From contig JARUPZ010000025.1 of NCBI GenBank assembly GCA_031213475.1, forward strand, positions 8,764,592 to 8,828,591: a DNA stretch of 64,000 nt, given 5' to 3'. Each line of letters opens with the position of its first letter. Within the stretch, counting starts at the first letter, position 1. Shown piece by piece: positions 1 through 64,000 of this stretch. The notes below the pieces were generated by a model, which ran no database searches, was not told where the DNA came from, and was given only the letters and a program-made list of their open reading frames with translations. The position numbers and the translations under genes are program-made. This DNA comes from Nereocystis luetkeana. Lineage: Eukaryota > Sar > Phaeophyceae > Laminariales > Laminariaceae.

Positions 1-92
1 TTTTAGAACCGCAGTCCCGATTTGGGGACAAATTACTTGAAATTTGAGTGGATTGCCCCCAAAATGAGACTGCAGTTCTAAAAAGGGGTTAA
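1..92. repeat. Family B hairpin MITE, cut by window edge
   Basis: The two halves are inverted copies of each other around a short loop: the left arm has GAACCGCAGTCCCG and the right arm has its complement (with one mismatch, GAGACTGCAGTTC). The right end runs into GGGGTTAAC, so the TTAA flank is kept on that side; the left flank lies outside the window. Confidence 0.8.
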
Positions 93-94
93 CA

Positions 95-345
95 AACGGC
101 GACGACGGCACAACATGGATCGTTCGTCGTGAGTTTGAATCTCACGTCCACCATGAAATCGCTTTTAAAAGAAAAGTGAGTTTCCTCATGTCAAGAATCT
201 GAAAAACGCTTCTGGGTCCCCAGAAATGAGGACCGCGTGTTGGTGTCACGGGTCGACCCGTATATCCGGTCCGTTCCAGGGGGGGAGAGTGTTATAAGGC
301 TTAGATTGGATAGGCGATCGGTTAACCTTTTACGTTTAGCCCAAG
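95..345 (+). repeat. Family G tRNA-like composite repeat, diverged
   Basis: A B-box-like stretch (GAGTTTGAATCTC) is followed by a body containing GGGGAGAGTGTTATAAGG and a GCGATCGGTTAACC tract. The same order occurs at 58690-58985. It is a diverged copy with no intact tRNA fold. Confidence 0.5.
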
Positions 346-442
346 TTGCTCAACGGACTAAGACCTTCACATACTGCTTTCAATGAGGCTGAAAGGCCGG
401 GAATCAATACTGCTCGAGTCTCGTTGTAAAACGATACCCGGT

Positions 443-788
443 CGCCCCGGTGGTTCAAGTGGTTAACATCGAATTATACTTGTGTTTGAGTCCTGGGTTC
501 GAGCCCCAGGTGGGTCGGACTTGACTTTATTTGCAAAAATAAAAAAGGATTCAATTGTTGAGAGCGCCTTGCAGCGTGGGTAGGCACAATTCGATGCGAG
601 TCGACGAGGGAAGAAAAGGCCGAAATCTTCTCGCGATAAAAATGAAGGCACGTACCGTAGCGGGAAGGGGGTAGAAGAGCCTGCTATGTGACCCCGGATC
701 TGAGTTACGAGTTGGAAGGAGAGAGAGAAGAAGATGTGCGAAGATAATAATGAATAAATGGGATGAGCAAAAAAAAAAAGAAAAAAAG
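443..788 (+). mobile_element. SINE-1, tRNA-headed SINE, full copy
   Basis: The head has an A-box-like GGTTCAAGTGGTTAAC and a B-box-like GGGTTCGAGCCCC, the internal RNA polymerase III promoter layout. A unique body follows (TTCTCGCGATAAAAATGAAG, then CCTGCTATGTGACCCCGGAT), and the element ends in an A-rich tail at 770-788. An inverted copy at 19180-19510 matches over the head and body. Being non-autonomous, it would need a LINE for movement; which LINE is unknown. Confidence 0.85.
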
Positions 789-915
789 TGCTAGTTACGT
801 ACCAGGTACGTATTTGGTTCCGATTACCATATTCTTCAGTACGTACGTGAAGTAGTGCTAGGCGGTTGCCCAGATGAATACATACCAGTACGAGTGTGTG
901 TGTGTGTTCTTCGCA

Positions 916-1012
916 TTAACCCTTTTAGAACCGCAGTCCCGTTTTGAGGACAAACCAGTCAAATTTCAAGTAGTTTGTCCCCAAAACGGGACTGCGGTTC
1001 TAAAGGGGTTAA
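916..1012. mobile_element. Family B MITE, complete with TTAA on both sides
   Basis: This copy begins TTAACCCTTTTAGAACCGCA and ends with the near-complement, GGTTCTAAAGGGGTTAA. The arms pair over about 36 bases around a short AT-rich loop. TTAA flanks plus CCCTTT ends are what is known for piggyBac-superfamily elements, so I infer a piggyBac-derived MITE; no transposase is present in the window. Confidence 0.85.
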
Positions 1013-1017
1013 ACCGT

Positions 1018-1065
1018 TCTTCCTACCCGTCGACATCCAGCACAACCAGTGTCCGTGCCGATTTT
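1018..1065 (+). repeat. Family K short conserved repeat, copy 1
   Basis: It carries CCCGTCGACATCCAGCACAA followed by CAGTGTCCGTGCCGA. Related stretches lie at 6327-6375 (+) and 19515-19556 (-). This copy starts a few bases after a family B element. Function unknown. Confidence 0.6.
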
Positions 1066-1194
1066 TCAACCCTATTATAGAAGAGATACAACGAGGGATG
1101 TATTTACGAGCATGTATTTTTTTTCTACTTACTTTCAGAACGCGGTCGCAAGGCAACACACAACACACCCCGCTCGGACCAACTACCAGGCCGA

Positions 1195-1370
1195 CTTTCT
1201 AGAAGGCGGGGAGAGAAAAAATGCCGAGCGAAGCGATTGCGGAAAATCTCGACGATACGCAGTCTTCCCAAAAGACGCAATTTTCGGTGGGGGTGCGCCT
1301 CCCTTAAGGCCTGCCTCTTCTCGACGAAGTCGTCTCTGAAACTCGTCTCAGGGCGTGTGATATGCGGCAA
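1195..1370 (+). mobile_element. Family I MITE, degenerate copy
   Basis: The interior (AATGCCGAGCGA near the left, CCTTAAGGCCTGC and AAACTCGTCTCAGGG near the right) matches the copies at 51540-51744 and 54462-54672. The terminal repeats are eroded. Confidence 0.5.
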
Positions 1371-1419
1371 CTGGTAGCCAATATGTCTACAGCAGTAAAT
1401 ACGTCGTACTAATAGAAAG

Positions 1420-1515
1420 TTTTTTAGAACCGCACAGTTAGTTGCGTTGTGGGGTAAAACCAGTCAAATTCTTAGTAGTTTGTCCCGAAAACGGGACTGC
1501 GGTCCTGTAAGGGTT
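1420..1515. mobile_element. Family B MITE, diverged left arm
   Basis: The right arm (AAAACGGGACTGCGGTCC) is well kept; the left arm has several changes (CCGCACAGTTAGTTGCG), so the hairpin is weaker than in other copies. Confidence 0.7.
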
Positions 1516-1790
1516 GGCATTACAATTAATTACTCAAATACTACCGACGTAGATGTCGAGGGTTCGATTCCGTCTGGAGCTTTTACTCCAAGCACCATTA
1601 TTAGACGAGAGTCGGCGAGGGAAGAAATTACTGAACCTTTCTCGCGACAAAAATGCAAGACGCGTACAGACCGTAGTTGGGGGGGGGGGGGGGGGGGGGG
1701 GCACTCACGGAGGGGGAAAAGAGCCTACTATGTGTGAGACCCGGATTTCACTCTATTCGGCCCCGGATCGAGTACGGCTATAGTAGTAGG
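1509..1790 (+). mobile_element. SINE-1-type body on a different tRNA-like head
   Basis: The body shares GGCGAGGGAAGAAAT, CTCGCGACAAAAATG and AGCCTACTATGTGTGAGAC with SINE-1. The head differs and carries a B-box-like GGGTTCGATTCCG. A run of about 22 G interrupts the body at 1679-1700. This suggests a SINE subfamily that swapped heads. Confidence 0.55.
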
Positions 1791-2310
1791 TGTTGTCCCT
1801 TCTCCCCTCCGATCCCCGGAGCATGCCTACCTGGTGCCTGGTACCTGGTTGGTGGTACTTATCGCGTATATAAAGGGTTCAATCAGCATTCCAACTTTTC
1901 GACGGACGCAATTTTTGTTGTGGTTGATATATGGTCACCGGTCACCGCGTAACACGTACCAATACTCCCCAGGCCCAACAATTAAAAATTATCCCACCCT
2001 GAACTTTGCAGGGCATTCGTCGGGAACAATATCCCGCGGTCCGTGGAAATCGCGGCGAATCAATGATAACAGAGTTACGAATGATGAGGAATAAATAATG
2101 GCAACAGCACCACGAGAAAGACCGGATCACGGTGAACCGAATGACGTTTTTTTGGGTTTTTTTTACGAAGTAGGAACAGTGGTGTGGCCACAGCATTTTC
2201 GCCACGGGATTTCGAAATACCGGTCTTTTTTATAATGATCTATAATCGCCATTGTTTATTTCTTATTCGTAACTATAATATGGTTGATTTACTGTGACTC
2301 TACGGACGGG

Positions 2311-2403
2311 GCCCTTTTAGGACTGCAGTCCCGTTTGGGGACAAAATACTTGGAATCTGACTGAGTTGTCCCCAAAACGAGCCCGCGGTTCTAAAAGGGT
2401 TAA
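2311..2403. mobile_element. Family B MITE
   Basis: Inverted arms CCCTTTTAGGACTGCAGTCC and its near-complement, ending AAAAGGGTTAACC. TTAA is kept on the right only. Confidence 0.8.
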
Positions 2404-2404
2404 C

Positions 2405-2697
2405 CCCGAGGAAATACCTGGAAATTCCCAGGCAGGCGTACGTAGATAGGGGGCGGGGGCGGGGGGCGTACTCATTCGTTGCTTCCCTTACAAGTACCTG
2501 GTAGTCATTTATTTGGCTAAAGTGCGTCATCCCTTCTTTCTCGAGTTTTCGGCACAGCTGTGAGTCGGGTGACTGTAAGTCGGAGGATAATACTTGGCTA
2601 GTTTTGGTTAGTTATGGCAAATAATTGCGTGGATGATTCACGGATTGTCTGTGCCTGCTTGACGCCTTTGTGGCTCGATGGCCCGTGTGTTATTACT
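2405..2697. other. No gene seen
   Basis: It holds a G-rich patch at 2448-2468 and one TACCTGGTA at about 2495. No coding frame or other repeat was recognised. Confidence 0.5.
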
Positions 2698-2813
2698 ATT
2701 ACGGGGGGACCATAGTTAATAGGACCAAACATTGTTATTAATAGTAAAAATGGATAAATATATAGGTTTTCATGTGTATCATACGTCCTATTAAATATGG
2801 CCCCCCGTAATAC
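2698..2813. mobile_element. Family A MITE
   Basis: It begins ATTACGGGGGGACCATAG and ends with the complement (ATGGCCCCCCGTAATA). The middle carries AACATTGTTATTAATAG and AAATATATAGGTTTTCATG, as in other copies. Flanking TA suggests TA target-site duplication, as known for Tc1/mariner-like MITEs. Confidence 0.9.
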
Positions 2814-2864
2814 GTTATTACTAGTAAAAGTTACTCACATGAATAACTACTCATGAAAACCAGA

Positions 2865-3047
2865 TGTTCACGGGTTGGGTCAAAACTCGCGGGTCGGCTC
2901 GGATAGAATCTCAACTATAACCCTACCCGGCCCGGCCCACCTCGACCCGAGATTTCGAACATCCCCAGACCCGACCCGACCCCCTACCCAACCCGTGAGT
3001 TTCTCAAGACCTCCTGACCCGACGGGTCGTGGCCCGTGAGCAGCCCC
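2865..3047. mobile_element. Family H, GGGTC-rich element with hAT-like ends
   Basis: The left end GTTCACGGGTTGGGTC is mirrored by GGCCCGTGAGCAGCCC at the right. The interior is built of GACCC/GGGTC units. Matching elements lie at 51291-51413 and 61955-62168. Ends near CAGGGnTnTTCACGGG suggest a hAT-type non-autonomous element; this is inference. Confidence 0.6.
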
Positions 3048-3480
3048 GACATTTTTCACTGGTGTACCTGGTAGCTGACAGTACCAACTACCGGCAAGCC
3101 AGCCATCAAGAGTTGGCTTGCTTCGCCATCCAACTAAAAAGTGGTCGTAAAATTCAGCCCACTCACAGCCACAGCGCTGCAGCAGTCAGTAGTTTTTGGA
3201 GTACGTATGTGACCTCAGCCAGCCGCCAACACCCGTTGAAACCCGGCCATTACAAAATGGCGATCGGACAAATTCGTTTGAAAAACCCCAACGGCCGTGC
3301 CAAGGAGGCCGCCTCTCATGAACACATCATTTATTTCCCCCACACCTTACTCGTATAGGAAGATAGGAAGGGATGTTTCATCCCCAACCCTTCCCCCTGA
3401 CCAATTCTATATCTTCTGTCGCCTAACCGCGCAAGGCGCAGTATCGCAGCAGTGTACCACGTATAAATTTACCTGCTGGG

Positions 3481-3610
3481 CCCTGAGGTACCCTGAGGTA
3501 TCCTGAGGTACCCTGAGGTACCCTGAGGTACCCCGAGGTACCCTGAGGTACCCTGGGATACCCTGAGGTACCCCGAGGTACCCTGAGGTACCCTGGGATA
3601 CCCTGAGGTA
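3481..3610. repeat. Minisatellite, 10-bp unit CCCTGAGGTA, 13 units
   Basis: The unit length is exactly 10 with no indels; variants are TCCTGAGGTA, CCCCGAGGTA and CCCTGGGATA. Each junction forms TACC-CTGA-GGTA, i.e. the half-sites of the dispersed TACCWGGTA word with a wider spacer. A TACCTGGTA lies just downstream, at about 3630. The long minus-strand reading frame here is a product of the repeat. Confidence 0.95.
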
Positions 3611-4064
3611 CTACAGACAGTAGGTACCTGGTATCCGGTATCCGGTGTCCGGTATCCAGGTACCGCATGTCACGTAAGACAACACGCCGCCTTCGACGAA
3701 CTTCGAAGCTGATTTTCTCGACAACTGTGAAGGTGCAGACACCCAACAAGGAGTCTATGGAAGTATCTCGTCGAGGGTCAACGCCGCCATTTAGGTCATG
3801 TGCCCCCCCCCCCCCCCGGGTTGGGAAAGACTCGGGCATGGGAAAATCGGAGGGGTGCCATCTTGCGTATTTATTTTGCGGACAATATGGGTATGGTCTC
3901 CTGCGTATTGGCAACAAAACATGGATATAAACAGTTTGTACCTCATGTGCACACAAATAGTTCTCAGTGTACTGTAGGTAGTCGATATAGGTTCGTACGG
4001 CGTTCGTACGGTGGTACGTTAACATCAACATGCCGTGTTCAAAGACAACATCAAGCACCACGTT

Positions 4065-6690
4065 TTACTGGTTTTACCAGACATGTCACAACAGAACCAT
4101 CACACATCACGTAATAAAAGAATAGCGCAATACCAACCGACGTGTAAAAAGTTTATCACAAGTCTAAAAAATCACGACTCTGTGGTGTCTGCCGGCAGGG
4201 CACTCATACGATAGTACCGTGGTACAAAAATAATGCAGCAGTAATATTAATAATGATGGATAGTAAGCCTATACAGCAGTTGGTCGGCGGAGTCATAGCA
4301 AGCGTCATCAACCAGCAGCGTCATGCAACACAGCTCGAACGACAATAAATCAACACACACACAGAGGTTTGTGCTGAGCGCTGGTATATGCACTCTCGTA
4401 CCGTAGTCGCGATCACCAGGTTACACGAGGCACGGCAAGCACCTGATTCTCGAGAACCGATGGGGATTTTGCTGTGCGGCTGCGGCTGCTGCTGCTTCGC
4501 CGCTATACTACCGCTGCTCTAATACACTACCAATGCTGTTACTATTTCACTGCTGCTACGTACTGCCGTTCAACAGCTATATGAATTGCCACAAGTATGA
4601 TAGTAGTATCATACCTTGATACTTTCCGTTCCCCTCGCTGCCTCGGCAAGGAATGCTGCGAGGCATGCCCTATCAGGCTAATAGCGAGTGGGGTAGGTCT
4701 TTCTGGCGGGTGTAAGGCCGGACTCACCCTCAAGGAGTGATACCTTCTTGCTGCTGCCTGTGGCCGCGAGGCTCAGGCGGCAGTAGAGTTGGGTCGTACG
4801 TGGTGCGTCAGGCACGGAGACCTACGATTCGCGCGTCTTTTTAGGCAGCTGCGGCAGAGCAGCAATGCTCAATCGGGGTGTCCATGCGCGGAGGCAGGCG
4901 CCACCACAGGCCACACTACGGCACAGTCTATTGCGCCGGTAGGAGGCTGGATTCGACGACGAGGGAGGAGGGAGACTGAGCGTCGACGTGCGGGGAAGAG
5001 ACGGATTGACCTCCCCCTGCGCGAGAATTTTTATTTCCCAGATCAGAACCGCAAGTGCGAGGAGCATTTTGTTTTTCAGGATGACGGAGAAAGGGAAACG
5101 ACTGGAAGGGAATGGCAACGAGTGCACGCGCAAAGGAGCGGGTGGATTGGGCCAAGGCGATGATGCGGCCATGAAGAGCGGCAGGAAGACGGTGCATGGA
5201 GACCCATGATTTGCGCGCACACTATCATCACGAGAGAAGCAGTCATAGTTTGTTTTTTCCTGGTTTTGTTTTTCACGAGGCAGAATAGTATCTACCGGTA
5301 CTCGTCACTGGTTTTTGTAGTTTAACGAGTTGTATACCCTTCATGGGGAATAACCTACGCAATTATCAGGGACGTGGTATCATAACTGCTGTGCTGCACC
5401 TTTTTGTGTCAGACAGTCCAGGAAGAGATGGCGATCGTTGATATTCGTGTGGCAGTAAGGTTCGATTGCTCCTTTTTTCACTGCATATCCGCGAGTCTTC
5501 ACTCTGTGACAGCACTCCAGATAGCAGGCAGGTGTGTTCCTCTTTCGTTTTCACGACTACCGTGCGTTTCGTACGGTGCAGGCAGCACTTCAGACAGCAT
5601 CCGCTGTAGTCAGCAGCCACGAGTTGGTTAGTGGTGGGAACGGGGGTACTCTTCTATATTATAGTTGAGAGGATATACCCGCGGCCATGTTAGTTCAGTT
5701 TTGCACATTGGTTTTATCTTGTGTTCGCTTTTTCCGTCTCGTGTATTTTGAGGCAGCCGAATTTTCGATTTTTTTGTTTTTCGGATCTTCCTAGGGCTCC
5801 AGCACCTTTGTGTGACCACGGACTCCTTCGTCAGAGAGTTAATGTGAGAACAACAACAACAACAACTTGTACATAGATTAACGACTCCCTGAGGTACCGG
5901 TCCGAACCTAACGGTTTTTGTCTCGTGCATGATGTGATGCCTAAGATACCCCAATGTCCTCGGCTGTCATTATATCACTGTCGTGGACGGAAATATAAGG
6001 TATTTTCATTAACTATTGATAGTACAATGGGTACCAAAAGGTACTTATATTACCGTCCAAAGTGGTAGTGTAGTGGTGCCTGGTGTATATGATACGTGGT
6101 ACTCGTACTCCTGCTGTGGATACCCTGACATGAATGTGGTGTTTGTTTCACAGAAAAAGTGTCCAGAAAAAAAAAAGGCGACGGTTTCTTATCTCGTGCC
6201 GGCATACGTACGGTACAGCGGTATGGATCCGAAGTGAAACACACGCAAGATTGGGTATATAGATGAGACACACGCACAGCGCAGCAAGGCAATCTTGCAT
6301 GCATGGTGTGTTTTGTCACTTCCGCTCTTTCTGCCTGTCGACATCCAGCACACCCAATGCCCGCACCGACTCTTCTTTACATACGAGCTGAGACTGCTGT
6401 GGTCACAAAACCATGACAAGGAGTTTTCCAGACGTACAGCTGCATGTTGTAAAAGGCAGTACGAGGAGAGTAGACAACAATTTTGCAACAATATACAACG
6501 CAATATGCCATGTCATCGTACTGGGTACGACAGGCACAACATGCACGACATCATCAGTGCATGAAAATGATACTATGTGCACATTCTTCCCGGAAGGTCA
6601 TTGCTTTTGAGGTCGCTATACTATAGTCAAGTCCCGAAGGGTTGGTATATGGCTGCGGTGCACGAACGAGTACGAGTCGTAGACACTGGT
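4065..6690. other. Long stretch without a supported gene
   Basis: At 4789-5220 two reading frames overlap on opposite strands (124 and 132 codons), but neither has domain-like composition or splice context. At 4470-4520 there is a short GCTGCTG-rich patch. The family K repeat at 6327-6375 is listed separately. Nothing else was recognised. Confidence 0.5.
6327..6375 (+). repeat. Family K short conserved repeat, copy 2
   Basis: It reads CTGTCGACATCCAGCACACC, then CCAATGCCCGCACCGA. Both the DNA and the frame starting L-P-V-D-I-Q-H resemble the copy at 1018. Confidence 0.6.
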
Positions 6691-6699
6691 GAGCGAGTT

Positions 6700-6788
6700 T
6701 TAACCCTTTAAGAACCGCGGTCCCGTTGTGGGGACAAACTACATAGAATTAGTATGCTTTGTCCCCAAAACGGGACTGCGGTCCTAAT
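6700..6788. mobile_element. Family B MITE, right end worn
   Basis: TTTTAACCCTTTAAGAACCG opens the element; the right arm stops at GGACTGCGGTCCTAATG without the final AAGGGTTAA. Confidence 0.8.
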
Positions 6789-6808
6789 GTTTTCATACCC
6801 ATCATACT

Positions 6809-6880
6809 ACTGTCCGAAAATGTAAGAAACATTAATTGATTCAAATAATATTTAAACACATATTATATTTACGGACAGAG
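6809..6880. repeat. Family J mini hairpin
   Basis: CTGTCCGAAAATGTAAGAAA at the left is mirrored by ATTATATTTACGGACAG at the right, with an AT-rich loop. A second copy is at 55928-55998. The size and terminal inverted repeats suggest a tiny MITE. Confidence 0.65.
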
Positions 6881-6971
6881 TGGATGCGTACTCTACGCGA
6901 TACGCTCGCACGAGTACATTCTTCAGTCTTGGTGCTCACGAGCATCGTCCCGAATTGAACCGAATTGCTGA

Positions 6972-7127
6972 TCAGGCAGAGACCTTCCTCCGGCTGCTGA
7001 TCAACGCTCCAGCTGTGGCCGTTGAGCATTTCATGGGACCATTTATAAACTTACAGCTATCGCAGACAAGTAGTGCCAGTTCGATCGATATCTCGGCAAC
7101 GCTCTGTGTGATCGGTGTTGGATCCAT
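6972..7127 (-). CDS. Possible second exon of the 8217-7315 gene
   Basis: On the minus strand, GCTTGCTGCTGTAG at 7128 and above is a plausible 3' splice site. The sequence after it is open in the phase that exon 1 leaves (phase 0), starting M-D-P-T-P and running 51 codons to a TGA at 6974-6972. The first half (V-A-E-I-S-I-E-L-A-L-L-V) reads like an amphipathic helix. An alternative is that this exon ends earlier at 7055, where GTAAGTTT is a strong 5' splice site, and the gene goes on beyond. The spacing gives an intron of about 190 bp holding a TACCAGGTA word on the plus strand. No family was recognised. A plus-strand open frame (6880-7284) covers the same bases and cannot be excluded. Confidence 0.35.
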   Translation of the reverse strand: MDPTPITQSVAEISIELALLVCDSCKFINGPMKCSTATAGALISSRRKVSA

Positions 7128-7314
7128 CTACAGCAGCAAGCTGCGCAGCTACTCACTGCACCGCACTCGTATTATACACATCTGTGTATGCTTCACGTTT
7201 GGTATGAATATGAAATCAAATCATGCAACGTCTGTATTTTACCAGGTATCTCATTCCGGTAATTGCCAGCCAGGAAATATTTGACTAGGAATTAGTGTAA
7301 AATAAAACACTTAC

Positions 7315-8217
7315 CACAAGATCACCGCCATCTCCTGCAGCAGCGAATCCAGATTCTCCCCTATTGTTGTAGGCCCGCAATCCCGAAGCAACAGAAGAGT
7401 CCAGAGAGGAAGAGACCTGACTGTCAGGCTTACCCACAGATCCACACCCACACCCGTCACCACCACACGTACTACAAGCAGCAGCATCCGCTGCTACTAG
7501 CGTGGGCTCAGTGCCCATCAAGCCACACGGATCATCCGAGGAAACATGTCGAAAAAAACATTCTCCGTGTTTGCATCCTCCTCCCAGCCTCCGACCACGG
7601 TCCAGACGGGAAAACTCTCGCTCGTCCTCGAGAGCGTCCGCCTCGTCCTCGTAATCGTAATCCTCGTCTGTCTCGGCAGAGCAGGAGCTTCCCCCGTCGG
7701 AGGAGAGGATCGCCAGGTGTTCCGAGTCCTGTCGACGCAGCACTCGGGATCTCGGGATCCTTAGGGCAGCCGCGGCCGCCGCCAGCGATTGAGGCAAAGC
7801 GGCTTCCGAAGTCTGGCCACGTACCAGATGATGAGGATTTGGCTGTTGGGCCACCATTCCAAACCTAGGTTTGTCGGATGACCCGCGGGGAAAGTTGCTG
7901 CCGCTCCACAGACCTCCGTAGCTGAGGGGACGGGGTGCTCTCCCGTCTCTGCTGCGGGCGTTGATGCCTGTGAAAATGCCGGAGGATGTACGCTCGGGGC
8001 CGGGCACTGCTGCTGCTGCTGCGGCTGTCTCTGCTGCTGCTGCTGCTGGTTTTTCTGCGGAAATTCGATGTCGATTTCTTACAGCTTCATCTACCCGCTT
8101 CCGTTGAGCGGGGATCGTGGTGTCTTTGCCAAGGCGAGCCTTGGAACCTCCTTGGCGTCGGGACCTCGCGCCGGCGTCGCCAAGTCCTCCTACCCCTCCC
8201 GCGCTACCGTCAGCCAT
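7315..8217 (-). CDS. First coding exon of an unknown Ala/Ser-rich, acidic protein
   Basis: The exon begins at an ATG in good context (GCAGCATGGCTG) and stays open for 301 codons. It ends at a strong donor, GTG|GTAAGT, at 7314 in phase 0. Reading into the intron would add nine codons before a stop. I recognise no family. Visible features in order: a basic, Gly-rich N-terminus; alanine tracts at about residues 56-70 made by GCA/GCC repeats; a Pro/Gly/Ser-rich middle with QPNPHHLVRG; another alanine run at about 145-151; an acidic stretch near 180-200 (DEDYDYEDEADALEDERE); a Cys/Gly-rich patch near 255-265 (CSTCGGDGCGCG). No signal peptide or membrane segment is evident, so a largely disordered nuclear or cytoplasmic protein is likely. 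Support for it being real is the sustained frame, coding-like third positions and the donor in frame. The CAG-type runs at 8000-8055 are coding microsatellites and may vary in length. Confidence 0.65.
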
Positions 8218-8419
8218 GCTGCGACGGTTCTCGGTGATGAGGTCCAGGGGGTACTACAGCAGCAGCAGGGCAGTGTGAGTGATGGTCCCAACAACAAAAA
8301 CTTTCAAACTTTTTTTTCGTGGCCGCTCGGTTTTACTCCCCTGCCACAAAAACAGACCTCGTACGTACCAGGACACCCAATGGGGTTCGAAGACAACACT
8401 CCCGAACACAACAATGTTT

Positions 8420-9126
8420 TTAGTTGTTGATAGGCCTGCCCTCAATGATTGCCCCTCCCCATGGCCCACGCTATAGCTGCGATCTCGCCCGGCTCCCTAT
8501 CGACAGGGTGTTGACGTTCGTGCGTTTCGAGTACCGCCACTACTACTGCTGCTGCTCGTTGTTGCTGCTGCTGCTGCTGCTGCTGTTGTGGGGCCTCACA
8601 ATGAAGAAACGTACTGACTGGTAGGTAGCCAGGGGACGCTTTTTTCTGCTGCAAATTTTGAATTTTTGGACGAGTGAGCAATCGAGTGTACACGCGTATA
8701 CACACACAGCAACCAGGAGCAGCATCTATTTTTTTGTAACCTTTTTTCGCCGCTGTCGTGCTTCATGTTTTCCATAGAACCTGGAACCACATACAACGTA
8801 CGTACACATTAGATCCTCCGCTATGTACTTGGTGTTAGTAGAGATGAGTTATCAACCATCGTTATTGTTGTTGGATACCAGGTACAACAGCAGTACCGGG
8901 TACCGGGTTTGTCATATGATATCACAGGATCATTTCTGTTGGTGGGTATCTTGTGTACCCTGTGTGTACTGCAGAGCTGCTGCAGCAGAAGTGTACACAC
9001 TGATAATATAACTGCTGTTGCTGTACCTGGTACATTTTTTTTTAGAGGCAAATCAAAAGAAGCATCTCAAACAAGAGGCTGGGGCAGCAGTAGCACAGCA
9101 GTGTATTAATAGTAGTAATAGCACAT

Positions 9127-9165
<39 letters not shown>

Positions 9166-9300
9166 CAGCAGCAGCAGCCGAAGCAGCAGCAGCAGCAGCC
9201 ACAGCAGTGGCAGCACAGCAGTAGCAGTAGAAGCAGCAGCAACAGCAGTAGCAGTATAAATGAAGTAAATAGCAGCAATAATAATAGCGCTGTTTGACTT
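8420..9300. repeat. CTG/CAG microsatellites without a gene
   Basis: (CTG)n at about 8548-8586 and a longer (CAG)n with GAA and CAC interruptions at 9125-9250. Reading frames here are homopolymer products. TACCWGGTA words lie at about 8876, 9025 and 9306. Confidence 0.8.
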
Positions 9301-9494
9301 TTATACTACCTGGTATACACGTACTATTTGTTGTACTCCGAGTACAAACGACGACCATGGCCTAAAAGGCACAGCACAAGTTTTTCGGATTTTTTTTAAT
9401 AAGCCTACACATTGAACAGCTGGAACCACACTGAGGTCACAGACGACACATCGATTTCGTGTTTACGTACGTACTGCTTGGTGTGCTACCCTTT

Positions 9495-9808
9495 ACGCGG
9501 GTACTCGCGAGTATTATACCCGGCTTGCCAGTACCCGTTACACAGGTATAAAAAAAAACGTCATACTTGCCGAGTATTTGGGTCCCGGGTACCCTTTCCT
9601 TTGGTTTGCCCTGGAATCCCCGGAGATGGAAACTGACCATAGCCTAAATCACGTCCCCTTGGTATTAATACTACTCGTAGTATTGCGTACATTGTACGGG
9701 AAACTACTATTAATATTAATACATACCTGGTATATTAATAATAGTTCCAAATAATGATGATAATAATACCGGTATCTCATCACATACATACATACATACA
9801 TACATACA

Positions 9809-9840
<32 letters not shown>

Positions 9841-10140
9841 GATGTCTTCCTAGAGATAGATGTGACCCTTTTGCCAATACTCCGATACTCGCGAGAACCA
9901 CTCTCTCGGCTTGCTAATATCACGGGTACGAGTAGCACACTCCATATATATATATACTCGCCGAATATGTGAGCCTCGAGTATACCCGGGTATACGCGCT
10001 GTTTGGCGGGTACGCGGGATGTCAAACGTCGCGGGTACTCCGCCGGTACCCGTGGAAAATAGGAAATAGCAGTATATAGCCATAAATACTCGTGAGTACC
10101 CGAGTATTGTTTTCAAAGTTGGCTGTATACCCAGACGGGT
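9495..10140. repeat. Two diverged copies of a TACTCGCGAG repeat flanking a microsatellite
   Basis: Copy 1 (about 9495-9620) has GGTACTCGCGAGTATTATAC, CGGCTTGCCAG and CTTGCCGAGTATTTGGGTC. Copy 2 (about 9885-10030, with further fragments to 10140) has ACTCGCGAGAACCACTC, CGGCTTGCTAATATC and ACTCGCCGAATATGTGAG. The block is rich in the palindromes TCGCGA, GGTACC and CCCGGG. Confidence 0.55.
9781..9838. repeat. (ACAT)n microsatellite
   Basis: About 14 uninterrupted units of CATA. The same four-base type occurs as (GTAT)n at 60422-60541. Confidence 0.95.
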
Positions 10141-11650
10141 ACTCATGGATGAAGGAAGATGTAAGGTCCGTTTTCGGGAAGATATCATACGAGATTTGTG
10201 CGTTCAAATAAGGATCGTTTTGATATTAATTGAATACCCAAACGATTACAATATTTACGGACATTTTGAAAAATACGATGCTAGCATATACCAGGTATAT
10301 ACCACCGTGTGTACCCGTATACCACAGGGTACATACAACACGGTACCCAACATGGTGCCCATCGGTCTTATACTATGCCGGTGCCTCGGCTAAAATAGTA
10401 GACTCATCTTCGTTGTCGTCAGCCATAGCACTACTAAAAACATGAAAAAAAAGGGCAACATCTCAATCTGATGTTAATACGATTCTTTAAAAATAATTCG
10501 TAGGGACAGGGTTAGGAGAGTGAGGAAATATATCACCATAGACCCGCCGCTCGCCGCAGGCGAATTCTTTAAGAAAAAATGCAGCTTTTATACGAGACCT
10601 CTGGAGTTTTTGTACACATGACATATATATGTGCGTGCGTACGCGTGCACCAATCTAACCCGCGTGTGTTTGTATAGTTCAGACCATGCATTTGGGGGCT
10701 CCTTTGAGGTTTTGCGCTGTTGCGCCAGCGCAACGTTTCCAACGCGTAGAACAAGCGCCCCGGCGGGCTGTAAGGAGCCAGCCCTGTTTCAGACTACTCG
10801 TGGTTTAGAGTCCACCACTCTGTCGGGCAGTGTATAAGAACTTGTTGTGTTTTAATACCCGTAATCTGTTAATACCCAAACGGTTCTCAAAATTCCGGAC
10901 AGAGAGTCATACCTATACAAACGTCTACCGTCCAATTTAAACAATTATTTCATATCCGGATATACGGTATTGACAAGGCGAAGCACACCTACACCCCATG
11001 TAAGATGAATCCCCGCACCGATTTCGCCAAAAAAACGGGGTGGTGATAAAAATGAGTTTCGAGGAAATTTTCAAATAATTTCCGATCTCACACAGCTGAG
11101 TGAGGTCTCCTTTTAAGTCAACTTTTACAAAAAAAAACGAGCCCGGGTGGGTGGGGTTGGACAGACAAATCTCGTCGAGATCTGATTGATGTCGATCGAC
11201 GGATGGATGTGCGTGCACCTCTCGGTGTTTCAAAAAGTATCTCTCCTCCCCGTTTTGTCGAGAAAATCGGCTTGAAGACTCGCCCGAGGGGTCGGGTTGT
11301 CTCTAAAATATTGCACATACATCGTACCTGGTACAATGATATAATATGTACCAGGTATCCTATATACACGTGGTATATACCTGGTACCTGGTACCTGGTA
11401 TTTATATACGTACGTCGTGTGATCTTCAACGAAATAAGGATTTTTAAGTTCTAAATATACCCCGCGTCTCGGGTTTATTCTGTACCTTGTACACCGCATA
11501 CCTACCTGGTATTATGAGTTAACTATGGAGATACCACAAGATAGAGATATTCGAACGTACGTATTTGCACTATCTGTAAGATGATACTTACGAACACCAG
11601 TCGACCTCATCAATGCCGCCATCACTATTAAAATAAAACACGACGCACAC
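10140..11650. other. No gene seen; triple TACCTGGTA
   Basis: AT-rich sequence with scattered TACCWGGTA, including three overlapping copies at 11379-11400. A possible family I right-end fragment lies at 11235-11305 (TTTTGTCGAGAAAATCGGCT). No coding frame is convincing. Confidence 0.5.
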
Positions 11651-11654
11651 TCGA

Positions 11655-11875
11655 CGCGCTGGGGGGAGAGGAGGCAAAGGGGTGGGCAGGGAGGGGGCGA
11701 GGAGTGGGTAGGAGGGGACGGGGGGGGGTGGAGAAGAGGGGGTGGAAGGAGTGGGGAGGCGGGGAGGGGAGCGATGAAGGGTACGGCAGAAGAGCGGGGG
11801 GGCGGGGGGGGGGGCGAGGGGGAGGAGAAGGAGAGAGCGAGAGGTGGCTGGAGGGGGGGGGGGGAGGGGGGGGTG
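11655..11875. repeat. G-rich tract ahead of family C element
   Basis: Irregular GGGGAGGGG and GGGGTGGGTAGG units with runs up to nine or more G. It touches the left end of the family C copy at 11876. Strong G-quadruplex potential. Confidence 0.85.
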
Positions 11876-12131
11876 TACTCGATAGGAGATATGTACTCGA
11901 TCTCATGCATGGCCGTAGTCGTATGACCATAGACCCTCGCACCCCTAAAATGTCGGGACAGAGCATGTCGAGTTTTCACCGACCAGGCAGACATTGCTTG
12001 CACCAACCGCGAAGCGCCGTGAGGTGTCCGGCGAGTCGCATGAAGGGTGAGCTGCATCCTATTAAAAATCGCGTGTGAGGCGGACTTGCATTGGATGACA
12101 GCTTCAATGAGTTAGTTTAATTTCCGGTGTA
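11876..12131 (+). mobile_element. Family C element, copy 1
   Basis: It opens GTACTCGATAGGAGATATGT, continues CTCATGCATGGCCGTAGTCG and CGAGTTTTCACCGACCAGG, and ends AATTTCCGGTGTAG before a second G run. On the minus strand a conserved reading frame (M-Q-L-T-L-H-A-T-R) recurs in many copies, but this follows from high copy similarity and is not proof of a gene. Confidence 0.8.
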
Positions 12132-12440
12132 GGGGGGGGGGGGGGATAGGGGGGGATAGGTGGGGGTGGGAGGGAGGGGGGGGACGCACTACTTGTTGCT
12201 TTCCTTAGATATCTGACGGAAGCGGGGGGGGGGTGAGGGAAGGGGGGGGAGCCGGGAGGAGGGGGGGGGGGGGAGGGAGGTGGAGGCAGGGGAGTAGGGA
12301 CGGGGGGGTTGGAGGGTGGAAGGGGGGTGTTGCAGAGAAGGGCTGCGGGGTCGGAGGGGGGGGCTGGGAGCGGTGGAAGTGGACGGAGGGCGCGTTAGAG
12401 GCGGGGGGGGGCAGCGAAGAACTGAGAGGGAGGGGATGTG
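12131..12440. repeat. G-rich tract after family C element
   Basis: Runs of 6-13 G mixed with GGAGGG. It starts directly at the end of the family C copy. Confidence 0.85.
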
Positions 12441-12908
12441 GGGGGTTCCTCGTCGTCCAGATGCATTTATACTTCGAAGTGCCATCAGAAGATGTTGGGG
12501 GTTTTGCGTTATTGTTATGGAACGCAACTTGGGGACGCAATAGGTCGTTCCGTCGAGTATATCCTACAATCATACATCACGCGGGAACGGAGTGGTTTCT
12601 CGACTAAAATAACCGGCGAGGTGTGTTGCTTTTTTGGCTTTGGAGCCTGGTGGGGGGTGGGGGGGTGGAGAAAATAATAGTACGGGAAAAATCTCAACAC
12701 GCTCGGGATAATTTACAACCAAAATATGGGGGGAAAAGGCTCCTTAAAAAGGAATTACTTTTCGACGTTTACTCTTCCACGACGATCGTTCGTACACACG
12801 CTTACGTGCGTGTGTGTGGGTGATATGTCACGGCTGTTAAAGATACATTATTCGGCCATCACATATTTTTCATTGTGTTGGCCACCCGCCAGTGCATCGC
12901 ATCCCGGC

Positions 12909-13221
12909 GTCCCGGTGGCTTGGTAGGTGATCCGCGTGCCTATCAAGATCGATTTCGTGGATCCAAACCTTACCGAGTGCATGCTCGTAGGGACTTTTTC
13001 TTGCACAAAAAAATGATTGGCGGACAGCGCGAGAGCGTGAGTTAGCTGCAACATTCGATGGAAATCGACGAGCAGTGGGAATGCTGAACCCTATGCGCGA
13101 CAAAAAAATAAAGGCACTTACCGGGGGGGAGAAGGGACGACACCTGTCACCACGGCTTGTCCAGAAGGTCGCTGAGGGTTAGGCTGGAAAATAAAAGTGA
13201 TGATTCAAAAAAAAAAAAAAA
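12909..13221 (+). mobile_element. SINE-2, tRNA-headed SINE, full copy with poly(A)
   Basis: The head CCCGGTGGCTTGGTAGGTGA has an A-box-like layout. The B-box region is mutated here (GTGGATCCAAACC) but intact in the inverted copy at 26264-26602 (GGGTTCAAGTCCC). The body includes GACAGCGCGAGAGCGTGAG, TGCGCGACAAAAAAATAAAG and CCACGGCTTGTCCAGAAG. The element ends in about 15 A. Confidence 0.85.
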
Positions 13222-13439
13222 TGACCTTCAACGCTGATCACTCACAAATATTCCCCGAAAGAGGAAGAAGCGCTCTAATAATATGCCGGCACCAGGTAGC
13301 AATAATGTAACAAGAGCGTGTATCCTTTGCCATCCGACAGTGTGCAGCGTGAGAGGCTCAACAACCAGAAACACGACGAGAAAACAAAAAAAAAAACGGA
13401 CCACGGGATATGCAAGCGTGAAACAACGTCTCACACACC

Positions 13440-14065
13440 GGGCAGATCATCTACAGATCATTCCCACCTCATGATCTAGATCTTTCAGGGCAGGTGGGCA
13501 GATACATTCCTGATGTGTGTAATCTGTATGATCTGCATGATCTAGCTCATGATGCCGGCGGGGACAGTATACGATCAGCACGGTCTAGCACATGTTCCCT
13601 GTGGGTTGGATCTGCACCATGCAGTTCTGTACTGTGCGGGTCCGGGACCACTTCCCACAACGGGACCACTTCCCACAACATCAGGATAGGATCTATATAC
13701 GGCAATAGCTTGTTCGAGGTGTGCAATGTTTCACACCTCGGCCAGATGATCTACAGATAGATCATGATCTATATCATTCAGTTTCTTGCCTGCCGTCGTG
13801 AGAGGTTGTGCAGGATCTGTGTGGGTGCATCGTACAGATCCAACCCAGGAAGCGCGTGCTCCGATAGATCATCACGCAGGATATACGGCTCCCACCCTAA
13901 AGCAACATGACCTATGTAGATCAAACAAGGTTGGCGAATAAAAACTGCCTTGAAATATCCAGGTCTCTGGGAATGATCTGTAGATGACATATCTGTGGAT
14001 GATTTGTAGATGATCTGTAGATGATCTGTAGATGATCTGTAGATGATCTGTAGATGATCTATCCG
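13440..14065. repeat. GATC-rich region with 11-bp minisatellite
   Basis: Words such as GATCTACAGATC and TGATCTAGATC recur. At 13990-14062 there is a clean array of AGATGATCTGT. Similar GATC-rich repeats appear at 22680-22830, in the ankyrin gene's 3' introns (39305-40311) and at 42000-43260. Confidence 0.75.
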
Positions 14066-14264
14066 ATCGGTCCGAGGTGTGAAAGCCTTGGGCACCCCGG
14101 AGTAGAGGGGGGAAATAGCAGTTACGTTGATCAACTGGGGGCGAGCGTCGTTTGGGGGAGAGGCATGTGTGGGGTGACTTCGTCAGGGACACGCGGTACC
14201 CCCCACCATCCTTGCCCATTGAGCGACTTCTCGTTGTTGCTCTCGTGTGTAAATTTGGTGCGGA

Positions 14265-14370
14265 GGAGGGAAGAAGGCCTGCTATGTGATCTCGGATCTG
14301 GAATTTGCTGGGAGGGAGAGATATAAAAATGGGACAATACAACAAATAGACGGGATGGACACAAAAAAGC
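14265..14370 (+). mobile_element. SINE-1 3' fragment
   Basis: GGCCTGCTATGTGATCTCGG and GGGAGGGAGAGATATAAAAA match the distal half of SINE-1. The head is missing. A 256-codon minus-strand frame over 13872-14642 crosses it and is judged spurious. Confidence 0.6.
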
Positions 14371-14429
14371 GTTGCTAAGAGAGGTGGTGTAGCGGTATTC
14401 CACAATCCGGTCACGAAGGAGGCTGAACC

Positions 14430-15450
14430 GAAGGGGCTCGGGTGATCCTCACCCTGAACCACTGTTTTCCCATCTGAGATACTAACGCCTGCCAAGTAAT
14501 ACCAACGTGTACCCATTAGGTAAACTCGGGTAATTGCAGGTATTTCAAGGCATTTCAAGGCGATGCCGTGCAGTGGTGGATGTCGAACACGAAGCGAGTT
14601 CGATGTATACGACACCAATAAATAAATAAAACGGATCGACACGATTTCAAAACTCGATACACGGCAGCTTTTGTGCAGTGTCAGTAAAAAACATCACGGA
14701 CATGCCAGGAAGTGGAGAGCAACAACACACCCGATACGATATATCGACACTTTTGACATATTGATATGTCGAAGCTTAATACGTACACGAGATGCACTAT
14801 AGTCGAGAGTAAAAAAACACGTTGAAAATATGTGACGACAACGGCAGCATCGGCTGCACCTGGCTGGTGTATTACGTACCGCTCTGAACGGAAACATAAG
14901 GATCGTTCAGACATTAATATGAACATCAACTGGTCCCTGTTTTTCCGTCTAAGGCATTGCCGTCCAGGGTGGTATGTAACAGAGAGAGGATCAATGGCGA
15001 TAGAAAAACAGGGGGGTGTTGAAGGAATTTTGCCTGTTGTGAGCAATGAATGAATGCCCTTGTAGGGGTGGTGCCTTATTGTCTGGGTCTTGTAGGGGTG
15101 GTGCCTCATTGTCTGGGTCTTGTAGGGGTGGTGCCTTATTTTCTGGGCTCCTCGAATGAGAAGCTCAATATCGGACAACAAATACGACTTCTTAGGAGAA
15201 GTTTGTTCACGCACCCCGACCAAGATTCCTATGCGCTATCGTAGTCCTGAAACAAATATGCTAGTAAAAGTATACGGAATTATACTAACCGGTGTGCCAA
15301 TACAGTAGTTGCTCACTTGAAGGGCCCAACCGGTCTGAAAGTGTTGCCCCGGAAGGCAAACAGACGCAACGGCCCCTAACGTGGGATAAGTCTAAATGGC
15401 GAATCGCCTCGGTGACTGGACAGATTTATTTAACATATGCCGCACAACAC
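14430..15450. other. No gene seen; 30-bp tandem triplet inside
   Basis: At 15059-15148 the 30-bp unit TGTAGGGGTGGTGCC + TTATTGTCTGGGTCT occurs three times without spacers. The minus-strand frame across it is repeat-derived. Nothing else was recognised. Confidence 0.6.
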
Positions 15451-15451
15451 G

Positions 15452-16240
15452 TGCGATAAAAGATAACACACCCCCCTCGCGATAATTTGTAAGGTGAGTT
15501 TCTCTTGACCATGGAAGGAGGTGCAACAAAAAAGCGGCGAGAGATTTATGCGCCCCGGTATTATTGTCGTCGAGGCCTTTCCAACGCCCCCCCCTTCTGG
15601 TTGTGTTCCCCCCCCCCCACTCTACCCCCCCCTATTTTATACCAGGTATAGGTTGGGTTGGCGTCGGTTGGAAACGACACTGTAAAACATGCCGCTCACT
15701 ACGTGAGCTAGACAACCAGGGTACCGTCTTCTTTTTTTTTTTTTGGCGGTCGCCCGCAGCTGGTCGTCGAGTTAGATCATTTGTGCGAGGTAAATGACCT
15801 TTACTCCGTACAAGGGAATTGATCGTATCACGTAGTGTTCAAGGTAAGGCACCCAAGAGGCAGTTACACAGTACTCCCATTGCAGTCTCTGAAAATGCCT
15901 GCACCGGAAATTAAATTAACTCATTGAAGCTGCCATCCATATGCAAGTCCGCCTCACAAGCGGTTCTTAGTATTGTAGGATGCAGCTCACCCTCCATGCA
16001 ACTCGCCAGACACCTCACGGCGCTTCGCGCTTGATGCGAGCAATGTCTGCCTGGTCGGTGAAAATCCGACATGCTCCATCCCGGCATTGTAGGGATGCGA
16101 GGATCTATGATCAGACGACTACGGCCATGCATGATATCGAGTACATCTCTCCTATCGAGTACACCCCCCCCCCCCTCTTGTTTTGGAGAAAACCGGCTCG
16201 GAAACTCGTCCCAGGGGGTGTGTTATCTCATCACCCTAGT
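15452..16240. mobile_element. Family I MITE split by a family C insertion
   Basis: The left end (GATAAAAGATAACACACCCC) and the right end (GGGTGTGTTATCTCATCACC) are inverted repeats. Inner parts AAGGAGGTGCAAC and CGGAAACTCGTCCCAGGG match the intact copy at 51540-51744. The middle is occupied by the family C copy at 15640-16172. Confidence 0.65.
15640..16172 (-). mobile_element. Family C element, long form, with TACCAGGTA scar
   Basis: On the minus strand this is nearly the whole long form seen at 48640-49400, including the CGGTACCCTGGTTGTC segment and the GACGCCAACCCAACC terminus. Close to that terminus it reads TTTTATACCAGGTATAGG, where the other copy has TTTTATATAGG: an extra CCAGGTA. The opposite end runs into a C tract (16164-16175). 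Confidence 0.85.
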
Positions 16241-16249
16241 GTGATAATG

Positions 16250-16690
16250 TCATACGATTGGGCATGTCATATAGGTCGGATGCGTGCTGCCATAAGGGTA
16301 CGACACGTATGGTACCACTTTTTGGCCAAACTATTTATGACTTGACCGGTTTCCTTAAGCCAGTACCGTTGGCAAACCACTGTATATTTGCTACAGTATA
16401 TACCATACCTGGTAGTGTTTACTATATCGTTCGTGCTGTACCTAGGTCTTGAGAGTGCTCATCATGGTGTTGCACTTTATGATGGCATTTATCAAAATGA
16501 GCTGCTGCAGGCGTTGAGGTGTAGGGCTCCTCGAGTGAGACGCCACCAGAAGGCAAAGTAGGTGCTACCCCAAGAAGGTAAACGTTGTCGACGGATTTCG
16601 CGGAGGGTGTCCCGGGTCAAGCTCCAGCTTCGGAATCGCGAGGATGAAGGTAGCAGGAGCAGGAGGGGAGAGGAAGGAGGGGGTACTCGT
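16250..16690. other. No gene seen; possible family D fragment
   Basis: GTTGAGGTGTAGGGCTCCTC at about 16514-16533 resembles part of family D (compare about 32365-32385). One TACCTGGTA lies at 16407. Confidence 0.4.
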
Positions 16691-17395
16691 GCCATACATG
16701 GCCGCAGCCGTATGACCCTGGACCCTCGCAACGGGGAGGGAGGGGGGAGGGTGACACACCAGCACGCATGGAGTGTCTCGAACCAACCCAGCTAGAGGAT
16801 CGCCAACAAGCTAGAAGAAGCAGTGGGGGGAGGGATGACAGACCCACCCCCATGCGGTGTCCCGAGCAGAGAGGTGGGGAGGGGGGTGTACTCTTGCCAT
16901 GCGTGGCCGTAGCCGTATGACCATATGATCCTCGCACCCCTACAATGCCGGGACGGAGCGCGTCGGGTTTCCACCGACCAGGCATATACTACTGTTCGCA
17001 CCATGCGCCGTTAAGCGCCTTGAGGTGTTTGGCGAGTCACATGAAGGGTGGGCTGCATCCTACTAAGAAACCGCTTGTGAGACGGGCTGGGCTGGGTGTT
17101 CTCGATCTCATGCATGGCCGTAGTCGTATGACCATAGACCCTCGTATCCCTACAATGCGGGACGAAGCACGTCGGGTTTTCGCCGACCAGGCAGACATTG
17201 CTTGCACCGAGCGCGAAGCGCCGTGAGGTGAGTGGCATCCTACTAAAAATCGCTTTTGAGGCGGATTTTCTTCCATGTAAATGACAGCGGGTGTACTCAA
17301 TATCATGCATGGCCGTAGCCGTGTGACAATAGACCCTCGCATCTCGACAATGCCGGGACGGAGCACGTCGGGTTTTCACCGATCAGGCGGGGGGG
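16690..17395 (+). repeat. Head-to-tail array of partial family C copies
   Basis: CATGGCCGTAGnCGTATGACC starts recur at about 16697, 16902, 17114 and 17309, each followed by the CCGACCAGGC segment (absent from the first) and, in two, by GCGCCnTGAGGTG. The array ends in a run of about 21 G at 17388-17408. Confidence 0.75.
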
Positions 17396-17459
17396 GGGGG
17401 GGGGGGGGAAGACAGACCCACACCCACCCATGGCGTCTGGGTGGAGCCCAGACGCGACT

Positions 17460-17550
17460 TTATAGGGGCTGCAGTCCCGTTTGGGGCACAAACCAGCCAA
17501 ATTCTAAGTAGGTTGTCCTCAAATCGGGACTGCAGTCCTAAAAGAGTTAA
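17460..17550. mobile_element. Family B MITE
   Basis: GGGGCTGCAGTCCCGTTTGG pairs with AAATCGGGACTGCAGTCC; the right end runs AAAAGAGTTAAG. The left terminus is lost. Confidence 0.75.
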
Positions 17551-17883
17551 GAGTACGAGTTCCATGAACGAACGCGGAATGGGACGAGAGAAGGGAGGGG
17601 GGGGCAGGACCGCAACAAGCGCATTGATGGAGGAGTAGGTTGATGTTAGTTAGTCCGGAGGGCGGGAAAGACAAAACACCTTTCTTTGCAGGTTTCCTAT
17701 TTTTTGCTGGATTCCACCCGTGATACTGTTACCTTTTTTTTGTTCTTTTTTTTTTCTGAGAAAATTGATGTTTATCAGTGATACAGCCTCGGAGCAACTT
17801 GTATGTAGCTCCTGATACTGAAGCGAGGGATCCATAAACACATTCGGTCCTGCTTACGAGCTTCCCCCGTAATAACATTTATA

Positions 17884-17980
17884 TTAACCCTTGTAAGACT
17901 GCAGTCCGGTTTTGGGGACAAACCAGTCACATTCTAAGTAGTTTGTCCGGAAAACGGGACTGCAGTCCTAAAAGGGTTAA
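17884..17980. mobile_element. Family B MITE, TTAA on both sides
   Basis: TTAACCCTTGTAAGACTGCA at the left, CAGTCCTAAAAGGGTTAA at the right. One of the two copies where both TTAA sites are present. Confidence 0.85.
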
Positions 17981-18429
17981 CGCGATGAAAATGACAATCT
18001 TGCAGCTAGCTGCCTTATTCTGTATTATAATTTAAGCAGCTTGCAAAGCTGAGTATCAACTGTTTAATCAGTCGAACTCACGGCTGAGGTATTTCATTAA
18101 ACAAAATGTTTACCAGGTACCTGGTATAAAATAACGAAATACGACGTCAGCTGTGAATTCTATAAAAAAATAATATCAGGTACCAGGTACGTAATTATTC
18201 CTGTTCGAGGATATTGGATATAATAGTGGGTGGATGGATCAAAAGTTTTTCGGGGGGGGGGGATCATTCTTATTTTTTATTATTCCTATTTTTATTTTAC
18301 TTTGGGGGGATGGATGGTGCCGGTCGTAGGGTTCACAGAAATACTAAGAGAACATTTTCAGAATACAACACAATCATGATAATGATCATGTAAAATGACT
18401 TGCCAGACGCCTTTTTGAATATGTTCAAG
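17981..18429. other. No gene seen
   Basis: AT-rich; holds a joined TACCAGGTACCTGGTA at 18111 and another TACCAGGTA at 18181. Confidence 0.5.
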
Positions 18430-18516
18430 TTGTACCACTATGTCCCAAATGATAAAAACCGTTTTGATTTAATATTGATACACATCCCTTGATTATATTT
18501 TGGGACAGAGGTGGTA
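18430..18516. repeat. Short inverted repeat, TGTCCCAAA ends
   Basis: TGTACCACTATGTCCCAAAT is mirrored by ATTTTGGGACAGAGGTGGTA. It resembles family J in layout but differs in sequence. Confidence 0.45.
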
Positions 18517-18582
18517 CGTCTCAGGTCTGACATACATACCTGGTACGTGGCAAACAACATGTCAATCCGTATGCCATGGGTA

Positions 18583-18680
18583 TTAACCCTTTCAGAACCG
18601 CAGTCCCGTGTTGGGGACAATCCACTCAAATTATAAGTAGCTTGTTCCCAAAACGGGACTGCGGTTCTAAAAGGTGTAAA
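18583..18680. mobile_element. Family B MITE
   Basis: TTAACCCTTTCAGAACCGCA at the left; the right arm ends GGTTCTAAAAGGTGTAAA, so the right TTAA is mutated. Confidence 0.8.
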
Positions 18681-18740
18681 TAATGAGAACAAAAATGCAA
18701 CAGCACCACGAAAAAACGAAAAAACGAGACTATTAATAGT

Positions 18741-18944
18741 ACTGGGGGTCATAGTAAATAGGACCTACGGTACAGACAAAAAGGTATATATTTCCGTATT
18801 TTTAGAGGGGCCATAGTTAACAGGACCTATGATGTAAATAAACACCTATATATTTGACCATTTTTACTAACAATATTTGGTCCTGTTAACTATGGCCCCC
18901 CGTAATAATAATTTCGGTCCTGTTTCCTATGGTCCCCCGTAATA
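18741..18944. mobile_element. Family A MITE, outer copy, split
   Basis: The left half starts GGGGGTCATAGTAAATAGG and runs to about 18802. The right half resumes AATTTCGGTCCTG after 18906 and ends ATGGTCCCCCGTAAT. The inner copy sits between them. Confidence 0.8.
18803..18906. mobile_element. Family A MITE, inner copy nested in another
   Basis: It runs from GAGGGGCCATAGTTAACAGG to TAACTATGGCCCCCCGTAAT. Its interior (AACACCTATATATTTGACC) is complete, so it is the later insertion. Confidence 0.8.
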
Positions 18945-19179
18945 TTAACATCGACGATGGCTGTTGTTGCGGATAGGTGTCAATCCTATTATGAATAATA
19001 TTTATTACCTGGTATTGTTCTACCGATGATGGCTGTGCAGCTTGATGAGTTGATCGCTCATAAACAGTCAAACCCCCCAAAAAGAAGAAAAAGCCGAGGC
19101 AGCAGTAAAAACAAAAAGGAAATATATACCTGGTATATATGTATGCTTACCTGGTAATATATACCAGTATATATATATT

Positions 19180-19510
19180 TATTTTTCTCATCCCATTCAT
19201 TATCTTCGCACATCTTCTTCTCTCTCTCCTTCCCACTCGTAACTCAGATCCGGGGTCACATAGCAGGCGCTTCTCCCCCCTTCCCGCTACGGTACGTGCC
19301 TTCATTTTTATCGCGAGAAGATTTCAGCCTTTTCTTCCCTCGTCGACTCGCATCGAATTGTGCCTACCCACGCCGCAAGGCGCTCTCAACAATTGAATGT
19401 TTTTTTATTTTTGCAAATAAAGTCAAAGTCCGACCCACCTGGGGCTCGAACCCAGGACTCAAACAAGTAGAATTCGATGTTAACCACTTCAACCACCGGG
19501 GCGACCGGCA
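19180..19510 (-). mobile_element. SINE-1, inverted full copy
   Basis: On the minus strand, head GGTTGAAGTGGTTAAC and GGGTTCGAGCCCC, then the same body as at 443-788. The tail is AT-rich and not a clean poly(A). Confidence 0.85.
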
Positions 19511-19514
19511 TATA

Positions 19515-19556
19515 TATGGACACTGCTGGTTGTGCTGGATGTCGACGGGTAGAAAG
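19515..19556 (-). repeat. Family K short conserved repeat, copy 3
   Basis: The minus strand reads CCCGTCGACATCCAGCACAA. It lies directly beside the head of SINE-1. Confidence 0.6.
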
Positions 19557-20116
19557 AACACACACACACTCTCTTCTCTGCCTACCTGTCCCTGCTCAAA
19601 TAAAACCTCTATTAATATCTACTTCATCAAGCATAGATAGTTAATACCAGGTATCATGCATCCCTCCCCGCCATCCTTATGCCGGTACCTTCCTCTCCTT
19701 CCGCGTTCCTTCGTTCGTGCAGCAGCTATCTGTCCTTGCGTACGTATGCTTTTCTTCTACACAGAGTAGTACTACAGCAGCAGTAGCCTTTCTGTTTGAT
19801 TTCAGAATTTAGTGATTTTTACTGTGTTTCTGTTCTCATTTTCTGGGTCTTCTTGCCTGCGTTTTGTTGTGTTCTCGTGCCCGGTACGGAACGGTGGCAT
19901 TTCGCTTGCTTGACCCATGAACTTGCGACTATGTTCGTGTTTGGTCTTGCTCTCTCTCACAGCCTGTGAGCACATTATTTTTTATCAGTATCTCTCTAGG
20001 ATAAGGAATCAGGATACGGGCACTGGGTGTACTGGTGAAGCTGGGTATGGCAAGGACGAAGACAACACACAGAAGAAGACGTTGATATCACGTACCAGGA
20101 ACAGTGTGTATAGTGA
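19557..20116. other. No gene seen
   Basis: A pyrimidine-rich patch (19660-19720) and one TACCAGGTA (19645). The 78-codon plus frame at 19917 lacks coding character. Confidence 0.45.
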
Positions 20117-20335
20117 CTCCTCTACGTATAGTGCCGGTACAACATGCGCTTAAAGCCAACAATACCGGCACTATATGTAGCGGCAACCGGCACTACTTAT
20201 TCCGCACACTGCTGTTCCACACTGGTTAATCAATCCCATCCTATACATGACATTGTGCCAAGCGAGGACACAGGCACTACTATAGCGAGCAACTACTGTG
20301 GCGCTATACTCGACCTGCCTGCACCATAGAGGGGC
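20117..20335. mobile_element. Family F element, copy 1
   Basis: TAGTGCCGGTACAACATGCG at the left, then AATACCGGCACTATATGTAG, ACTGGTTAATCAATCCC and TGTGCCAAGCGAGGACAC, ending near CCATAGAGGGG. Same order as at 30610. Confidence 0.7.
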
Positions 20336-20468
20336 CACTGTTGCTGCACCTGGTATGTATATATATATGATGTTTGCCATCCGACGATGTGATGTATGTG
20401 TCTGTTGAGCCAAAATTAAAAAGAAGACGCAGAAACAGATAATGAAGATCACTTCGTGATACAACTAA

Positions 20469-20574
20469 TGCTGGGGGCCATATTAAACAGGACCTACGGT
20501 GCAGACGAAAACCCGTATGATTCGGTATTTTTATTGACAGTATTTGGTTCTGTTTACTATGGTCCCCCGTAATA
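20469..20574. mobile_element. Family A MITE
   Basis: TGCTGGGGGCCATATTAAAC to ACTATGGTCCCCCGTAATAC. Confidence 0.85.
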
Positions 20575-20704
20575 CTACTACCTTAAGTATACTCGTCTTA
20601 CAAAAAAAAACGTTGAAGTGCGACACCGCAAATCAGTTGGACGCACAAAAAGTGACCTAACACCAACAAGCCCCTACCTCCTCCCTGCATCTTCTCATCC
20701 GTTT

Positions 20705-21140
20705 AACAGCGACTCAGCCCCCCCCCCCCCCCCCCCTCCCCTAGGGATGCGGGGGTCTATGGTCATACGACTACGGGCATGCATGATAATGAGCCCCCCC
20801 CCCCCCCCCCCGCCTACGAGGCAGTTACATGGTGCCCCCACTGCTGTATCTGGGGTGGCCACGCCGGAGAATATATGAAAACTCATTGACGCTGCCTGTC
20901 ATCCACACTATATGCAAGTCCGCCTCACAAGCGATTCTTAGTCTTAGTACCCTGGTAGGATGCAGCTCACCCTTCATGCGACTCGTCGAACACCTCACGG
21001 CGCTTCGCGGTTGGTGCTATAATATAGCGATGTCTGCTTGGTCGGTGAAAACCCGACGTGCTCCGTCCCGGCATTGTCGGGATGCGAGGGTCTATGATCA
21101 TACGACTACGGCCATGCATGATGTCGAGTACACTCTCCCC
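20705..21140 (-). mobile_element. Family C, partial copy plus larger copy, with C tracts
   Basis: A small piece (20738-20783) lies between two C runs (20719-20736 and 20794-20810). A larger copy follows to 21140, again ending at GAGTACACTCTC and a C run. The larger copy includes the CCGGAGAATATATGAAAACT junction. Confidence 0.75.
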
Positions 21141-21420
21141 CCCCCACCCCCAACGAGTAGTATACACGCTATGTTTGTGTGACTTCTATGCAGCACGATA
21201 GTGGAAAAATAGAGAGGCATTCTTTGATGCTACGAACATGTCTGGTGGTGCTGTTCTTATTTCATGTTGTTCTTATCATGTAAGTTTGCGTACCGGTGTA
21301 TCAATATATATGACTATAGTGCTGTATGTAGTATGAATAGTTACCCTTTTATACGTCGTATATGGATGGTATCACATTATTGGAATAAGCGCTGCACAAC
21401 AATGTCAAATGGCAAACGGA
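21141..21420. other. No gene seen
   Basis: AT-rich sequence without recognised repeats or frames. Confidence 0.4.
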
Positions 21421-21775
21421 ATAATTGTGAAGGCATTGCCTACTGTGAGCTATGGGGGTAAAAGGCCGATCGATTACCCCCAGCTCAGGGAAATCCTTAA
21501 AATATCTCCCGACCGCTCTGAACGGCGGGATATTTGGGGCGTCTTTACCGCATACGGCCGTACGCTGACCTACCCCGCTTCGTCTGAACACCTGGGGAAC
21601 CAGCGAACTACATGTTTTCAGGAACACAAGCGCTTCTAAATAAAAGAAACGTTCGAACTGAGATTCGAACCCGTGTCTTGCCGACGACGCCGAATATGAA
21701 GGTGTTGCGTACTGAGCTACTGGGGTAAAAGATCGATCGATTACCCAGTCCCGGGAAATCTTTACAACATATAAC
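21421..21775 (-). repeat. Family G composite: tRNA-like, spacer, tRNA-like
   Basis: On the minus strand a tRNA-like unit at 21740-21655 (TAGCTCAGTACGCAACACC, then GGGTTCGAATCTC) is followed by a body with a GGTTCCCCAGGTG hairpin and GCCCCAAATATCCCGCC, then by the start of another tRNA-like unit at 21450-21421. The acceptor arms do not pair, so I do not call a functional tRNA. Confidence 0.65.
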
Positions 21776-21848
21776 ACTGCTGTGAACTTCCCATCAATCC
21801 GTACAAATTGGACCCAAGAACTGCGACGCACGTGATCCCTTTGGTACT

Positions 21849-21964
21849 ATTACGGCGGGACCATTTCAAATAGGACCTAAGGTACAGACAAAAAACTACC
21901 TGGTACATGTTTCGCTATTTTCACTAACAACATTTGGTCCTATTTACTGCGGTCCCCCGTAATA
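21849..21964. mobile_element. Family A MITE with TACCTGGTA scar
   Basis: TTACGGCGGGACCATTTCAA to TGCGGTCCCCCGTAATAG. Inside, AAAAACTACCTGGTACATGT replaces the AAAACCTATATAG seen in the copy at 44236, i.e. seven extra bases at a TA (21897-21905). Confidence 0.85.
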
Positions 21965-22004
21965 GTATAATTACTATTATTACAATGAACGATCCCTCCA
22001 TACT

Positions 22005-22115
22005 GCAGTGAGTGCTGATATGCGCCAGCCAACAATGCCGGCACTATATGTAGCGGCAACCGGCACTAGTTACTCCGCACACCGCCACTCACTGGTTAAT
22101 CGTAAACCTATATGC
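22005..22115. mobile_element. Family F element, 5' part
   Basis: CGCCAGCCAACAATGCCGGC, ACTATATGTAGCGGCAACC and CTCACTGGTTAATCG match the left half of the 44440 copy. The distal half is missing. Confidence 0.6.
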
Positions 22116-23159
22116 GATTTCACACTGGCCCCTATGTGCGTAGTGGGAAGCCTGCACGACTAAACCGGCACTGCTGTGCTCGCGTCGCTCGGGCCGGGGA
22201 TATTAATCCCTGACCCCGGACATGTTGGTTTGTGATACCCAACATTGTTTTACAGAGTGCAAACGGGCATTTACTAAAATTCCGGGCAGAATGTGGGACA
22301 TGGTACCTGGTACCTGGTATGAAATAAAGCGAAAAGTAAAACATGCCGTCTTGCATCGAGCCCCAAGCTTTAACACCTCGGGACCAACGCCCCAACGGGT
22401 AGGGTGGACCGTAACTGGTCCGAGTCCGGCGGGAAGGCCTCATAGCCTTGGTTTTTGTTGGTGGGTGAGCAAACGCAAGTCCCACACTACCCGGGAGAGA
22501 TGACTCTCCCGGGTGGCTATCTCCACCGCACCTGCTCCTCTCGGGGGTCAGGTCGGGTCAACGTGCCCAACTGGGCTAAATTGACACACGACACGAACGT
22601 GGAAGTGTGGTGAGCTTAAGCTTTATTTTTACCAATCCGTCGGAGGATAAAAAAATAAATAAAAAAACAATCGGACAGAAAATGATCTATCTGTAGTATC
22701 TAGATCATGACACCGATTCCCACCTAGCTATCATTGATCCCGATGTTTCAAGGCAGATAGATTCCTCATCACCATCTGTATGATCTGTATGATCTGTATG
22801 ATCTGTATGATCCGTATGATCTAGCTGATGCATGTTGCCGGGGGGGGGGAGCCGTGGCCAGCATTTATTTATCTATTTTAAGCACATACATGCGTCCTGG
22901 ACTGGATCTGTACTATTATACATACCTGCTATCCATTTATCTCTATATATTTCTGAAACTATTATTATTATATGCTTGCCTTCCGACAATATAGCGCAGA
23001 TGATGCCGTTCCGATATAAACCGAATATCCTCCCGTAAATCAGAAGTATCTCTCATACGCTTCTCTGCCAGCCGTCTCCCAACTTCCATTCCCCACATCA
23101 TTTTATTTTGGCTACCGGTATAGTATATCCTATCCCCCATCAACGTTCCATCCCCAGGT
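22116..23159. other. No gene seen; GATCTGTAT minisatellite
   Basis: At 22770-22826 the 9-bp unit CTGTATGAT repeats about five times. Two joined TACCTGGTA occur at 22302. Frames at 22132-22503 overlap on both strands and look spurious. Confidence 0.5.
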
Positions 23160-23500
23160 CACTGGCCGCATTCCTCCGGCTTCTTCCTCCCTTCCCCTGG
23201 CGTCCTGGCGGTCCCTCAGGGCTAGTTTATACCTATATCTATGCACTCGGCGCGAAATCGCAACCTGGGTGATCACCGAGATGATCTGGAAGAGGCGTTC
23301 TTCGCAGACGCCTTTCCGCGCCAGGATCGATCCGTCCGTCCCTCCGACAATACTCGCCGCTACCTGATCAATCAGATCGCTGCCTCCCTTCCCGAGGCGC
23401 CCAAAGCTTCCCACCGCGAGGGTGGCGAGTTTGTAGCTGCGCTCGTCGAAGGACACCTGTCCCGGACGAGCGTGGTGACTGCGCTTGCGCACCCCAGGAG
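23160..23500 (-). pseudogene. LINE reverse-transcriptase protein, C-terminal fragment
   Basis: The minus-strand frame contains VSFDERSYKLATLAVGSFGR, then D-Q-V-A-A-S-I-V-G-G and ITQVAISRRVHRYRYKLALR. The same ordered motifs are found at 25190-24870 and, decayed, at 34900-35330. I recognise this as the region downstream of the reverse-transcriptase domain in a LINE family of protists. The part before VSFDE continues in another frame (T-T-L-V-R-D), so there is a frameshift, and everything upstream is missing. This is a 5'-truncated insertion, the usual fate of LINE copies. Confidence 0.65.
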
Positions 23501-23939
23501 TGAGGGTTTTATATGCATGTATGGTCTCATCGCGCGGGCAATTACAGCCCGTGCATGAGGAACGAGCAAGACAATGTATGAAGCTGCAGAAATCAACGGC
23601 CGGGCTATGCTATATGATACTGTATCGGTGCCACTTTGTTCCTTAATATAAGGCGAGTTTTTATTCGTTATTAATATGCGAAAGGTCCGTACATTTAGGT
23701 CGAAAATTGGTGCGATATGTCTATGCGAGGTGTGAGGTGTGCACAGGCTTCTGTTATTAAATTGTACACGTACTTGTACTACTCCTGTAGGAAGCGCAAA
23801 AAACTACCCGTACCAGGTTATGCAACATACTTCGTATACTTATACATACATACCAGGTACTATATAGACTCTAGACGTCGTAATTATTAGTAAAGGAGTG
23901 TTTATCCCTTCCATTAATTAATAGCATACCTGGTATATA
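23501..23939. other. No gene seen
   Basis: AT-rich; TACCAGGTA at 23851 and TACCTGGTA at 23927, the latter just beside a family B copy. Confidence 0.45.
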
Positions 23940-24020
23940 TACTGCAGTCCTGTTTTGGGGACAAATGATTCCAATTGAAAAGTAGTTGCCCCCCAAACAA
24001 AGGGGACTGCAGTCCTAATA
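23940..24020. mobile_element. Family B MITE, ends lost
   Basis: ACTGCAGTCCTGTTTTGGGG pairs with AGGGGACTGCAGTCCTAATA. Terminal CCCTTTT and TTAA are gone. Confidence 0.7.
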
Positions 24021-24042
24021 ATAGAAGCGTTATATTAGTTAA

Positions 24043-24149
24043 TATTACGGGGGACCATAGAATATAGGACCAAATAGTGTTAGTAAAAATAGGGAAATAT
24101 ATAGTTTTTTGTGTATACCGTAGGTCCTATTTACTATGGCGCCCCGTAC
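24043..24149. mobile_element. Family A MITE
   Basis: ATTACGGGGGACCATAGAAT to TTACTATGGCGCCCCGTACT. Uninterrupted AAATATATAG in the middle serves as an empty-site reference. Confidence 0.9.
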
Positions 24150-24869
24150 TGGTAAATAACCTGTATGAATATCAATAATAATAGCTTCCATCTTTCAAGT
24201 CAGTGAATTATGGTTACCCTGTTGTATGTGTATGGTACAATATGATAGGAATAAGCGCTATACACATTTTGTCAGAGATGGCAAATGGAACAATACTGCT
24301 GTGGACATATATATAGGCCCTTGCATTTTACGTTTCCGCCAGACCCCAAAGCGGAACGCGCCTGCGTGCGAGCTGTGACGAACCTCGTATGTATGTGTGC
24401 AGCATGTATGTGATGAACTTCAACTTCATCCCATGCCCTTAAGCAGGAGTAGGTGCAGGTGCCCGTAAGCAGGAGTAGTAGGTACAGGTGACTTCACCCA
24501 CGAGGTACAGAAGGGAATGCTGTGGACTTTGTGCATAATACTAACAACAGGTTCCCTGTCCGCTATTTATTTAGTATTATTATGCTTGCCGTCCGACAAT
24601 GTGCAGCATGAGCTTCTTCTGCGTTTGATCACTCGAAACATTCCTGAAAGAAGAAACCCCCGGGAACAACGGAAACCTATGCACAAGATTTGTGTGCCTT
24701 CTACAGTATGTCTACTCCCCTCTATGCTGTATCCACGATACTCTATTCGTTGTCTTTTATCCCTCCTCCATCTCAATATGTACTCATGAGGTTCTATTCT
24801 TAAGTCCTAACCCGCATCCAGGCCCCATCCCCACGCCATCGGTGTGGGTCTGTCACCCCCCCCCCCCCC
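24150..24869. other. No gene seen
   Basis: A repeated phrase AAGCAGGAGTAGGTGCAGGT occurs twice near 24435-24490. A C run lies at 24856-24871. No convincing frame. Confidence 0.45.
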
Positions 24870-25190
24870 CCCTGCTCCTTCTCGGTTCCTGTCGAACCCT
24901 ACGCTGGAGTTTGAATCGCGACACCCTCCTCGAAATGGCGACCTGTGTAGTCACCGAGACGATTTGAGGTAGGCGCTCATCCTTCACCACTCCTTTCCTT
25001 CTCATCGACCGACCATCCCTCTTCCCCACGATACTAGCTGCCAGCTGGTCGATGAACTTACTCCCCTCTACCCCGAGACGCCCAAAGCTCTCCACTGCTA
25101 AAGTGGCGAGTTTGCGACTCCTTTCGTCAAAGGACACATGTATGTCCCGGACGAGCGTAGTGTTGGCGCTTGCGCGCCTCGGAGGTAGAG
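24870..25190 (-). pseudogene. LINE reverse-transcriptase protein, C-terminal fragment 2
   Basis: On the minus strand A-N-T-T-L-V-R-D leads in frame into VSFDERSRKLATLAVESFGR, FIDQLAASIVGKRDGR and TTQVAISRRVSRFKLQ, ending in a C/G run at 24870. It is less damaged than the copy at 23160. No catalytic part is present, so it is a dead 3' end. Both minus-strand fragments lie 1.4 kb apart in the same orientation, which could be two insertions or one duplicated insertion. Confidence 0.7.
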
Positions 25191-25204
25191 GCAGCTGATC
25201 CATC

Positions 25205-25589
25205 GTGATCTGCCCTGCCTCGCTATTTATTGATTCCCTTACTGTAGTTTTCTTCTTTCGGGAATGTTTCTGAGTGGTCAACGTTGAAGCTGCTGTAGTC
25301 CAATATGTGCTACTTTTATTTCCGAGGTTTTCTTCTGTCAGGAAAGTGATGAGTGATCAATGTTGAAGATAATGCAGCACATTGTCGGATGGCAAGGGAA
25401 ATAATAATATCGTATTAACAGTCCAATAGGCTATTGTAGACCAATAGTCTACTGTAGGCCAGTAGGTTTCCTGTTTGTTTTGGTTTCCCTTGGTTTTCTT
25501 CTTTCGGGAGTGTTTGTGAGTGATCAGCCTTGAGGTACATCCGTGCTGTCTGTACGTTGTCTAATGGCAAACGCAACACTGCGCTGTGA
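25205..25589. other. No gene seen
   Basis: The phrase TTCTTCTTTCGGGAnTGTTTnTGAGTG-ATCA (shown in part) recurs near 25250, 25330 and 25500, and again near 31210 and 50650, suggesting a further dispersed repeat. Confidence 0.45.
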
Positions 25590-26240
25590 TAAAAAAAAAA
25601 CACCAAAGAAGGGGAACCTAAAAAGAGAAACCAGAAAGGGGAACGAAAAAATAGGGAAACCGAAAAAGGGGAACCGAAAAACGGAAACCGAAAAACGGAA
25701 ACCGAAAAACGGAAACCGAAAAACGGAAACCGAAAAACGGAAACCGAAAAACGGAAACCGAAAAAGTAGGGAAACCAAAAAGAGGGGAGACCCATACGAT
25801 TACCAGGGGGGAAAAAATGGAAACAATGACGGAAACCAGAAAAGGAAGCTAATCTAAAAATTAGGCCGATCAAGAAAAAACAAAAGAGGGAAACAAGAAA
25901 GGGAAACCTAAAAGGGGAAAGCAAAAGACGGAAACCAACAGGGGGAAAGCAGCCGCAAATGAGGGAACCCAAAAAGGGGAAATACACGAAGGTAAACCGA
26001 AAAAGGTTGAAACCCACACAGAACGGAAACCCCCAAAAAAGAGGAAACCGAAAGAGGTTGCAGCGAAAAAGGGAGCCTACAAGAAAAGGCTAATAATCAT
26101 AGAAAACGGGAGGAAACCAAAAAAGAGGGAAACATTATTAATAAAAGAAAAACCAGGAAAGGAAACCTAACCAGGGTATCAAAATAATAGCGGAAAACAT
26201 GAAATGAAAAAGGGGAAACCACAACAAAAAGGGGAGAAAA
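25590..26240. repeat. Long purine tract with 14-bp minisatellite
   Basis: At about 25670-25770 the unit GGAAACCGAAAAAC repeats in register; around it the same words decay over about 650 bases of almost pure A/G with CC pairs. The minus-strand frames full of Phe and Ser are products of this bias. Confidence 0.85.
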
Positions 26241-26714
26241 CTATTACGGGGAACCATAGATAGTTTTTTTTTTTTTTCTTTTTAATCATCACTACTTTCA
26301 CTTTCCAGCCTTACTCGTAGGAGGTTTTACCCTCCTCGACGAGCTTCTGGACAAGCCGTGGTCACAGGTGTCTACCCTTCTTCCCCCCGGCACGTCGTGC
26401 CTTTATTTTTTGTCGCGCATAGGGTTCAGCATTCCCACTGCTCGTCGATTCTCATCAAATATAGCTAACTCACGCTCTCGCGCTTTCCGCTAATCAATTT
26501 CTTTCAGGCAAGAAAAAGCCCTTACGAGCATGCACTCGGTGGGACTTGAACCCACGAAATTGATCTTGATAGGCACGCGGACCACCTACCAAGCCACCGG
26601 GGTTAATGGGGCCAAATATTGTTATTAAAATAGTAAAAAAAAAAGGAAACATATACCAGTAGGATTTTGTGTGTACCATAGATAGGTCCTATTTACTATA
26701 TGGCCCCCCGTAAT
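26241..26714. mobile_element. Family A MITE interrupted by SINE-2
   Basis: The left end TTACGGGGAACCATAGATAG (26241-26263) and the remainder GTTAATGGGGCCAAATATTG to TATGGCCCCCCGTAAT (26602-26714) are the two halves of one copy. The right half also holds TACCAGTA (26654-26661) where other copies have plain TA. Confidence 0.8.
26264..26602 (-). mobile_element. SINE-2, inverted copy inserted in a family A MITE
   Basis: It begins with the poly(T) image of a poly(A) tail (26266-26282) and ends with the head. The head's B box is intact (minus strand GGGTTCAAGTCCC) and the A-box region reads GGCTTGGTAGGTGG. It matches 12909-13221 along its length. Confidence 0.85.
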
Positions 26715-27124
26715 AATAAAAAGGAAACAAAAAGAGGGAAACCTCTATCCTATCTATGCCATGCACAATGCACGATTCACCCTCCATTAATTTAATAATA
26801 ATATGGAACGTTAATGATGCGGAATAGGAAATATACTATACCGGTAGCTAAAACGAAATGAGATGTGGGGGATGGAATTTGGGAAACGGCTGACAGAGAC
26901 GCGTTATGAGAGATACTACTACTACTACTATTGCTGATTTACGGAAAAGGATACTCGGTTTTTATATGGGAACAGCATCTACGCTATCTCTATATGATGT
27001 TGTCGGAAGGCAAAAAAAACGTACCTGGTACAATACGAATAATAATTTGTTTAATCAATCTCCATTCAAGTATTCTCCATTCAAATATGACGAGCACTCA
27101 CAGCAGTCGCACCCCTTTTTCCGT
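26715..27124. other. No gene seen
   Basis: AT-rich sequence with one TACCTGGTA at 27022 and a short (ACT)n at 26915-26930. Confidence 0.45.
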
Positions 27125-27220
27125 TAGCCCCTTTAGTACCGCAGTCCCGATTTGGAGACAAAGCATTCTAATTCCAAGTGAATTGTCTCCAAAACGGGAC
27201 TGGGGTCCTAAAAGGGTTTA
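27125..27220. mobile_element. Family B MITE
   Basis: TTAGCCCCTTTAGTACCGCA against GGGGTCCTAAAAGGGTTTA; both ends slightly mutated. Confidence 0.75.
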
Positions 27221-27886
27221 TCCACTTACTTGCTATATCATACTTCGAAGTATTGTTATTATTATATGCTTGCCATCCGACAATGTGTATACGTACGTAG
27301 TGCTGTTCTAAAAAAAACCAAGGAGCAGAAAAAGTAAAGAACTCTTCTTCTTCTCCAGACTGCAGAACAGAAGCGCGGCAGTATGGTATATATACCGTAT
27401 CATACGACAACTCAAAACCGATGTGACGCACATGACTTATTTATCCACAATCTACATCCCTCCATCTCATCCACCAAAAAAACAACCACTCTCCCCTCCT
27501 TCAGAGCAGCTATACCAGGTACCATACACGACGTATATGATATACCTGCATCACTATACATATATATTTCATTTTTTATATTCCAAAAAATTAATGATCT
27601 TAAAACATGTACCACGTCGTACCTGGTGTGTATTTTTGGTCGCGAGCAAATTATGTTGCTTGTTTTACTGGTTTGTGTAGGTGCAACTTTTCGGTTCACA
27701 TTATTATTATTATTTTTTATTTTTATCATGCCGGCGTGCGTGGCGTAAAAAATCTAACTGCCACGCAACGACGTACGTACGTAGCGAGTGGCGAGTAGTG
27801 AGTCGGAGACCACCACCGCGACATCACCACCTACCTACTACTCTGTTGGCCGCTCCGAGGCTCCGACATACCTGGTACCTGGTAGC
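27221..27886. other. No gene seen
   Basis: Overlapping frames on both strands at 27383-27798 lack domain character. Two joined TACCTGGTA end at about 27885, beside the next MITE. Confidence 0.45.
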
Positions 27887-28009
27887 TATTACGGGGGACC
27901 ATACATTAAATAGGGCCAAAAACATTGTGAGTAAAAAAAGCGAACTACCAGGTATATAGGTTTTTGTGTGTACCGTAGCTCCTATTTACTCGTATGGTCC
28001 CCCGTAATA
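27887..28009. mobile_element. Family A MITE with TACCAGGTA scar
   Basis: TATTACGGGGGACCATACAT to ATGGTCCCCCGTAATAC. At 27946-27954 GCGAACTACCAGGTATATAG stands where other copies have GCGAACTATATAG, a clean seven-base gain at TA. Confidence 0.9.
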
Positions 28010-28180
28010 CCAACCCAATGGGAAGTTTGGTGTTATACGAAGTACCATGTATGTATATATACTGGTGGTGTATCAGCCGTCCACGAGCCAGTGAGCGCCC
28101 AGCAGTAGTACAGGAAATATGGCATTGCACCCCCGTGTCATACGACTCCTCGCCTTGTAACTTGGCTATAGATGCCGCTA

Positions 28181-28283
28181 TCAACCCTTTTAGAACCAAC
28201 CGCAGTCAGTCCCGTTTCGAGGACAAAGGACTCAAATTCCAAGTAGTTTGTCCCCAAAATGGGACTGCAGTTCTAAAAGGGTA
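28181..28283. mobile_element. Family B MITE with small internal duplication
   Basis: CAACCCTTTTAGAACCAACC then CGCAGTCAGTCCCG shows duplicated AACC and CAGT in the left arm; the right arm is normal. Confidence 0.8.
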
Positions 28284-28491
28284 CCACTTTTTTTTGTATC
28301 ACCCCCCACCCCCCCACCCCCCACCCCCCAACAATCACGCAGTTAGTTGTCGTACGTTGCTGTAACCGTGAATGTTTCGTTTTTTTCCCTCAGAAAAGAG
28401 CGTCAAGTTTCCCCTTTCAAGTCCCGAGATGCTTCAGAATACTACTACTAATACCACTACTATACTATACATACATAGAGTACTAATACTC

Positions 28492-28618
28492 TTAGGGGGG
28501 GCCGTGGTAAATAGGACCAAATATTGTTGGTATAACAATACTTACAGTAAACTGTAGGTTAATATTATATATAGTTTTTTGTCTGTACCGTAGGTTCTAT
28601 TTACTATGGTCCCCCGCA
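28492..28618. mobile_element. Family A MITE at the edge of an (ACT)n array
   Basis: TTAGGGGGGGCCGTGGTAAA to CTATGGTCCCCCGCACTACT; the right end passes directly into the ACT repeat. The centre carries a short extra inverted repeat (TTACAGTAAACTGTA). Confidence 0.85.
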
Positions 28619-28689
28619 CTACTACTACTACTACTACTACTACTGCTGCTACTACTACTACTACTGCTGCTACTACTACTACTACTACT

Positions 28690-28721
<32 letters not shown>

Positions 28722-28884
28722 GCTACTACTACTACTACTACTACTACTACTGTACTACTACTACTACTACTGCTACTACTACTACTACTACTACTACTAC
28801 TGCTACTACTACTATAATACTACATTACTACTACTACTACTACTACTGCTACTACTACTACTACTACTACAACTACTGCTACTG

Positions 28885-28929
<45 letters not shown>

Positions 28930-28965
28930 ACTACTATTATACTACTACTACTACTGACAGAGTAC
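28618..28965. repeat. (ACT)n microsatellite, about 350 bp
   Basis: ACT/TGC-type triplets with scattered GCT, ATT and single-base slips. The Thr/Leu/Tyr-rich reading frames are artefacts. Confidence 0.95.
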
Positions 28966-29009
28966 TACTACCACCAGCTGTTGAGCAAATTCGCTATTAT
29001 TTTTAGAAA

Positions 29010-29300
29010 ACCGCGGTTTCACCCTTCACTAAAATGGTATGTTAATACGCTAGGAGACCGCAGTTTGACTCCTTGGCTGACCGCCCCCTATACGCTAAAA
29101 CTAGTGCATTAAGATGCTAGGTGACCGCGGTTTGACCCTTAGACTGACCCCCCCACACACTAAAAATAGTATATTCGGATGATGGGTGACCGCGGTTTGA
29201 CGCCTTGACTGGCCGCCCCCTACACTAAAGCTAGTATATCCAGATGATACATGACCGCGGTTTGACCCCTTGACTGATCGCCCCTGCACAAAAAGAATAA
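29010..29300. repeat. Family N minisatellite, CGCGGTTTGACC unit, array 1
   Basis: About four to five units of roughly 60 bp: GGTGACCGCGGTTTGACCCC, then TGACTGACCGCCCC, then ACACTAAAACTAGTATAT. Further arrays are at 61568-63500, and one unit is at about 37405-37470. Confidence 0.85.
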
Positions 29301-29801
29301 CTATTAATAGTGGTGCAAAAATGACCTCACACTGTTCTCGAGTGAGTGCAGTACTACTGGCGGGCTTATTCCACACTATTTTTTACACTCTACTTGGAAT
29401 TACTGTGCCATGGTTATTCCGTGAGTGCTGTAAGGGCTAAGACCGAAAGACCGACCTTCGCGCACCCCCAAAAACGGTGTATCCAGTCAGGCATGCCGGG
29501 TACTTATTCCCGTTTGGTTGATGGTGGCGGGTTATTTTATCGCCGTGCGTGTTTCCATGCGAATGCGTTACCAATATTATATACCTGGTACCTGGTATAC
29601 TGGTAGGACGTATGCACAAAGTAATGTAGCGGGAACAACGGCGGCTGTCAGAACATAATCTCTGACGAATACACCGCTGCTTTTTACCCTTTGGGGTCTA
29701 CCGCTTTTATGGCTACCATCACCAATACAGCTTAAACTCACGCAATTAAAAAAGAGTCGTTTGAAACGGGTTAAACAATACCTGGTACGTGCGAGCAGTC
29801 C
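29301..29801. other. No gene seen
   Basis: Joined TACCTGGTACCTGGTA at 29580 and one TACCTGGTA at 29780. No supported frame. Confidence 0.45.
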
Positions 29802-29910
29802 TATTACGGGGGACCACAGTAAATAGGACCTACGGTACACACAAAAACCTATATATTTACCTTTTTTTACTAACAATATTTGGTCCTATTTACTATGGCC
29901 CCCCGTAGTA
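29802..29910. mobile_element. Family A MITE
   Basis: TATTACGGGGGACCACAGTA to ACTATGGCCCCCCGTAGTAG; intact interior. Confidence 0.9.
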
Positions 29911-30014
29911 GCAGTCCCGAAGGGGTCATCTCCTTGTTTTTTCACTGGGCCGAGTGACCACCCTCATAATAACGGTATTGCCTCGCAGTCATAATAACGC
30001 TTTTGGTTTAGCGA

Positions 30015-30500
30015 TATGCACCGTGTGAAGGTACTACCTACTGAGCTATAGAGGTGAAAGACCGATCGATTACCCAGCCCCGGGTAATCCTTGCAACACC
30101 CCCCCCCCCCTGGTCGGTGAAAACCCGACATGCTCCGTCCCGGCGTTGTAGGGATGCGAGGGTCTATGGTCGTAGGACTGCGGCCATGCATGAGATCGAG
30201 TACATATCTCCTCTCGAGTACACCCCCCCCCCCCCCCCCTGCCCTCTGAACGGCGGGATCTTTGGGGCGTCGGTACGGTATACGGCCGTACGCTGACCTA
30301 CCCGCTACGTTTGAACACCTGGAGAACCAGGGAGATATGTCTTAGGGGCCGCACGCGCAAGCCTTTCTACTCAAGAAACGCTCGAAGTGAGATTCGAACC
30401 CGTGACCTGGACGACGTCAAACGCGAAGGTGTTACCAGCTGAGCTATAGGGGTAAAAGACCGATCGATTTCCCAGCCCAGGGTAATCCCTATGATATAAC
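30015..30500 (-). repeat. Family G composite with a family C fragment inside
   Basis: On the minus strand a tRNA-like unit (CCCCTATAGCTCAGCTGGTA, then GGGTTCGAATCTC) at 30455-30381 leads into the body (CTCCCTGGTTCTCCAGGTGT, then GGTAGGTCAGCG). A family C fragment (30103-30215) with a C run at each end splits the body, and a second tRNA-like start (CTATAGCTCAGTAGGTAG) closes it near 30050. Confidence 0.7.
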
Positions 30501-30609
30501 AACCGTCATTGGATTGTACTCTGCGCTAACCAAATACGTTATAATCCAATTTTGAAGTCAGGCACGACGCTACTCGCCCAAGTGGCGTAGACGAGGTACA
30601 GTACTGCCG

Positions 30610-31115
30610 GTCCCTCTATAGTGCCGGTACAAGATGCGCTTAAAGCCAACAATACCGGCACTATATGTAGCGGCACCCGGCACTACTCAGCACACTGCTG
30701 TTCCACACGGGTTAATTAATCCCCATCATATACATGTGCCAAGCGAGGACACAGGCACTATAGAGGGCAACCGGCAATATAGCGGGCAACCGGCAATATC
30801 GAGGTCAACCGGCACTATAGAGGGCAACCGGCACTATAGAGGGCAACCGTCACAATAGCGGGCAACCGGCAATATAGCGGGCAACCGGAAATATAGCGGG
30901 CAACCGGCAATATAGCGGGCAGCCGACACTATAGAGGGCAACCGGCACTATAGAGGGCAGCCGGCACTATAGCGGGAAACCGGCGCTATAGAGGGCAACC
31001 GGCACCATAGAGGGCAGCCGACACTATAGCGGGCAACCGGCACTATAGAGGGCAACCGGCACTATAGAGGGAAACCGGCACTATAGGCACTATAAGCACT
31101 ATAGAGGGCATCCGG
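30610..31115. mobile_element. Family F element expanded into a 19-bp minisatellite
   Basis: The left part matches the other copies (CTCTATAGTGCCGGTACAAG, TGTGCCAAGCGAGGACAC). After 30755 the terminal motif GGCACTATAGAGGGCAACC is repeated about 18 times with GAGGGC/GCGGGC variants, ending at the element's right edge. Confidence 0.85.
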
Positions 31116-31379
31116 CACTACTGTACCTGGTAGTGAAGACGGGGGTAGCCCACTGACCGCAGCTCGAGTTAGTGCATAGGCCTCCTTCAATGCTTTCCCC
31201 TTGGTTTTCTTGGCATTTCTGTGAATGTTTTCGAGTGATCAACGTTGAATGCCCGTTGAAGGATGGCAGACATGACCGTGAGCAGGAACAGACAGTGCGA
31301 GTGGATACCTCGTGCACGTTGTAAGCCGGCAGTAAACACAGAAGGGGACTATTCACAGACTTTGTGCGTAGCGTATTCC

Positions 31380-31485
31380 TATTACGGGGGACCACATAGT
31401 AAATAGGACCAAATATTGTTCGTAAAAATAGTATGTAGGTTTTCGTGTATACCATAGGTCCTATTAATTATGGTCCCCCGTAATA
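31380..31485. mobile_element. Family A MITE
   Basis: ATTACGGGGGACCACATAGT to ATTATGGTCCCCCGTAATAG. Confidence 0.9.
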
Positions 31486-31525
31486 GTAGATAGGTTTCCT
31501 TTTGGTCTTCCTCGGTTTTGTTTTC

Positions 31526-31645
<120 letters not shown>

Positions 31646-31699
31646 TTTCGGGGAATGCTTTTGCGTGATCAACGTTGAAGCTCAAGCTAACAATAACAC

Positions 31700-32018
31700 A
31701 ATGTCGGATGTAAAAACACTAAAATAAGATCTACTGAACTACCTGCGCCTGCTGAGCTATCCAAACTCCAAAGCATGCTAGCAAGCAAGAAAAGCAAGCA
31801 AGCTAAACGAGCACGCAAGCAAGCAGCAGCAGCATGGGGCGGGGATGAGTTAGTCAGCGAGGGGAGGGAAAGCACCGGAAAGGTAGGCTCGGAGAGATGT
31901 TCGAGGGAGAGTGATTCGGATGAGGAAACACGCAGCGCAGTTGTCTGGCGGCTCTGGGACGATGACGTCTCTACCAATAGGAGAGAGCCAGGAGACACAA
32001 AAACAAAAGAGGCGTTCT
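31700..32018 (+). CDS. Hypothetical Ser/Glu-rich coding fragment
   Basis: A plus-strand frame is open from 31693 through an ATG at 31775. Visible parts: an Ala/Glu-rich start (STELPAPAELSKLQ), a basic run with K-S-K-Q-A-K-R-A-R-K, an acidic serine-rich stretch (CSRESDSDEETRS), then VVWRLWDDDVSTNRREPGD. At about 32012 it runs into sequence like the end of family D (GGCGTTCTACAATAGGGG), so the true C-terminus is probably lost. I recognise no family. Overlapping frames on the minus strand look like shadows. It may be an exon, or part of a transposon-encoded protein. Confidence 0.35.
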
Positions 32019-32405
32019 ACAATAGGGGTATCCTGCTGTACCTTCTTTTGGCCGAAATATTTCTGACTAACAACGGCGGAGCTCCTTAACCGTTTTAGGA
32101 CTGCAGTCTCGTTTTGGGGGCAATTCGAGACAAACTACTTGGAATATGAGTGGTTTGTCCCCAAAATGGGACTGGAGTTGAATAAGAGTCAAGTGCAATG
32201 ACAGCGTTGAGGAAGTACCCAACAAGGCGAGCCTTATCGTTTGAGTACGGATACTTTTTTGGGTACAGTTTTTATTCTGAGGGTCACGGGATTGCTCGTC
32301 GGGCTGAGTCCTCGTTTTTTTATCACGAAATCAGTTTTTGGGTGATACGGTAGGTGTAGAGGTATTGAGGTGCGAAGCTCCTCCAGTGAAGAGCTCCAGA
32401 AAACA
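32018..32405. mobile_element. Possible family D element with nested family B
   Basis: The left edge resembles family D ends; TTTTTGGGTGATACGG and GAGGTGCGAAGCTCCTCCAG near the right resemble the interior at 48820-49067. The family B copy at 32086-32190 sits inside. Confidence 0.4.
32086..32190. mobile_element. Family B MITE
   Basis: TTAACCGTTTTAGGACTGCA to AATGGGACTGGAGTTGAATA; a small insertion CAATTCGAGA lies in the left arm. Confidence 0.75.
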
Positions 32406-32410
32406 CGAAG

Positions 32411-32520
32411 TATTACGGGGGACCATAATAAATAGGACCTACGGTACGCACAAAAACCTATATATTTACCTATTTTTATCAACAAAAAAATGGTCCTATT
32501 TACTTTGGTCCCCCGTAATA
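32411..32520. mobile_element. Family A MITE
   Basis: TATTACGGGGGACCATAATA to TTTGGTCCCCCGTAATAG. Confidence 0.9.
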
Positions 32521-32589
32521 GTACGAGCACCCCTCAAAAAAGCGAGGGCGGCGGCACCCACCGCGTGGGGCACGGTGGGGAAGCGCGGG

Positions 32590-32830
32590 GGGGAGGGGGG
32601 TGTACTCGATTTCATGCATGGCCGTAGTCGTATGACCATAGACCCTCGCATCCCTACAATGCCGGGACGGAGCATGTCGAGTTTTCACCGACCAGGCAGA
32701 CATTGCTTGCACCAAGCGCCGTGAAGCGCCGTGAGGTGTCTGGCGAGTCGCATGAAGGGTGAGTTGCCTCTTTCTAAGAACCGCTTTTGAGGAGGGTGGA
32801 CGTAGGGGGGGGGGGGGGGGGGGGGTGAGG
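32590..32830 (+). mobile_element. Family C element, 5' part, between G tracts
   Basis: GGGGGGTGTACTCGATTTCA starts the copy; it runs to AAGAACCGCTTTTGAGGAGG and then a run of about 18 G (32808-32826). Confidence 0.8.
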
Positions 32831-32929
32831 AGTTAGGCGCACTTGCCCAGCGAGGAGGGGCGGAGCCGAGCAGGTGACGTGGTCTGCCTGTAGCAGTCAC
32901 GAAGGAATGGCGGCGCATTCAAAACACAG

Positions 32930-35400
32930 CCGCGCTGCGCGGACAGAACGGGCGAAGGAGTCGGGCGGCAAGGTTTAAGCCTGCCGAACGCGGAGGCCTG
33001 ACCACGACCTCTCCGACGAATGACTTATGGAGCTACACAGCAGGCACGAAGAAGCGACCCCGGGGGCTATAGCACGCGAAGCAACGGACGCGGCCAAGCT
33101 CGAGATGGGCGCGTCAGCGTGCCGGCACCAAGAGGAAGCGGCAGCACCAGCGCGCGGCTTTCTCGCGGAACCGCGCGCGCGCGCCCGGCGATGACGCTGC
33201 ATGGACACCATTACGGGGAGCCATAGTAAATAAGACCAAGCACGCTGTTAGTGAAAATAGCGAACTATGTGATTTTTGGTGTGTATCGTAGGCCCTATTG
33301 GATATGCCCCCCCCGGCAATAGTGAGCGCGAGATTCCCGGGAGAAGGCTGAACTGCGGCGGCAGAAGGGGTGGCGAATGTTAACCGAACCAGCGGAAGGA
33401 AAGTGGCCCCACCTGGCGCCCGGTCGGAGAGTTCAAGCCCCTTTCAGGTGTCTTTCGAGGCCTTCAACGATCGCGACGCGCTTTCGGGAGCGGGGAGTGA
33501 CGGCCTGTAGTGTTCACCCCCTACGGGCCATCGTCAGGACCCGATTCGGCCAAGCACAGTTAAGCGCCGGCATCGAAGCCTTCTGGAAGAAGATTGTCGA
33601 TGAACTTGACGATTTCCCGATGTAGGTTTGGGAGATAAATCCTGCCGTCAAACCTCACGGCATTTGGGGGGGAAATGCCGCCCCGTCTGGGTGGGAATGG
33701 CATGGAGGCGCTTGTTTTTGCCGCAGGGCACTATGAGGGAGTGGAGACCGCGTACGGAGGGTCTAGATCCCGAGACAAGGCAGCATGGGGTTGGGGTTCC
33801 CGGGAGGGGTGGGGCGTGTAGCGTTACGTGCCCGAACACACCGTGAGGCAGGCAACTAGCTGGATCATCCAGACAGACGCCTCTAACGCGTTCAACTCGG
33901 ACCTACGGAAGCCCATGCTCGAACGGGTGGCCGCTTGCACACGCCTGCGCCTACGGGGTTCGTCGCCAAGGGCTACGCTGAGAGGTCCGCCTCGCTGTTC
34001 TTCCTGATGGACTCGGGGGAGAACGGACTGGGCTCGACTGCTCCCGTACGGTGAGACGACGAGACTCTATGGGGCCGGCTCTGTCCTGCCCACCGCTTCG
34101 CCCCGGTGCATATGAGGGTTCGGGAGGAACACAAGTAGCAAGGGGGGGGGGCGAAGCCTATGCGTACTTCCACGATATCATCAGCGCTGCCCACGAGAAA
34201 ACACCCGGGATGGTGAAGGCGGCTCCCTTCCTCGAGGGGGAGTTGGCAGCGCGGGGCATACACCCCAGCGCGGGTAAGACGGCTGCCGTGGCCCAGGAGG
34301 TCGGCCCTTTCGGGGGGAGCGAGAACCGCGAGCGCGCAAAGGCAAGGCAGCGGAGCCTGTCAGGGCCAGGAGCTTCCGCGTGGTTACGAGCGAAGCCGGT
34401 TGGGCGCTTCACTCGTCATGCCAGCCCAGGAGGCTCCTCTACGCAGGGCGGCGACAATTTGGGGATGGAGGAGCACCCACCGGCGACGTGTCCCGCCTGC
34501 GGTGCAGCGGGCACCAGCGCGTGGCATGCGCGTCTGTGTCACCGGGCAGGAGCGCAGGTACGCCAGCACCAGCCGTAGGTCCACGCGGCCTCTCGCTCCC
34601 TAAACCAGGTGTCTGTCGGTAGCCAAGTGGAAAGCGGGGCCTCCTTTACCGGCAAGTGGAAAGCGGACGGATATATGAATATCGCTTTCGAGAGGGGAGG
34701 CAGCCTCTGAGACGCATCAGCATCGTTTTTTTCCGACCCTAAATCTTAACCGTTGACGTCGCCTACGCGAACCCCCAAGCGAGGTTTCACATGCGTGCCG
34801 GAAGCGCTGACCAGGATGGATCGGCCGCCTCGACTTCTGAGACGCGAAAGCTCATACCCCTACGCCCGTCCTGGACATGTGTCCTTCGACCAGGGGAGCC
34901 TTAAATTTGGCGACTTCTGAGACGCGAAATTTCAACCACTACGCCCGTCCTGGACATGTGTCCTTCGACCAGCGCAGCCTTAAATTTGGCCCCATCGCGG
35001 CGGAAAGATTTGGGCGTCTGGGAAGGGAAGGAAGCGAATTCGGCTAGCGACGAGCGTGATCGGAGGGAGGGATAGGGGCTCCAAGGCCCAAGAAAAGCGT
35101 TTTGGGCGTCTTGGAAGGGACGGGAGCGAATTCGTCGATCAGCTGGCGGCGAGTGAGATCCGAGGGAGGGATAGGGGCTGCACAAGGCCCAAGAAAAGGT
35201 ATCTGCAAGGAACGCCTGCTACGTATCATCTCAGTCAGCTCTCAGGTTGCCACCTGGCGTCGGGTACACCGGGGAACAAGCTCGCAGTACGGGACCGCCG
35301 AGCGACTAGAGGGGCGAGGGAAGAGGAGCGGGGCCTGCTACCAATGGCGTGGGATGAAAAAGAACGGTAGCAAAAGATTGGAGCGGGTCTGTTCTGCCGG
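32930..35400 (+). pseudogene. LINE reverse-transcriptase relic, frameshifted
   Basis: GC-rich (about 60%) unlike its surroundings. The protein can be followed through several frames: an N-terminal stretch with LMELHSRHEEATPGAIAREA; reverse-transcriptase motif A as QTDASNAFN near 33873; FVAKGYAERSASLFFLMDSG near 33960; GPALSCPPLRPG near 34075; motif C as AYAYFHDI near 34160, where a catalytic Asp of the usual Y-x-D-D is replaced by His; a Cys/His cluster CPACGAAGTSAWHARLCHRA near 34490; and the VSFDQRSLKF...FGRLG end region near 34955-35130, partly duplicated. Stops, frameshifts and the lost Asp make it dead. A family A MITE is inserted at 33209-33321. It belongs to the same LINE type as the fragments at 23160 and 24870. 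Confidence 0.75.
33209..33321. mobile_element. Family A MITE inside the LINE relic
   Basis: CATTACGGGGAGCCATAGTA to GGATATGCCCCCCCCGGCAA; diverged ends. It separates the N-terminal and reverse-transcriptase parts of the relic. Confidence 0.8.
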
Positions 35401-36379
35401 TATAAATCGGGGAAGGAAATGAGTTTGAAGATTTATTTGCTCGGAGAGGATGTAGTAGCCCGGTGGATGCGAAGCATTCTGTATCTCTAGTGAGTGTGTC
35501 GATCTTTTCAGGATGGGAAACACAAATTCGGCGAAGTTCGTCAGTCGGTCAGAAGAGATTAGCGAAGCATTACGAGTAGGCGTCACTCCTTCAGATATGA
35601 TTGGTGGGACGTCGGGTGGGAGTCAGCAGAGCCGATGACAAGGGGGGGGGGGCTGTGCTATTGGTGTATTCTCGTCAAGTCATTCAGACCTGCTCGGAAC
35701 TATCCTCCATGTCTGAAGTCCTACGAGAATGGTTGTGGATTCCCCTTTTGATGTGGATGGTATGATTGGAACAAGTTACACATGGTCTACTGGCGAACGT
35801 AATAATTTGTTTTTAAAAAAATGGTTCAATTTTTATACCCCTTTTGTGAGATTTTACAGTCGTACGTAGCTCAAACCCGGAGTCTCAAACATCACAAACC
35901 ACATGCATGCCGGCACATACCACACATACATACATACGTACATGCTTACAGCATATCAACGTATCCTTACTACCACCCAGCACAGCCCACAACTTCTTGC
36001 ACACTTATCAATTACCCGGTACCACCAGATGCATAACACCCCCATCGCCATCCGCCCTCAAAAATAGGCCACTGGTATACACAAGGTATCCACATATCCC
36101 ACTAGCAAAAATCGTCACATATAGCGCCTAACTCCACGGTATCATCAACATACTTATAATATACATCTGGTACCCCCTAACCCCCGGCAGGAGGCATTTC
36201 TCCAACTGGATGGGGGCTCTCTCTCATAGGTAATCTTGTACAACATCTATTCTCTCAGAACACTCTCTCGGAACACTTGCGCCCTCTAACATCGTCAAAA
36301 AGAATACCGGCCTGTATGTTGTCGCAAAGCTAGCCATCTACGGCAAGCAATCCCAACATACTGCTGATCGTCACAATCA
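35401..36379. other. No gene seen
   Basis: Low-GC sequence with a (CATA)n patch near 35920. No frame with domain character. Confidence 0.5.
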
Positions 36380-37020
36380 ACCATCCAACGAGTACCCCCC
36401 CCTCGGGGGATCCCCCCCCCCCCACCCCCTCCTGGGTACCCCCCCCCCCTCTTTAGAAAAAAGACGAAAAACTATGTGAGCATACGTGGCGAATATTAAC
36501 CCGCTCCGTTTCTCTCTCTGCGTCTGTATACATCGGAGATTGTTATGGGATGGATGACTACACGCAAAATACCGTATTCCCAAATCACGTATACCACTCG
36601 GACCGGTAATATAAGAAACCTTTATACTATTATTTGATTATCAAACGGTTTTCTGATTCCCGGCCAGAGCCATACTGGGCGGCGCACCGTCGAAATGGGC
36701 CCGCAACGCGCGGCTTCTCCTATACCTGTACATCCGAAGCCCCCGTCACAAAAAATACAACTTCAGTGTGTGGTAGTACCCAACGGGCGACCTCTCCCCC
36801 CCCTGGTAACCCCTCCCGAGCACCCCCCCCCCCCCCCCCCCCCAGGGGGCCCCCTCTCCCCCTTCGGGACGCCCCCCCCGGGAACCTCCCGGGAATTCCC
36901 TCCAGGAACCACCTCCGGGAACCCCCCCCCAAAGTGCTCAGCTACGCGAGCATAGCGGATATTAACCCTCTCCCTTTCGCTCTATACACAATATTGGAGA
37001 TTGGTTCGGGTTAGGTAACG
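36380..37020. repeat. Two diverged copies of a C-rich plus GAATATTAACCC repeat
   Basis: Copy 1: C tracts at 36395-36450 then GTGGCGAATATTAACCCGCT and CATCGGAGATTGTTATGGG. Copy 2: C tracts at 36790-36930 then AGCGGATATTAACCCTCTCC and TATTGGAGATTGGTTCGGG. Proline-rich frames here are artefacts. Confidence 0.6.
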
Positions 37021-37039
37021 TTATCACCTTATATAATAG

Positions 37040-37530
37040 CAATCGGAGCCCAACATGGGGGTGCCGAAAACGTGAGTGGCGCATCTATCTATCTAAGCCG
37101 TTGTCACAAGGAATACAGCGGCTGCTGCTATTGGCTTGTACTGCTGTTGCTGCTGCTGCTCAAAATATCGCGACATCTTCAAGGTCTCAAGATGCTCAAG
37201 ATCTCTCATTGTCATCTCTCGAAGGCTCAAAAATGCCTTCAAGGCCTCAACATGTCAACGTCTTATCTCAAGTATCAGTATCTCGAAAATCGCACTATGT
37301 CACAATCTCCAAGGTCTTAATACCTCAACACTGCTGGAAGGAGCGCTGCAAAGACTGATATATGTTGAGCACTTGAAGTATTGCTGCTAATCATCTCAAG
37401 ATCGATATTTGACCCCTTGGCTGACCTTTCCCTGCTCTGAAACTAGTACATCAAGGCCAAAAGAGACGGCCTCCTATCATAGGAAAAAACGGTACGTAGT
37501 GGCAATGGAAGTACCCCTTACACAATTGGG
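37040..37530. other. No gene seen; one family N unit
   Basis: TCTCAAG words recur loosely at 37170-37320. A single diverged family N unit (GACCCCTTGGCTGACC) lies near 37410-37470. Confidence 0.5.
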
Positions 37531-37990
37531 CTACCCCCCTACCATGGAAGTACCCACTACAATGCGGGTATCCCCTACAATGGGGGTACCCCCTACAATG
37601 GGGGTACCCCCTATAATGGGGGTAACCCCTGCAATGGGGGTAACCCCTACAATGGGGTACCCCTTACAATGGGGGTACCCCCTACAATGGAGGTACCCCC
37701 TTACAATGGAGATACCCCCTCCAATGAGGCACCCCCAAACAAAGGGGGTACCCCCCCCAATCATTCGACGCTGGGGACACCCCCCACAATGGGGGTACCC
37801 TCTTCAATGAGGCACCCCCATACAATGGGGGTACCTCCTCCCCAATTCATTCGACGCTAGGGGTCCCCTACAATGGAGATACTCCCTATAATAAGGGTAC
37901 CCTCCCCCCAAAGACGGGGGTACCCCCCCCCCCCCCCCCCCCCCCCCCCCTATGATGGGGGTACACTTCCGAATTGGGGTACCCCGCCCT
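37531..37990. repeat. 18-bp minisatellite with GGGGGTACCCCC palindrome
   Basis: Units of TACAATGGGGGTACCCCC in register at 37570-37700, decaying afterwards, with a C run of about 24 at 37927-37950. Each junction is self-complementary. Confidence 0.9.
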
Positions 37991-38089
37991 CGGCCTCTAC
38001 AATAGGGGCGCCGCCCCCCACCTAATTCATTCGACGCTGTCGATTACATGCAAGAAAGCACGCACAAGATGCCGTAACCCACGTCACAA

Positions 38090-38265
38090 GAAGTTCTTAG
38101 TAGGATGCAGCTCACCCTTCATGCGACACGCCAAAACCCGACATGCTCCGTCCCGGCATTGTAGGGATGCGAGGGTCTATGGTCATACGACTACGACCGT
38201 GCATGAGATCGAGTACATATCTCCTATCGAGTACACCCCCCCCGCTCCCCCCCCCCCCCCGCCAC
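38090..38265 (-). mobile_element. Family C element, partial copy
   Basis: GGATGCAGCTCACCCTTCAT, a deletion, then CCCGACATGCTCCGTCCCGG to CTATCGAGTACACCCCCC and a C tract. Confidence 0.8.
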
Positions 38266-38449
38266 GCACCCCCTTGGATGGGGGTACGCCCACGCTACGA
38301 CAGTCTCGGCAACCCCTGCTGTGTGTGGGGTGGTAGTCTCACTCCGGCTGGTCGCGTACCCACTGGGCTAGTTCCGTGTCCGTGGCCGCCAGCAGAATAC
38401 ACAGGTGCCTGTCACGATGGTTGGTAGAGGGCGGCGTAGCGTGTATCAG

Positions 38450-38640
38450 TAGAGTTTGGGGGGGTCTTGTCTGCTGTTTTTTTTTTCCTTTCTGTATTTG
38501 CTGTTGTTGCAGTTGTTGCTGTGGTGGTGGTGGTGGTGGATGTTGTTGTTGTTGCTGTTGTTGTCGTTGTTGCTGCTGTTGTTGTTGCGGTGATGGATGT
38601 TGTTGTTGCTGTTGCTGTGTTCACTGTTGTCGGCAGGATG
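38450..38640. repeat. (GTT/GCT)n microsatellite
   Basis: Mixed TTG, TGG and GCTG triplets at 38500-38630; the Cys/Val-rich frames are artefacts. Confidence 0.85.
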
Positions 38641-38839
38641 CAGAGGTACAATCTTCACAGTCATCGTGTTTATCGGTCACCCTGGCGGAACACCGCGTAA
38701 CCTCCAACACTGCCAGCGTTTGCTGTGGAGGGTCCGAGTCTTGGCGAAAAAACTGCCGGACCCTTCTTGCCCCCCGTTTTTATCGCGGGAAGAAGAGCCA
38801 ATACGGTACTGCTGTGTGTGACCCAACCCGAAAGGGGCA

Positions 38840-39180
38840 AGAACAATATATTTTTATTCGTTACTGTTTTCCTTCCCCTGTTTTGTATTCGCCCGTTTTT
38901 TTCTCTCTCTCCCTATCCTAGTATACACGGGGGACCATAGCAAATAGGACCAAATACTGTTAGTAAAAACAGGTAAATATATACCTGGTGGGTTTTTGTG
39001 TGTACCGTAGGTCCTATTCACTGTGGTCCCCCCGATAATAGTCGTAACTCAGATCAACCATTGGGTCGCATGGCAGGCCCTTCTTCTCCCGCCCCCCCCC
39101 CGCTACGGCTCGTGCCTTCAAAAAATTACCGCGAAAAAAACGTTTAACCATTGTTTTCCTCGTCGACTCAAGTCAAACCA
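38840..39180 (-). mobile_element. SINE-1 copy split by a family A MITE
   Basis: TTTCTCTCTCTCCCTATCC before the MITE and TCGTAACTCAGATCAACC, GCATGGCAGGCCC, CTCGTGCCTTC and TTTTCCTCGTCGACTC after it follow the same order as the SINE-1 copy at 19180-19510. The tRNA-like head is missing. Confidence 0.65.
38922..39040. mobile_element. Family A MITE with a scar, inserted in SINE-1
   Basis: ACACGGGGGACCATAGCAAA to TGTGGTCCCCCCGATAATAG. AAATATATACCTGGTGGGTT at 38982-38990 stands where other copies have AAATATATAGGTT: seven extra bases, with the second TA now TG. Confidence 0.85.
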
Positions 39181-39304
39181 TAGGGATGGAAAACAAGGAA
39201 GAAGAAACAAACAAACGAAACATGAGTGTTTCAACATCGATCGCTCCAAAACACTCCCAGATGTATCAAGTTGCAGAATGTTGATGCCAGGCAGAGGTGA
39301 CTAC

Positions 39305-40311
39305 TAAACGCGCTCGCTTTCTCGCCTGAACCAAGGACAGCCGGGGCCGGAATCTGCGTTCTACGGCACTCTCATGTCGGCAAATACAGGATCTGTTCAT
39401 GCCAACAGATGATCTACAGATAGATCTTACAGATAGATCGCGATCTGTCGGATTTGTTGAGCCTACTCGTATGCCTTCCTCACCTCTCCCACGGGCACAG
39501 CCCCGGCTCCCGGACCCATCGCAGCGCCTCATGACAGAAAAATACAGACTCATGCACTATAGATGATCTACAGATAGATCGTACAGGTAGATCGTGATAT
39601 TATGTTGGCTGTGTTGAACCTATGCCTTCCTCACCTGTCCCAAAGGGCACAGCCCCGGCTCCCGAACACATCGCAGTATCTCATGACAGAGGAATATAGG
39701 GTATACTATTGTGGACGATCTACAGATAGATCGTATAGATAGATCGCGATCTGGCCCATGCGTCAGATGACCGTTCTCTAACCACGCCCACGTCTTCTCA
39801 CCTATGTTCCAAGGGCGGCCGTGTGGGATAGATGTGTACCTGGTACGGCCTTGCACGGCATCTCATGACGGCGAGATACAGGATACATTTAAATAACCAT
39901 GCGACAGTATGTACACGATCAACAGATAGACCCTCCTAGAGACAGATCCTACAGACAGATAGATGCTGCGGACAGGTCGTGGTCCGCCCGGTGGCCTCCC
40001 TCGCCCGCCCCAAGGGAAGCCCCGCCCCCGCACCCGTCACGGCACCTCATGGTGACAAAACACAGGGCACACTATCTATCACAGATGGTCTACCGACAGA
40101 CTCATCTAAAGATAGATCCTCCAGATAGATCGTGAACCCGCCCGATGGCCCGCCCTCTCACCTGTCCCAAAGACAGCCCTGTTCCCGCACCCGCCAGAGC
40201 ACCTCATGGCAGCAAAACACAGGGCACACTATCTATCACAGATGGTCTACAGACAGATACATCTACAGATAGATCCTCCCAGATAGATCCTCCAGATAGA
40301 TCCTCCCTCAC
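39305..40311 (-). repeat. Tandem array of decayed ankyrin exon ends plus GATC-rich introns
   Basis: Six units of about 150-170 bp lie downstream of the last ankyrin exon. On the minus strand each carries CATGAG, a 41-50-base remnant of the ankyrin repeat (for example V-L-W-R-V-R-E-Q-G-C-L-W-D at about 40203-40163), usually a GGTGAGG donor, and an intron piece with GATCTACAGATAGATC. Remnants sit near 40160-40205, 40010-40050, 39795-39865, 39645-39690, 39495-39535 and 39320-39370. Each would start in phase 0 and end in phase 2, so they cannot be spliced to one another without breaking the frame. Confidence 0.7.
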
Positions 40312-40676
40312 CTGTCCCAAGGGCAGCCCTGCTCCCGCACCCACCGGAGCACCTCCAGATGCCCCCCCATCGCCGCGGAGCTGCAAGCACTTTCGTTCCA
40401 AGGGCACCCCTCCCGCCTCAGCCACTGCAGCACGTCCAAGTGCCCCCCCCAAGCGGCGTAGCTGCAGGTCCGCGCGTCCCACGAGCAGCCCTGCTCCCTG
40501 GCCCACCGGAGAAGCTCCAGATGTCCCCCCTTGGCAGCGAAGGAACAGGTGAACTCTCCCCATGGACAGCCTTTCTCCCTCGCCCACTTCAGGACTTCGA
40601 GGTGACCTCCCATGGCGGCACAGGCGCAGGTGTGCTCGTCCCAGGGGCATTCTTGTCCCCTTGCCCACTTCAGGAC
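40312..40676 (-). CDS. Ankyrin-repeat gene, 3'-most recognisable exon
   Basis: The acceptor is CTAAAAACAG at 40677 and above; the donor is GGGACAG|GTGAGG at 40311. The 365-bp exon codes, without interruption, for four full repeats of 27 residues and part of a fifth, of the form GGHLEVLKWAREKGCPW. It begins V-L-K-W-A-R in phase 0 and ends C-P-W-D in phase 2; if the intron is not removed, TGA follows immediately. Known ankyrin repeats mediate protein-protein contacts; large ankyrin families of this sequence style are common in brown algae and relatives. No enzymatic domain is seen. The downstream partner exon was not found in the window, so the C-terminus is either lost or lies below 39300. Confidence 0.8.
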
Positions 40677-40699
40677 CTGTTTTTAGTTTTTCGGAGGAG

Positions 40700-41215
40700 G
40701 ACGAGGGGGAGGGAGGGAGGGAGGGAGGGGGGGGGGGGGGGGGGGGGGCGGGGGGGGGGGTGCTCGATGGGAGAGATGTACTCGATCTCGATCTCATGCA
40801 TGGCCGTAGTCGTATGGCCATAGACCCTCGCGTCCCTACAATGCCGGGACGGAGCATGTCGGGTTTTCACCGACCAGATAGACATTGCTTGCACCAAGCG
40901 CGAAGCGCCGTCGTGAGGTGTCCGGCGAGTCGCATGAAGGGTGAACTGCATCCTACTAAGAACCGGCTTGTGAGGCGGACTTGCATATGGATGACAGCCT
41001 CAACGAGTTACTTTAATTTCCGGTGTAGCCACTTCCAGAGATAGCAATGGCAGTACGATGTAACTGCCTCTTGGGTGTCTCACCATGCAACTACGTGATA
41101 CGATCAATCCCCTTGTGCGGAGTGAAGGTTCTCCACCTCGCACAAATGATCTATCTAGACGAGGGGGGGGGGGGGGGGGGCTCTCGATGTCATGCATGGC
41201 TGTAGTCGAATGTCC
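40700..41215 (+). mobile_element. Family C element inside an ankyrin intron
   Basis: A long G tract (40706-40760) precedes GATGTACTCGATCTCGATCT. The copy continues to the CACTTCCAGAGATAGC and CCTCGCACAAATGATC segments near 41150, then another G tract and a second partial start (TCTCGATGTCATGCATGG). It occupies most of the intron between 40677 and 41420. Confidence 0.8.
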
Positions 41216-41420
41216 CCGGGGGGAGGTCAAATCGATAAACGCCCCCAGGGAGGGGGGGGGGTAGTGAAACGTCCCCGGGGGGGGATGAACGTGAAGCAAC
41301 TCCGTTGGGAAAGGAGTGACATGAAATGTCCCCGGGGAGGGGGGGGGGAAGATCGATAAAAGACATCTGGGGGGTCGGGAGGGTGTGGGGGAGCACGCGA
41401 AATATCTCTGCTAACTGTAC
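41216..41420. repeat. TGTCCCCGGGG-rich intron sequence
   Basis: ATGTCCCCGGGG recurs near 41210, 41270 and 41325 with G tracts; palindromic and G-rich. It lies between the family C element and the ankyrin exon. Confidence 0.6.
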
Positions 41421-41529
41421 CTCAAGATGTCCACCCTCAGCCGCCACCATGCAAGTATGCTCGTTCCACTGGCATGACTGACTTCTCGCCCACTTTAGGA
41501 CCTCCAAGTGGCCTCCCTTGGCGGCACAC
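41421..41529 (-). CDS. Ankyrin-repeat gene, middle exon
   Basis: Acceptor TTTATGCCTGCAG at 41530 and above; donor GAG|GTACAG at 41420. The 109-bp exon gives CAAKGGHLEVLKWARSQSCQ, then WNEHTCMVAAEGGHLE. Joined to the 40676 exon it reads GGHLE then VLKWARGQECPW, which restores the repeat exactly. Joined to the upstream exon (45132-45041) the split codon AG+G makes Arg and gives E-I-C-R-C-A-A-K-G-G, also exact. The last intron is about 745 bp. This phase match is the best evidence that the scattered ankyrin pieces are one gene. Confidence 0.8.
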
Positions 41530-41560
41530 CTGCAGGCATAAAGTAGGAGTTCCACAGGCA

Positions 41561-41990
41561 ATACATGGTGGCATTCGTTGATATCATGTGTTGGCTTTTA
41601 GCTTAAGGTTGGATACGTCGTGATCATATCCCTATTGCCTCCCGCTGCCGTAGTAACGGTTGGCTAAGTTGACCCCCATAAAGAGCGTCACTGTCGTAGT
41701 CGCACCCACGTCGGCCAGGTCACGACCTGGATCCGCTAGATCATCTAGATCCTACGTATGTCTTGCCGTTATGATACGCCGTGCAGGAGCTGTGTAGCAC
41801 AGATCCCACTAGATCGCTACTATCTACAATCATTAGATCTTTTATCCTCTGTATTTGCCGTTGTGAAATGGTGCGCGAGAGCTGTACCGTACAGAACCCA
41901 ACCTACAAACGTGTGCTTCTGAAGAGCTGCGGCATGCTCGTACAGATCTCATCCGGACAACATGATCTAGCTCGTGTAGAAATAAAGACA
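41561..41990. other. No exon seen in this part of the ankyrin intron
   Basis: GATC-rich words (GATCATCTAGATCC) near 41740. No open frame of note. Confidence 0.45.
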
Positions 41991-43260
41991 ATAGGTGATC
42001 TAATTATCTGCAAGATCTGGATCATGAGGTGGAGATCTGTTCTGCCCCAAAGATATATTTATAGATCACGAGATGGGGTTCTACCTCCACCGAGATATCT
42101 AAATCATGATATGTGGATCTGGCCATCCGCGAAATATCTTGATCATGATATGGGAATCTATCTGTTCTTCCCCAAGATATCTACATCAAAGTACTAACTA
42201 TTAGTGTTAATTTTTTGAAGGGCTCTGAGGACTGTTTTTTTTTGTCGAAAACCCGCGATTTACTCGGCTGGACTGTCAAAAACACCGGTAGACTCGTCAG
42301 GATGCTCCTCTTAGTTTTCCGAGAGCTTTCTTGATAGCAGTTTTCCGTTTCTCCACAGTCGCAATGGGGATGTTCGTCCATATTGGCAGTTCTGAGGACA
42401 TCATGATTTCTCACCAAAATTATTCAAAGACCCACGATTAATGGCCCCAGTTCTGGCAAAAAAAACATATATATATATTTGTTTTTTTGACCGTCCAGAG
42501 AGAACTGATTGGCAGCTTCAAAAATCAAACTAGGACTCTGGAGAAACGCAAAACTGTTCCAGGAAATCTCTCGGAAAACTCCGGGGAGCATTCTGAGGAG
42601 TCTACCGGTATTTTTGACTGTCCCGCCGATTAAAACGCGTGTGTTCGGCCTAAAAACTCAGTTCCTGGAGCCCAGAAATAATTCCCATAGTAGAATAGCC
42701 AAGAGGGGAACCTATTCAGCCCGAAAAATCAAGATCATGAGATGGGAATCTATCTGTTCTGCTCCGAAGTACCAAGATCGTGAGATGGGGGTCTGTTCTT
42801 CGCCGGAAGGTCTAGGTGATGACATGGGACCTGTTCAAATCATAAATGTCTAGATGATGATGTGGAACCTGTTCAGTCCCGAAAGATCTAGCTGGTGACA
42901 TGGGGATCTGTCTGCTCTGCTGCGAAATGTCGAGACAATAAGAAGCAGATTTCCTCTTGCCCCGAAATAGTTAGATCATGAGACGGGGATCTATCTGTCC
43001 CGCTCCGGAATATCTAGATCATGCGATGGGGATATATCTGCTCTGCTTCGAAATATCTAGATCATGAGATGGAGATGGCGACCTATCTGCTCTGCTTCGA
43101 AATATCTAGATGATGGGATGGGGATGAAGATACCTGTTCTGCTCCGGAATATCTAGATCGTGAGATTGGGGTGAGATGGGGGTCTATCTGTTCTGCTCCG
43201 GAATATCTAGATCATGGGACGGAGATCTATCTGCTCTGCTTCGAAATATCTTGGAGAATA
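41990..43260. repeat. About 45-bp minisatellite, ATATCTAGATCATGAGATGG
   Basis: Units ATATCTAGATCATGAGATGG + GGATCTATCTGTTCTGCTCCG recur about a dozen times at 42715-43260 and more loosely at 42000-42190. Between them (42190-42710) are two diverged inverted copies of a segment with CTCGGAAAACT and ACACCGGTAGACTCGTCAGG. All lie in the 3.5-kb ankyrin intron. Confidence 0.8.
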
Positions 43261-43379
43261 ATGTGGGGGCCTATCTGAGCTATCTGTTCTGCCCGATGTG
43301 CAAGTAGCAATCGGATAGACGCCCTCCCACCGGTCTATCCCTCAAGAAACAAAAACGTTTGACGTCGCCATGATTCACC

Positions 43380-43476
43380 TTAACCCATTTAGAACCGCAG
43401 TCCCGTTTTGGGTACAAACTACTTGAAAAATGAGTGGTTTGTCCCCAAAACGGGACTGCGGTTCTAAAGGGGCTAA
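43380..43476. mobile_element. Family B MITE
   Basis: TTAACCCATTTAGAACCGCA to ACTGCGGTTCTAAAGGGGCT; long near-perfect stem. Confidence 0.85.
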
Positions 43477-44235
43477 AAGGGTCAAATATGTGTGAGGCGT
43501 GGGCTACATGAGAGCAGTTAAGAATCTCCCATTCTGGCTGAGGCTGGCGGCTTGTTGTGATATGTCAACGCTGAACGCAGGGTTTAAAGGCTACCTATTA
43601 ATAGTATTGTATACTCATAGGTATAATTTAGAGTGGCGTGCTTGTTTAGCACAAATAAATGCTTGCCTGGTGTTACATACCTGGTACCAGGTAACATACC
43701 AGGTAGCTGTAAATTCTAAAAAATTGTGAAAATCAGCCTATGAGATTCTTAAACTACCAGAAAATTTGTCAACACCTGACGCGTGCTGCTGTAGCTTGCC
43801 TAAATCTTCTGAAGCATCTCACTTGCCACGACTTGAGGAGCTCCATACCCCACCCCAAAAATGGATCCGAGAACAAGGATGTGCAGTTCATGCACCCCAT
43901 CAACGGTCCCATAGCCCACGAGCACGGTGTTAACGAAGAATTCGGTCGGAACGAATTCGGTTGCGTTTCTTTCGGTCTGTCTCCTCTCAGTCTTGGAAAA
44001 AAAAAAAAAAACCCTGACCGATGGAACCTTCGTAACAGTCACCCCAACCCAATGGATACTTAGCAAAAAAAGGCGACCAAAATGCCACTTCTAATCTAAT
44101 TGTTCTTGGGGCTAGGTTAACCCGCAGGAAGGTCCCATGGGTTGAGGGTGGGGGGACGTTTTTATAAAGGACACAGACCACACGAGACCCAACCAAGTCG
44201 GTCCCAACCAAATTCTTCGCAGACTCCCCAATAAT
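43477..44235. other. No exon seen; family D-like stretch
   Basis: GAGGAGCTCCATACCCCACC and CCATAGCCCACGAGCACGG near 43838-43925 resemble the family D interior (compare 48860-48950). Joined TACCTGGTACCAGGTA plus TACCAGGTA lie at 43678-43706. Confidence 0.5.
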
Positions 44236-44345
44236 ATCACGGGGGGACCATATTAAATAGAACCTACGGTACAAACGAAAACCTATATAGTTCGCTATTT
44301 TTACTAACAATAGTCGGTCCTATTTACTGTAGGTCCCCCGTGATA
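44236..44345. mobile_element. Family A MITE, empty-site reference
   Basis: ATATCACGGGGGGACCATAT to TGTAGGTCCCCCGTGATAG. Its uninterrupted AAAACCTATATAGTTCGC is the empty counterpart of the scarred copies at 21849 and 27887. Confidence 0.9.
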
Positions 44346-44439
44346 GTAGTGTTAAGCGAAATCCTAACCATGTGATTCCGACTCAAATTGGGGAGACCCG
44401 TCCGTCGGAATGATTTTTTGGTCAAACCATGCTACTGAT

Positions 44440-44787
44440 CCCTCTATAGTGCCGGTATGTATGCGCCAGCCAACAATACCGGCACTATATGTAGCGGCAG
44501 CCGGCACTATATGTAGCGGCAAACGACCCTATATGTAGCGGAAACCGGCACTATAAGTAGCGGTAACCGGCACTATATGTAGCGGTAACCGGCACTGTAT
44601 GTAGCGACAACCGGCACTATATGTAGCGGTAACCGGCACTATTAATAGCACACTACCGCACTGGTTAATTAGTCATATATGTGCCAAGCGAGTACACCGG
44701 CACTATAGCGGGCAATCGGCACTATAGAGGGACCACTACCACAGCTTTACCCCTGTCGTACCATTGTTCTCGCCCCTCCATAGTGCC
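44440..44787. mobile_element. Family F element with 22-bp internal array
   Basis: Opens CCCTCTATAGTGCCGGTATG; inside, ACCGGCACTATATGTAGCGG repeats about seven times; TGTGCCAAGCGAGTACACC follows; it ends CGGCACTATAGAGGGACC near 44735, the inverted form of the start. A further CCTCCATAGTGCCGGT lies at about 44774. Confidence 0.85.
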
Positions 44788-45040
44788 GGTTGGCATAAAA
44801 TACCGTCACGTACGGGAACATCGATGCCCAAGGTTGAACGGCGAAAGTGCAGCACAGCAGTCAGCAACGATTCAACGGCTCTTAGGCTCGCACTTTCAAC
44901 CTTTCTCAGAACAAATTAACCCTCATAAATATGTTTTCAAGGGTTGTTGCAAACATAGATAGATGTCGATCGAGTTGACGGCCTGCCACAAAACGCTACT
45001 GGTGCTCCTTTTATTTACCGCGATGGCAGTAGCCCCTCAC

Positions 45041-45132
45041 CTGCAGATCTCTGCCTCGTGCCACGGACAACCCTGCTCCCTTGCCCACTTGAGGACGTCC
45101 AAATGCCCCCCCTCCGCCGCCATCCGTGTCAC
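45041..45132 (-). CDS. Ankyrin-repeat gene, upstream ankyrin exon
   Basis: Acceptor CCCTTAG just above 45132; donor CTGCAG|GTGAGG at 45040. The 92-bp exon codes V-T-R-MAAEGGHLDVLKW, then AREQGCPWHEAEIC, and ends in phase 2. The next exon (41529) supplies the third base. The intron between them is 3.5 kb and holds families A, B and F, D-like sequence and a large minisatellite. One family member alone would be weak evidence, but the exact phase and consensus across the junction are convincing. Confidence 0.75.
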
Positions 45133-45149
45133 CTAAGGGAGTTCCAGCG

Positions 45150-45645
45150 TATCGCGGGGCGGGATTGGGGGGGGGGGGGAGTTGAAATCACCACCAAGAA
45201 GTGCGGTTGGCGAGTCAGCCTTTGTCTATGATGATGGGAAAAAAACACGTTCTGGTGTGGCTGGCGCCACCGCGGCTAATTTCGCAGTTGAACGTCGCTT
45301 GGGGTAAGTTCCACTGTAGACATTATAACGCCGACACCAACAGTATAATGCCGACACCATGAACACCACATCAGCACCAGCACCAGCACCAGCACCAACA
45401 TCAGCAGCAGCAACAACAACAACGCCGACGGTAGCACCAGCACCAAAGCCAACACCCCCCCTCACACCGCCGCCATCACCACACCGCCGCCATTACCACC
45501 ACCATCACCACGGTCACCACCTCCATCACCACCATCACCAACACCAACAACGCCAACACCGACAATGCCAACACCACAACCCTAACCCCAGCACAGCAAC
45601 TATATCCCTATCCGTAACCCCCTGGAATGAGGTGAGATAGCGTAG
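45150..45645. repeat. (ACC/CAG/ACA)n microsatellite in an ankyrin intron
   Basis: CACCAGCACCAGCACC and ACCACCATCACC words at 45350-45600; frames here are repeat-derived. A GGGG run lies at 45168-45178. Confidence 0.75.
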
Positions 45646-46300
45646 TTGAGAAAGTATGCAAGGGGGAAACCAAGAAGAGGTGATGTTCGCCGGGAAGTTT
45701 GGGAAGTACAAGGCAGAAGTAGAAGAAAGGATAAAAAGAAGGGAAAGGCTAGCGCTACGAAACAAGGTGGAATCGGAAAAAAACACTTAGAGGTATACGG
45801 GGGATCGAGGGAAGGAATAGGAATGAAGACGTATCTGCACGGCCCAATGGAATTCGCGAAAACGCTGAAGCTGCGCTTTCGTGTAGGTGGCATGGACCTG
45901 CCAGAAAGAAGAAAGAGGTATACCAGTAGCCGGGAGGAGGAAGAAATAGATGCACAGATTTGCCCGTGTGGCAAAGCAATAGAGCGTAGAACTCACATAG
46001 TAGTAGAATGTGAAATATGCAAGGAGGAACGGGATGTGTTAGAAGGGGAGATGAGGAAAATAGACGAATATCACATGGAGGAGTTTGACACACTAGATAG
46101 CAGCGAGAAAACGATCGCTATCCTAGGAGATAGATGGTGGCCACAGGCGGCCAAACAGGAAGGGGATACGACTAGCAAAAAGTTTCTATGTAAGATATGG
46201 AAACGACGTAATGAGCGCCCAATTGTTGGAGGTGTCTCTATTAGGAGTAGGAACGGGATGCGTGGTCAATGGTCAAATGACTAAGGCAAGCAACAAATGA
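45646..46300 (+). pseudogene. LINE (second type) ORF2 C-terminal fragment
   Basis: A 212-codon frame with MKTYLHGPMEFAKTLKLRFR, G-G-M-D-L-P-E-R-R-K-R-Y-T-S-S-R-E-E-E, then a zinc-knuckle-like CPCGKAIERRTHIVVEC, and AILGDRWWPQAAKQEGD, LCKIWKRRNERP. A C-x-C...H...C cluster after the reverse-transcriptase domain is typical of several LINE clades. Near the end the frame slips: the neighbouring frame reads CVVNGQMTKASNK to a TGA at 46298-46300, which is probably the original terminus. The reverse transcriptase itself is absent (5' truncation). It lies opposite to the ankyrin gene, inside its presumed first intron, and is followed by a C run of about 20. Confidence 0.65.
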
Positions 46301-46560
46301 GTGCCCCCCCCCCCCCCCCCCCTCCCCATCCCCATCCCCACTAACAAACATCGCGCGGTATGAACTACGACATATAACCTAACCCCCCCCCCCCCTCCCC
46401 CGCGACATCACCACCCCCAACCCCACCCCTCTCCAACTACGGCCATACATGACATGAGTACACACCCCTTCCCTGTCCTCCCCTTCGCTGCCCTCCCCTC
46501 CCCTCCTCTCTCCTCTCCCCCTCCCCCCCCCTTCCCTCCACTAGCAAACCTTGTGCGGCG
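46301..46560. repeat. C-rich tracts with a small family C fragment
   Basis: C runs at 46304-46322 and 46384-46395; CTACGGCCATACATGACATG (about 46436-46456) is a worn family C end, again beside C tracts. Confidence 0.65.
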
Positions 46561-46599
46561 TTAAGGTTCTCCACCTCGCACAAATGGTCTAACTCGACC

Positions 46600-46961
46600 G
46601 CTAGCCGTGGTAACCGGCAAAAACGAACGAACCTCGCGTGCGATGAACTGCGCAGTCCACGATCTCCCGTACGTATCAGCAGCCGCCCTGAGGCCTCCCA
46701 AGTTTCCTGCCTCGGCAGCGAGGAAAAAAATCCCACCGAGAGGCTCCGAAGCTCTCTCGAACTTTGGTTCGCCCAGCACCCACTCCGTCCTGGCCTGTGT
46801 CAAAGCGGCTTGGCGAATGAGGGTCCGTTTGGGCCGCCTAGCGCCTCCCAGCCACGCGGAAAGCCAGCTTTTGTTAACTCCAGCGATGAACAGAAAGTCG
46901 CCGGGGTGGCAGAAGGAAATAATGACCGAGATGACGTCTGTGTGGGTTTCCAGAGGAGTTT
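46600..46961 (-). CDS. Probable N-terminal exon of the ankyrin gene (F-box-like)
   Basis: On the minus strand, CCCCTCCCCAG marks a 3' splice site at 46962 after almost 400 bases of pyrimidines. The frame reads T-P-L-E-T-H-T-D-V, then ISVIISFCHPGDFLFIAGV, N-K-S-W-L-S-A-W, later FFLAAEAGNLGGLRAA and AQFIAREVRSFLPV. A short helical head of this kind before CPW-type ankyrin repeats is known from algal ankyrin proteins; an F-box-like role is inference. The downstream donor is uncertain: GCGAG|GTTCGT near 46640 or a site further on, in the stretch shared with family C (46545-46640). Linkage to the 45132 exon is by order, strand and family only. Confidence 0.55.
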
Positions 46962-46964
46962 CTG

Positions 46965-47375
46965 GGGAGGGGATGGGGTGGGACGGAGTAAGGGAGGGAC
47001 GGAGGGAGGGAGGGAGGGAGAGGGAGGGGGGAGGGCAGGGAGAGGGAGGGAGGGAGGGAGGGAGGGAAGGAGGGAGGGACGGAGGGAGGGAAGGAGGGGA
47101 GGAGGCGGGAGGGAGGGACGGAGGGAGGGACGGAGGGAGGGAGGGAGGGAAGGGAGGAGGCGGGAGGTAGGGGGGGAGGGAGGGAGGGAGGGATACAGGG
47201 AAGGAGGGAGGGGGGGAGGGAGGGGGGGAGGGAGGGAGGGGCAGGGGAAGGGAGAGACAGAGGGAGGGACGGAGGGAGGGAGAGGCAGAGGGAGGGACGG
47301 AGGGAGGGAGGGAGGGAGGGATGGGGGGTGCGAGGGAGGGAAGGAGGGAGGGAGGGGGGGGGGGCAAGGAGACGA
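46965..47375. repeat. GGGAGGGA minisatellite, about 400 bp
   Basis: Near-pure purine on the plus strand with GGAGGGAC and GGCGGGA variants. On the minus strand it forms a pyrimidine tract ending at the 46962 splice site. Pro/Ser frames are artefacts. Confidence 0.95.
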
Positions 47376-48205
47376 CTTAAGTAAGTGCACATCTTTATTA
47401 TTTCTCATCCGAACGTCAGCATGGACTTCAAAAGTCGATCACTCATAGACAGCTACTCGCACGGAACGGAGGGGGAAGGGAGGGAGGGAGGGAGGGAGGG
47501 AGGTCTCGTAAGTAAGCGCACATCCGTATTGCTTGTCATCCGAGCCCGCCGGCGCACTATCGACCCAAGACGTCCGTCGCTCAAAAAAGGTACGGAAAAC
47601 CAAAGCTCCTTTCATTGCTTACTTCCGGGTTGACATCGGCATGTTCTTATACCAAATTTCGCCTACACGCACCACACTCTAGAGAGGTACACGTCACATG
47701 GTCACCCACCACGAGATACAGAAAACTATGCATCGTGAATAAATTTAGTCTTACATCCTTTCTGATTTGTTTTACGCGATCTATTTTATTTTATTATTAT
47801 GCTTCACGCCTCCCTCTATTTCGCCCAGTCCTGCCCGTTATTCTTTCTCGAAAAAATTTCCAAACTATGCTATAATACGCACTTTAATAATCCTAAAAAC
47901 AATTATCGTACACTGTGCTTTAAAAAACAAACAAAAACAATCTGAATGCTCTGCCAGCTTAACGGACACCAGAAGACATAAAACGGTATGATAAGACCGT
48001 GGCGTAAGGCGCACAATAAAACCGAGCCCAAAAAGGTTAAAAAAAAAAAACGAAAACAAAAACGAAAACGGTACGCACCCGAATGCAAGCCCATCGTTTC
48101 CCAGTCGAAGCAAATTCGCGGGGTCTTCAAGCCTGCCCAAGGGGAGTAGAGGGACCAGGGTCACACGGTGGAGTGGTTCTCAAAAAAAATATCGAGAAGG
48201 TGGTG
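47376..48205. other. No gene seen; short duplication
   Basis: AAGTAAGTGCACATCTTTAT (about 47380) and GTAAGTAAGCGCACATCCGT (about 47509) begin two diverged copies of about 80 bp, each after a GGGAGGGA array. The rest to 48205 is AT-rich and featureless. Confidence 0.5.
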
Positions 48206-48638
48206 GTGTTGCTATCGTTAATGCGGGTGGGGTGGGGGTAAGGGGATAGTAGGCAGGGGTAGAAATGGGTAGGGGGGGGTAGGGGGGGGGGGGTAAGGAG
48301 GGGTAGGAATGGGGGGTGGGGGGTAGGAGGGGGTTCGGGAGGGGTATACCGAGGGGTAGGGAGGCGTATAGGTGGGGGGTAGGGATGGTTAGGGAGAGGT
48401 ATAGGGTAGGGATAAGGGGGGGGTATAGGGAGGGATAGGGAGGGATAGGGGGGCGTAGGAGAGGCTAGGGAGGGGTAGGGAGGGGCAGGGGGGGCTAGGG
48501 AGGGGTAGGAGAGGGGAGTATTAGGGAAGGATAGGGAAGGGTATATAGGGGAGGGGAAGGGGGGGGTAGGAGGGGGTATAGGGAAGGGTAGAGAGGGGTA
48601 GGTAGAGGAAGGGGGGAGCAAGGGGGGGGGGGGGTATA
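48206..48638. repeat. GGGTAGGGA-type G-rich tract before family C
   Basis: Irregular AGGGAGGGGTAGG units over 430 bases, leading directly into the family C start at 48640. Confidence 0.9.
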
Positions 48639-48639
48639 T

Positions 48640-49400
48640 TCGATAGGAGAGATGTACTCGATCTCATGCATGGCCGCAGTCATATGACCATAGACCCTCG
48701 CATCCCTACAATGCCGGGACGGAGCATGTCGGGTTTTCACCGACCAGGCAGACATTGCTTGCACCAAGGGCGAAGCACCGTGAGGTGGGGAGCGAGTCGC
48801 ATGAAGGGTGAGCTGCATCGATGCGTTCTACGATAGAGGTTCAACCTAAACTTTCTGAGGCTCCTCACATAAGGAGCTCCATACCTCACCCGAAAACTGA
48901 CTTCAGCAAATATCACATTGCATCCCGATAAATGACCCCATGGCCCAAGCATACTGAAACGTCATTTTTCGGGTGAAGATTGGCATTCCGACGATTTTGG
49001 GTTAAGGAACCCCGTCATTCATAAAACAGTTTAGCGGAAATATGCCAACTCTATCGTAGAACGCGTCCATCCTACTTTGAGCCGCTTGTGAGGCGGACTT
49101 GCATATGGATGACAGTTTCAATGAGTTAATTTAATTTCCGGTGTAGGCACTTCCAGAGACAGCAATGGGAGTACTGTGTAACTGCCTCTTGGATGCCTTA
49201 CCTAGAACACTGCGTGATACGATCAATTCCCTTGTGCGGAGTAAAGGTCATTTACCTCGCACAAATGATCTACCTCGACAACCAGCTGTGGGCGACCGCC
49301 AAAAAAAAAAACGGTACCCTGGTTGTCTAGCTCACGTAGTGAGCGGCATGTTCTACAGTGTCGTTTCCAACCGACGCCAACCCAACCTATATAAAATAGG
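48640..49400 (+). mobile_element. Family C element, longest copy, split by family D
   Basis: Runs from TATATTCGATAGGAGAGATG through AAGGGTGAGCTGCATC, then (after the insertion) CATCCTACTTTGAGCCGC, GGTGTAGGCACTTCCAGAG, CTCGCACAAATGATCTACC, CGGTACCCTGGTTGTC, to AACCTATATAAAATAGG and another G tract. This is the reference long form and carries no scar at 49388-49400. Confidence 0.85.
48820..49067. mobile_element. Family D element with CATC target duplication
   Basis: The ends GATGCGTTCTACGATAGAG and (inverted) GACGCGTTCTACGATAGAG are terminal inverted repeats. CATC stands on both sides (48816-48819, 49068-49071), while uninterrupted family C copies have a single CATC. So a 4-bp duplication is visible. 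Confidence 0.8.
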
Positions 49401-49745
49401 GGGGGGGGAGGGGTATAGGCAGGGGTACAAGGGGGGGTAGGGAGGGGCAAGGTGGGGGTAGGGGAGGGGTAGGGATGGGTAGGGATGGATAGGGAGGGGT
49501 TTAGGGGGGGTAGGGAGGGGTATAGGGAGGGGTAGCGGGGGGCAATGTGGGGGTAGGACTGGATAGGCAGGAGTAGAGGGGATAGCGAAGGGTACGACGG
49601 GGGTAGGGGGGGGCAGGGAGGGGTATAAGGGGGTAGGGGGGGGATAGGGAGGGGTATAAGGGGGTACGGATGGGTCGAGGTGGGTAGGGAGGGGTTGGGA
49701 GGGGTATAGGGTGGGTACAGGGAGGGCATGGGGAGGTAGGTGTGT
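49400..49745. repeat. GGGTAGGG-type G-rich tract after family C
   Basis: Same style as 48206-48638, so the longest family C copy is framed by G-rich minisatellite on both sides. Confidence 0.9.
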
Positions 49746-51059
49746 GGGAGGAGCCATGCCATGCCATGCCACTACAGTGCGGTAGGGGCGGTACTTCGGG
49801 TCCAACATATCCTGGCCGTCGCGGGTCCCACCTCAAGCGAGAACGTGCCGAACATATTTTGCAATCCCACTAGTCTGGCATCGCCATTTGCAATCCCATC
49901 AGTTTGTGATATGCTTGGCCATCGGAGTTGGTCGTTGGATTGGGTGGCGTGCACGCGTTTTCTCAGCCCCGAGTGTCGGATGAGGTGTAGAGTTCCTACC
50001 GTCAGAGGCTTCGGAAACATTGGATGCACACAAGCCCCTACCGTGTAACGCCTCCGCTTTACTGCTCTATCCTTTCCTGTGGAGCATAGGGCTGAGTTCG
50101 TTGGACCTCGCAGCTACGGTTACTAGTAGGTATTATATGGGGTTGGCGGAGTACGTCACGAATCAGTTGAGTCTATAAGTCAACAACAAACATTTGTTTT
50201 TAGCCTGAATTATTATTATTTCTCTTGCCATCCGACAATATGCGGCATGATCTCCAACATTGATCACTCATAACTTTCCGGAAAGAAGAAAACCTCGGAA
50301 ACAAAAGGAAACCCATGCACCAAGTCTACCTCCCTTCTGTACCAATTTTCGGCTTGTCTACTCCATTCGCTGTCCTTGCTGAATTATTGTTTTCCTTAAA
50401 TACGTATCGGCCTGTCTAAAGAAAACGTATCGAGCCGCGAAGGCACCAGCTACATACACAGAGTAGAAAGAGGAGATGGTAGATACAAAGCCACAGAAAA
50501 CCCGAAGACTCGTATACCATACTATTATAGCTACGAGTAAGGCATGCGTTGGCCGGACTTCGAAGCGAGTTGTTAGATGGCTGACGAAGCGAGCCAGTTA
50601 TATCGTCCCCTAAACAAAACTCATTCGTTTCCGCGGGATTTCCTTGAAGCTTTAGGCGTTCGTATGGGTCGTCAACGTTGAAGCTCATGCGACACATTGT
50701 TGTCGGATGGCCACAAGTACTTCGCATAATATTAGTGTAATACCTGGTATTACATGACTCACAGCAATCACAGGTCGAACTCATCTATTGATAAATTTCA
50801 CTCCTACTTTTGTACGTACCAGGTATACTATTGACTTTCACGAATAGTCCACATGTATTTGAAAGAACACAACCAGTTCGAGCCACAGGCGCGCCAGACA
50901 GACTCAGAGACAAAAGAAAACCACGAAAATACCGCGCGCAACCCAGTGGCTGTAATACCAAACCAACTGATAATTATTCGGCGACTTACAGTCGTCCAAC
51001 TCACAGCCCTCGATACCTAAGCAACTATCTACTAGTCGGCGACTTACAGTCGGCCAACT
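49746..51059. other. No gene seen
   Basis: CGTTCGTATGGGTCGTCAACG and GCCATCCGACAATATGCGGC phrases recur at several other places (for example 24590, 25380, 31250). TACCTGGTA at about 50743, TACCAGGTA at 50818. Minus-strand frame 50416-50784 is not convincing. Confidence 0.5.
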
Positions 51060-51168
51060 TTACGGGGGGCCATAGTGAATAGGACCAAATATTGTTACTA
51101 AAAGTGGCAAAGCATATAGTTTTTTTTGTGTACCGTAGGTCCTATTTACTATGGCCCCCCGTAATAGT
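51060..51168. mobile_element. Family A MITE
   Basis: TTTACGGGGGGCCATAGTGA to ACTATGGCCCCCCGTAATAG, followed by TAGTAGTGATGAT. Confidence 0.9.
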
Positions 51169-51290
51169 AGTAGTGATGATACGGAGCCTCATCATAGAGG
51201 CCAAAGGCGCACCGCATCATAGAGGACGACGGGTGTGGTACTCTAGTTTTGGAGTAGGAATCAAGCCGCCGAGAAAAGAAAAAAAGGGTG

Positions 51291-51413
51291 CTTCACGGGC
51301 CAGGAAGCTTTAGAATTATCACGGGCCGGGTCGGGTCGGGTCGGCTTATTCTTGCCCGATACAAGCCGACCTGATCCGCGAGGTTTGACCTGGCCCGATA
51401 ACAGTCCCGGAAA
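51291..51413. mobile_element. Family H element
   Basis: GGTGCTTCACGGGCCAGG at the left, CGGGTCGGGTCGGGTCGG in the middle, and TGACCTGGCCCGATAACAG at the right. Confidence 0.5.
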
Positions 51414-51539
51414 AAATGAACCGTCGCAGCAGCTTTTCCATTGGCTGCGCGCATGGGGATGATATACACGTAATGACAACTAGCCAAGCAAATGGTTTAC
51501 CATCGTCGTACTGCTAGACCTTGACTGTAGGTAACACAC

Positions 51540-51744
51540 TAGGGTGATAAAATAGCACACCCCCTCGGACGAGTTGTCAGGCTGGTTTTCTAGACAGTGG
51601 GAAGGGTGCAAACGCCGAGCGACCCGTCTGTCTGTCGAACTATCTCGTTTTGCGATTTCACCACTTTTGTTCTTGGCATCCCTTAAGGCATGTTTTGGAG
51701 AATATTGCCTTTGAACCAGGGTGTGTGTTATGTTATCACCCTAT
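51540..51744. mobile_element. Family I MITE, intact
   Basis: TAGGGTGATAAAATAGCACA at the left is mirrored by GTGTGTTATGTTATCACCCT at the right. TA stands at both edges. The family A MITE at 51742 abuts it. Confidence 0.8.
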
Positions 51745-51851
51745 TACGGGGGACCATAGTTAATAGGACCTATGGTATACATAAAAACCTATATATTTTC
51801 ACCATTTTTATTAACAATATTTGGTCCTATTAAGTATGCCCCCCCGTAATA
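51742..51851. mobile_element. Family A MITE between family I and a triplet array
   Basis: TATTACGGGGGACCATAGTT to TAAGTATGCCCCCCCGTAAT, then TAGTAGTCGTAGTAG. Confidence 0.9.
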
Positions 51852-51918
51852 GTAGTCGTAGTAGTAGTAGTAGTAGTAGTAGATACTACTACTACTACTA
51901 CTACCACTACTACTACTA

Positions 51919-51960
<42 letters not shown>

Positions 51961-51972
51961 TTAATACTACTT

Positions 51973-52024
<52 letters not shown>

Positions 52025-52025
52025 C

Positions 52026-52065
<40 letters not shown>
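51852..52065. repeat. (TAG)n to (ACT)n to (GCT)n microsatellite
   Basis: TAGTAG at 51852-51885 turns into ACTACT, an inverted switch, and ends as GCTGCT near 52040. Confidence 0.95.
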
Positions 52066-52068
<3 letters not shown>

Positions 52069-53058
52069 GACAGTCAAGCGACCACCCTTCCCCCTCATCT
52101 ACTGACCGTATGGTGTGTTTTCCTCCACGTGTCGCTCGCTCAATCGATCCCCCCCCCCCCCCCCCCCTCCGCCCGCCAAGCATAGCACGCGTGCCCTGTG
52201 ATATCGCACTACCGCTGACCTGTCCGATAGATGGTTCTCTCCCTTCCACGTGCTGCTGCTACCTTACTACAGCTGCTCTTACTAGATCGCAGGTTGCTGC
52301 TACTAAGTCGCGGCCAGCCTTCCTTCCTTCGTAAGGTTACCGCATGATATGATCATTATTCCGACGCCACGTGTCGCTCGCTCGATCGACCCCCCCCCCC
52401 CACCTTTGCCCACGAACACCGTACTGCTGCAGCAATACTGCTATTCGGTCGGCCAAGGGTTTTCTCTCTTCCGCATTCAACCGAGAGCGTTTGTTCGTAC
52501 TGCTACCTAGGTCGCGGTCAGCCTTTCTTCCCTTTTCGTAAGGTTACCGTATGATTTCATCATTATTCCGACGCCACGTGTCGCTCGCTCAATCGATGCC
52601 GCTGTTCGTTTACCAGGGATATATGTCCGTTGACACAGGACCCACCACTGGCTACTAAGTCGGCGCTGATTGGGGCTTTCAAAACGAACAGCCTCCCCCC
52701 CCCCCCCCCCCGCTCCCTCCACCCGCTAAGCATACGGCACGTACCGTCGATGATATCACACTATGAATACTGCTGTGTACTACTTCTGTCCGATCGACGT
52801 ACTGTTTTTCGCCTTCGTTCAACTGGGGGCGTTTGTTCGACTACTATTCATACTGTACCCACCGCCGCTGCTTCTGCCCAGTCGCGGTCAGCCTTCCTCC
52901 CCCCCAGCCTGCTAACCGCATGATTATTCCGACGCCATGTGTCATTGAATCGATGTTCTCCCCTTCCCCCCCCTCCCGCTCGCTTCAATAGCCCTCCTAC
53001 CGTACTTAGCCTAGGACACCGTACAATTAATAGCTCTACTGGTGTCCAATCGACGGAT
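52066..53058. repeat. About 380-bp tandemly repeated block, three copies
   Basis: CCACGTGTCGCTCGCTCAAT occurs near 52126 and 52574 with a close variant near 52367; a worn relative is near 52934. Each is followed by a C run or TGCTGC, and by GGTTACCGnATGAT ahead of the next. CGACGCCACGTGTCGCTCGC contains the palindrome CACGTG. No gene seen. Confidence 0.6.
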
Positions 53059-53168
53059 TCCTTCCTTCCTTCCTTCCTTCCTTCCTTCCTTCCTTCCTTC
53101 CTTCCTTCCTTCCTTCCTTCCTTCCTTCCTTCCTTCCTTCCTTCCTTCCTTCCTTCCTTCCTTCCTTC
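53059..53168. repeat. (CTTC)n microsatellite
   Basis: About 27 uninterrupted units. Confidence 0.97.
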
Positions 53169-53291
53169 CGTGTGCAACCGAGAGCAACTCATTCCACGGT
53201 GTGAGTTGCATTTCCGTGCCTCCTTTTCCGACCGGTTGATTGAGCTCCTCAAGTGAGCAAGCACATCTTAACAGTAGTGTGATCATTTTAC

Positions 53292-53400
53292 TATTACGGG
53301 GGGGCATAGTTAACAGGACCAAATATTGCTAGTAAAAATGGTTAAATATATAGGTTTTTATGTACACCATAGGTCCTGTTAACTAGGGTCCCCCCTAATA
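53292..53400. mobile_element. Family A MITE, first of a back-to-back pair
   Basis: TATTACGGGGGGGCATAGTT to AACTAGGGTCCCCCCTAATA; interior in the CCAAATATTG to TATAGGTTTTT order. Confidence 0.9.
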
Positions 53401-53505
53401 TTACGGGGGGGCATAGTTAATAGGACCTACGTTGTACACAAAAAACTTCATATTTTCCTCTTTTTACAAACAATATTTTGTCCTATTTACTATGGTCCCC
53501 CGTAT
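53399..53505. mobile_element. Family A MITE, second of a back-to-back pair
   Basis: TATTACGGGGGGGCATAGTT to ACTATGGTCCCCCGTATATA; its interior runs in the opposite sense (CACAAAAAACTTC to AACAATATTTTG). The two share the TA between them. Confidence 0.9.
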
Positions 53506-54461
53506 ATACAAGTAGTACCCTAACCCTCAGTAGTGTATTGTTTTAGGAACAATAGCGCACGCAAGTATTGACCCTGTTCGCGAAGTCATATTTCGGGTGA
53601 GGTATTAATAGTGGGTTCCCCACGCGAGAGGCCCAGAAAATATCCCACCAGCCCCGTAAGGCATTGCTCATTTCTTGGTATTACGGAAGTGTTACCGCCG
53701 CTGCTGCTGCTGCTACTGCTATGTCGCGGCGGTCTTGCTGTTGCGGCTGCCGCTGCTGCTCGGTCGTGGTCACCTCCCCCTACTATGGTCTTACGACTAC
53801 GGCAATGCATGATATGAGTACCTCCCCCCCCGCCCCCTCACCTCCTATCCGCATAATGATTGTTCCGACTCCACGTGTCACTCGCTCGATGCCCCCCTCC
53901 CCTGCTCCCCTCTCTCTCCCCCCCCTGCCCCCCCTCCGCCCGACAAGCCTTCTCCTGACTATATCCCTCCCTTCTTCCCTCCTTCCTCCCTCGCTCGCTC
54001 CCCCCTCCCCTCAGCTGGTTATCTCTGGTTGTCTCACTCCGTTTGCCTGCCCGCCGGTTTCCTCCTCTCCCTCCGCCTCCTTGTTCGAATTGTTTCAGTC
54101 GTATAACCGCTCTGCTGTATATATGCACCCACGGGACAGAGCGTCTGGTGCGATACTTCTCCCAACCGAGCTCGTCGAAAGCTGTACTCAAGGGCTTCGT
54201 CGCTTCTGCGCAAGCAAGCAGGAAGGAGAGGAAGTCAGGCGAGCTTCCCTCGTGAACGCACGGAACGCACGCAAAATACGTACTCGGCTTTTCGTTGCTG
54301 TTTGTTGTTGACGTGCGCTCAAAGAAGCAATACGTACAGCTGTAGTACTCTCACTTTGCTACTGACTGTACCGGGAACTACGGTAGGTAGAAAGAGAAAG
54401 ACAGCACCTGCGACGCAATTTTTCAAGTCGAGACTACAAGCAGTACGGCACCATATCACCC
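53506..54461. other. No gene seen; one family C fragment
   Basis: A family C end (about 53784-53820: CTACGGCAATGCATGATATG) lies beside C tracts, and GACTCCACGTGTCACTCGCT near 53868 is another relative of the 52066 block. The 215-codon plus frame at 53664 is low complexity. Confidence 0.5.
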
Positions 54462-54672
54462 TGGGTGATAAAATAAGACACACCCTGGGACGAATTTCAC
54501 ACCCGGGGTGTCGTCCAAAACATGCCTTAAGGGGCATACGCAACGAAAATGGGGGCTCTGGAAAAAATCGTCGATAAGGTTCCATAGACGCATCGCTCGT
54601 CGTATTCAGTACGCCTTGCCCGTTGTCGAGAAACCCAGCTCTGAAAATCGTCCGAGGGGTGTGTGTCATACT
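54462..54672. mobile_element. Family I MITE
   Basis: GGGTGATAAAATAAGACACA at the left and CGAGGGGTGTGTGTCATAC at the right; ATGCCTTAAGGGGCAT forms an internal palindrome. Confidence 0.7.
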
Positions 54673-54689
54673 TGCGTGTTATTGTACAG

Positions 54690-54795
54690 CACCTCTGCTG
54701 GTACTGCTACTGGTACTGCTACTGCTGCTACTGCTACTGCTACTGCTGCTACTGGTACTGGTACTGGTACTGGTACTGCTACTGCTACTATTGCT
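54690..54795. repeat. (TACTGS)n microsatellite
   Basis: Mixed TACTGC and TACTGG triplet pairs. Confidence 0.9.
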
Positions 54796-54799
54796 TCTA

Positions 54800-55927
54800 T
54801 GTCGTACAGTATACGCATGGACGCCTAGATCGGGCGTCTCGCTCCGTCTCCCCTCCCCTCGAGTACCCGGCGAAGTTTGTAGCACAGAGATGCGTGCTGC
54901 GCGTTTCGTGTAACAACGTACACACACGTACGTACGCACCTGGTTTCTGAGATGTACGTACGAGTACGTAAACGTTTGTTTTGTCGCTCTGTGTGCGTCA
55001 GGCTATCTACTTTGAATACCTGGTATAAAACTACAGCAGTGCTGACTGTATGCCACCTGGTATTTGCATACCAGATCGGATGCACGCACGCACGCACGCA
55101 CGCTTCGTTGTTGAGAGCACCAGGCAAAACAAGGACGGTGCTGCTGTAGAAAGCCTAAAAGCCTAAACTGGGCGTCTTTCCCCGTCTCGCCCCCCAGGCC
55201 GCTATGTTTCACACGTACTGGTACCAGGTCGGATGCACACACACACGCGCGTTCGTTCGTTGATGAGGGGTGTATGGTATATATAGAAGCCGCTTTTTGC
55301 TCTTTTCTTCCTCCTCGCGTTGTGGCATGCGTTGCCGGGCAGTGCGAGAGCTGTGTGTGTATGCGCGCACCTACTTGTCGCTCTGCTGCTTGTCGGGGCG
55401 TTGTATAGTAGCCTAGGCGGCAGCAGGTCGGTGGTCTTCTCTTCTCGTGTACGAACCAGGTATATTCTTAGCTCGATCGCACCCAGCGGGCGAAACTCTG
55501 GTGCAGCAGCAGCCTTGCAGTACGTATCTGGTTTGTAGTGTGCACGCACCAGAAATTAACGTCAAAGCGTTGTTCAACTCAAGTCCAAAAAGGGACGATC
55601 GGAAAGAATTGTTGGATCCAGAATAAAATACAGGGAGGGGCATGATCTGGTATGTGCTGGCTGACTGTTTGTTTGGTGATATTCAACAGAATTAACGCAA
55701 CAACGGCGATGCTCGCCCGTATACACCACAACGCACCGATCCAGCAGCAACAACAGCGGCTAGTTGGGTGTTTGATGATGAACGAGAGCCTAGCCGTATC
55801 CGCCTGCCGCGTGGGAGCATGTATGCTTGAGGGCCGAGAACTAACAGCAACAACGCAGCAGCAGTGGAACTCGGAAGGTCGGAGAAAAACAGAAACGGCC
55901 GCCAGAAAAAAATACTAAAAACACCAA
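54800..55927. other. No gene seen
   Basis: A loosely duplicated phrase with ACCAGATCGGATGCACGCAC (about 55069) and ACCAGGTCGGATGCACACAC (about 55221). ACGC and CACA dinucleotide runs follow each. Confidence 0.5.
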
Positions 55928-55998
55928 ACTGTCCTAAAATGTAAGAAACGTTTTATATTTATATTAATATTTAAAAAGTCTTTACATTTCCGGACGTT
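55928..55998. repeat. Family J mini hairpin, second copy
   Basis: CTGTCCTAAAATGTAAGAAA against TTTACATTTCCGGACG with an AT loop. Confidence 0.65.
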
Positions 55999-56129
55999 TC
56001 AAGGAGCAGTTTCACATTCAAAATAATTCCGAGACGAAACGGTACAAGCGGCGGGATTGGAAGGAATTCCGTTATTTTTCTGCTCTGTTTCTGTTGTCGA
56101 GCAGTATCTGATGCGGTAGTTGCTCACCA

Positions 56130-57005
56130 GGTAAAAAAGCAAGCAGCAGCAGCATCAGCAGTAGCTCCAGTAGTAGAGCTGGTGGTGGTGGAGATGGTGG
56201 TGGAGGTGGAGATGGTGGTGGAGGTGGCGGTGGTGGTGGTGGTGGTAGTGTTGTTGTTGGTGCATCTCTGGTGTATCGCATATCGTGTGTATTTTTATCG
56301 TGACCTATATCGTACGACAGCTCGTCGGTGCAAGTTGTGAGCCCGGGCAAGCTGAGCCTGCCGCTGCTTGCCGCTGCTGCTGCTGCAGCTGAAGCTGCTG
56401 TGGTAGTGCAGGTGGTGGTGCCGATGGTGCTTGTGGTGGTGCTGTTGTCACTACACTGGTGGTGTTGCTGGTGCTGCTGGTGGTGCTGCCGATATTGTAG
56501 TACCTGGGGTGTATCGCGTATCGCGTGTGTGTATCTTGTGAACCATGACCGACCACGTACGTAAAGTTCTTACCAGGTACAGCAGTAGTACAACCAAAAA
56601 GTAAGTGCGTACAAGGCGCTTCGTTCCCCGGGCGGCCTACGCCGCCCGCTACGCTCGCTCTGGAAGAAAAAGTACATCGAATTACGCGAAGCGGACAGAA
56701 GGTCGATGATTGAGCATATATTATATTTTTATTATTGTTGTAGTTGCAAATTGGCGACTTGATAATGCCAAGAAGAGTCACATGCCGTACGTACGTACCA
56801 GTACGTACGTACATACCCCAGGTGGGGTATTGATTTTCTTCTTTCGATATATGCTGTATGATATGTACCTGCTGGTATGTACGCACGAGAAAGCAGAGCA
56901 TGGCACACAGCACAGCAGCACCGCTAAAACAACATGAAACCGAAAATTTCGGAAAGAGAAAGAATCCCCGTCCCCTCTCATGTAATAAGTGTCTGCCCTG
57001 GAACA
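56130..57005. repeat. GGTGGT/CAGCAG-rich stretch, no gene seen
   Basis: GGTGGTGGAGGTGG at 56180-56260 and GCTGGTGCTGCTGG at 56440-56490. The 239-codon minus frame is low complexity and crosses unrelated sequence. TACCAGGTA at 56571. Confidence 0.6.
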
Positions 57006-57291
57006 CCTTGCACCAACCAGTCAAATAAGAAAAAAAAAAAAAATGAAAACAGCAGAGCTTCTCTCTCAGCCTCGTACGCCGCCCGCCCCTCTCTCGACCA
57101 CCTCGCCACCGATTCGGTCCTGGTAAGAAAGCTTTCGTCCCTTTCTGTCACAGTGATCCCCGTTGCCCGCCCCGCGTGAAGCCCGGTGCTCACCGTGACC
57201 CTCGTCCTCGCCAGCTCGACGATGTCGATGGTCAGACGGGCGTTCGTCTCTGTGTATAGTTCAGCGTGGTCGCAAAAATAAGCACCGCTTG
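57006..57291 (-). CDS. Possible exon of an unknown gene
   Basis: A minus-strand frame of about 95 codons is open in a locally GC-rich stretch. Its best part reads T-N-A-R-L-T-I-D-I-V-E-L-A-R-T-R-V-T. It could be bounded by an acceptor CTATACACAG (about 57258) and a donor ACG|GTGAGC (about 57197). If not spliced it continues T-G-L-H-A-G-R-A-T-G. No family was recognised. The third-position G/C bias is coding-like, but the length is too short for confidence. Confidence 0.25.
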
Positions 57292-57299
57292 AATGTTAT

Positions 57300-57855
57300 A
57301 GCTTGCGATCCCGAACGAATCTTATGGACTCGTACAACTCAGTCTAATTTTTCGGATGGAGGCAAAAACCAGCCCATTCATACTTCCCATTGTGTCTCGA
57401 GGAACACACGACGCCTAGCCACGAAAACCGCGACCGCACTCCTTGCAACCCCCCCTCTATACTCGCCAGCATCCGCCGACACCCGCGACGGCGCCGGGCT
57501 CGCCCGCGTCGCAGTCCCGACTACACACACGCACACGAAACGGAAGAAGAAGAAAGGAAAAACGAACTGAAACTGCAAAAGAAATTTCAACCAGCCGGTT
57601 AAAAAAAGCGAAAGAGAGCCTCTCCCAATCCGCTGAAAAAACAAAATCTACTTTTTCTTTTCCCGAGATTTTTTTTCTATTGTTCCGGGAAAAAAAGTGT
57701 GGCACGAGAAGCAAAAGCACACGCAAAGAAAGCAAAGAACGCGAAGAAAGCAAGGATCGTAGAATCGACAAAAAATCGTGGGAGACTCGCTGAGCGTGAG
57801 GCAGGTCCTTATGATCAAGTGATTTTAGGAAAAAAAGAATAAACGTAAGAATGCT
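57300..57855. other. No supported gene
   Basis: Overlapping frames on both strands at 57378-58023 without domain features; A-rich after 57540. Confidence 0.4.
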
Positions 57856-57971
57856 TATTACGGGGGACCATATAGTTAATAGGAGCAAATATTGTGGGTA
57901 GAAATGGTTAAATATATAGGTTTTTATGTATAATACCACAGGTCCTCTATTAACTATGGCCCCCCGTAATA
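57856..57971. mobile_element. Family A MITE
   Basis: TTATTACGGGGGACCATATA to AACTATGGCCCCCCGTAATA; a few small insertions inside. Confidence 0.9.
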
Positions 57972-58689
57972 GTACTGGTTGTGTCGTCGTGGCATCTTTC
58001 CCTATAAATAGTGTTTTGTACACTTATTTCCACGTCCGCAAATACAAGGGCCAAATACTCACTATATTCATATTAAAAGTTTCTTATATTCTAGACGTGT
58101 TGGTATACATGACAAAAGTTTTGCTTCGAAGTATTTTCACACCACGTACGAGTCCCTGGTCACGTAGTAAGCCTTGGACTCGTTATACTACTGCTGTGAT
58201 ATGAGTTGAGTATATATACCCTTGGGCTATAGATATATATCGATAATGTATAGTCGGCAGTTTCGTAGCCAGAGGAATACGAGAATAATCCAAGGAATGG
58301 ATTGACCCGGCGGATATTCCGTTAGTTGAGAGTAACCTTCTTTCAGGAATGTTCTCTAGGGCGGATAGCCCGTTAGACAAGAGTAATGTGTTTTCCTATA
58401 CGCAGATAGGACCATAAAGTGAGAAGTTCTTATATTTGCAGAAGAAGAACAATCGGTAGCCCTATAGGAAAGTTATTTTGGAGTACGTTAGGTAAGAGGA
58501 ATTTAGGAGAGCTCGTAGCGTGGGGTGGAACGAGTATATCTGAGCGTCGAGTCCCACCCCCTTACCTCTCGCTTCTTTACCAGAGCACCTCCTCAGCTCT
58601 AGTCATCAATAAAGAATATCTATATCAGAAGAAGCGAAGCATTGCTTCCCAGCTGCCAGGTACACCTGCGTCCCTTACCCTTACCCTTA
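57972..58689. other. No gene seen
   Basis: AT-rich; three CCCTTA units at 58674-58691. No supported frame. Confidence 0.45.
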
Positions 58690-58985
58690 CCTCGGCCACA
58701 TCTTCACATTTGACGTCGTCCAGGTCACGGGTTCGAACCTCATTTCGAACGTTTCTTTTACAGAAACGCTTGCTGCGCGTGTACACCTACCTAAAAAACA
58801 CATCTCCCTGGTTCCCCAGGTAATGAAAGGGAGCGGGTAGGTCAGCGTACGGACGTATGTATACGGTTCTGACGCCCCAAAGATCCCGCCGTTTATAGGA
58901 GGGGAGAGTGTTATTAGGATTACCCTGGGCTTGGTAATCGATCGGTCTTTTACCCCTATAGCTCAGTAGGTAACACCTTCACACT
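58690..58985 (+). repeat. Family G composite, plus-strand copy
   Basis: Starts inside the tRNA-like part (TTTGACGTCGTCCAGGTCAC, GGGTTCGAACCTC), runs through CCTGGTTCCCCAGGTAATG, GTAGGTCAGCGTACGG, CGCCCCAAAGATCCCGCCG and GGGGAGAGTGTTATTAGG, and ends with the start of a new tRNA-like unit (CCCCTATAGCTCAGTAGGTA). Confidence 0.65.
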
Positions 58986-60004
58986 ACTACTGCTGCTGCA
59001 TTGTTTATGTTCCGAAGTTATTCGAGTAGGGTATAGAGCGCACCCACCCTCCCATTCTGAAATCGGAAATCGAACGGTATACAAAACCACAGAAATCCAG
59101 TAGACAGCAGTATAGTATACTCGTAGTAGTTGTTAAGAATCTCCTATTTTGGCAAAGAAAGGCTGTTGTAATGGCCGCGGTCTATTGTATAATGCCAGCG
59201 TTGAGCATAGATATCGAGATAGGCTCTTAAAATACTGTATTATTATAATACACCTATACCTGTGGTTGGGTTTAGAGTCACGTCCTCGCTGAGGACAAAC
59301 ACATGCTTAGAATTATTAATAGATGTAAATTCTGATATCATACCTGAAATTCTTAATTACCAAATTATTAGCGAATACCCTGGTACACGAGGCGCACTAT
59401 TGTATCTGTTGTTCTCACATTAACTCACAATACAATGCAGTCAGTGGTCGCAGGACAGGCTCCAATAACTCTGTAGTGGAAGAAATACCTCAAGTAAAAA
59501 CAGAGGCAAAAAACAAAAACAAGCATACGCACACTCCACCACTCACTGCGGACACCAGGGAAGCAAAAAGGAGACTATTAATAGCAGACGAAAAACCTAA
59601 AAAAGAAGATGAAGCGAAGCAAAAAAACAAAACAAAACAAAAACAGAAGCAGATAGCAAAACGCAAAAAAAAGGCAAAACGGACCATACTAACAAAGACA
59701 CAAAGAGGTACAAACGGGAGGGCAAGAAAAATGAAAAAAGGAAGGGACAAAGAAAAAGCGATAATCACGGGCGGGGGGGAAAGAAAATACGAAAAAGGCA
59801 GGCACTGGAGCATATACAGACACGCAAAGTTGCCCAGGTGGCACCCTGCTAGTTACTTGGGTCCCAAAGAAGGGAGTGCATCATGACGATGATGGCCAAA
59901 ACCAGGCTTCAGTCTGTTGGGCAGACCACCTCCCCCCCCCCCCCCCCCCCCATTCCCCCTCGTCCCCCTTTCGCCCCCCCCCTCTTCCCTGCCATTCTGC
60001 GCAC
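58986..60004. other. No gene seen; A-rich low-complexity frame
   Basis: The 136-codon plus frame at 59476-59886 is Lys/Gln-rich because the DNA is A-rich (AACAAAACAAAAACAG). A C run lies at 59933-59952. Confidence 0.5.
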
Positions 60005-60365
60005 TCGCGTTGGCGTCAACGGCTGTGGTCGTGGTTGCAGCTACCAGGGTATTCTATACCGTTCTGCCGATGCCTCCTTCTCATCTGTATGCCATTTCCG
60101 CATGAAGGCCTCCGCCCCTTCCTCGACCCGTCGGAACCATCTGCCGGCTTTCTGTGCTGCATCGCGCCACCCTTCGAGTTTGATGCCGAACTCCTTGAGG
60201 TCCTCCTCAAGGTACCTCACATCCAGTCCCGCTCCTGTCCTCCGGAGTAACCCTTACCCCCAACCATCTCCCCAAACATCACCCTCTTCGGCAGACGCTC
60301 CTCTCGCATGCGTGTCACAAAGCCCGCAAACAAGAGCCTACGTCTGCGTACCGTCGTCTAAGCGC
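60005..60365 (-). pseudogene. LINE (third type) C-terminal fragment
   Basis: On the minus strand R-R-R-R-L-L-F-A-G-F-V leads into RMREERLPKRVMFGEMVGGK, then G-Y-S-G-G-Q-E-R-D-W-M. After a frameshift, LEEDLKEFGIKLEGWRDAAQ, K-A-G-R-W-F-R-R-V-E-E-G and M-R-K-W-H follow. The order LPKR...GGQ...WRD.A...WR..V is what I know from the tail of RTE/CR1-like LINEs. The reverse transcriptase is absent. It differs from the other two LINE types in this window. Confidence 0.6.
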
Positions 60366-60421
60366 TTTAAGATTTTGTCCTGAGAAGCGCGCTAGCATAG
60401 GATAGAATTATATACTACTGT

Positions 60422-60541
60422 GTGCATGTATGTATGTATGTATGTATGTATGTATGTATGTATGTATGTATGTATGTATGTATGTATGTATGTATGTATG
60501 TATGTATGTATGTATGTATGTATGTATGTATGTATGTATGT
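60422..60541. repeat. (GTAT)n microsatellite, about 120 bp
   Basis: About 30 uninterrupted units. Confidence 0.97.
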
Positions 60542-60712
60542 ATTAATAGTAATAATAGCTGACTTCACGTCGACAGCTAGCTGATGAAAGGCTATTATAT
60601 TTTTGTGGGGCGGTAGTCCAGCCGAGACGCCAGATGCATGTGGGATCACGGTAGAGCCCCGCAGCAGGGTAGTACGATATGTCTTCCTTTATTTTGTGTG
60701 TGGAGACACGCC

Positions 60713-60800
60713 TATTACGTGGGACCAAAACCTGTACCAAGGGTATGTCCCTATTTTTACCAACAATATTTGGTCCAATTTACTATGGTCCCCCGTAATA
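60713..60800. mobile_element. Family A MITE with internal deletion
   Basis: TATTACGTGGGACCAAAACC jumps from the left end into the interior; the right half (AACAATATTTGGTCC to CCCCGTAATA) is normal. Confidence 0.8.
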
Positions 60801-61565
60801 GGTGGCTTGTGCGGCTTCTCCACACTCTCGGGTGCCAGGTCAGCAACAGCACGGAGATCTGATCTCAGCGTACCCCTTAAGGAGCCAGGATGGCTTCAAG
60901 GATTATGATGGTGATAATGAGGCCGTACAATATAGGGGGTAGGACCTGGTATCCATGTTATGCACATTATTTTATACCTGGTAATAAGAAACCCCATTTT
61001 TAATATACTTGAAATAGTGCAGGACACACCGCCCTGCCTCACACAAGAATGAAAACAATACATACAATCTTGCCCTGAACAAGAGATTCTTAGCTGAGTC
61101 TGGCCCAAAACAAGATATTCTTAAGTGGGTGACCCAACAGAACATAACATTTAGTGGGTCGACCCGAAACCAAGAGATTATCAGGTGGGTGTCGTATCGC
61201 GCGCTACTGTACAATATATCTATCTAAGCTGGCAGTCTTAGACACGCATATTATTACCACATGCATGTATACACCGAGTTGTATAATAGCATGGCGGCAA
61301 AAAATCATGGTCTTCGCACATGGACGTTTGCGCAAAATACCCATCACAAAAAAAAACATGCCCGACCCCCCCGCCCCCTCCCCGCCCCGTACCCACACTT
61401 CTGCCACCCCTCCACGAGCTGAACGTGGTGGTAGGACAGCAGTTACACATACAGTCAGTAGCGACCCTTCCCCATATTGTCGCGGCGAAGCTAGGGCTAC
61501 GCTTCTGCCTGCAGCAAATAACGCTAGAGAAAATTCCGACATTTTTGTTTTGACCAATCAGAAAA
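60801..61565. other. No gene seen
   Basis: Near 61078-61175 AACAAGAGATTCTTAGCTGA and AACAAGATATTCTTAAGTGG form a loose ~45-bp repeat. One TACCTGGTA at about 60976. Confidence 0.45.
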
Positions 61566-61567
61566 AA

Positions 61568-61860
61568 CTGCAGGAGACCGCGGTTTGACCACTCTTGACT
61601 GACCACACCCAAAGTTGAACTAGTATGGTAAGATGACAGGAGACCTCCGTTTGACCCCGTGACTGACCGCCCCCATACTGAAACTAGCATAGTAGTGTGT
61701 TAGCAAATCGCGGTTTGATCGCTTGACCGACCGTCCCCACACTTAAACTCTTGATAGTATAGTAAGATACTACGAGACCGCGGTTTGACACCTTTGTTGA
61801 CCGACCCCATACCCAAAAACTAGTATGTCAAGGCCAAAATAAGCCTCGGCGCGTCCGAAA
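61568..61860. repeat. Family N minisatellite, array 2
   Basis: Units GGAGACCGCGGTTTGACC + TGACTGACCGCCCC + AAACTAGTATAGTAAGATG, about four, ending with a longer tail (TCAAGGCCAAAATAAGCC) shared by arrays 1 kb and 1.6 kb further on. Confidence 0.85.
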
Positions 61861-61954
61861 AAGCGGTCTCGTACGTGCGGGCAACTTTGTTTGCTTACTG
61901 GGTTTTACGGGATTCAGAAATCAAGGAGACTCGGATGTCTGCGTAAGGGAAAAA

Positions 61955-62168
61955 AAAACAGGGTTGTTCACGGGTGGAGTCAAAGCCCGCGGGTCAGGTC
62001 GGGTCCGGTAAGGGAGACCCGATCCGTTCCGTGGGAGTTCAAAGAGTTCCTGACCCGACCCAACCCGACCCAACTCGACCCGACCTGACCCGACTCAACT
62101 CGTGAGATAAAAAAAAAAATGTTGACCCGATCCGCGGGTCAGGTAATACAACCCGTGAAGAGCCCTAA
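61955..62168. mobile_element. Family H element, hAT-like ends
   Basis: CAGGGTTGTTCACGGGTGG at the left and, inverted, AGGGCTCTTCACGGGTTG at the right. The interior is a run of GACCCGACCC with CGCGGGTCAGG near both ends. Confidence 0.65.
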
Positions 62169-62339
62169 GTAGAAAAATCAACGATAGTGCATGCATGATT
62201 CCCATCGATCTGCCGTAAAAGCGCGTCTGCATATATTTCTCCATATATCTCGTTTATTCGAGCGCGATACGAGTATACCGTCGACCAAGCAGGAGCGCCA
62301 TTCGTATTTCTGATCAATAAGGAGCGTCTTACTTTCGAC

Positions 62340-62660
62340 CACTGAAGAGCGCCATTCCCACTGCTGACCAATCAGGAGCACAAGTTCCACTTCTGACCAA
62401 CCAGAAGCGTCATTCCTGCTTTTGACCAATCAGGAGCGAGCGTCCTTCCTACTCTTGACCAATCAGAAGCGACAGTTCATATCATACCTACGTATCTGCG
62501 TATCTGTGACCAGTCGGAAGAACGATTCACTCTTTTGACCTGTCAGAACCTGTCACTCAGACTTTTGACCAATCAAGACGAGCGCTACTCATGCTTTTGT
62601 CCAATCAAAAGCGCCGTATATACTCTCGACCAATCAGCAAATTTCGGATATGTTATAACC
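62340..62660. repeat. About 33-bp minisatellite with CCAATCAG in each unit
   Basis: TGACCAATCAGGAGCGnnnnT recurs about ten times with spacing of roughly 30-40. Each unit holds CCAAT. Confidence 0.85.
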
Positions 62661-62694
62661 CCCTCTCGCGGTCTAAACTACTGTATAGTCCTGT

Positions 62695-63500
62695 CTGGCA
62701 TCAAATATGCTAGGAGACCGCGGTTTGGCCCCTGACTGACCGCCCAACACTAAAAACAGTGAAAAGCTAGGAAGCCGCGGTTTGACCCCTTGACTGACCG
62801 CACCCTACACTAAAAATAGCATATTGAGGTGCTAGGAGACCGCGGTTTACCCGCTTGACCGACCGCTCCCAACACTAAAACTAGTGTGTCAACGCCACAA
62901 CAGGCCTTGAGGCTCTTAGCATGTGTCTGGTAGCGTGTACCAGCAGGAGCGTGCATGAATACTTCCACCCAAAAAACAGCAAAACAAACACCAGTAAAAT
63001 CAACAGACAAATCACCGAATATGCTATTAGTAGGAGATCGCAGTTTGACTCCTTGACTGACCGCCCCCTACACTACAACTAGTATATCAAGATGCTAGGA
63101 GACCTCGGTTTGACCCCTTGACTGACCGCCCCTACACTAAACTAGTATATTAAGGTCTCGACGAGACAAAAAAAACAGTGTTCTGTCCATGGCATCTGTA
63201 TACGTCACAGTCGAAAAAATCCATTAAGAATCCGCGAGGTGGCAGGATACAAGGACATAAAAATAAGAGAAATAAAATAAAATAAAACAGAAACAAATCG
63301 AAATGGATGTACCATCAAATGCATATCATGCTTCACAAAACTCATCAAATCAAGACCGCGGTTTGATCCCTTGACTGGCCGCCTCAACCCTAAACAACTA
63401 GTGTATTCAGATGCTAGGAGACCGCGGTTTAACCCCTTGGCTGACCGCCCCCTACACTGAAACTAGGATACTAAGGCCAAAGGAGGCCTTGACGCGCCCG
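62695..63500. repeat. Family N minisatellite, arrays 3-5
   Basis: Arrays at 62695-62910, 63020-63165 and 63350-63500, separated by unrelated bits. Two end in a tail with GGCCTTGA (62905, 63488) like that of array 2. Confidence 0.8.
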
Positions 63501-63539
63501 AAAAGACGAGTCTTACGGTTTATTTGCCGACAAATGGAT

Positions 63540-63970
63540 GACGGCAGTGGTTGATTGGCCAACTTTCCACCAATCAACGACGGCTGGCTGTGGCTGATTG
63601 AACAAGATACCGATTTGTGTGATTGGCCAAGTTGACCGTTGGTTTGGTTGAACGAGAAACGAACCAATGGTTGACCGTCGGTTTGATTGGACAAGGTACC
63701 AACCAGTGGTTGAGCGTTGGTTTGATCAGACAATACCAACCATAGATTGACCGTTGGTTTGATCGACCAAGTTGGCCACCGGTTCAATGCCATAACCAAC
63801 GGTTGTCCGTTGTTTTGATTGGATAATATACCAATCACAATGGGTGACCGTTGGTTACATCGGACAATATACAAGCCAATAGGTGACCGTCTATTTCAGT
63901 GGACAATATACCAGCCCATGTTGGTCGTTGGTTTGATTGGATAAGATATAAACCAATGGGGCTGACCGTT
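63540..63970. repeat. About 45-bp minisatellite, GGTTGACCGTTGGTTTGATT
   Basis: Units of TGACCGTTGGTTTGATTGG + ACAAnATACCAACCAATGG, about nine, to the window end region. Both CCAAT and ATTGG occur in many units. Confidence 0.85.
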
Positions 63971-64000
63971 CGTTGCACGCGTTACGCACTGCACGGCAAA

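Follow-up and report, generated by a model that had tools for sequence, protein, structure and literature searches.

The window analyzed here, a stretch of 64,000 nucleotides of Nereocystis luetkeana DNA, contains the nine-base word TACCWGGTA exactly 49 times, in 33 cases as the T form TACCTGGTA and in 16 as the A form TACCAGGTA, the first at 800-808 and the last at 60975-60983 (Table 1). These counts agree exactly with those of an earlier note on this DNA, and its expectation of about 0.5 was close to the mean of 0.56 given by dinucleotide shuffles; an order-3 Markov model predicted 0.83, and 49 copies were reached in 0 of 100 shuffles. Among five-base words between two TAs, CCTGG (33) and CCAGG (16) ranked highest in the window, followed by a word seen 6 times. 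The flank pair TA_TA was found around CCWGG 49 times and the next commonest pair 5 times. The edges of the word are sharp at 9 bp (TA-CCWGG-TA).

Table 1. Putative scars and an empty site in the window. Single scar words were located by exact word match; their strand is given as '.'.
Feature	Position	Strand	Evidence
scar word TACCAGGTA	800..808	.	
scar word TACCTGGTA	2495..2503	.	
scar word TACCTGGTA	3065..3073	.	
scar word TACCTGGTA	3625..3633	.	
scar word TACCAGGTA	7240..7248	.	
scar word TACCAGGTA	8876..8884	.	
scar word TACCTGGTA	9024..9032	.	
scar word TACCTGGTA	9307..9315	.	
scar word TACCTGGTA	9724..9732	.	
scar word TACCAGGTA	10289..10297	.	
five-scar cluster (11325, 11349, 11378, 11385, 11392), TAs common to last three	11325..11400	.	
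scar word TACCTGGTA	11503..11511	.	
scar word TACCAGGTA; paralogue at 49301-49406 has plain TA	15640..15648	.	
scar word TACCTGGTA	16406..16414	.	
scar pair with common TA, one A and one T	18111..18126	.	
scar word TACCAGGTA	18181..18189	.	
scar word TACCTGGTA	18537..18545	.	
scar word TACCTGGTA	19006..19014	.	
two scar words (19127, 19148)	19127..19156	.	
scar word TACCAGGTA	19645..19653	.	
6-nt variant scar TACCCTGGTA	20948..20957	.	
scar word within TTAC-type MITE	21897..21905	.	word match and alignments to paralogues
scar pair with common TA	22304..22319	.	
scar word TACCAGGTA	23851..23859	.	
scar word TACCTGGTA	23927..23935	.	
4-nt variant scar TACCAGTA, MITE-like context (read by eye)	26654..26661	.	
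scar word TACCTGGTA	27022..27030	.	
scar word TACCAGGTA	27513..27521	.	
scar pair with common TA	27869..27884	.	
scar word within MITE 27887-28009	27946..27954	.	word match and alignments to paralogues
scar pair with common TA	29582..29597	.	
scar word TACCTGGTA	29779..29787	.	
scar word TACCTGGTA	31124..31132	.	
scar word TACCTGGTA	39837..39845	.	
three scars (43678 T and 43685 A with common TA, 43697 A)	43678..43705	.	
empty site, plain-TA paralogue of 15640 locus	49301..49406	-	alignment
scar word TACCTGGTA	50741..50749	.	
scar word TACCAGGTA	50817..50825	.	
scar word TACCTGGTA	55017..55025	.	
scar word TACCAGGTA	56571..56579	.	
6-nt variant scar TACCCTGGTA	59376..59385	.	
6-nt variant scar TACCAGGGTA	60042..60051	.	
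scar word TACCTGGTA	60975..60983	.	

Enrichment of the word across the genome

In the whole genome (465,085,209 bases), TACCWGGTA occurs 182,395 times and the reversed word 1,744 times, a difference of ~105-fold; the genome-wide count suggested in the earlier note, compared here with the reversed word, gave strong enrichment. Twenty more 10-kb stretches (197,500 known bases) held 81 copies, which were present in 19 of the 20, and here CCWGG ranked first among the 336 strand-collapsed TA-5mer-TA words seen. As had been claimed, the words lie mostly outside other repeats: when 60 bases on each side were searched in 264 kb (E 1e-5), 111 of 130 words had no flank match elsewhere, and a common longer repeat around most of these words was not seen. 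These data argue against a dispersed repeat, or a microsatellite with a 7-base unit, as the origin of the word, and we give this origin almost no weight. Nine of the 12 directly overlapping word pairs in 264 kb are of one letter, as from slippage, and some words lie within MITEs; however, the other 3 pairs mix A and T, and most words are single.

When starts no more than 30 bases apart are joined, the 49 words of the window fall into 38 clusters. The thinning between 31.2 and 50 kb described previously is present, but the effect is weak (4 words vs 9.9 predicted from RTAY density, p = 0.03). On the + strand of the 264 kb, T forms exceed A forms (82:48), which an excision-scar model leaves unexplained.

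Empty sites, decay and the size ladder

Of 142 alignments of word-bearing stretches to similar DNA across the word, 48 had a gap of 7 bases, the largest class; many of the 60 alignments listed come from two scars in MITEs (21897, 27946), and some gaps are not clean. The cleanest pair, window 15640 vs 49350, agrees at 98% over 57 bases, and such plain-TA paralogues support the claimed change from TA to TA-CCWGG-TA. Counting against the scar model, an empty-type paralogue was found for only 10 of 140 scars, compared with 25 of 700 control TAs, and the TA was missing at the junction in 2 of the 10. With tandem words left out, the flanks A-TA-T and G-TA-C were favored 2.3x and 1.7x relative to background, and T-TA-A stood at 0.22x; the target is TA, with palindromic RTAY preferred.

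One-mismatch neighbors of the word numbered 124, vs 60 expected, and transitions were in excess at 6 of the 8 fixed positions, the exceptions being the two inner C/G positions, a point against the scar model. The surplus of neighbors represents decay of scars. One 20-mer derived from a MITE has the scar at its end and is present at 1,732 places genome-wide (control 0). At MITE sites, the A:T ratio was 66:34 among the first 100 listed, a bias unexplained by the scar model, and where CCWGG was followed by no TA, the 100 places listed of 142 included 98 with CCAGG and 2 with CCTGG. A search of viral contigs for one MITE word gave 0 matches. A protein-binding or regulatory palindrome under selection would suit a word that is palindromic and very frequent, as would the two inner positions that lack a transition excess, but the overall mismatch excess with its transitions elsewhere in the word, the many copies in a single MITE-derived 20-mer and the existence of plain-TA paralogues make this explanation very improbable.

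Words of other lengths are also found between TAs. In 264 kb, the observed/expected numbers were 35/13.4 for CCAG, 130/2.9 for CCAGG, 9/0.8 for CCAGGG, 2/0.3 for CCAGGGG and 17/4.4 for CCGG, and 11/8.6 and 1/0.5 for the T counterparts CCTG and CCTGGG. Genome-wide, TACCAGGGTA (CCAGGG) occurs 11,422 times vs 409 for its reversed word, and TACCTGGGTA (CCTGGG) 1,578 times vs 362, still ~4x its control. Counter to the A bias, CCTGGGG and CCAGGGG were equally frequent in the 264 kb (2 copies each), and TACC(C/G)GGTA (12 vs 2.1 expected) is not predicted by the ladder. The size ladder CCAG / CCWGG / CCAGGG is thus A-biased outside the 5-nt form, which points to element ends reading 5'-CCAGG. We consider it quite probable that TACCWGGTA was left behind by excision of a TA-targeting cut-and-paste DNA transposon with such ends.

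The ladder also bears on two other proposals. In the first, the element reads CCAGGGG... and the scar is the 4 to 7 nt overhang of one end, the other end being trimmed. CCAG, CCAGG, CCAGGG and CCAGGGG do form a prefix series, but the strong dominance of 5 nt and the CCGG excess are left unexplained, and we regard the proposal as unlikely. It is a variant of the transposon scar explanation, whose core it leaves unaltered. In the second, the 7 bases themselves are the inserted unit, a tiny palindrome placed at TA by an enzyme (aberrant or end-only transposition), with no larger element at most sites. This would agree with the finding of no resident element and would produce identical differences between TA and TA-CCWGG-TA; however, variable joining of two element ends would readily give an A-biased ladder, and one fixed insert would not. 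We know of no enzyme that places such an insert, and a model of this kind seems improbable.

Search for the source element

An intact source copy was not seen in 264 kb, where none of the TA-flanked inverted pairs beginning CCAGG or CCTGG proved an element end. Likewise, no intact copy was present in the 36 examined of 192 candidate places in MITEs, a set that leaves out V-then-A starts after CCWGG (3 of 16 next-base pairs). TA-flanked insertions compared with empty paralogues were mainly a TTAC MITE (~105 bp, with TA duplication; 13 intact copies in 264 kb); the few other repeats among them, like the MITE, lacked CCAGG/CCTGG ends. The transposase profile PF13358 gave 0 matches, with a positive control that matched in 3 of 14 genomes, and PF01359 also gave 0, its control itself matching nowhere; ten window ORFs had no match in Pfam at E 0.01. 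The search proposed in the earlier note, for TA-flanked elements with these ends and a transposase, found none in the 264 kb and no match with either profile.

Several candidates were rejected. L010, whose word has 248+261 occurrences genome-wide, carries perfect inverted repeats starting CCAGG next to TA, but was dismissed: past its supposed ends the same sequence runs on, both in the window copy and in the left flank. The segment at 48882-53604 with CCTCACCCGAAA ends had a short inverted match only, and no element structure was seen. In L057/L066, a MITE is broken after CCAGG, but the interrupting sequence is a 1.2-kb repeat that has no inverted ends. Of the absent TA-targeting transposon that had been claimed, the scar signature stands, whereas the element and its transposase were not found (264 kb, 36 of 192 MITE places) and the staggered cut stays putative. 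With searches of this scope, "absent" is an upper bound only, and that the source excises often is something we infer.

In an orthologous stretch at 98.73% identity, all 3 scars were common to both sequences. The strain comparison that had been suggested yielded two scar-like 6-nt indels in this orthologue, but no TACCWGGTA presence/absence difference (3 scars). As decayed copies exist and 3 of 3 scars are common to the 98.7% orthologue, the scars are inherited. This argues against germline-limited DNA, in which programmed elimination would have removed the elements from the sequenced material and left the scars as junctions. Such a process would account for ~180,000 scars when 264 kb showed no resident copy, but we know of no programmed DNA elimination of this kind in brown algae and think it highly unlikely.

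Proposed origin and comparison with known systems

The putative transposon would enter at TA, preferably RTAY, and duplicate it. Both of its ends would read 5'-CCAGG, and excision by presumably Tc1/mariner-like chemistry, with a transposase of that kind, would leave overhangs made of ~5 nt from each end. These could anneal via CC:GG with A opposite A at the center, and end joining together with mismatch repair would give TA-CCAGG-TA or TA-CCTGG-TA, the W arising from the A:A mismatch. Slipped or trimmed joining may produce CCAG, CCGG, CCAGGG and CCAGGGG. The new TAs of a scar could serve as fresh targets, which fits the nested scars seen. The source itself may be extinct, rare, or removed nearly everywhere. 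The earlier interpretation appears largely right: for its element with CCWGG termini and 5-base overhangs, the ladder fits CCAGG ends and a ~5-nt overhang, with both the element and its cut remaining putative. More tentatively, this may have been a transposon of "hit-and-run" type, whose self-annealing CCAGG stagger of ~5 nt would be unusually long and whose insertion and loss were nearly balanced; highly efficient excision repair, made possible by the palindromic end, might then have left scars by the hundreds of thousands and almost no copies in place.

Excision scars are normally counted singly in assays. About 180,000 scars in one genome would suffice for a direct reading of target choice, joining slips and mismatch-repair bias, and would let a transposon be dated from its absences. 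Should no copies remain, an element wholly invisible to TE annotation has shaped this genome. The exact word is present in 217 papers in PMC full text, and the 20 listed have titles on other subjects; those listed for footprints, transposons and brown algae include no report of such scars. The main text of an Ectocarpus TE survey (PMC12477816), in the part available, does not contain the word "footprint".

The traits of piggyBac (TTAA target, seamless excision) differ from those observed, as a scar is left and T-TA-A flanks are depleted. PIF/Harbinger elements make a 3-bp duplication; here the two sides share TA and nothing further, the next base being variable. The TA-bounded internal eliminated sequences of ciliates are excised precisely to a single TA, whereas here a 7-base scar remains. 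Within the same genome, the TTAC MITE is also TA-targeting and its likely scar, TATTAATA, is enriched too, but its intact copies are common and none was seen for CCAGG. The Tc1/mariner trait of a duplicated TA target is recognized here in scars (plain-TA paralogues, RTAY), not in an element.

In Sleeping Beauty, the A/T of the footprint arises from a mismatched overhang. Mos1 targets TA, as the proposed element would. Stowaway/Osmar5 footprints, described for one intron in grasses, have TA flanks and 1-4 bp TIR fragments of several sizes, with loss and gain recurring at a single site (PMC1925063). The present words resemble them in TA flanks, short putative end fragments of several sizes and repeated events at one site, but one 5-bp word dominates across the whole genome. 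Tc1/mariner footprints are usually 2-4 bp (PMC7913693), a range that the dominant 5-bp scar exceeds and that is not strictly defining. The Mos1 5' ITR begins CCAGG (CCAGGTGTACAAGTAGGG...) (PMC3419177), like the ends proposed here; unlike them, mariner overhangs, as those of Sleeping Beauty, are 3 nt (PMC7827188), shorter than the ~5 nt suggested for this element, and the Mos1-type domain PF01359 was the profile without matches in either genome or control. The Sleeping Beauty footprint is TAC(A/T)GTA (PMC3432063), and TACCWGGTA follows the same logic, as the earlier note had recognized: both have TA on each side, (inferred) element-end bases and a central A/T, whereas CCWGG is 5 bp vs 3 bp for CWG, and ~180,000 copies are present in one genome.

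Abundance, form and age of the word

The earlier note had counted 49 copies of TACCWGGTA in the window, 33 with T and 16 with A as the central letter, and an exact count returned the same figures; chance expectation is 0.56 by shuffling and 0.83 under an order-3 Markov model. The word ends abruptly at its TAs: 49 copies of CCWGG lie between two TAs, and no other flanking pair occurs more than 5 times. The genome-wide count proposed in the note also showed enrichment, with 182,395 words versus 1,744 copies of the reversed word in the 465-Mb genome (the window is C25:8764592-8828591), and 19 of twenty other 10-kb stretches contained the word (81 copies). In these stretches and the window together (264 kb, 130 words), the T form exceeds the A form on the + strand, 82:48. 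As had been stated, most words lie outside longer repeats, 111 of the 130 having no flank match elsewhere in the sample. Among 12 word pairs overlapping by TA, nine are single-letter, and slippage could be the origin of some of them; three mix A and T and are not plain slippage.

One-mismatch neighbors number 124 in 264 kb versus ~60 expected (25 versus 16.4, a smaller excess, in the window alone), with transitions in excess at 6 of 8 fixed positions and no excess at the two inner C/G. This corresponds to a mean divergence of roughly 5%. When up to one mismatch is allowed, the genome contains 367,383 words versus 66,255 for the reversed word, giving ~7% on that control.

Empty sites and target preference

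The claim that TA is changed to TA-CCWGG-TA was supported by alignments, while a stricter test was weak on its own. When word-bearing stretches were aligned to similar DNA, a 7-base gap was the commonest class (48 of 142 alignments spanning the word, although many of these stem from two probable excision scars in MITEs and some gaps are unclean), and the word was present in both aligned sequences in 20. A clean pair of word and empty site is provided by window positions 15640 and 49350, respectively (98% identity over 57 bases). When flanks were joined in silico, an empty-type paralogue was found for 10 of 140 words versus 25 of 700 random TAs; this test is weak alone because two of the 10 junctions lack TA and some matches are low-complexity. 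With tandem words excluded, the pairs of bases next to TA that are over-represented are A-T (2.3x), G-C (1.7x) and A-C or G-T (1.6x), whereas T-A is under-represented (0.22x); target choice is a palindromic RTAY preference.

More evidence comes from the TTAC MITE, a TA-duplicating ~105-bp element with a likely scar of its own, in which many CCWGG scars appear to occupy one position. The 20-mer ACAYAAAAACCTACCWGGTA, taken from the left half of this MITE and running up to the end of the CCWGG scar, matches 1,732 places genome-wide (control, 0); the count is of 20-mer matches, not of whole MITEs, and copying of already scarred MITEs may account for part of them. The letter bias at this site is opposite, A over T, 66:34 (hand count, first 100 listed).

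For this TTAC MITE, whose TIR is TTACGGGGGRCCATAGTTAA, the 26 matches in 264 kb stand for 13 two-ended copies, one match per strand. TATTAATA, probably its own excision scar, is enriched, with 74 copies in the 264-kb sample (148 when both strands are counted, versus 16.5). Other repeats are listed below. For an ankyrin ORF, Scytosiphon promiscuus was the sole organism named among the 120 listed of 1,719 relatives; as such ankyrin repeats occur in brown algae, the genome may be that of a brown alga.

Repeats in the window and contigs with the MITE word
Feature	Location	Remarks
MITE, ~105 bp, TIR TTACGGGGGRCCATAGTTAA	window 2697-2812, 27887-28009, 31380-31485, 32411-32520, 51742-51851, 57856-57971, and elsewhere	TA duplication
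TTAACCCTTTTAGAACCGCAGTCCC-type MITE	window ~17884-17981, ~18583-18680	TTAA-flanked, piggyBac-like look (by eye)
Inverted-ended insertion, 248 bp	window 48820-49067	missing in several paralogues
1.2-kb repeat without inverted ends	window 56597-57833	88% like fetched stretch L066, in which a MITE is split by this repeat
Element with very long inverted repeats	L010:1-3100, L029 (fetched stretches), window 4619-5866	its word TACCAGGAAAAAACAAACTATGACTG occurs 248+261 times genome-wide
L067	JALZWC010000131.1	filed as Saprospiraceae MAG
L068	JALZWD010000061.1	filed as Flavimaricola MAG

Scar lengths and proposed element ends

Besides the five-base form, A-type scars of other lengths were in excess in 264 kb: CCAG 35 observed versus 13.4 expected (5 of the 35 from one array at 54708-54775), CCAGGG 9 versus 0.8 and CCAGGGG 2 versus 0.3. 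CCGG was seen 17 times (4.4 expected). The T counterparts were about background (CCTG 11 versus 8.6, CCTGGG 1 versus 0.5), and CCTGGGG occurred twice (0.2 expected), as often as CCAGGGG. TACC(C/G)GGTA, 12 versus 2.1 expected, is unaccounted for by this ladder. Genome-wide, TACCAGGGTA was found 11,422 times and TACCTGGGTA 1,578 times (reversed controls, 409 and 362), the former not all separate events because at least one regular array (C1:1305185-1308362) is among the matches.

At the MITE site, 142 places have V and B, in that order, directly after CCWGG; by hand count the 100 listed comprise 98 CCAGG and 2 CCTGG (CCAGGGT 89, CCAGGGG 6, CCAGGAT 3, CCTGGGT 2). Of the 16 retrieved, 13 carry a scar of 6 or 7 nt with TA after it, and the other three were read as decayed scars. 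Another 50 places read CCWGGTB (A 37, T 13, hand count). In 19 of 20 fetched the MITE sequence continues, and these were read as decayed scars or variants; in the other, L057, a 1.2-kb repeat that lacks inverted ends splits the MITE. Thus, scars of more than 5 nt mostly have CCAGG and seldom CCTGG; at 5 nt, both A and T occur. Simple retention of a single end, CCAGGGG, at 4-7 nt is an improbable reading of this ladder. Two 5'-CCAGG overhangs would instead pair through CC:GG and leave an A:A mismatch, a model that would account for both CCAGG in longer scars and A/T in the 5-nt scar.

Strain comparison, search for a source element and known systems

The MITE word is also present in two contigs filed as bacterial MAGs, in which algal repeats adjoin DNA that looks bacterial by eye; L068 additionally matches the source genome at 98% over 1.5 kb. 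Over its algal part, L068 is 98.73% identical to contig C4 of the source genome (3,667 of 3,714 bases), and all three scars are common to both; no TACCWGGTA presence/absence pair between strains was seen in this alignment. Nine gaps were listed, of which those of 204, 103 and 64 bases near the ends may be end effects. Three of the six short gaps are 6 nt: CAGCAG inside a CAG repeat and two scar-like. In one, the source genome has an additional CTGGTA beside a scar, which could itself be a scar of 4 nt or have arisen by tandem duplication; in the other, CTATTATTAATAATAG in L068 versus CTATTAATAG is not a simple tandem copy and fits TA to TA-TTAA-TA, the presumed TTAC MITE scar. This second gap is the nested TATTAATA copy that differs between strains (L068:3251 versus fetched stretch L069).

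Within their limits, the scans of 264 kb gave no element end among inverted pairs that lie next to TA and begin with CCAGG or CCTGG, a result that by the rule of three is compatible with up to ~5,000 copies genome-wide. The transposase profiles PF13358 and PF01359 (the latter without a positive control) gave no match, and L010 failed as a candidate source, its sequence running on beyond the supposed ends in the window copy and in the left flank.

In passages of the respective papers, the Sleeping Beauty footprint is given as TAC(A/T)GTA (PMC3432063), its overhangs as 3 nt (PMC7827188), Tc1/mariner footprints as 2-4 bp (PMC7913693), and the start of Mos1 as CCAGG (PMC3419177). By analogy, the scar system appears to work like a Tc1/mariner element, a likeness of operation and not an assertion of membership.
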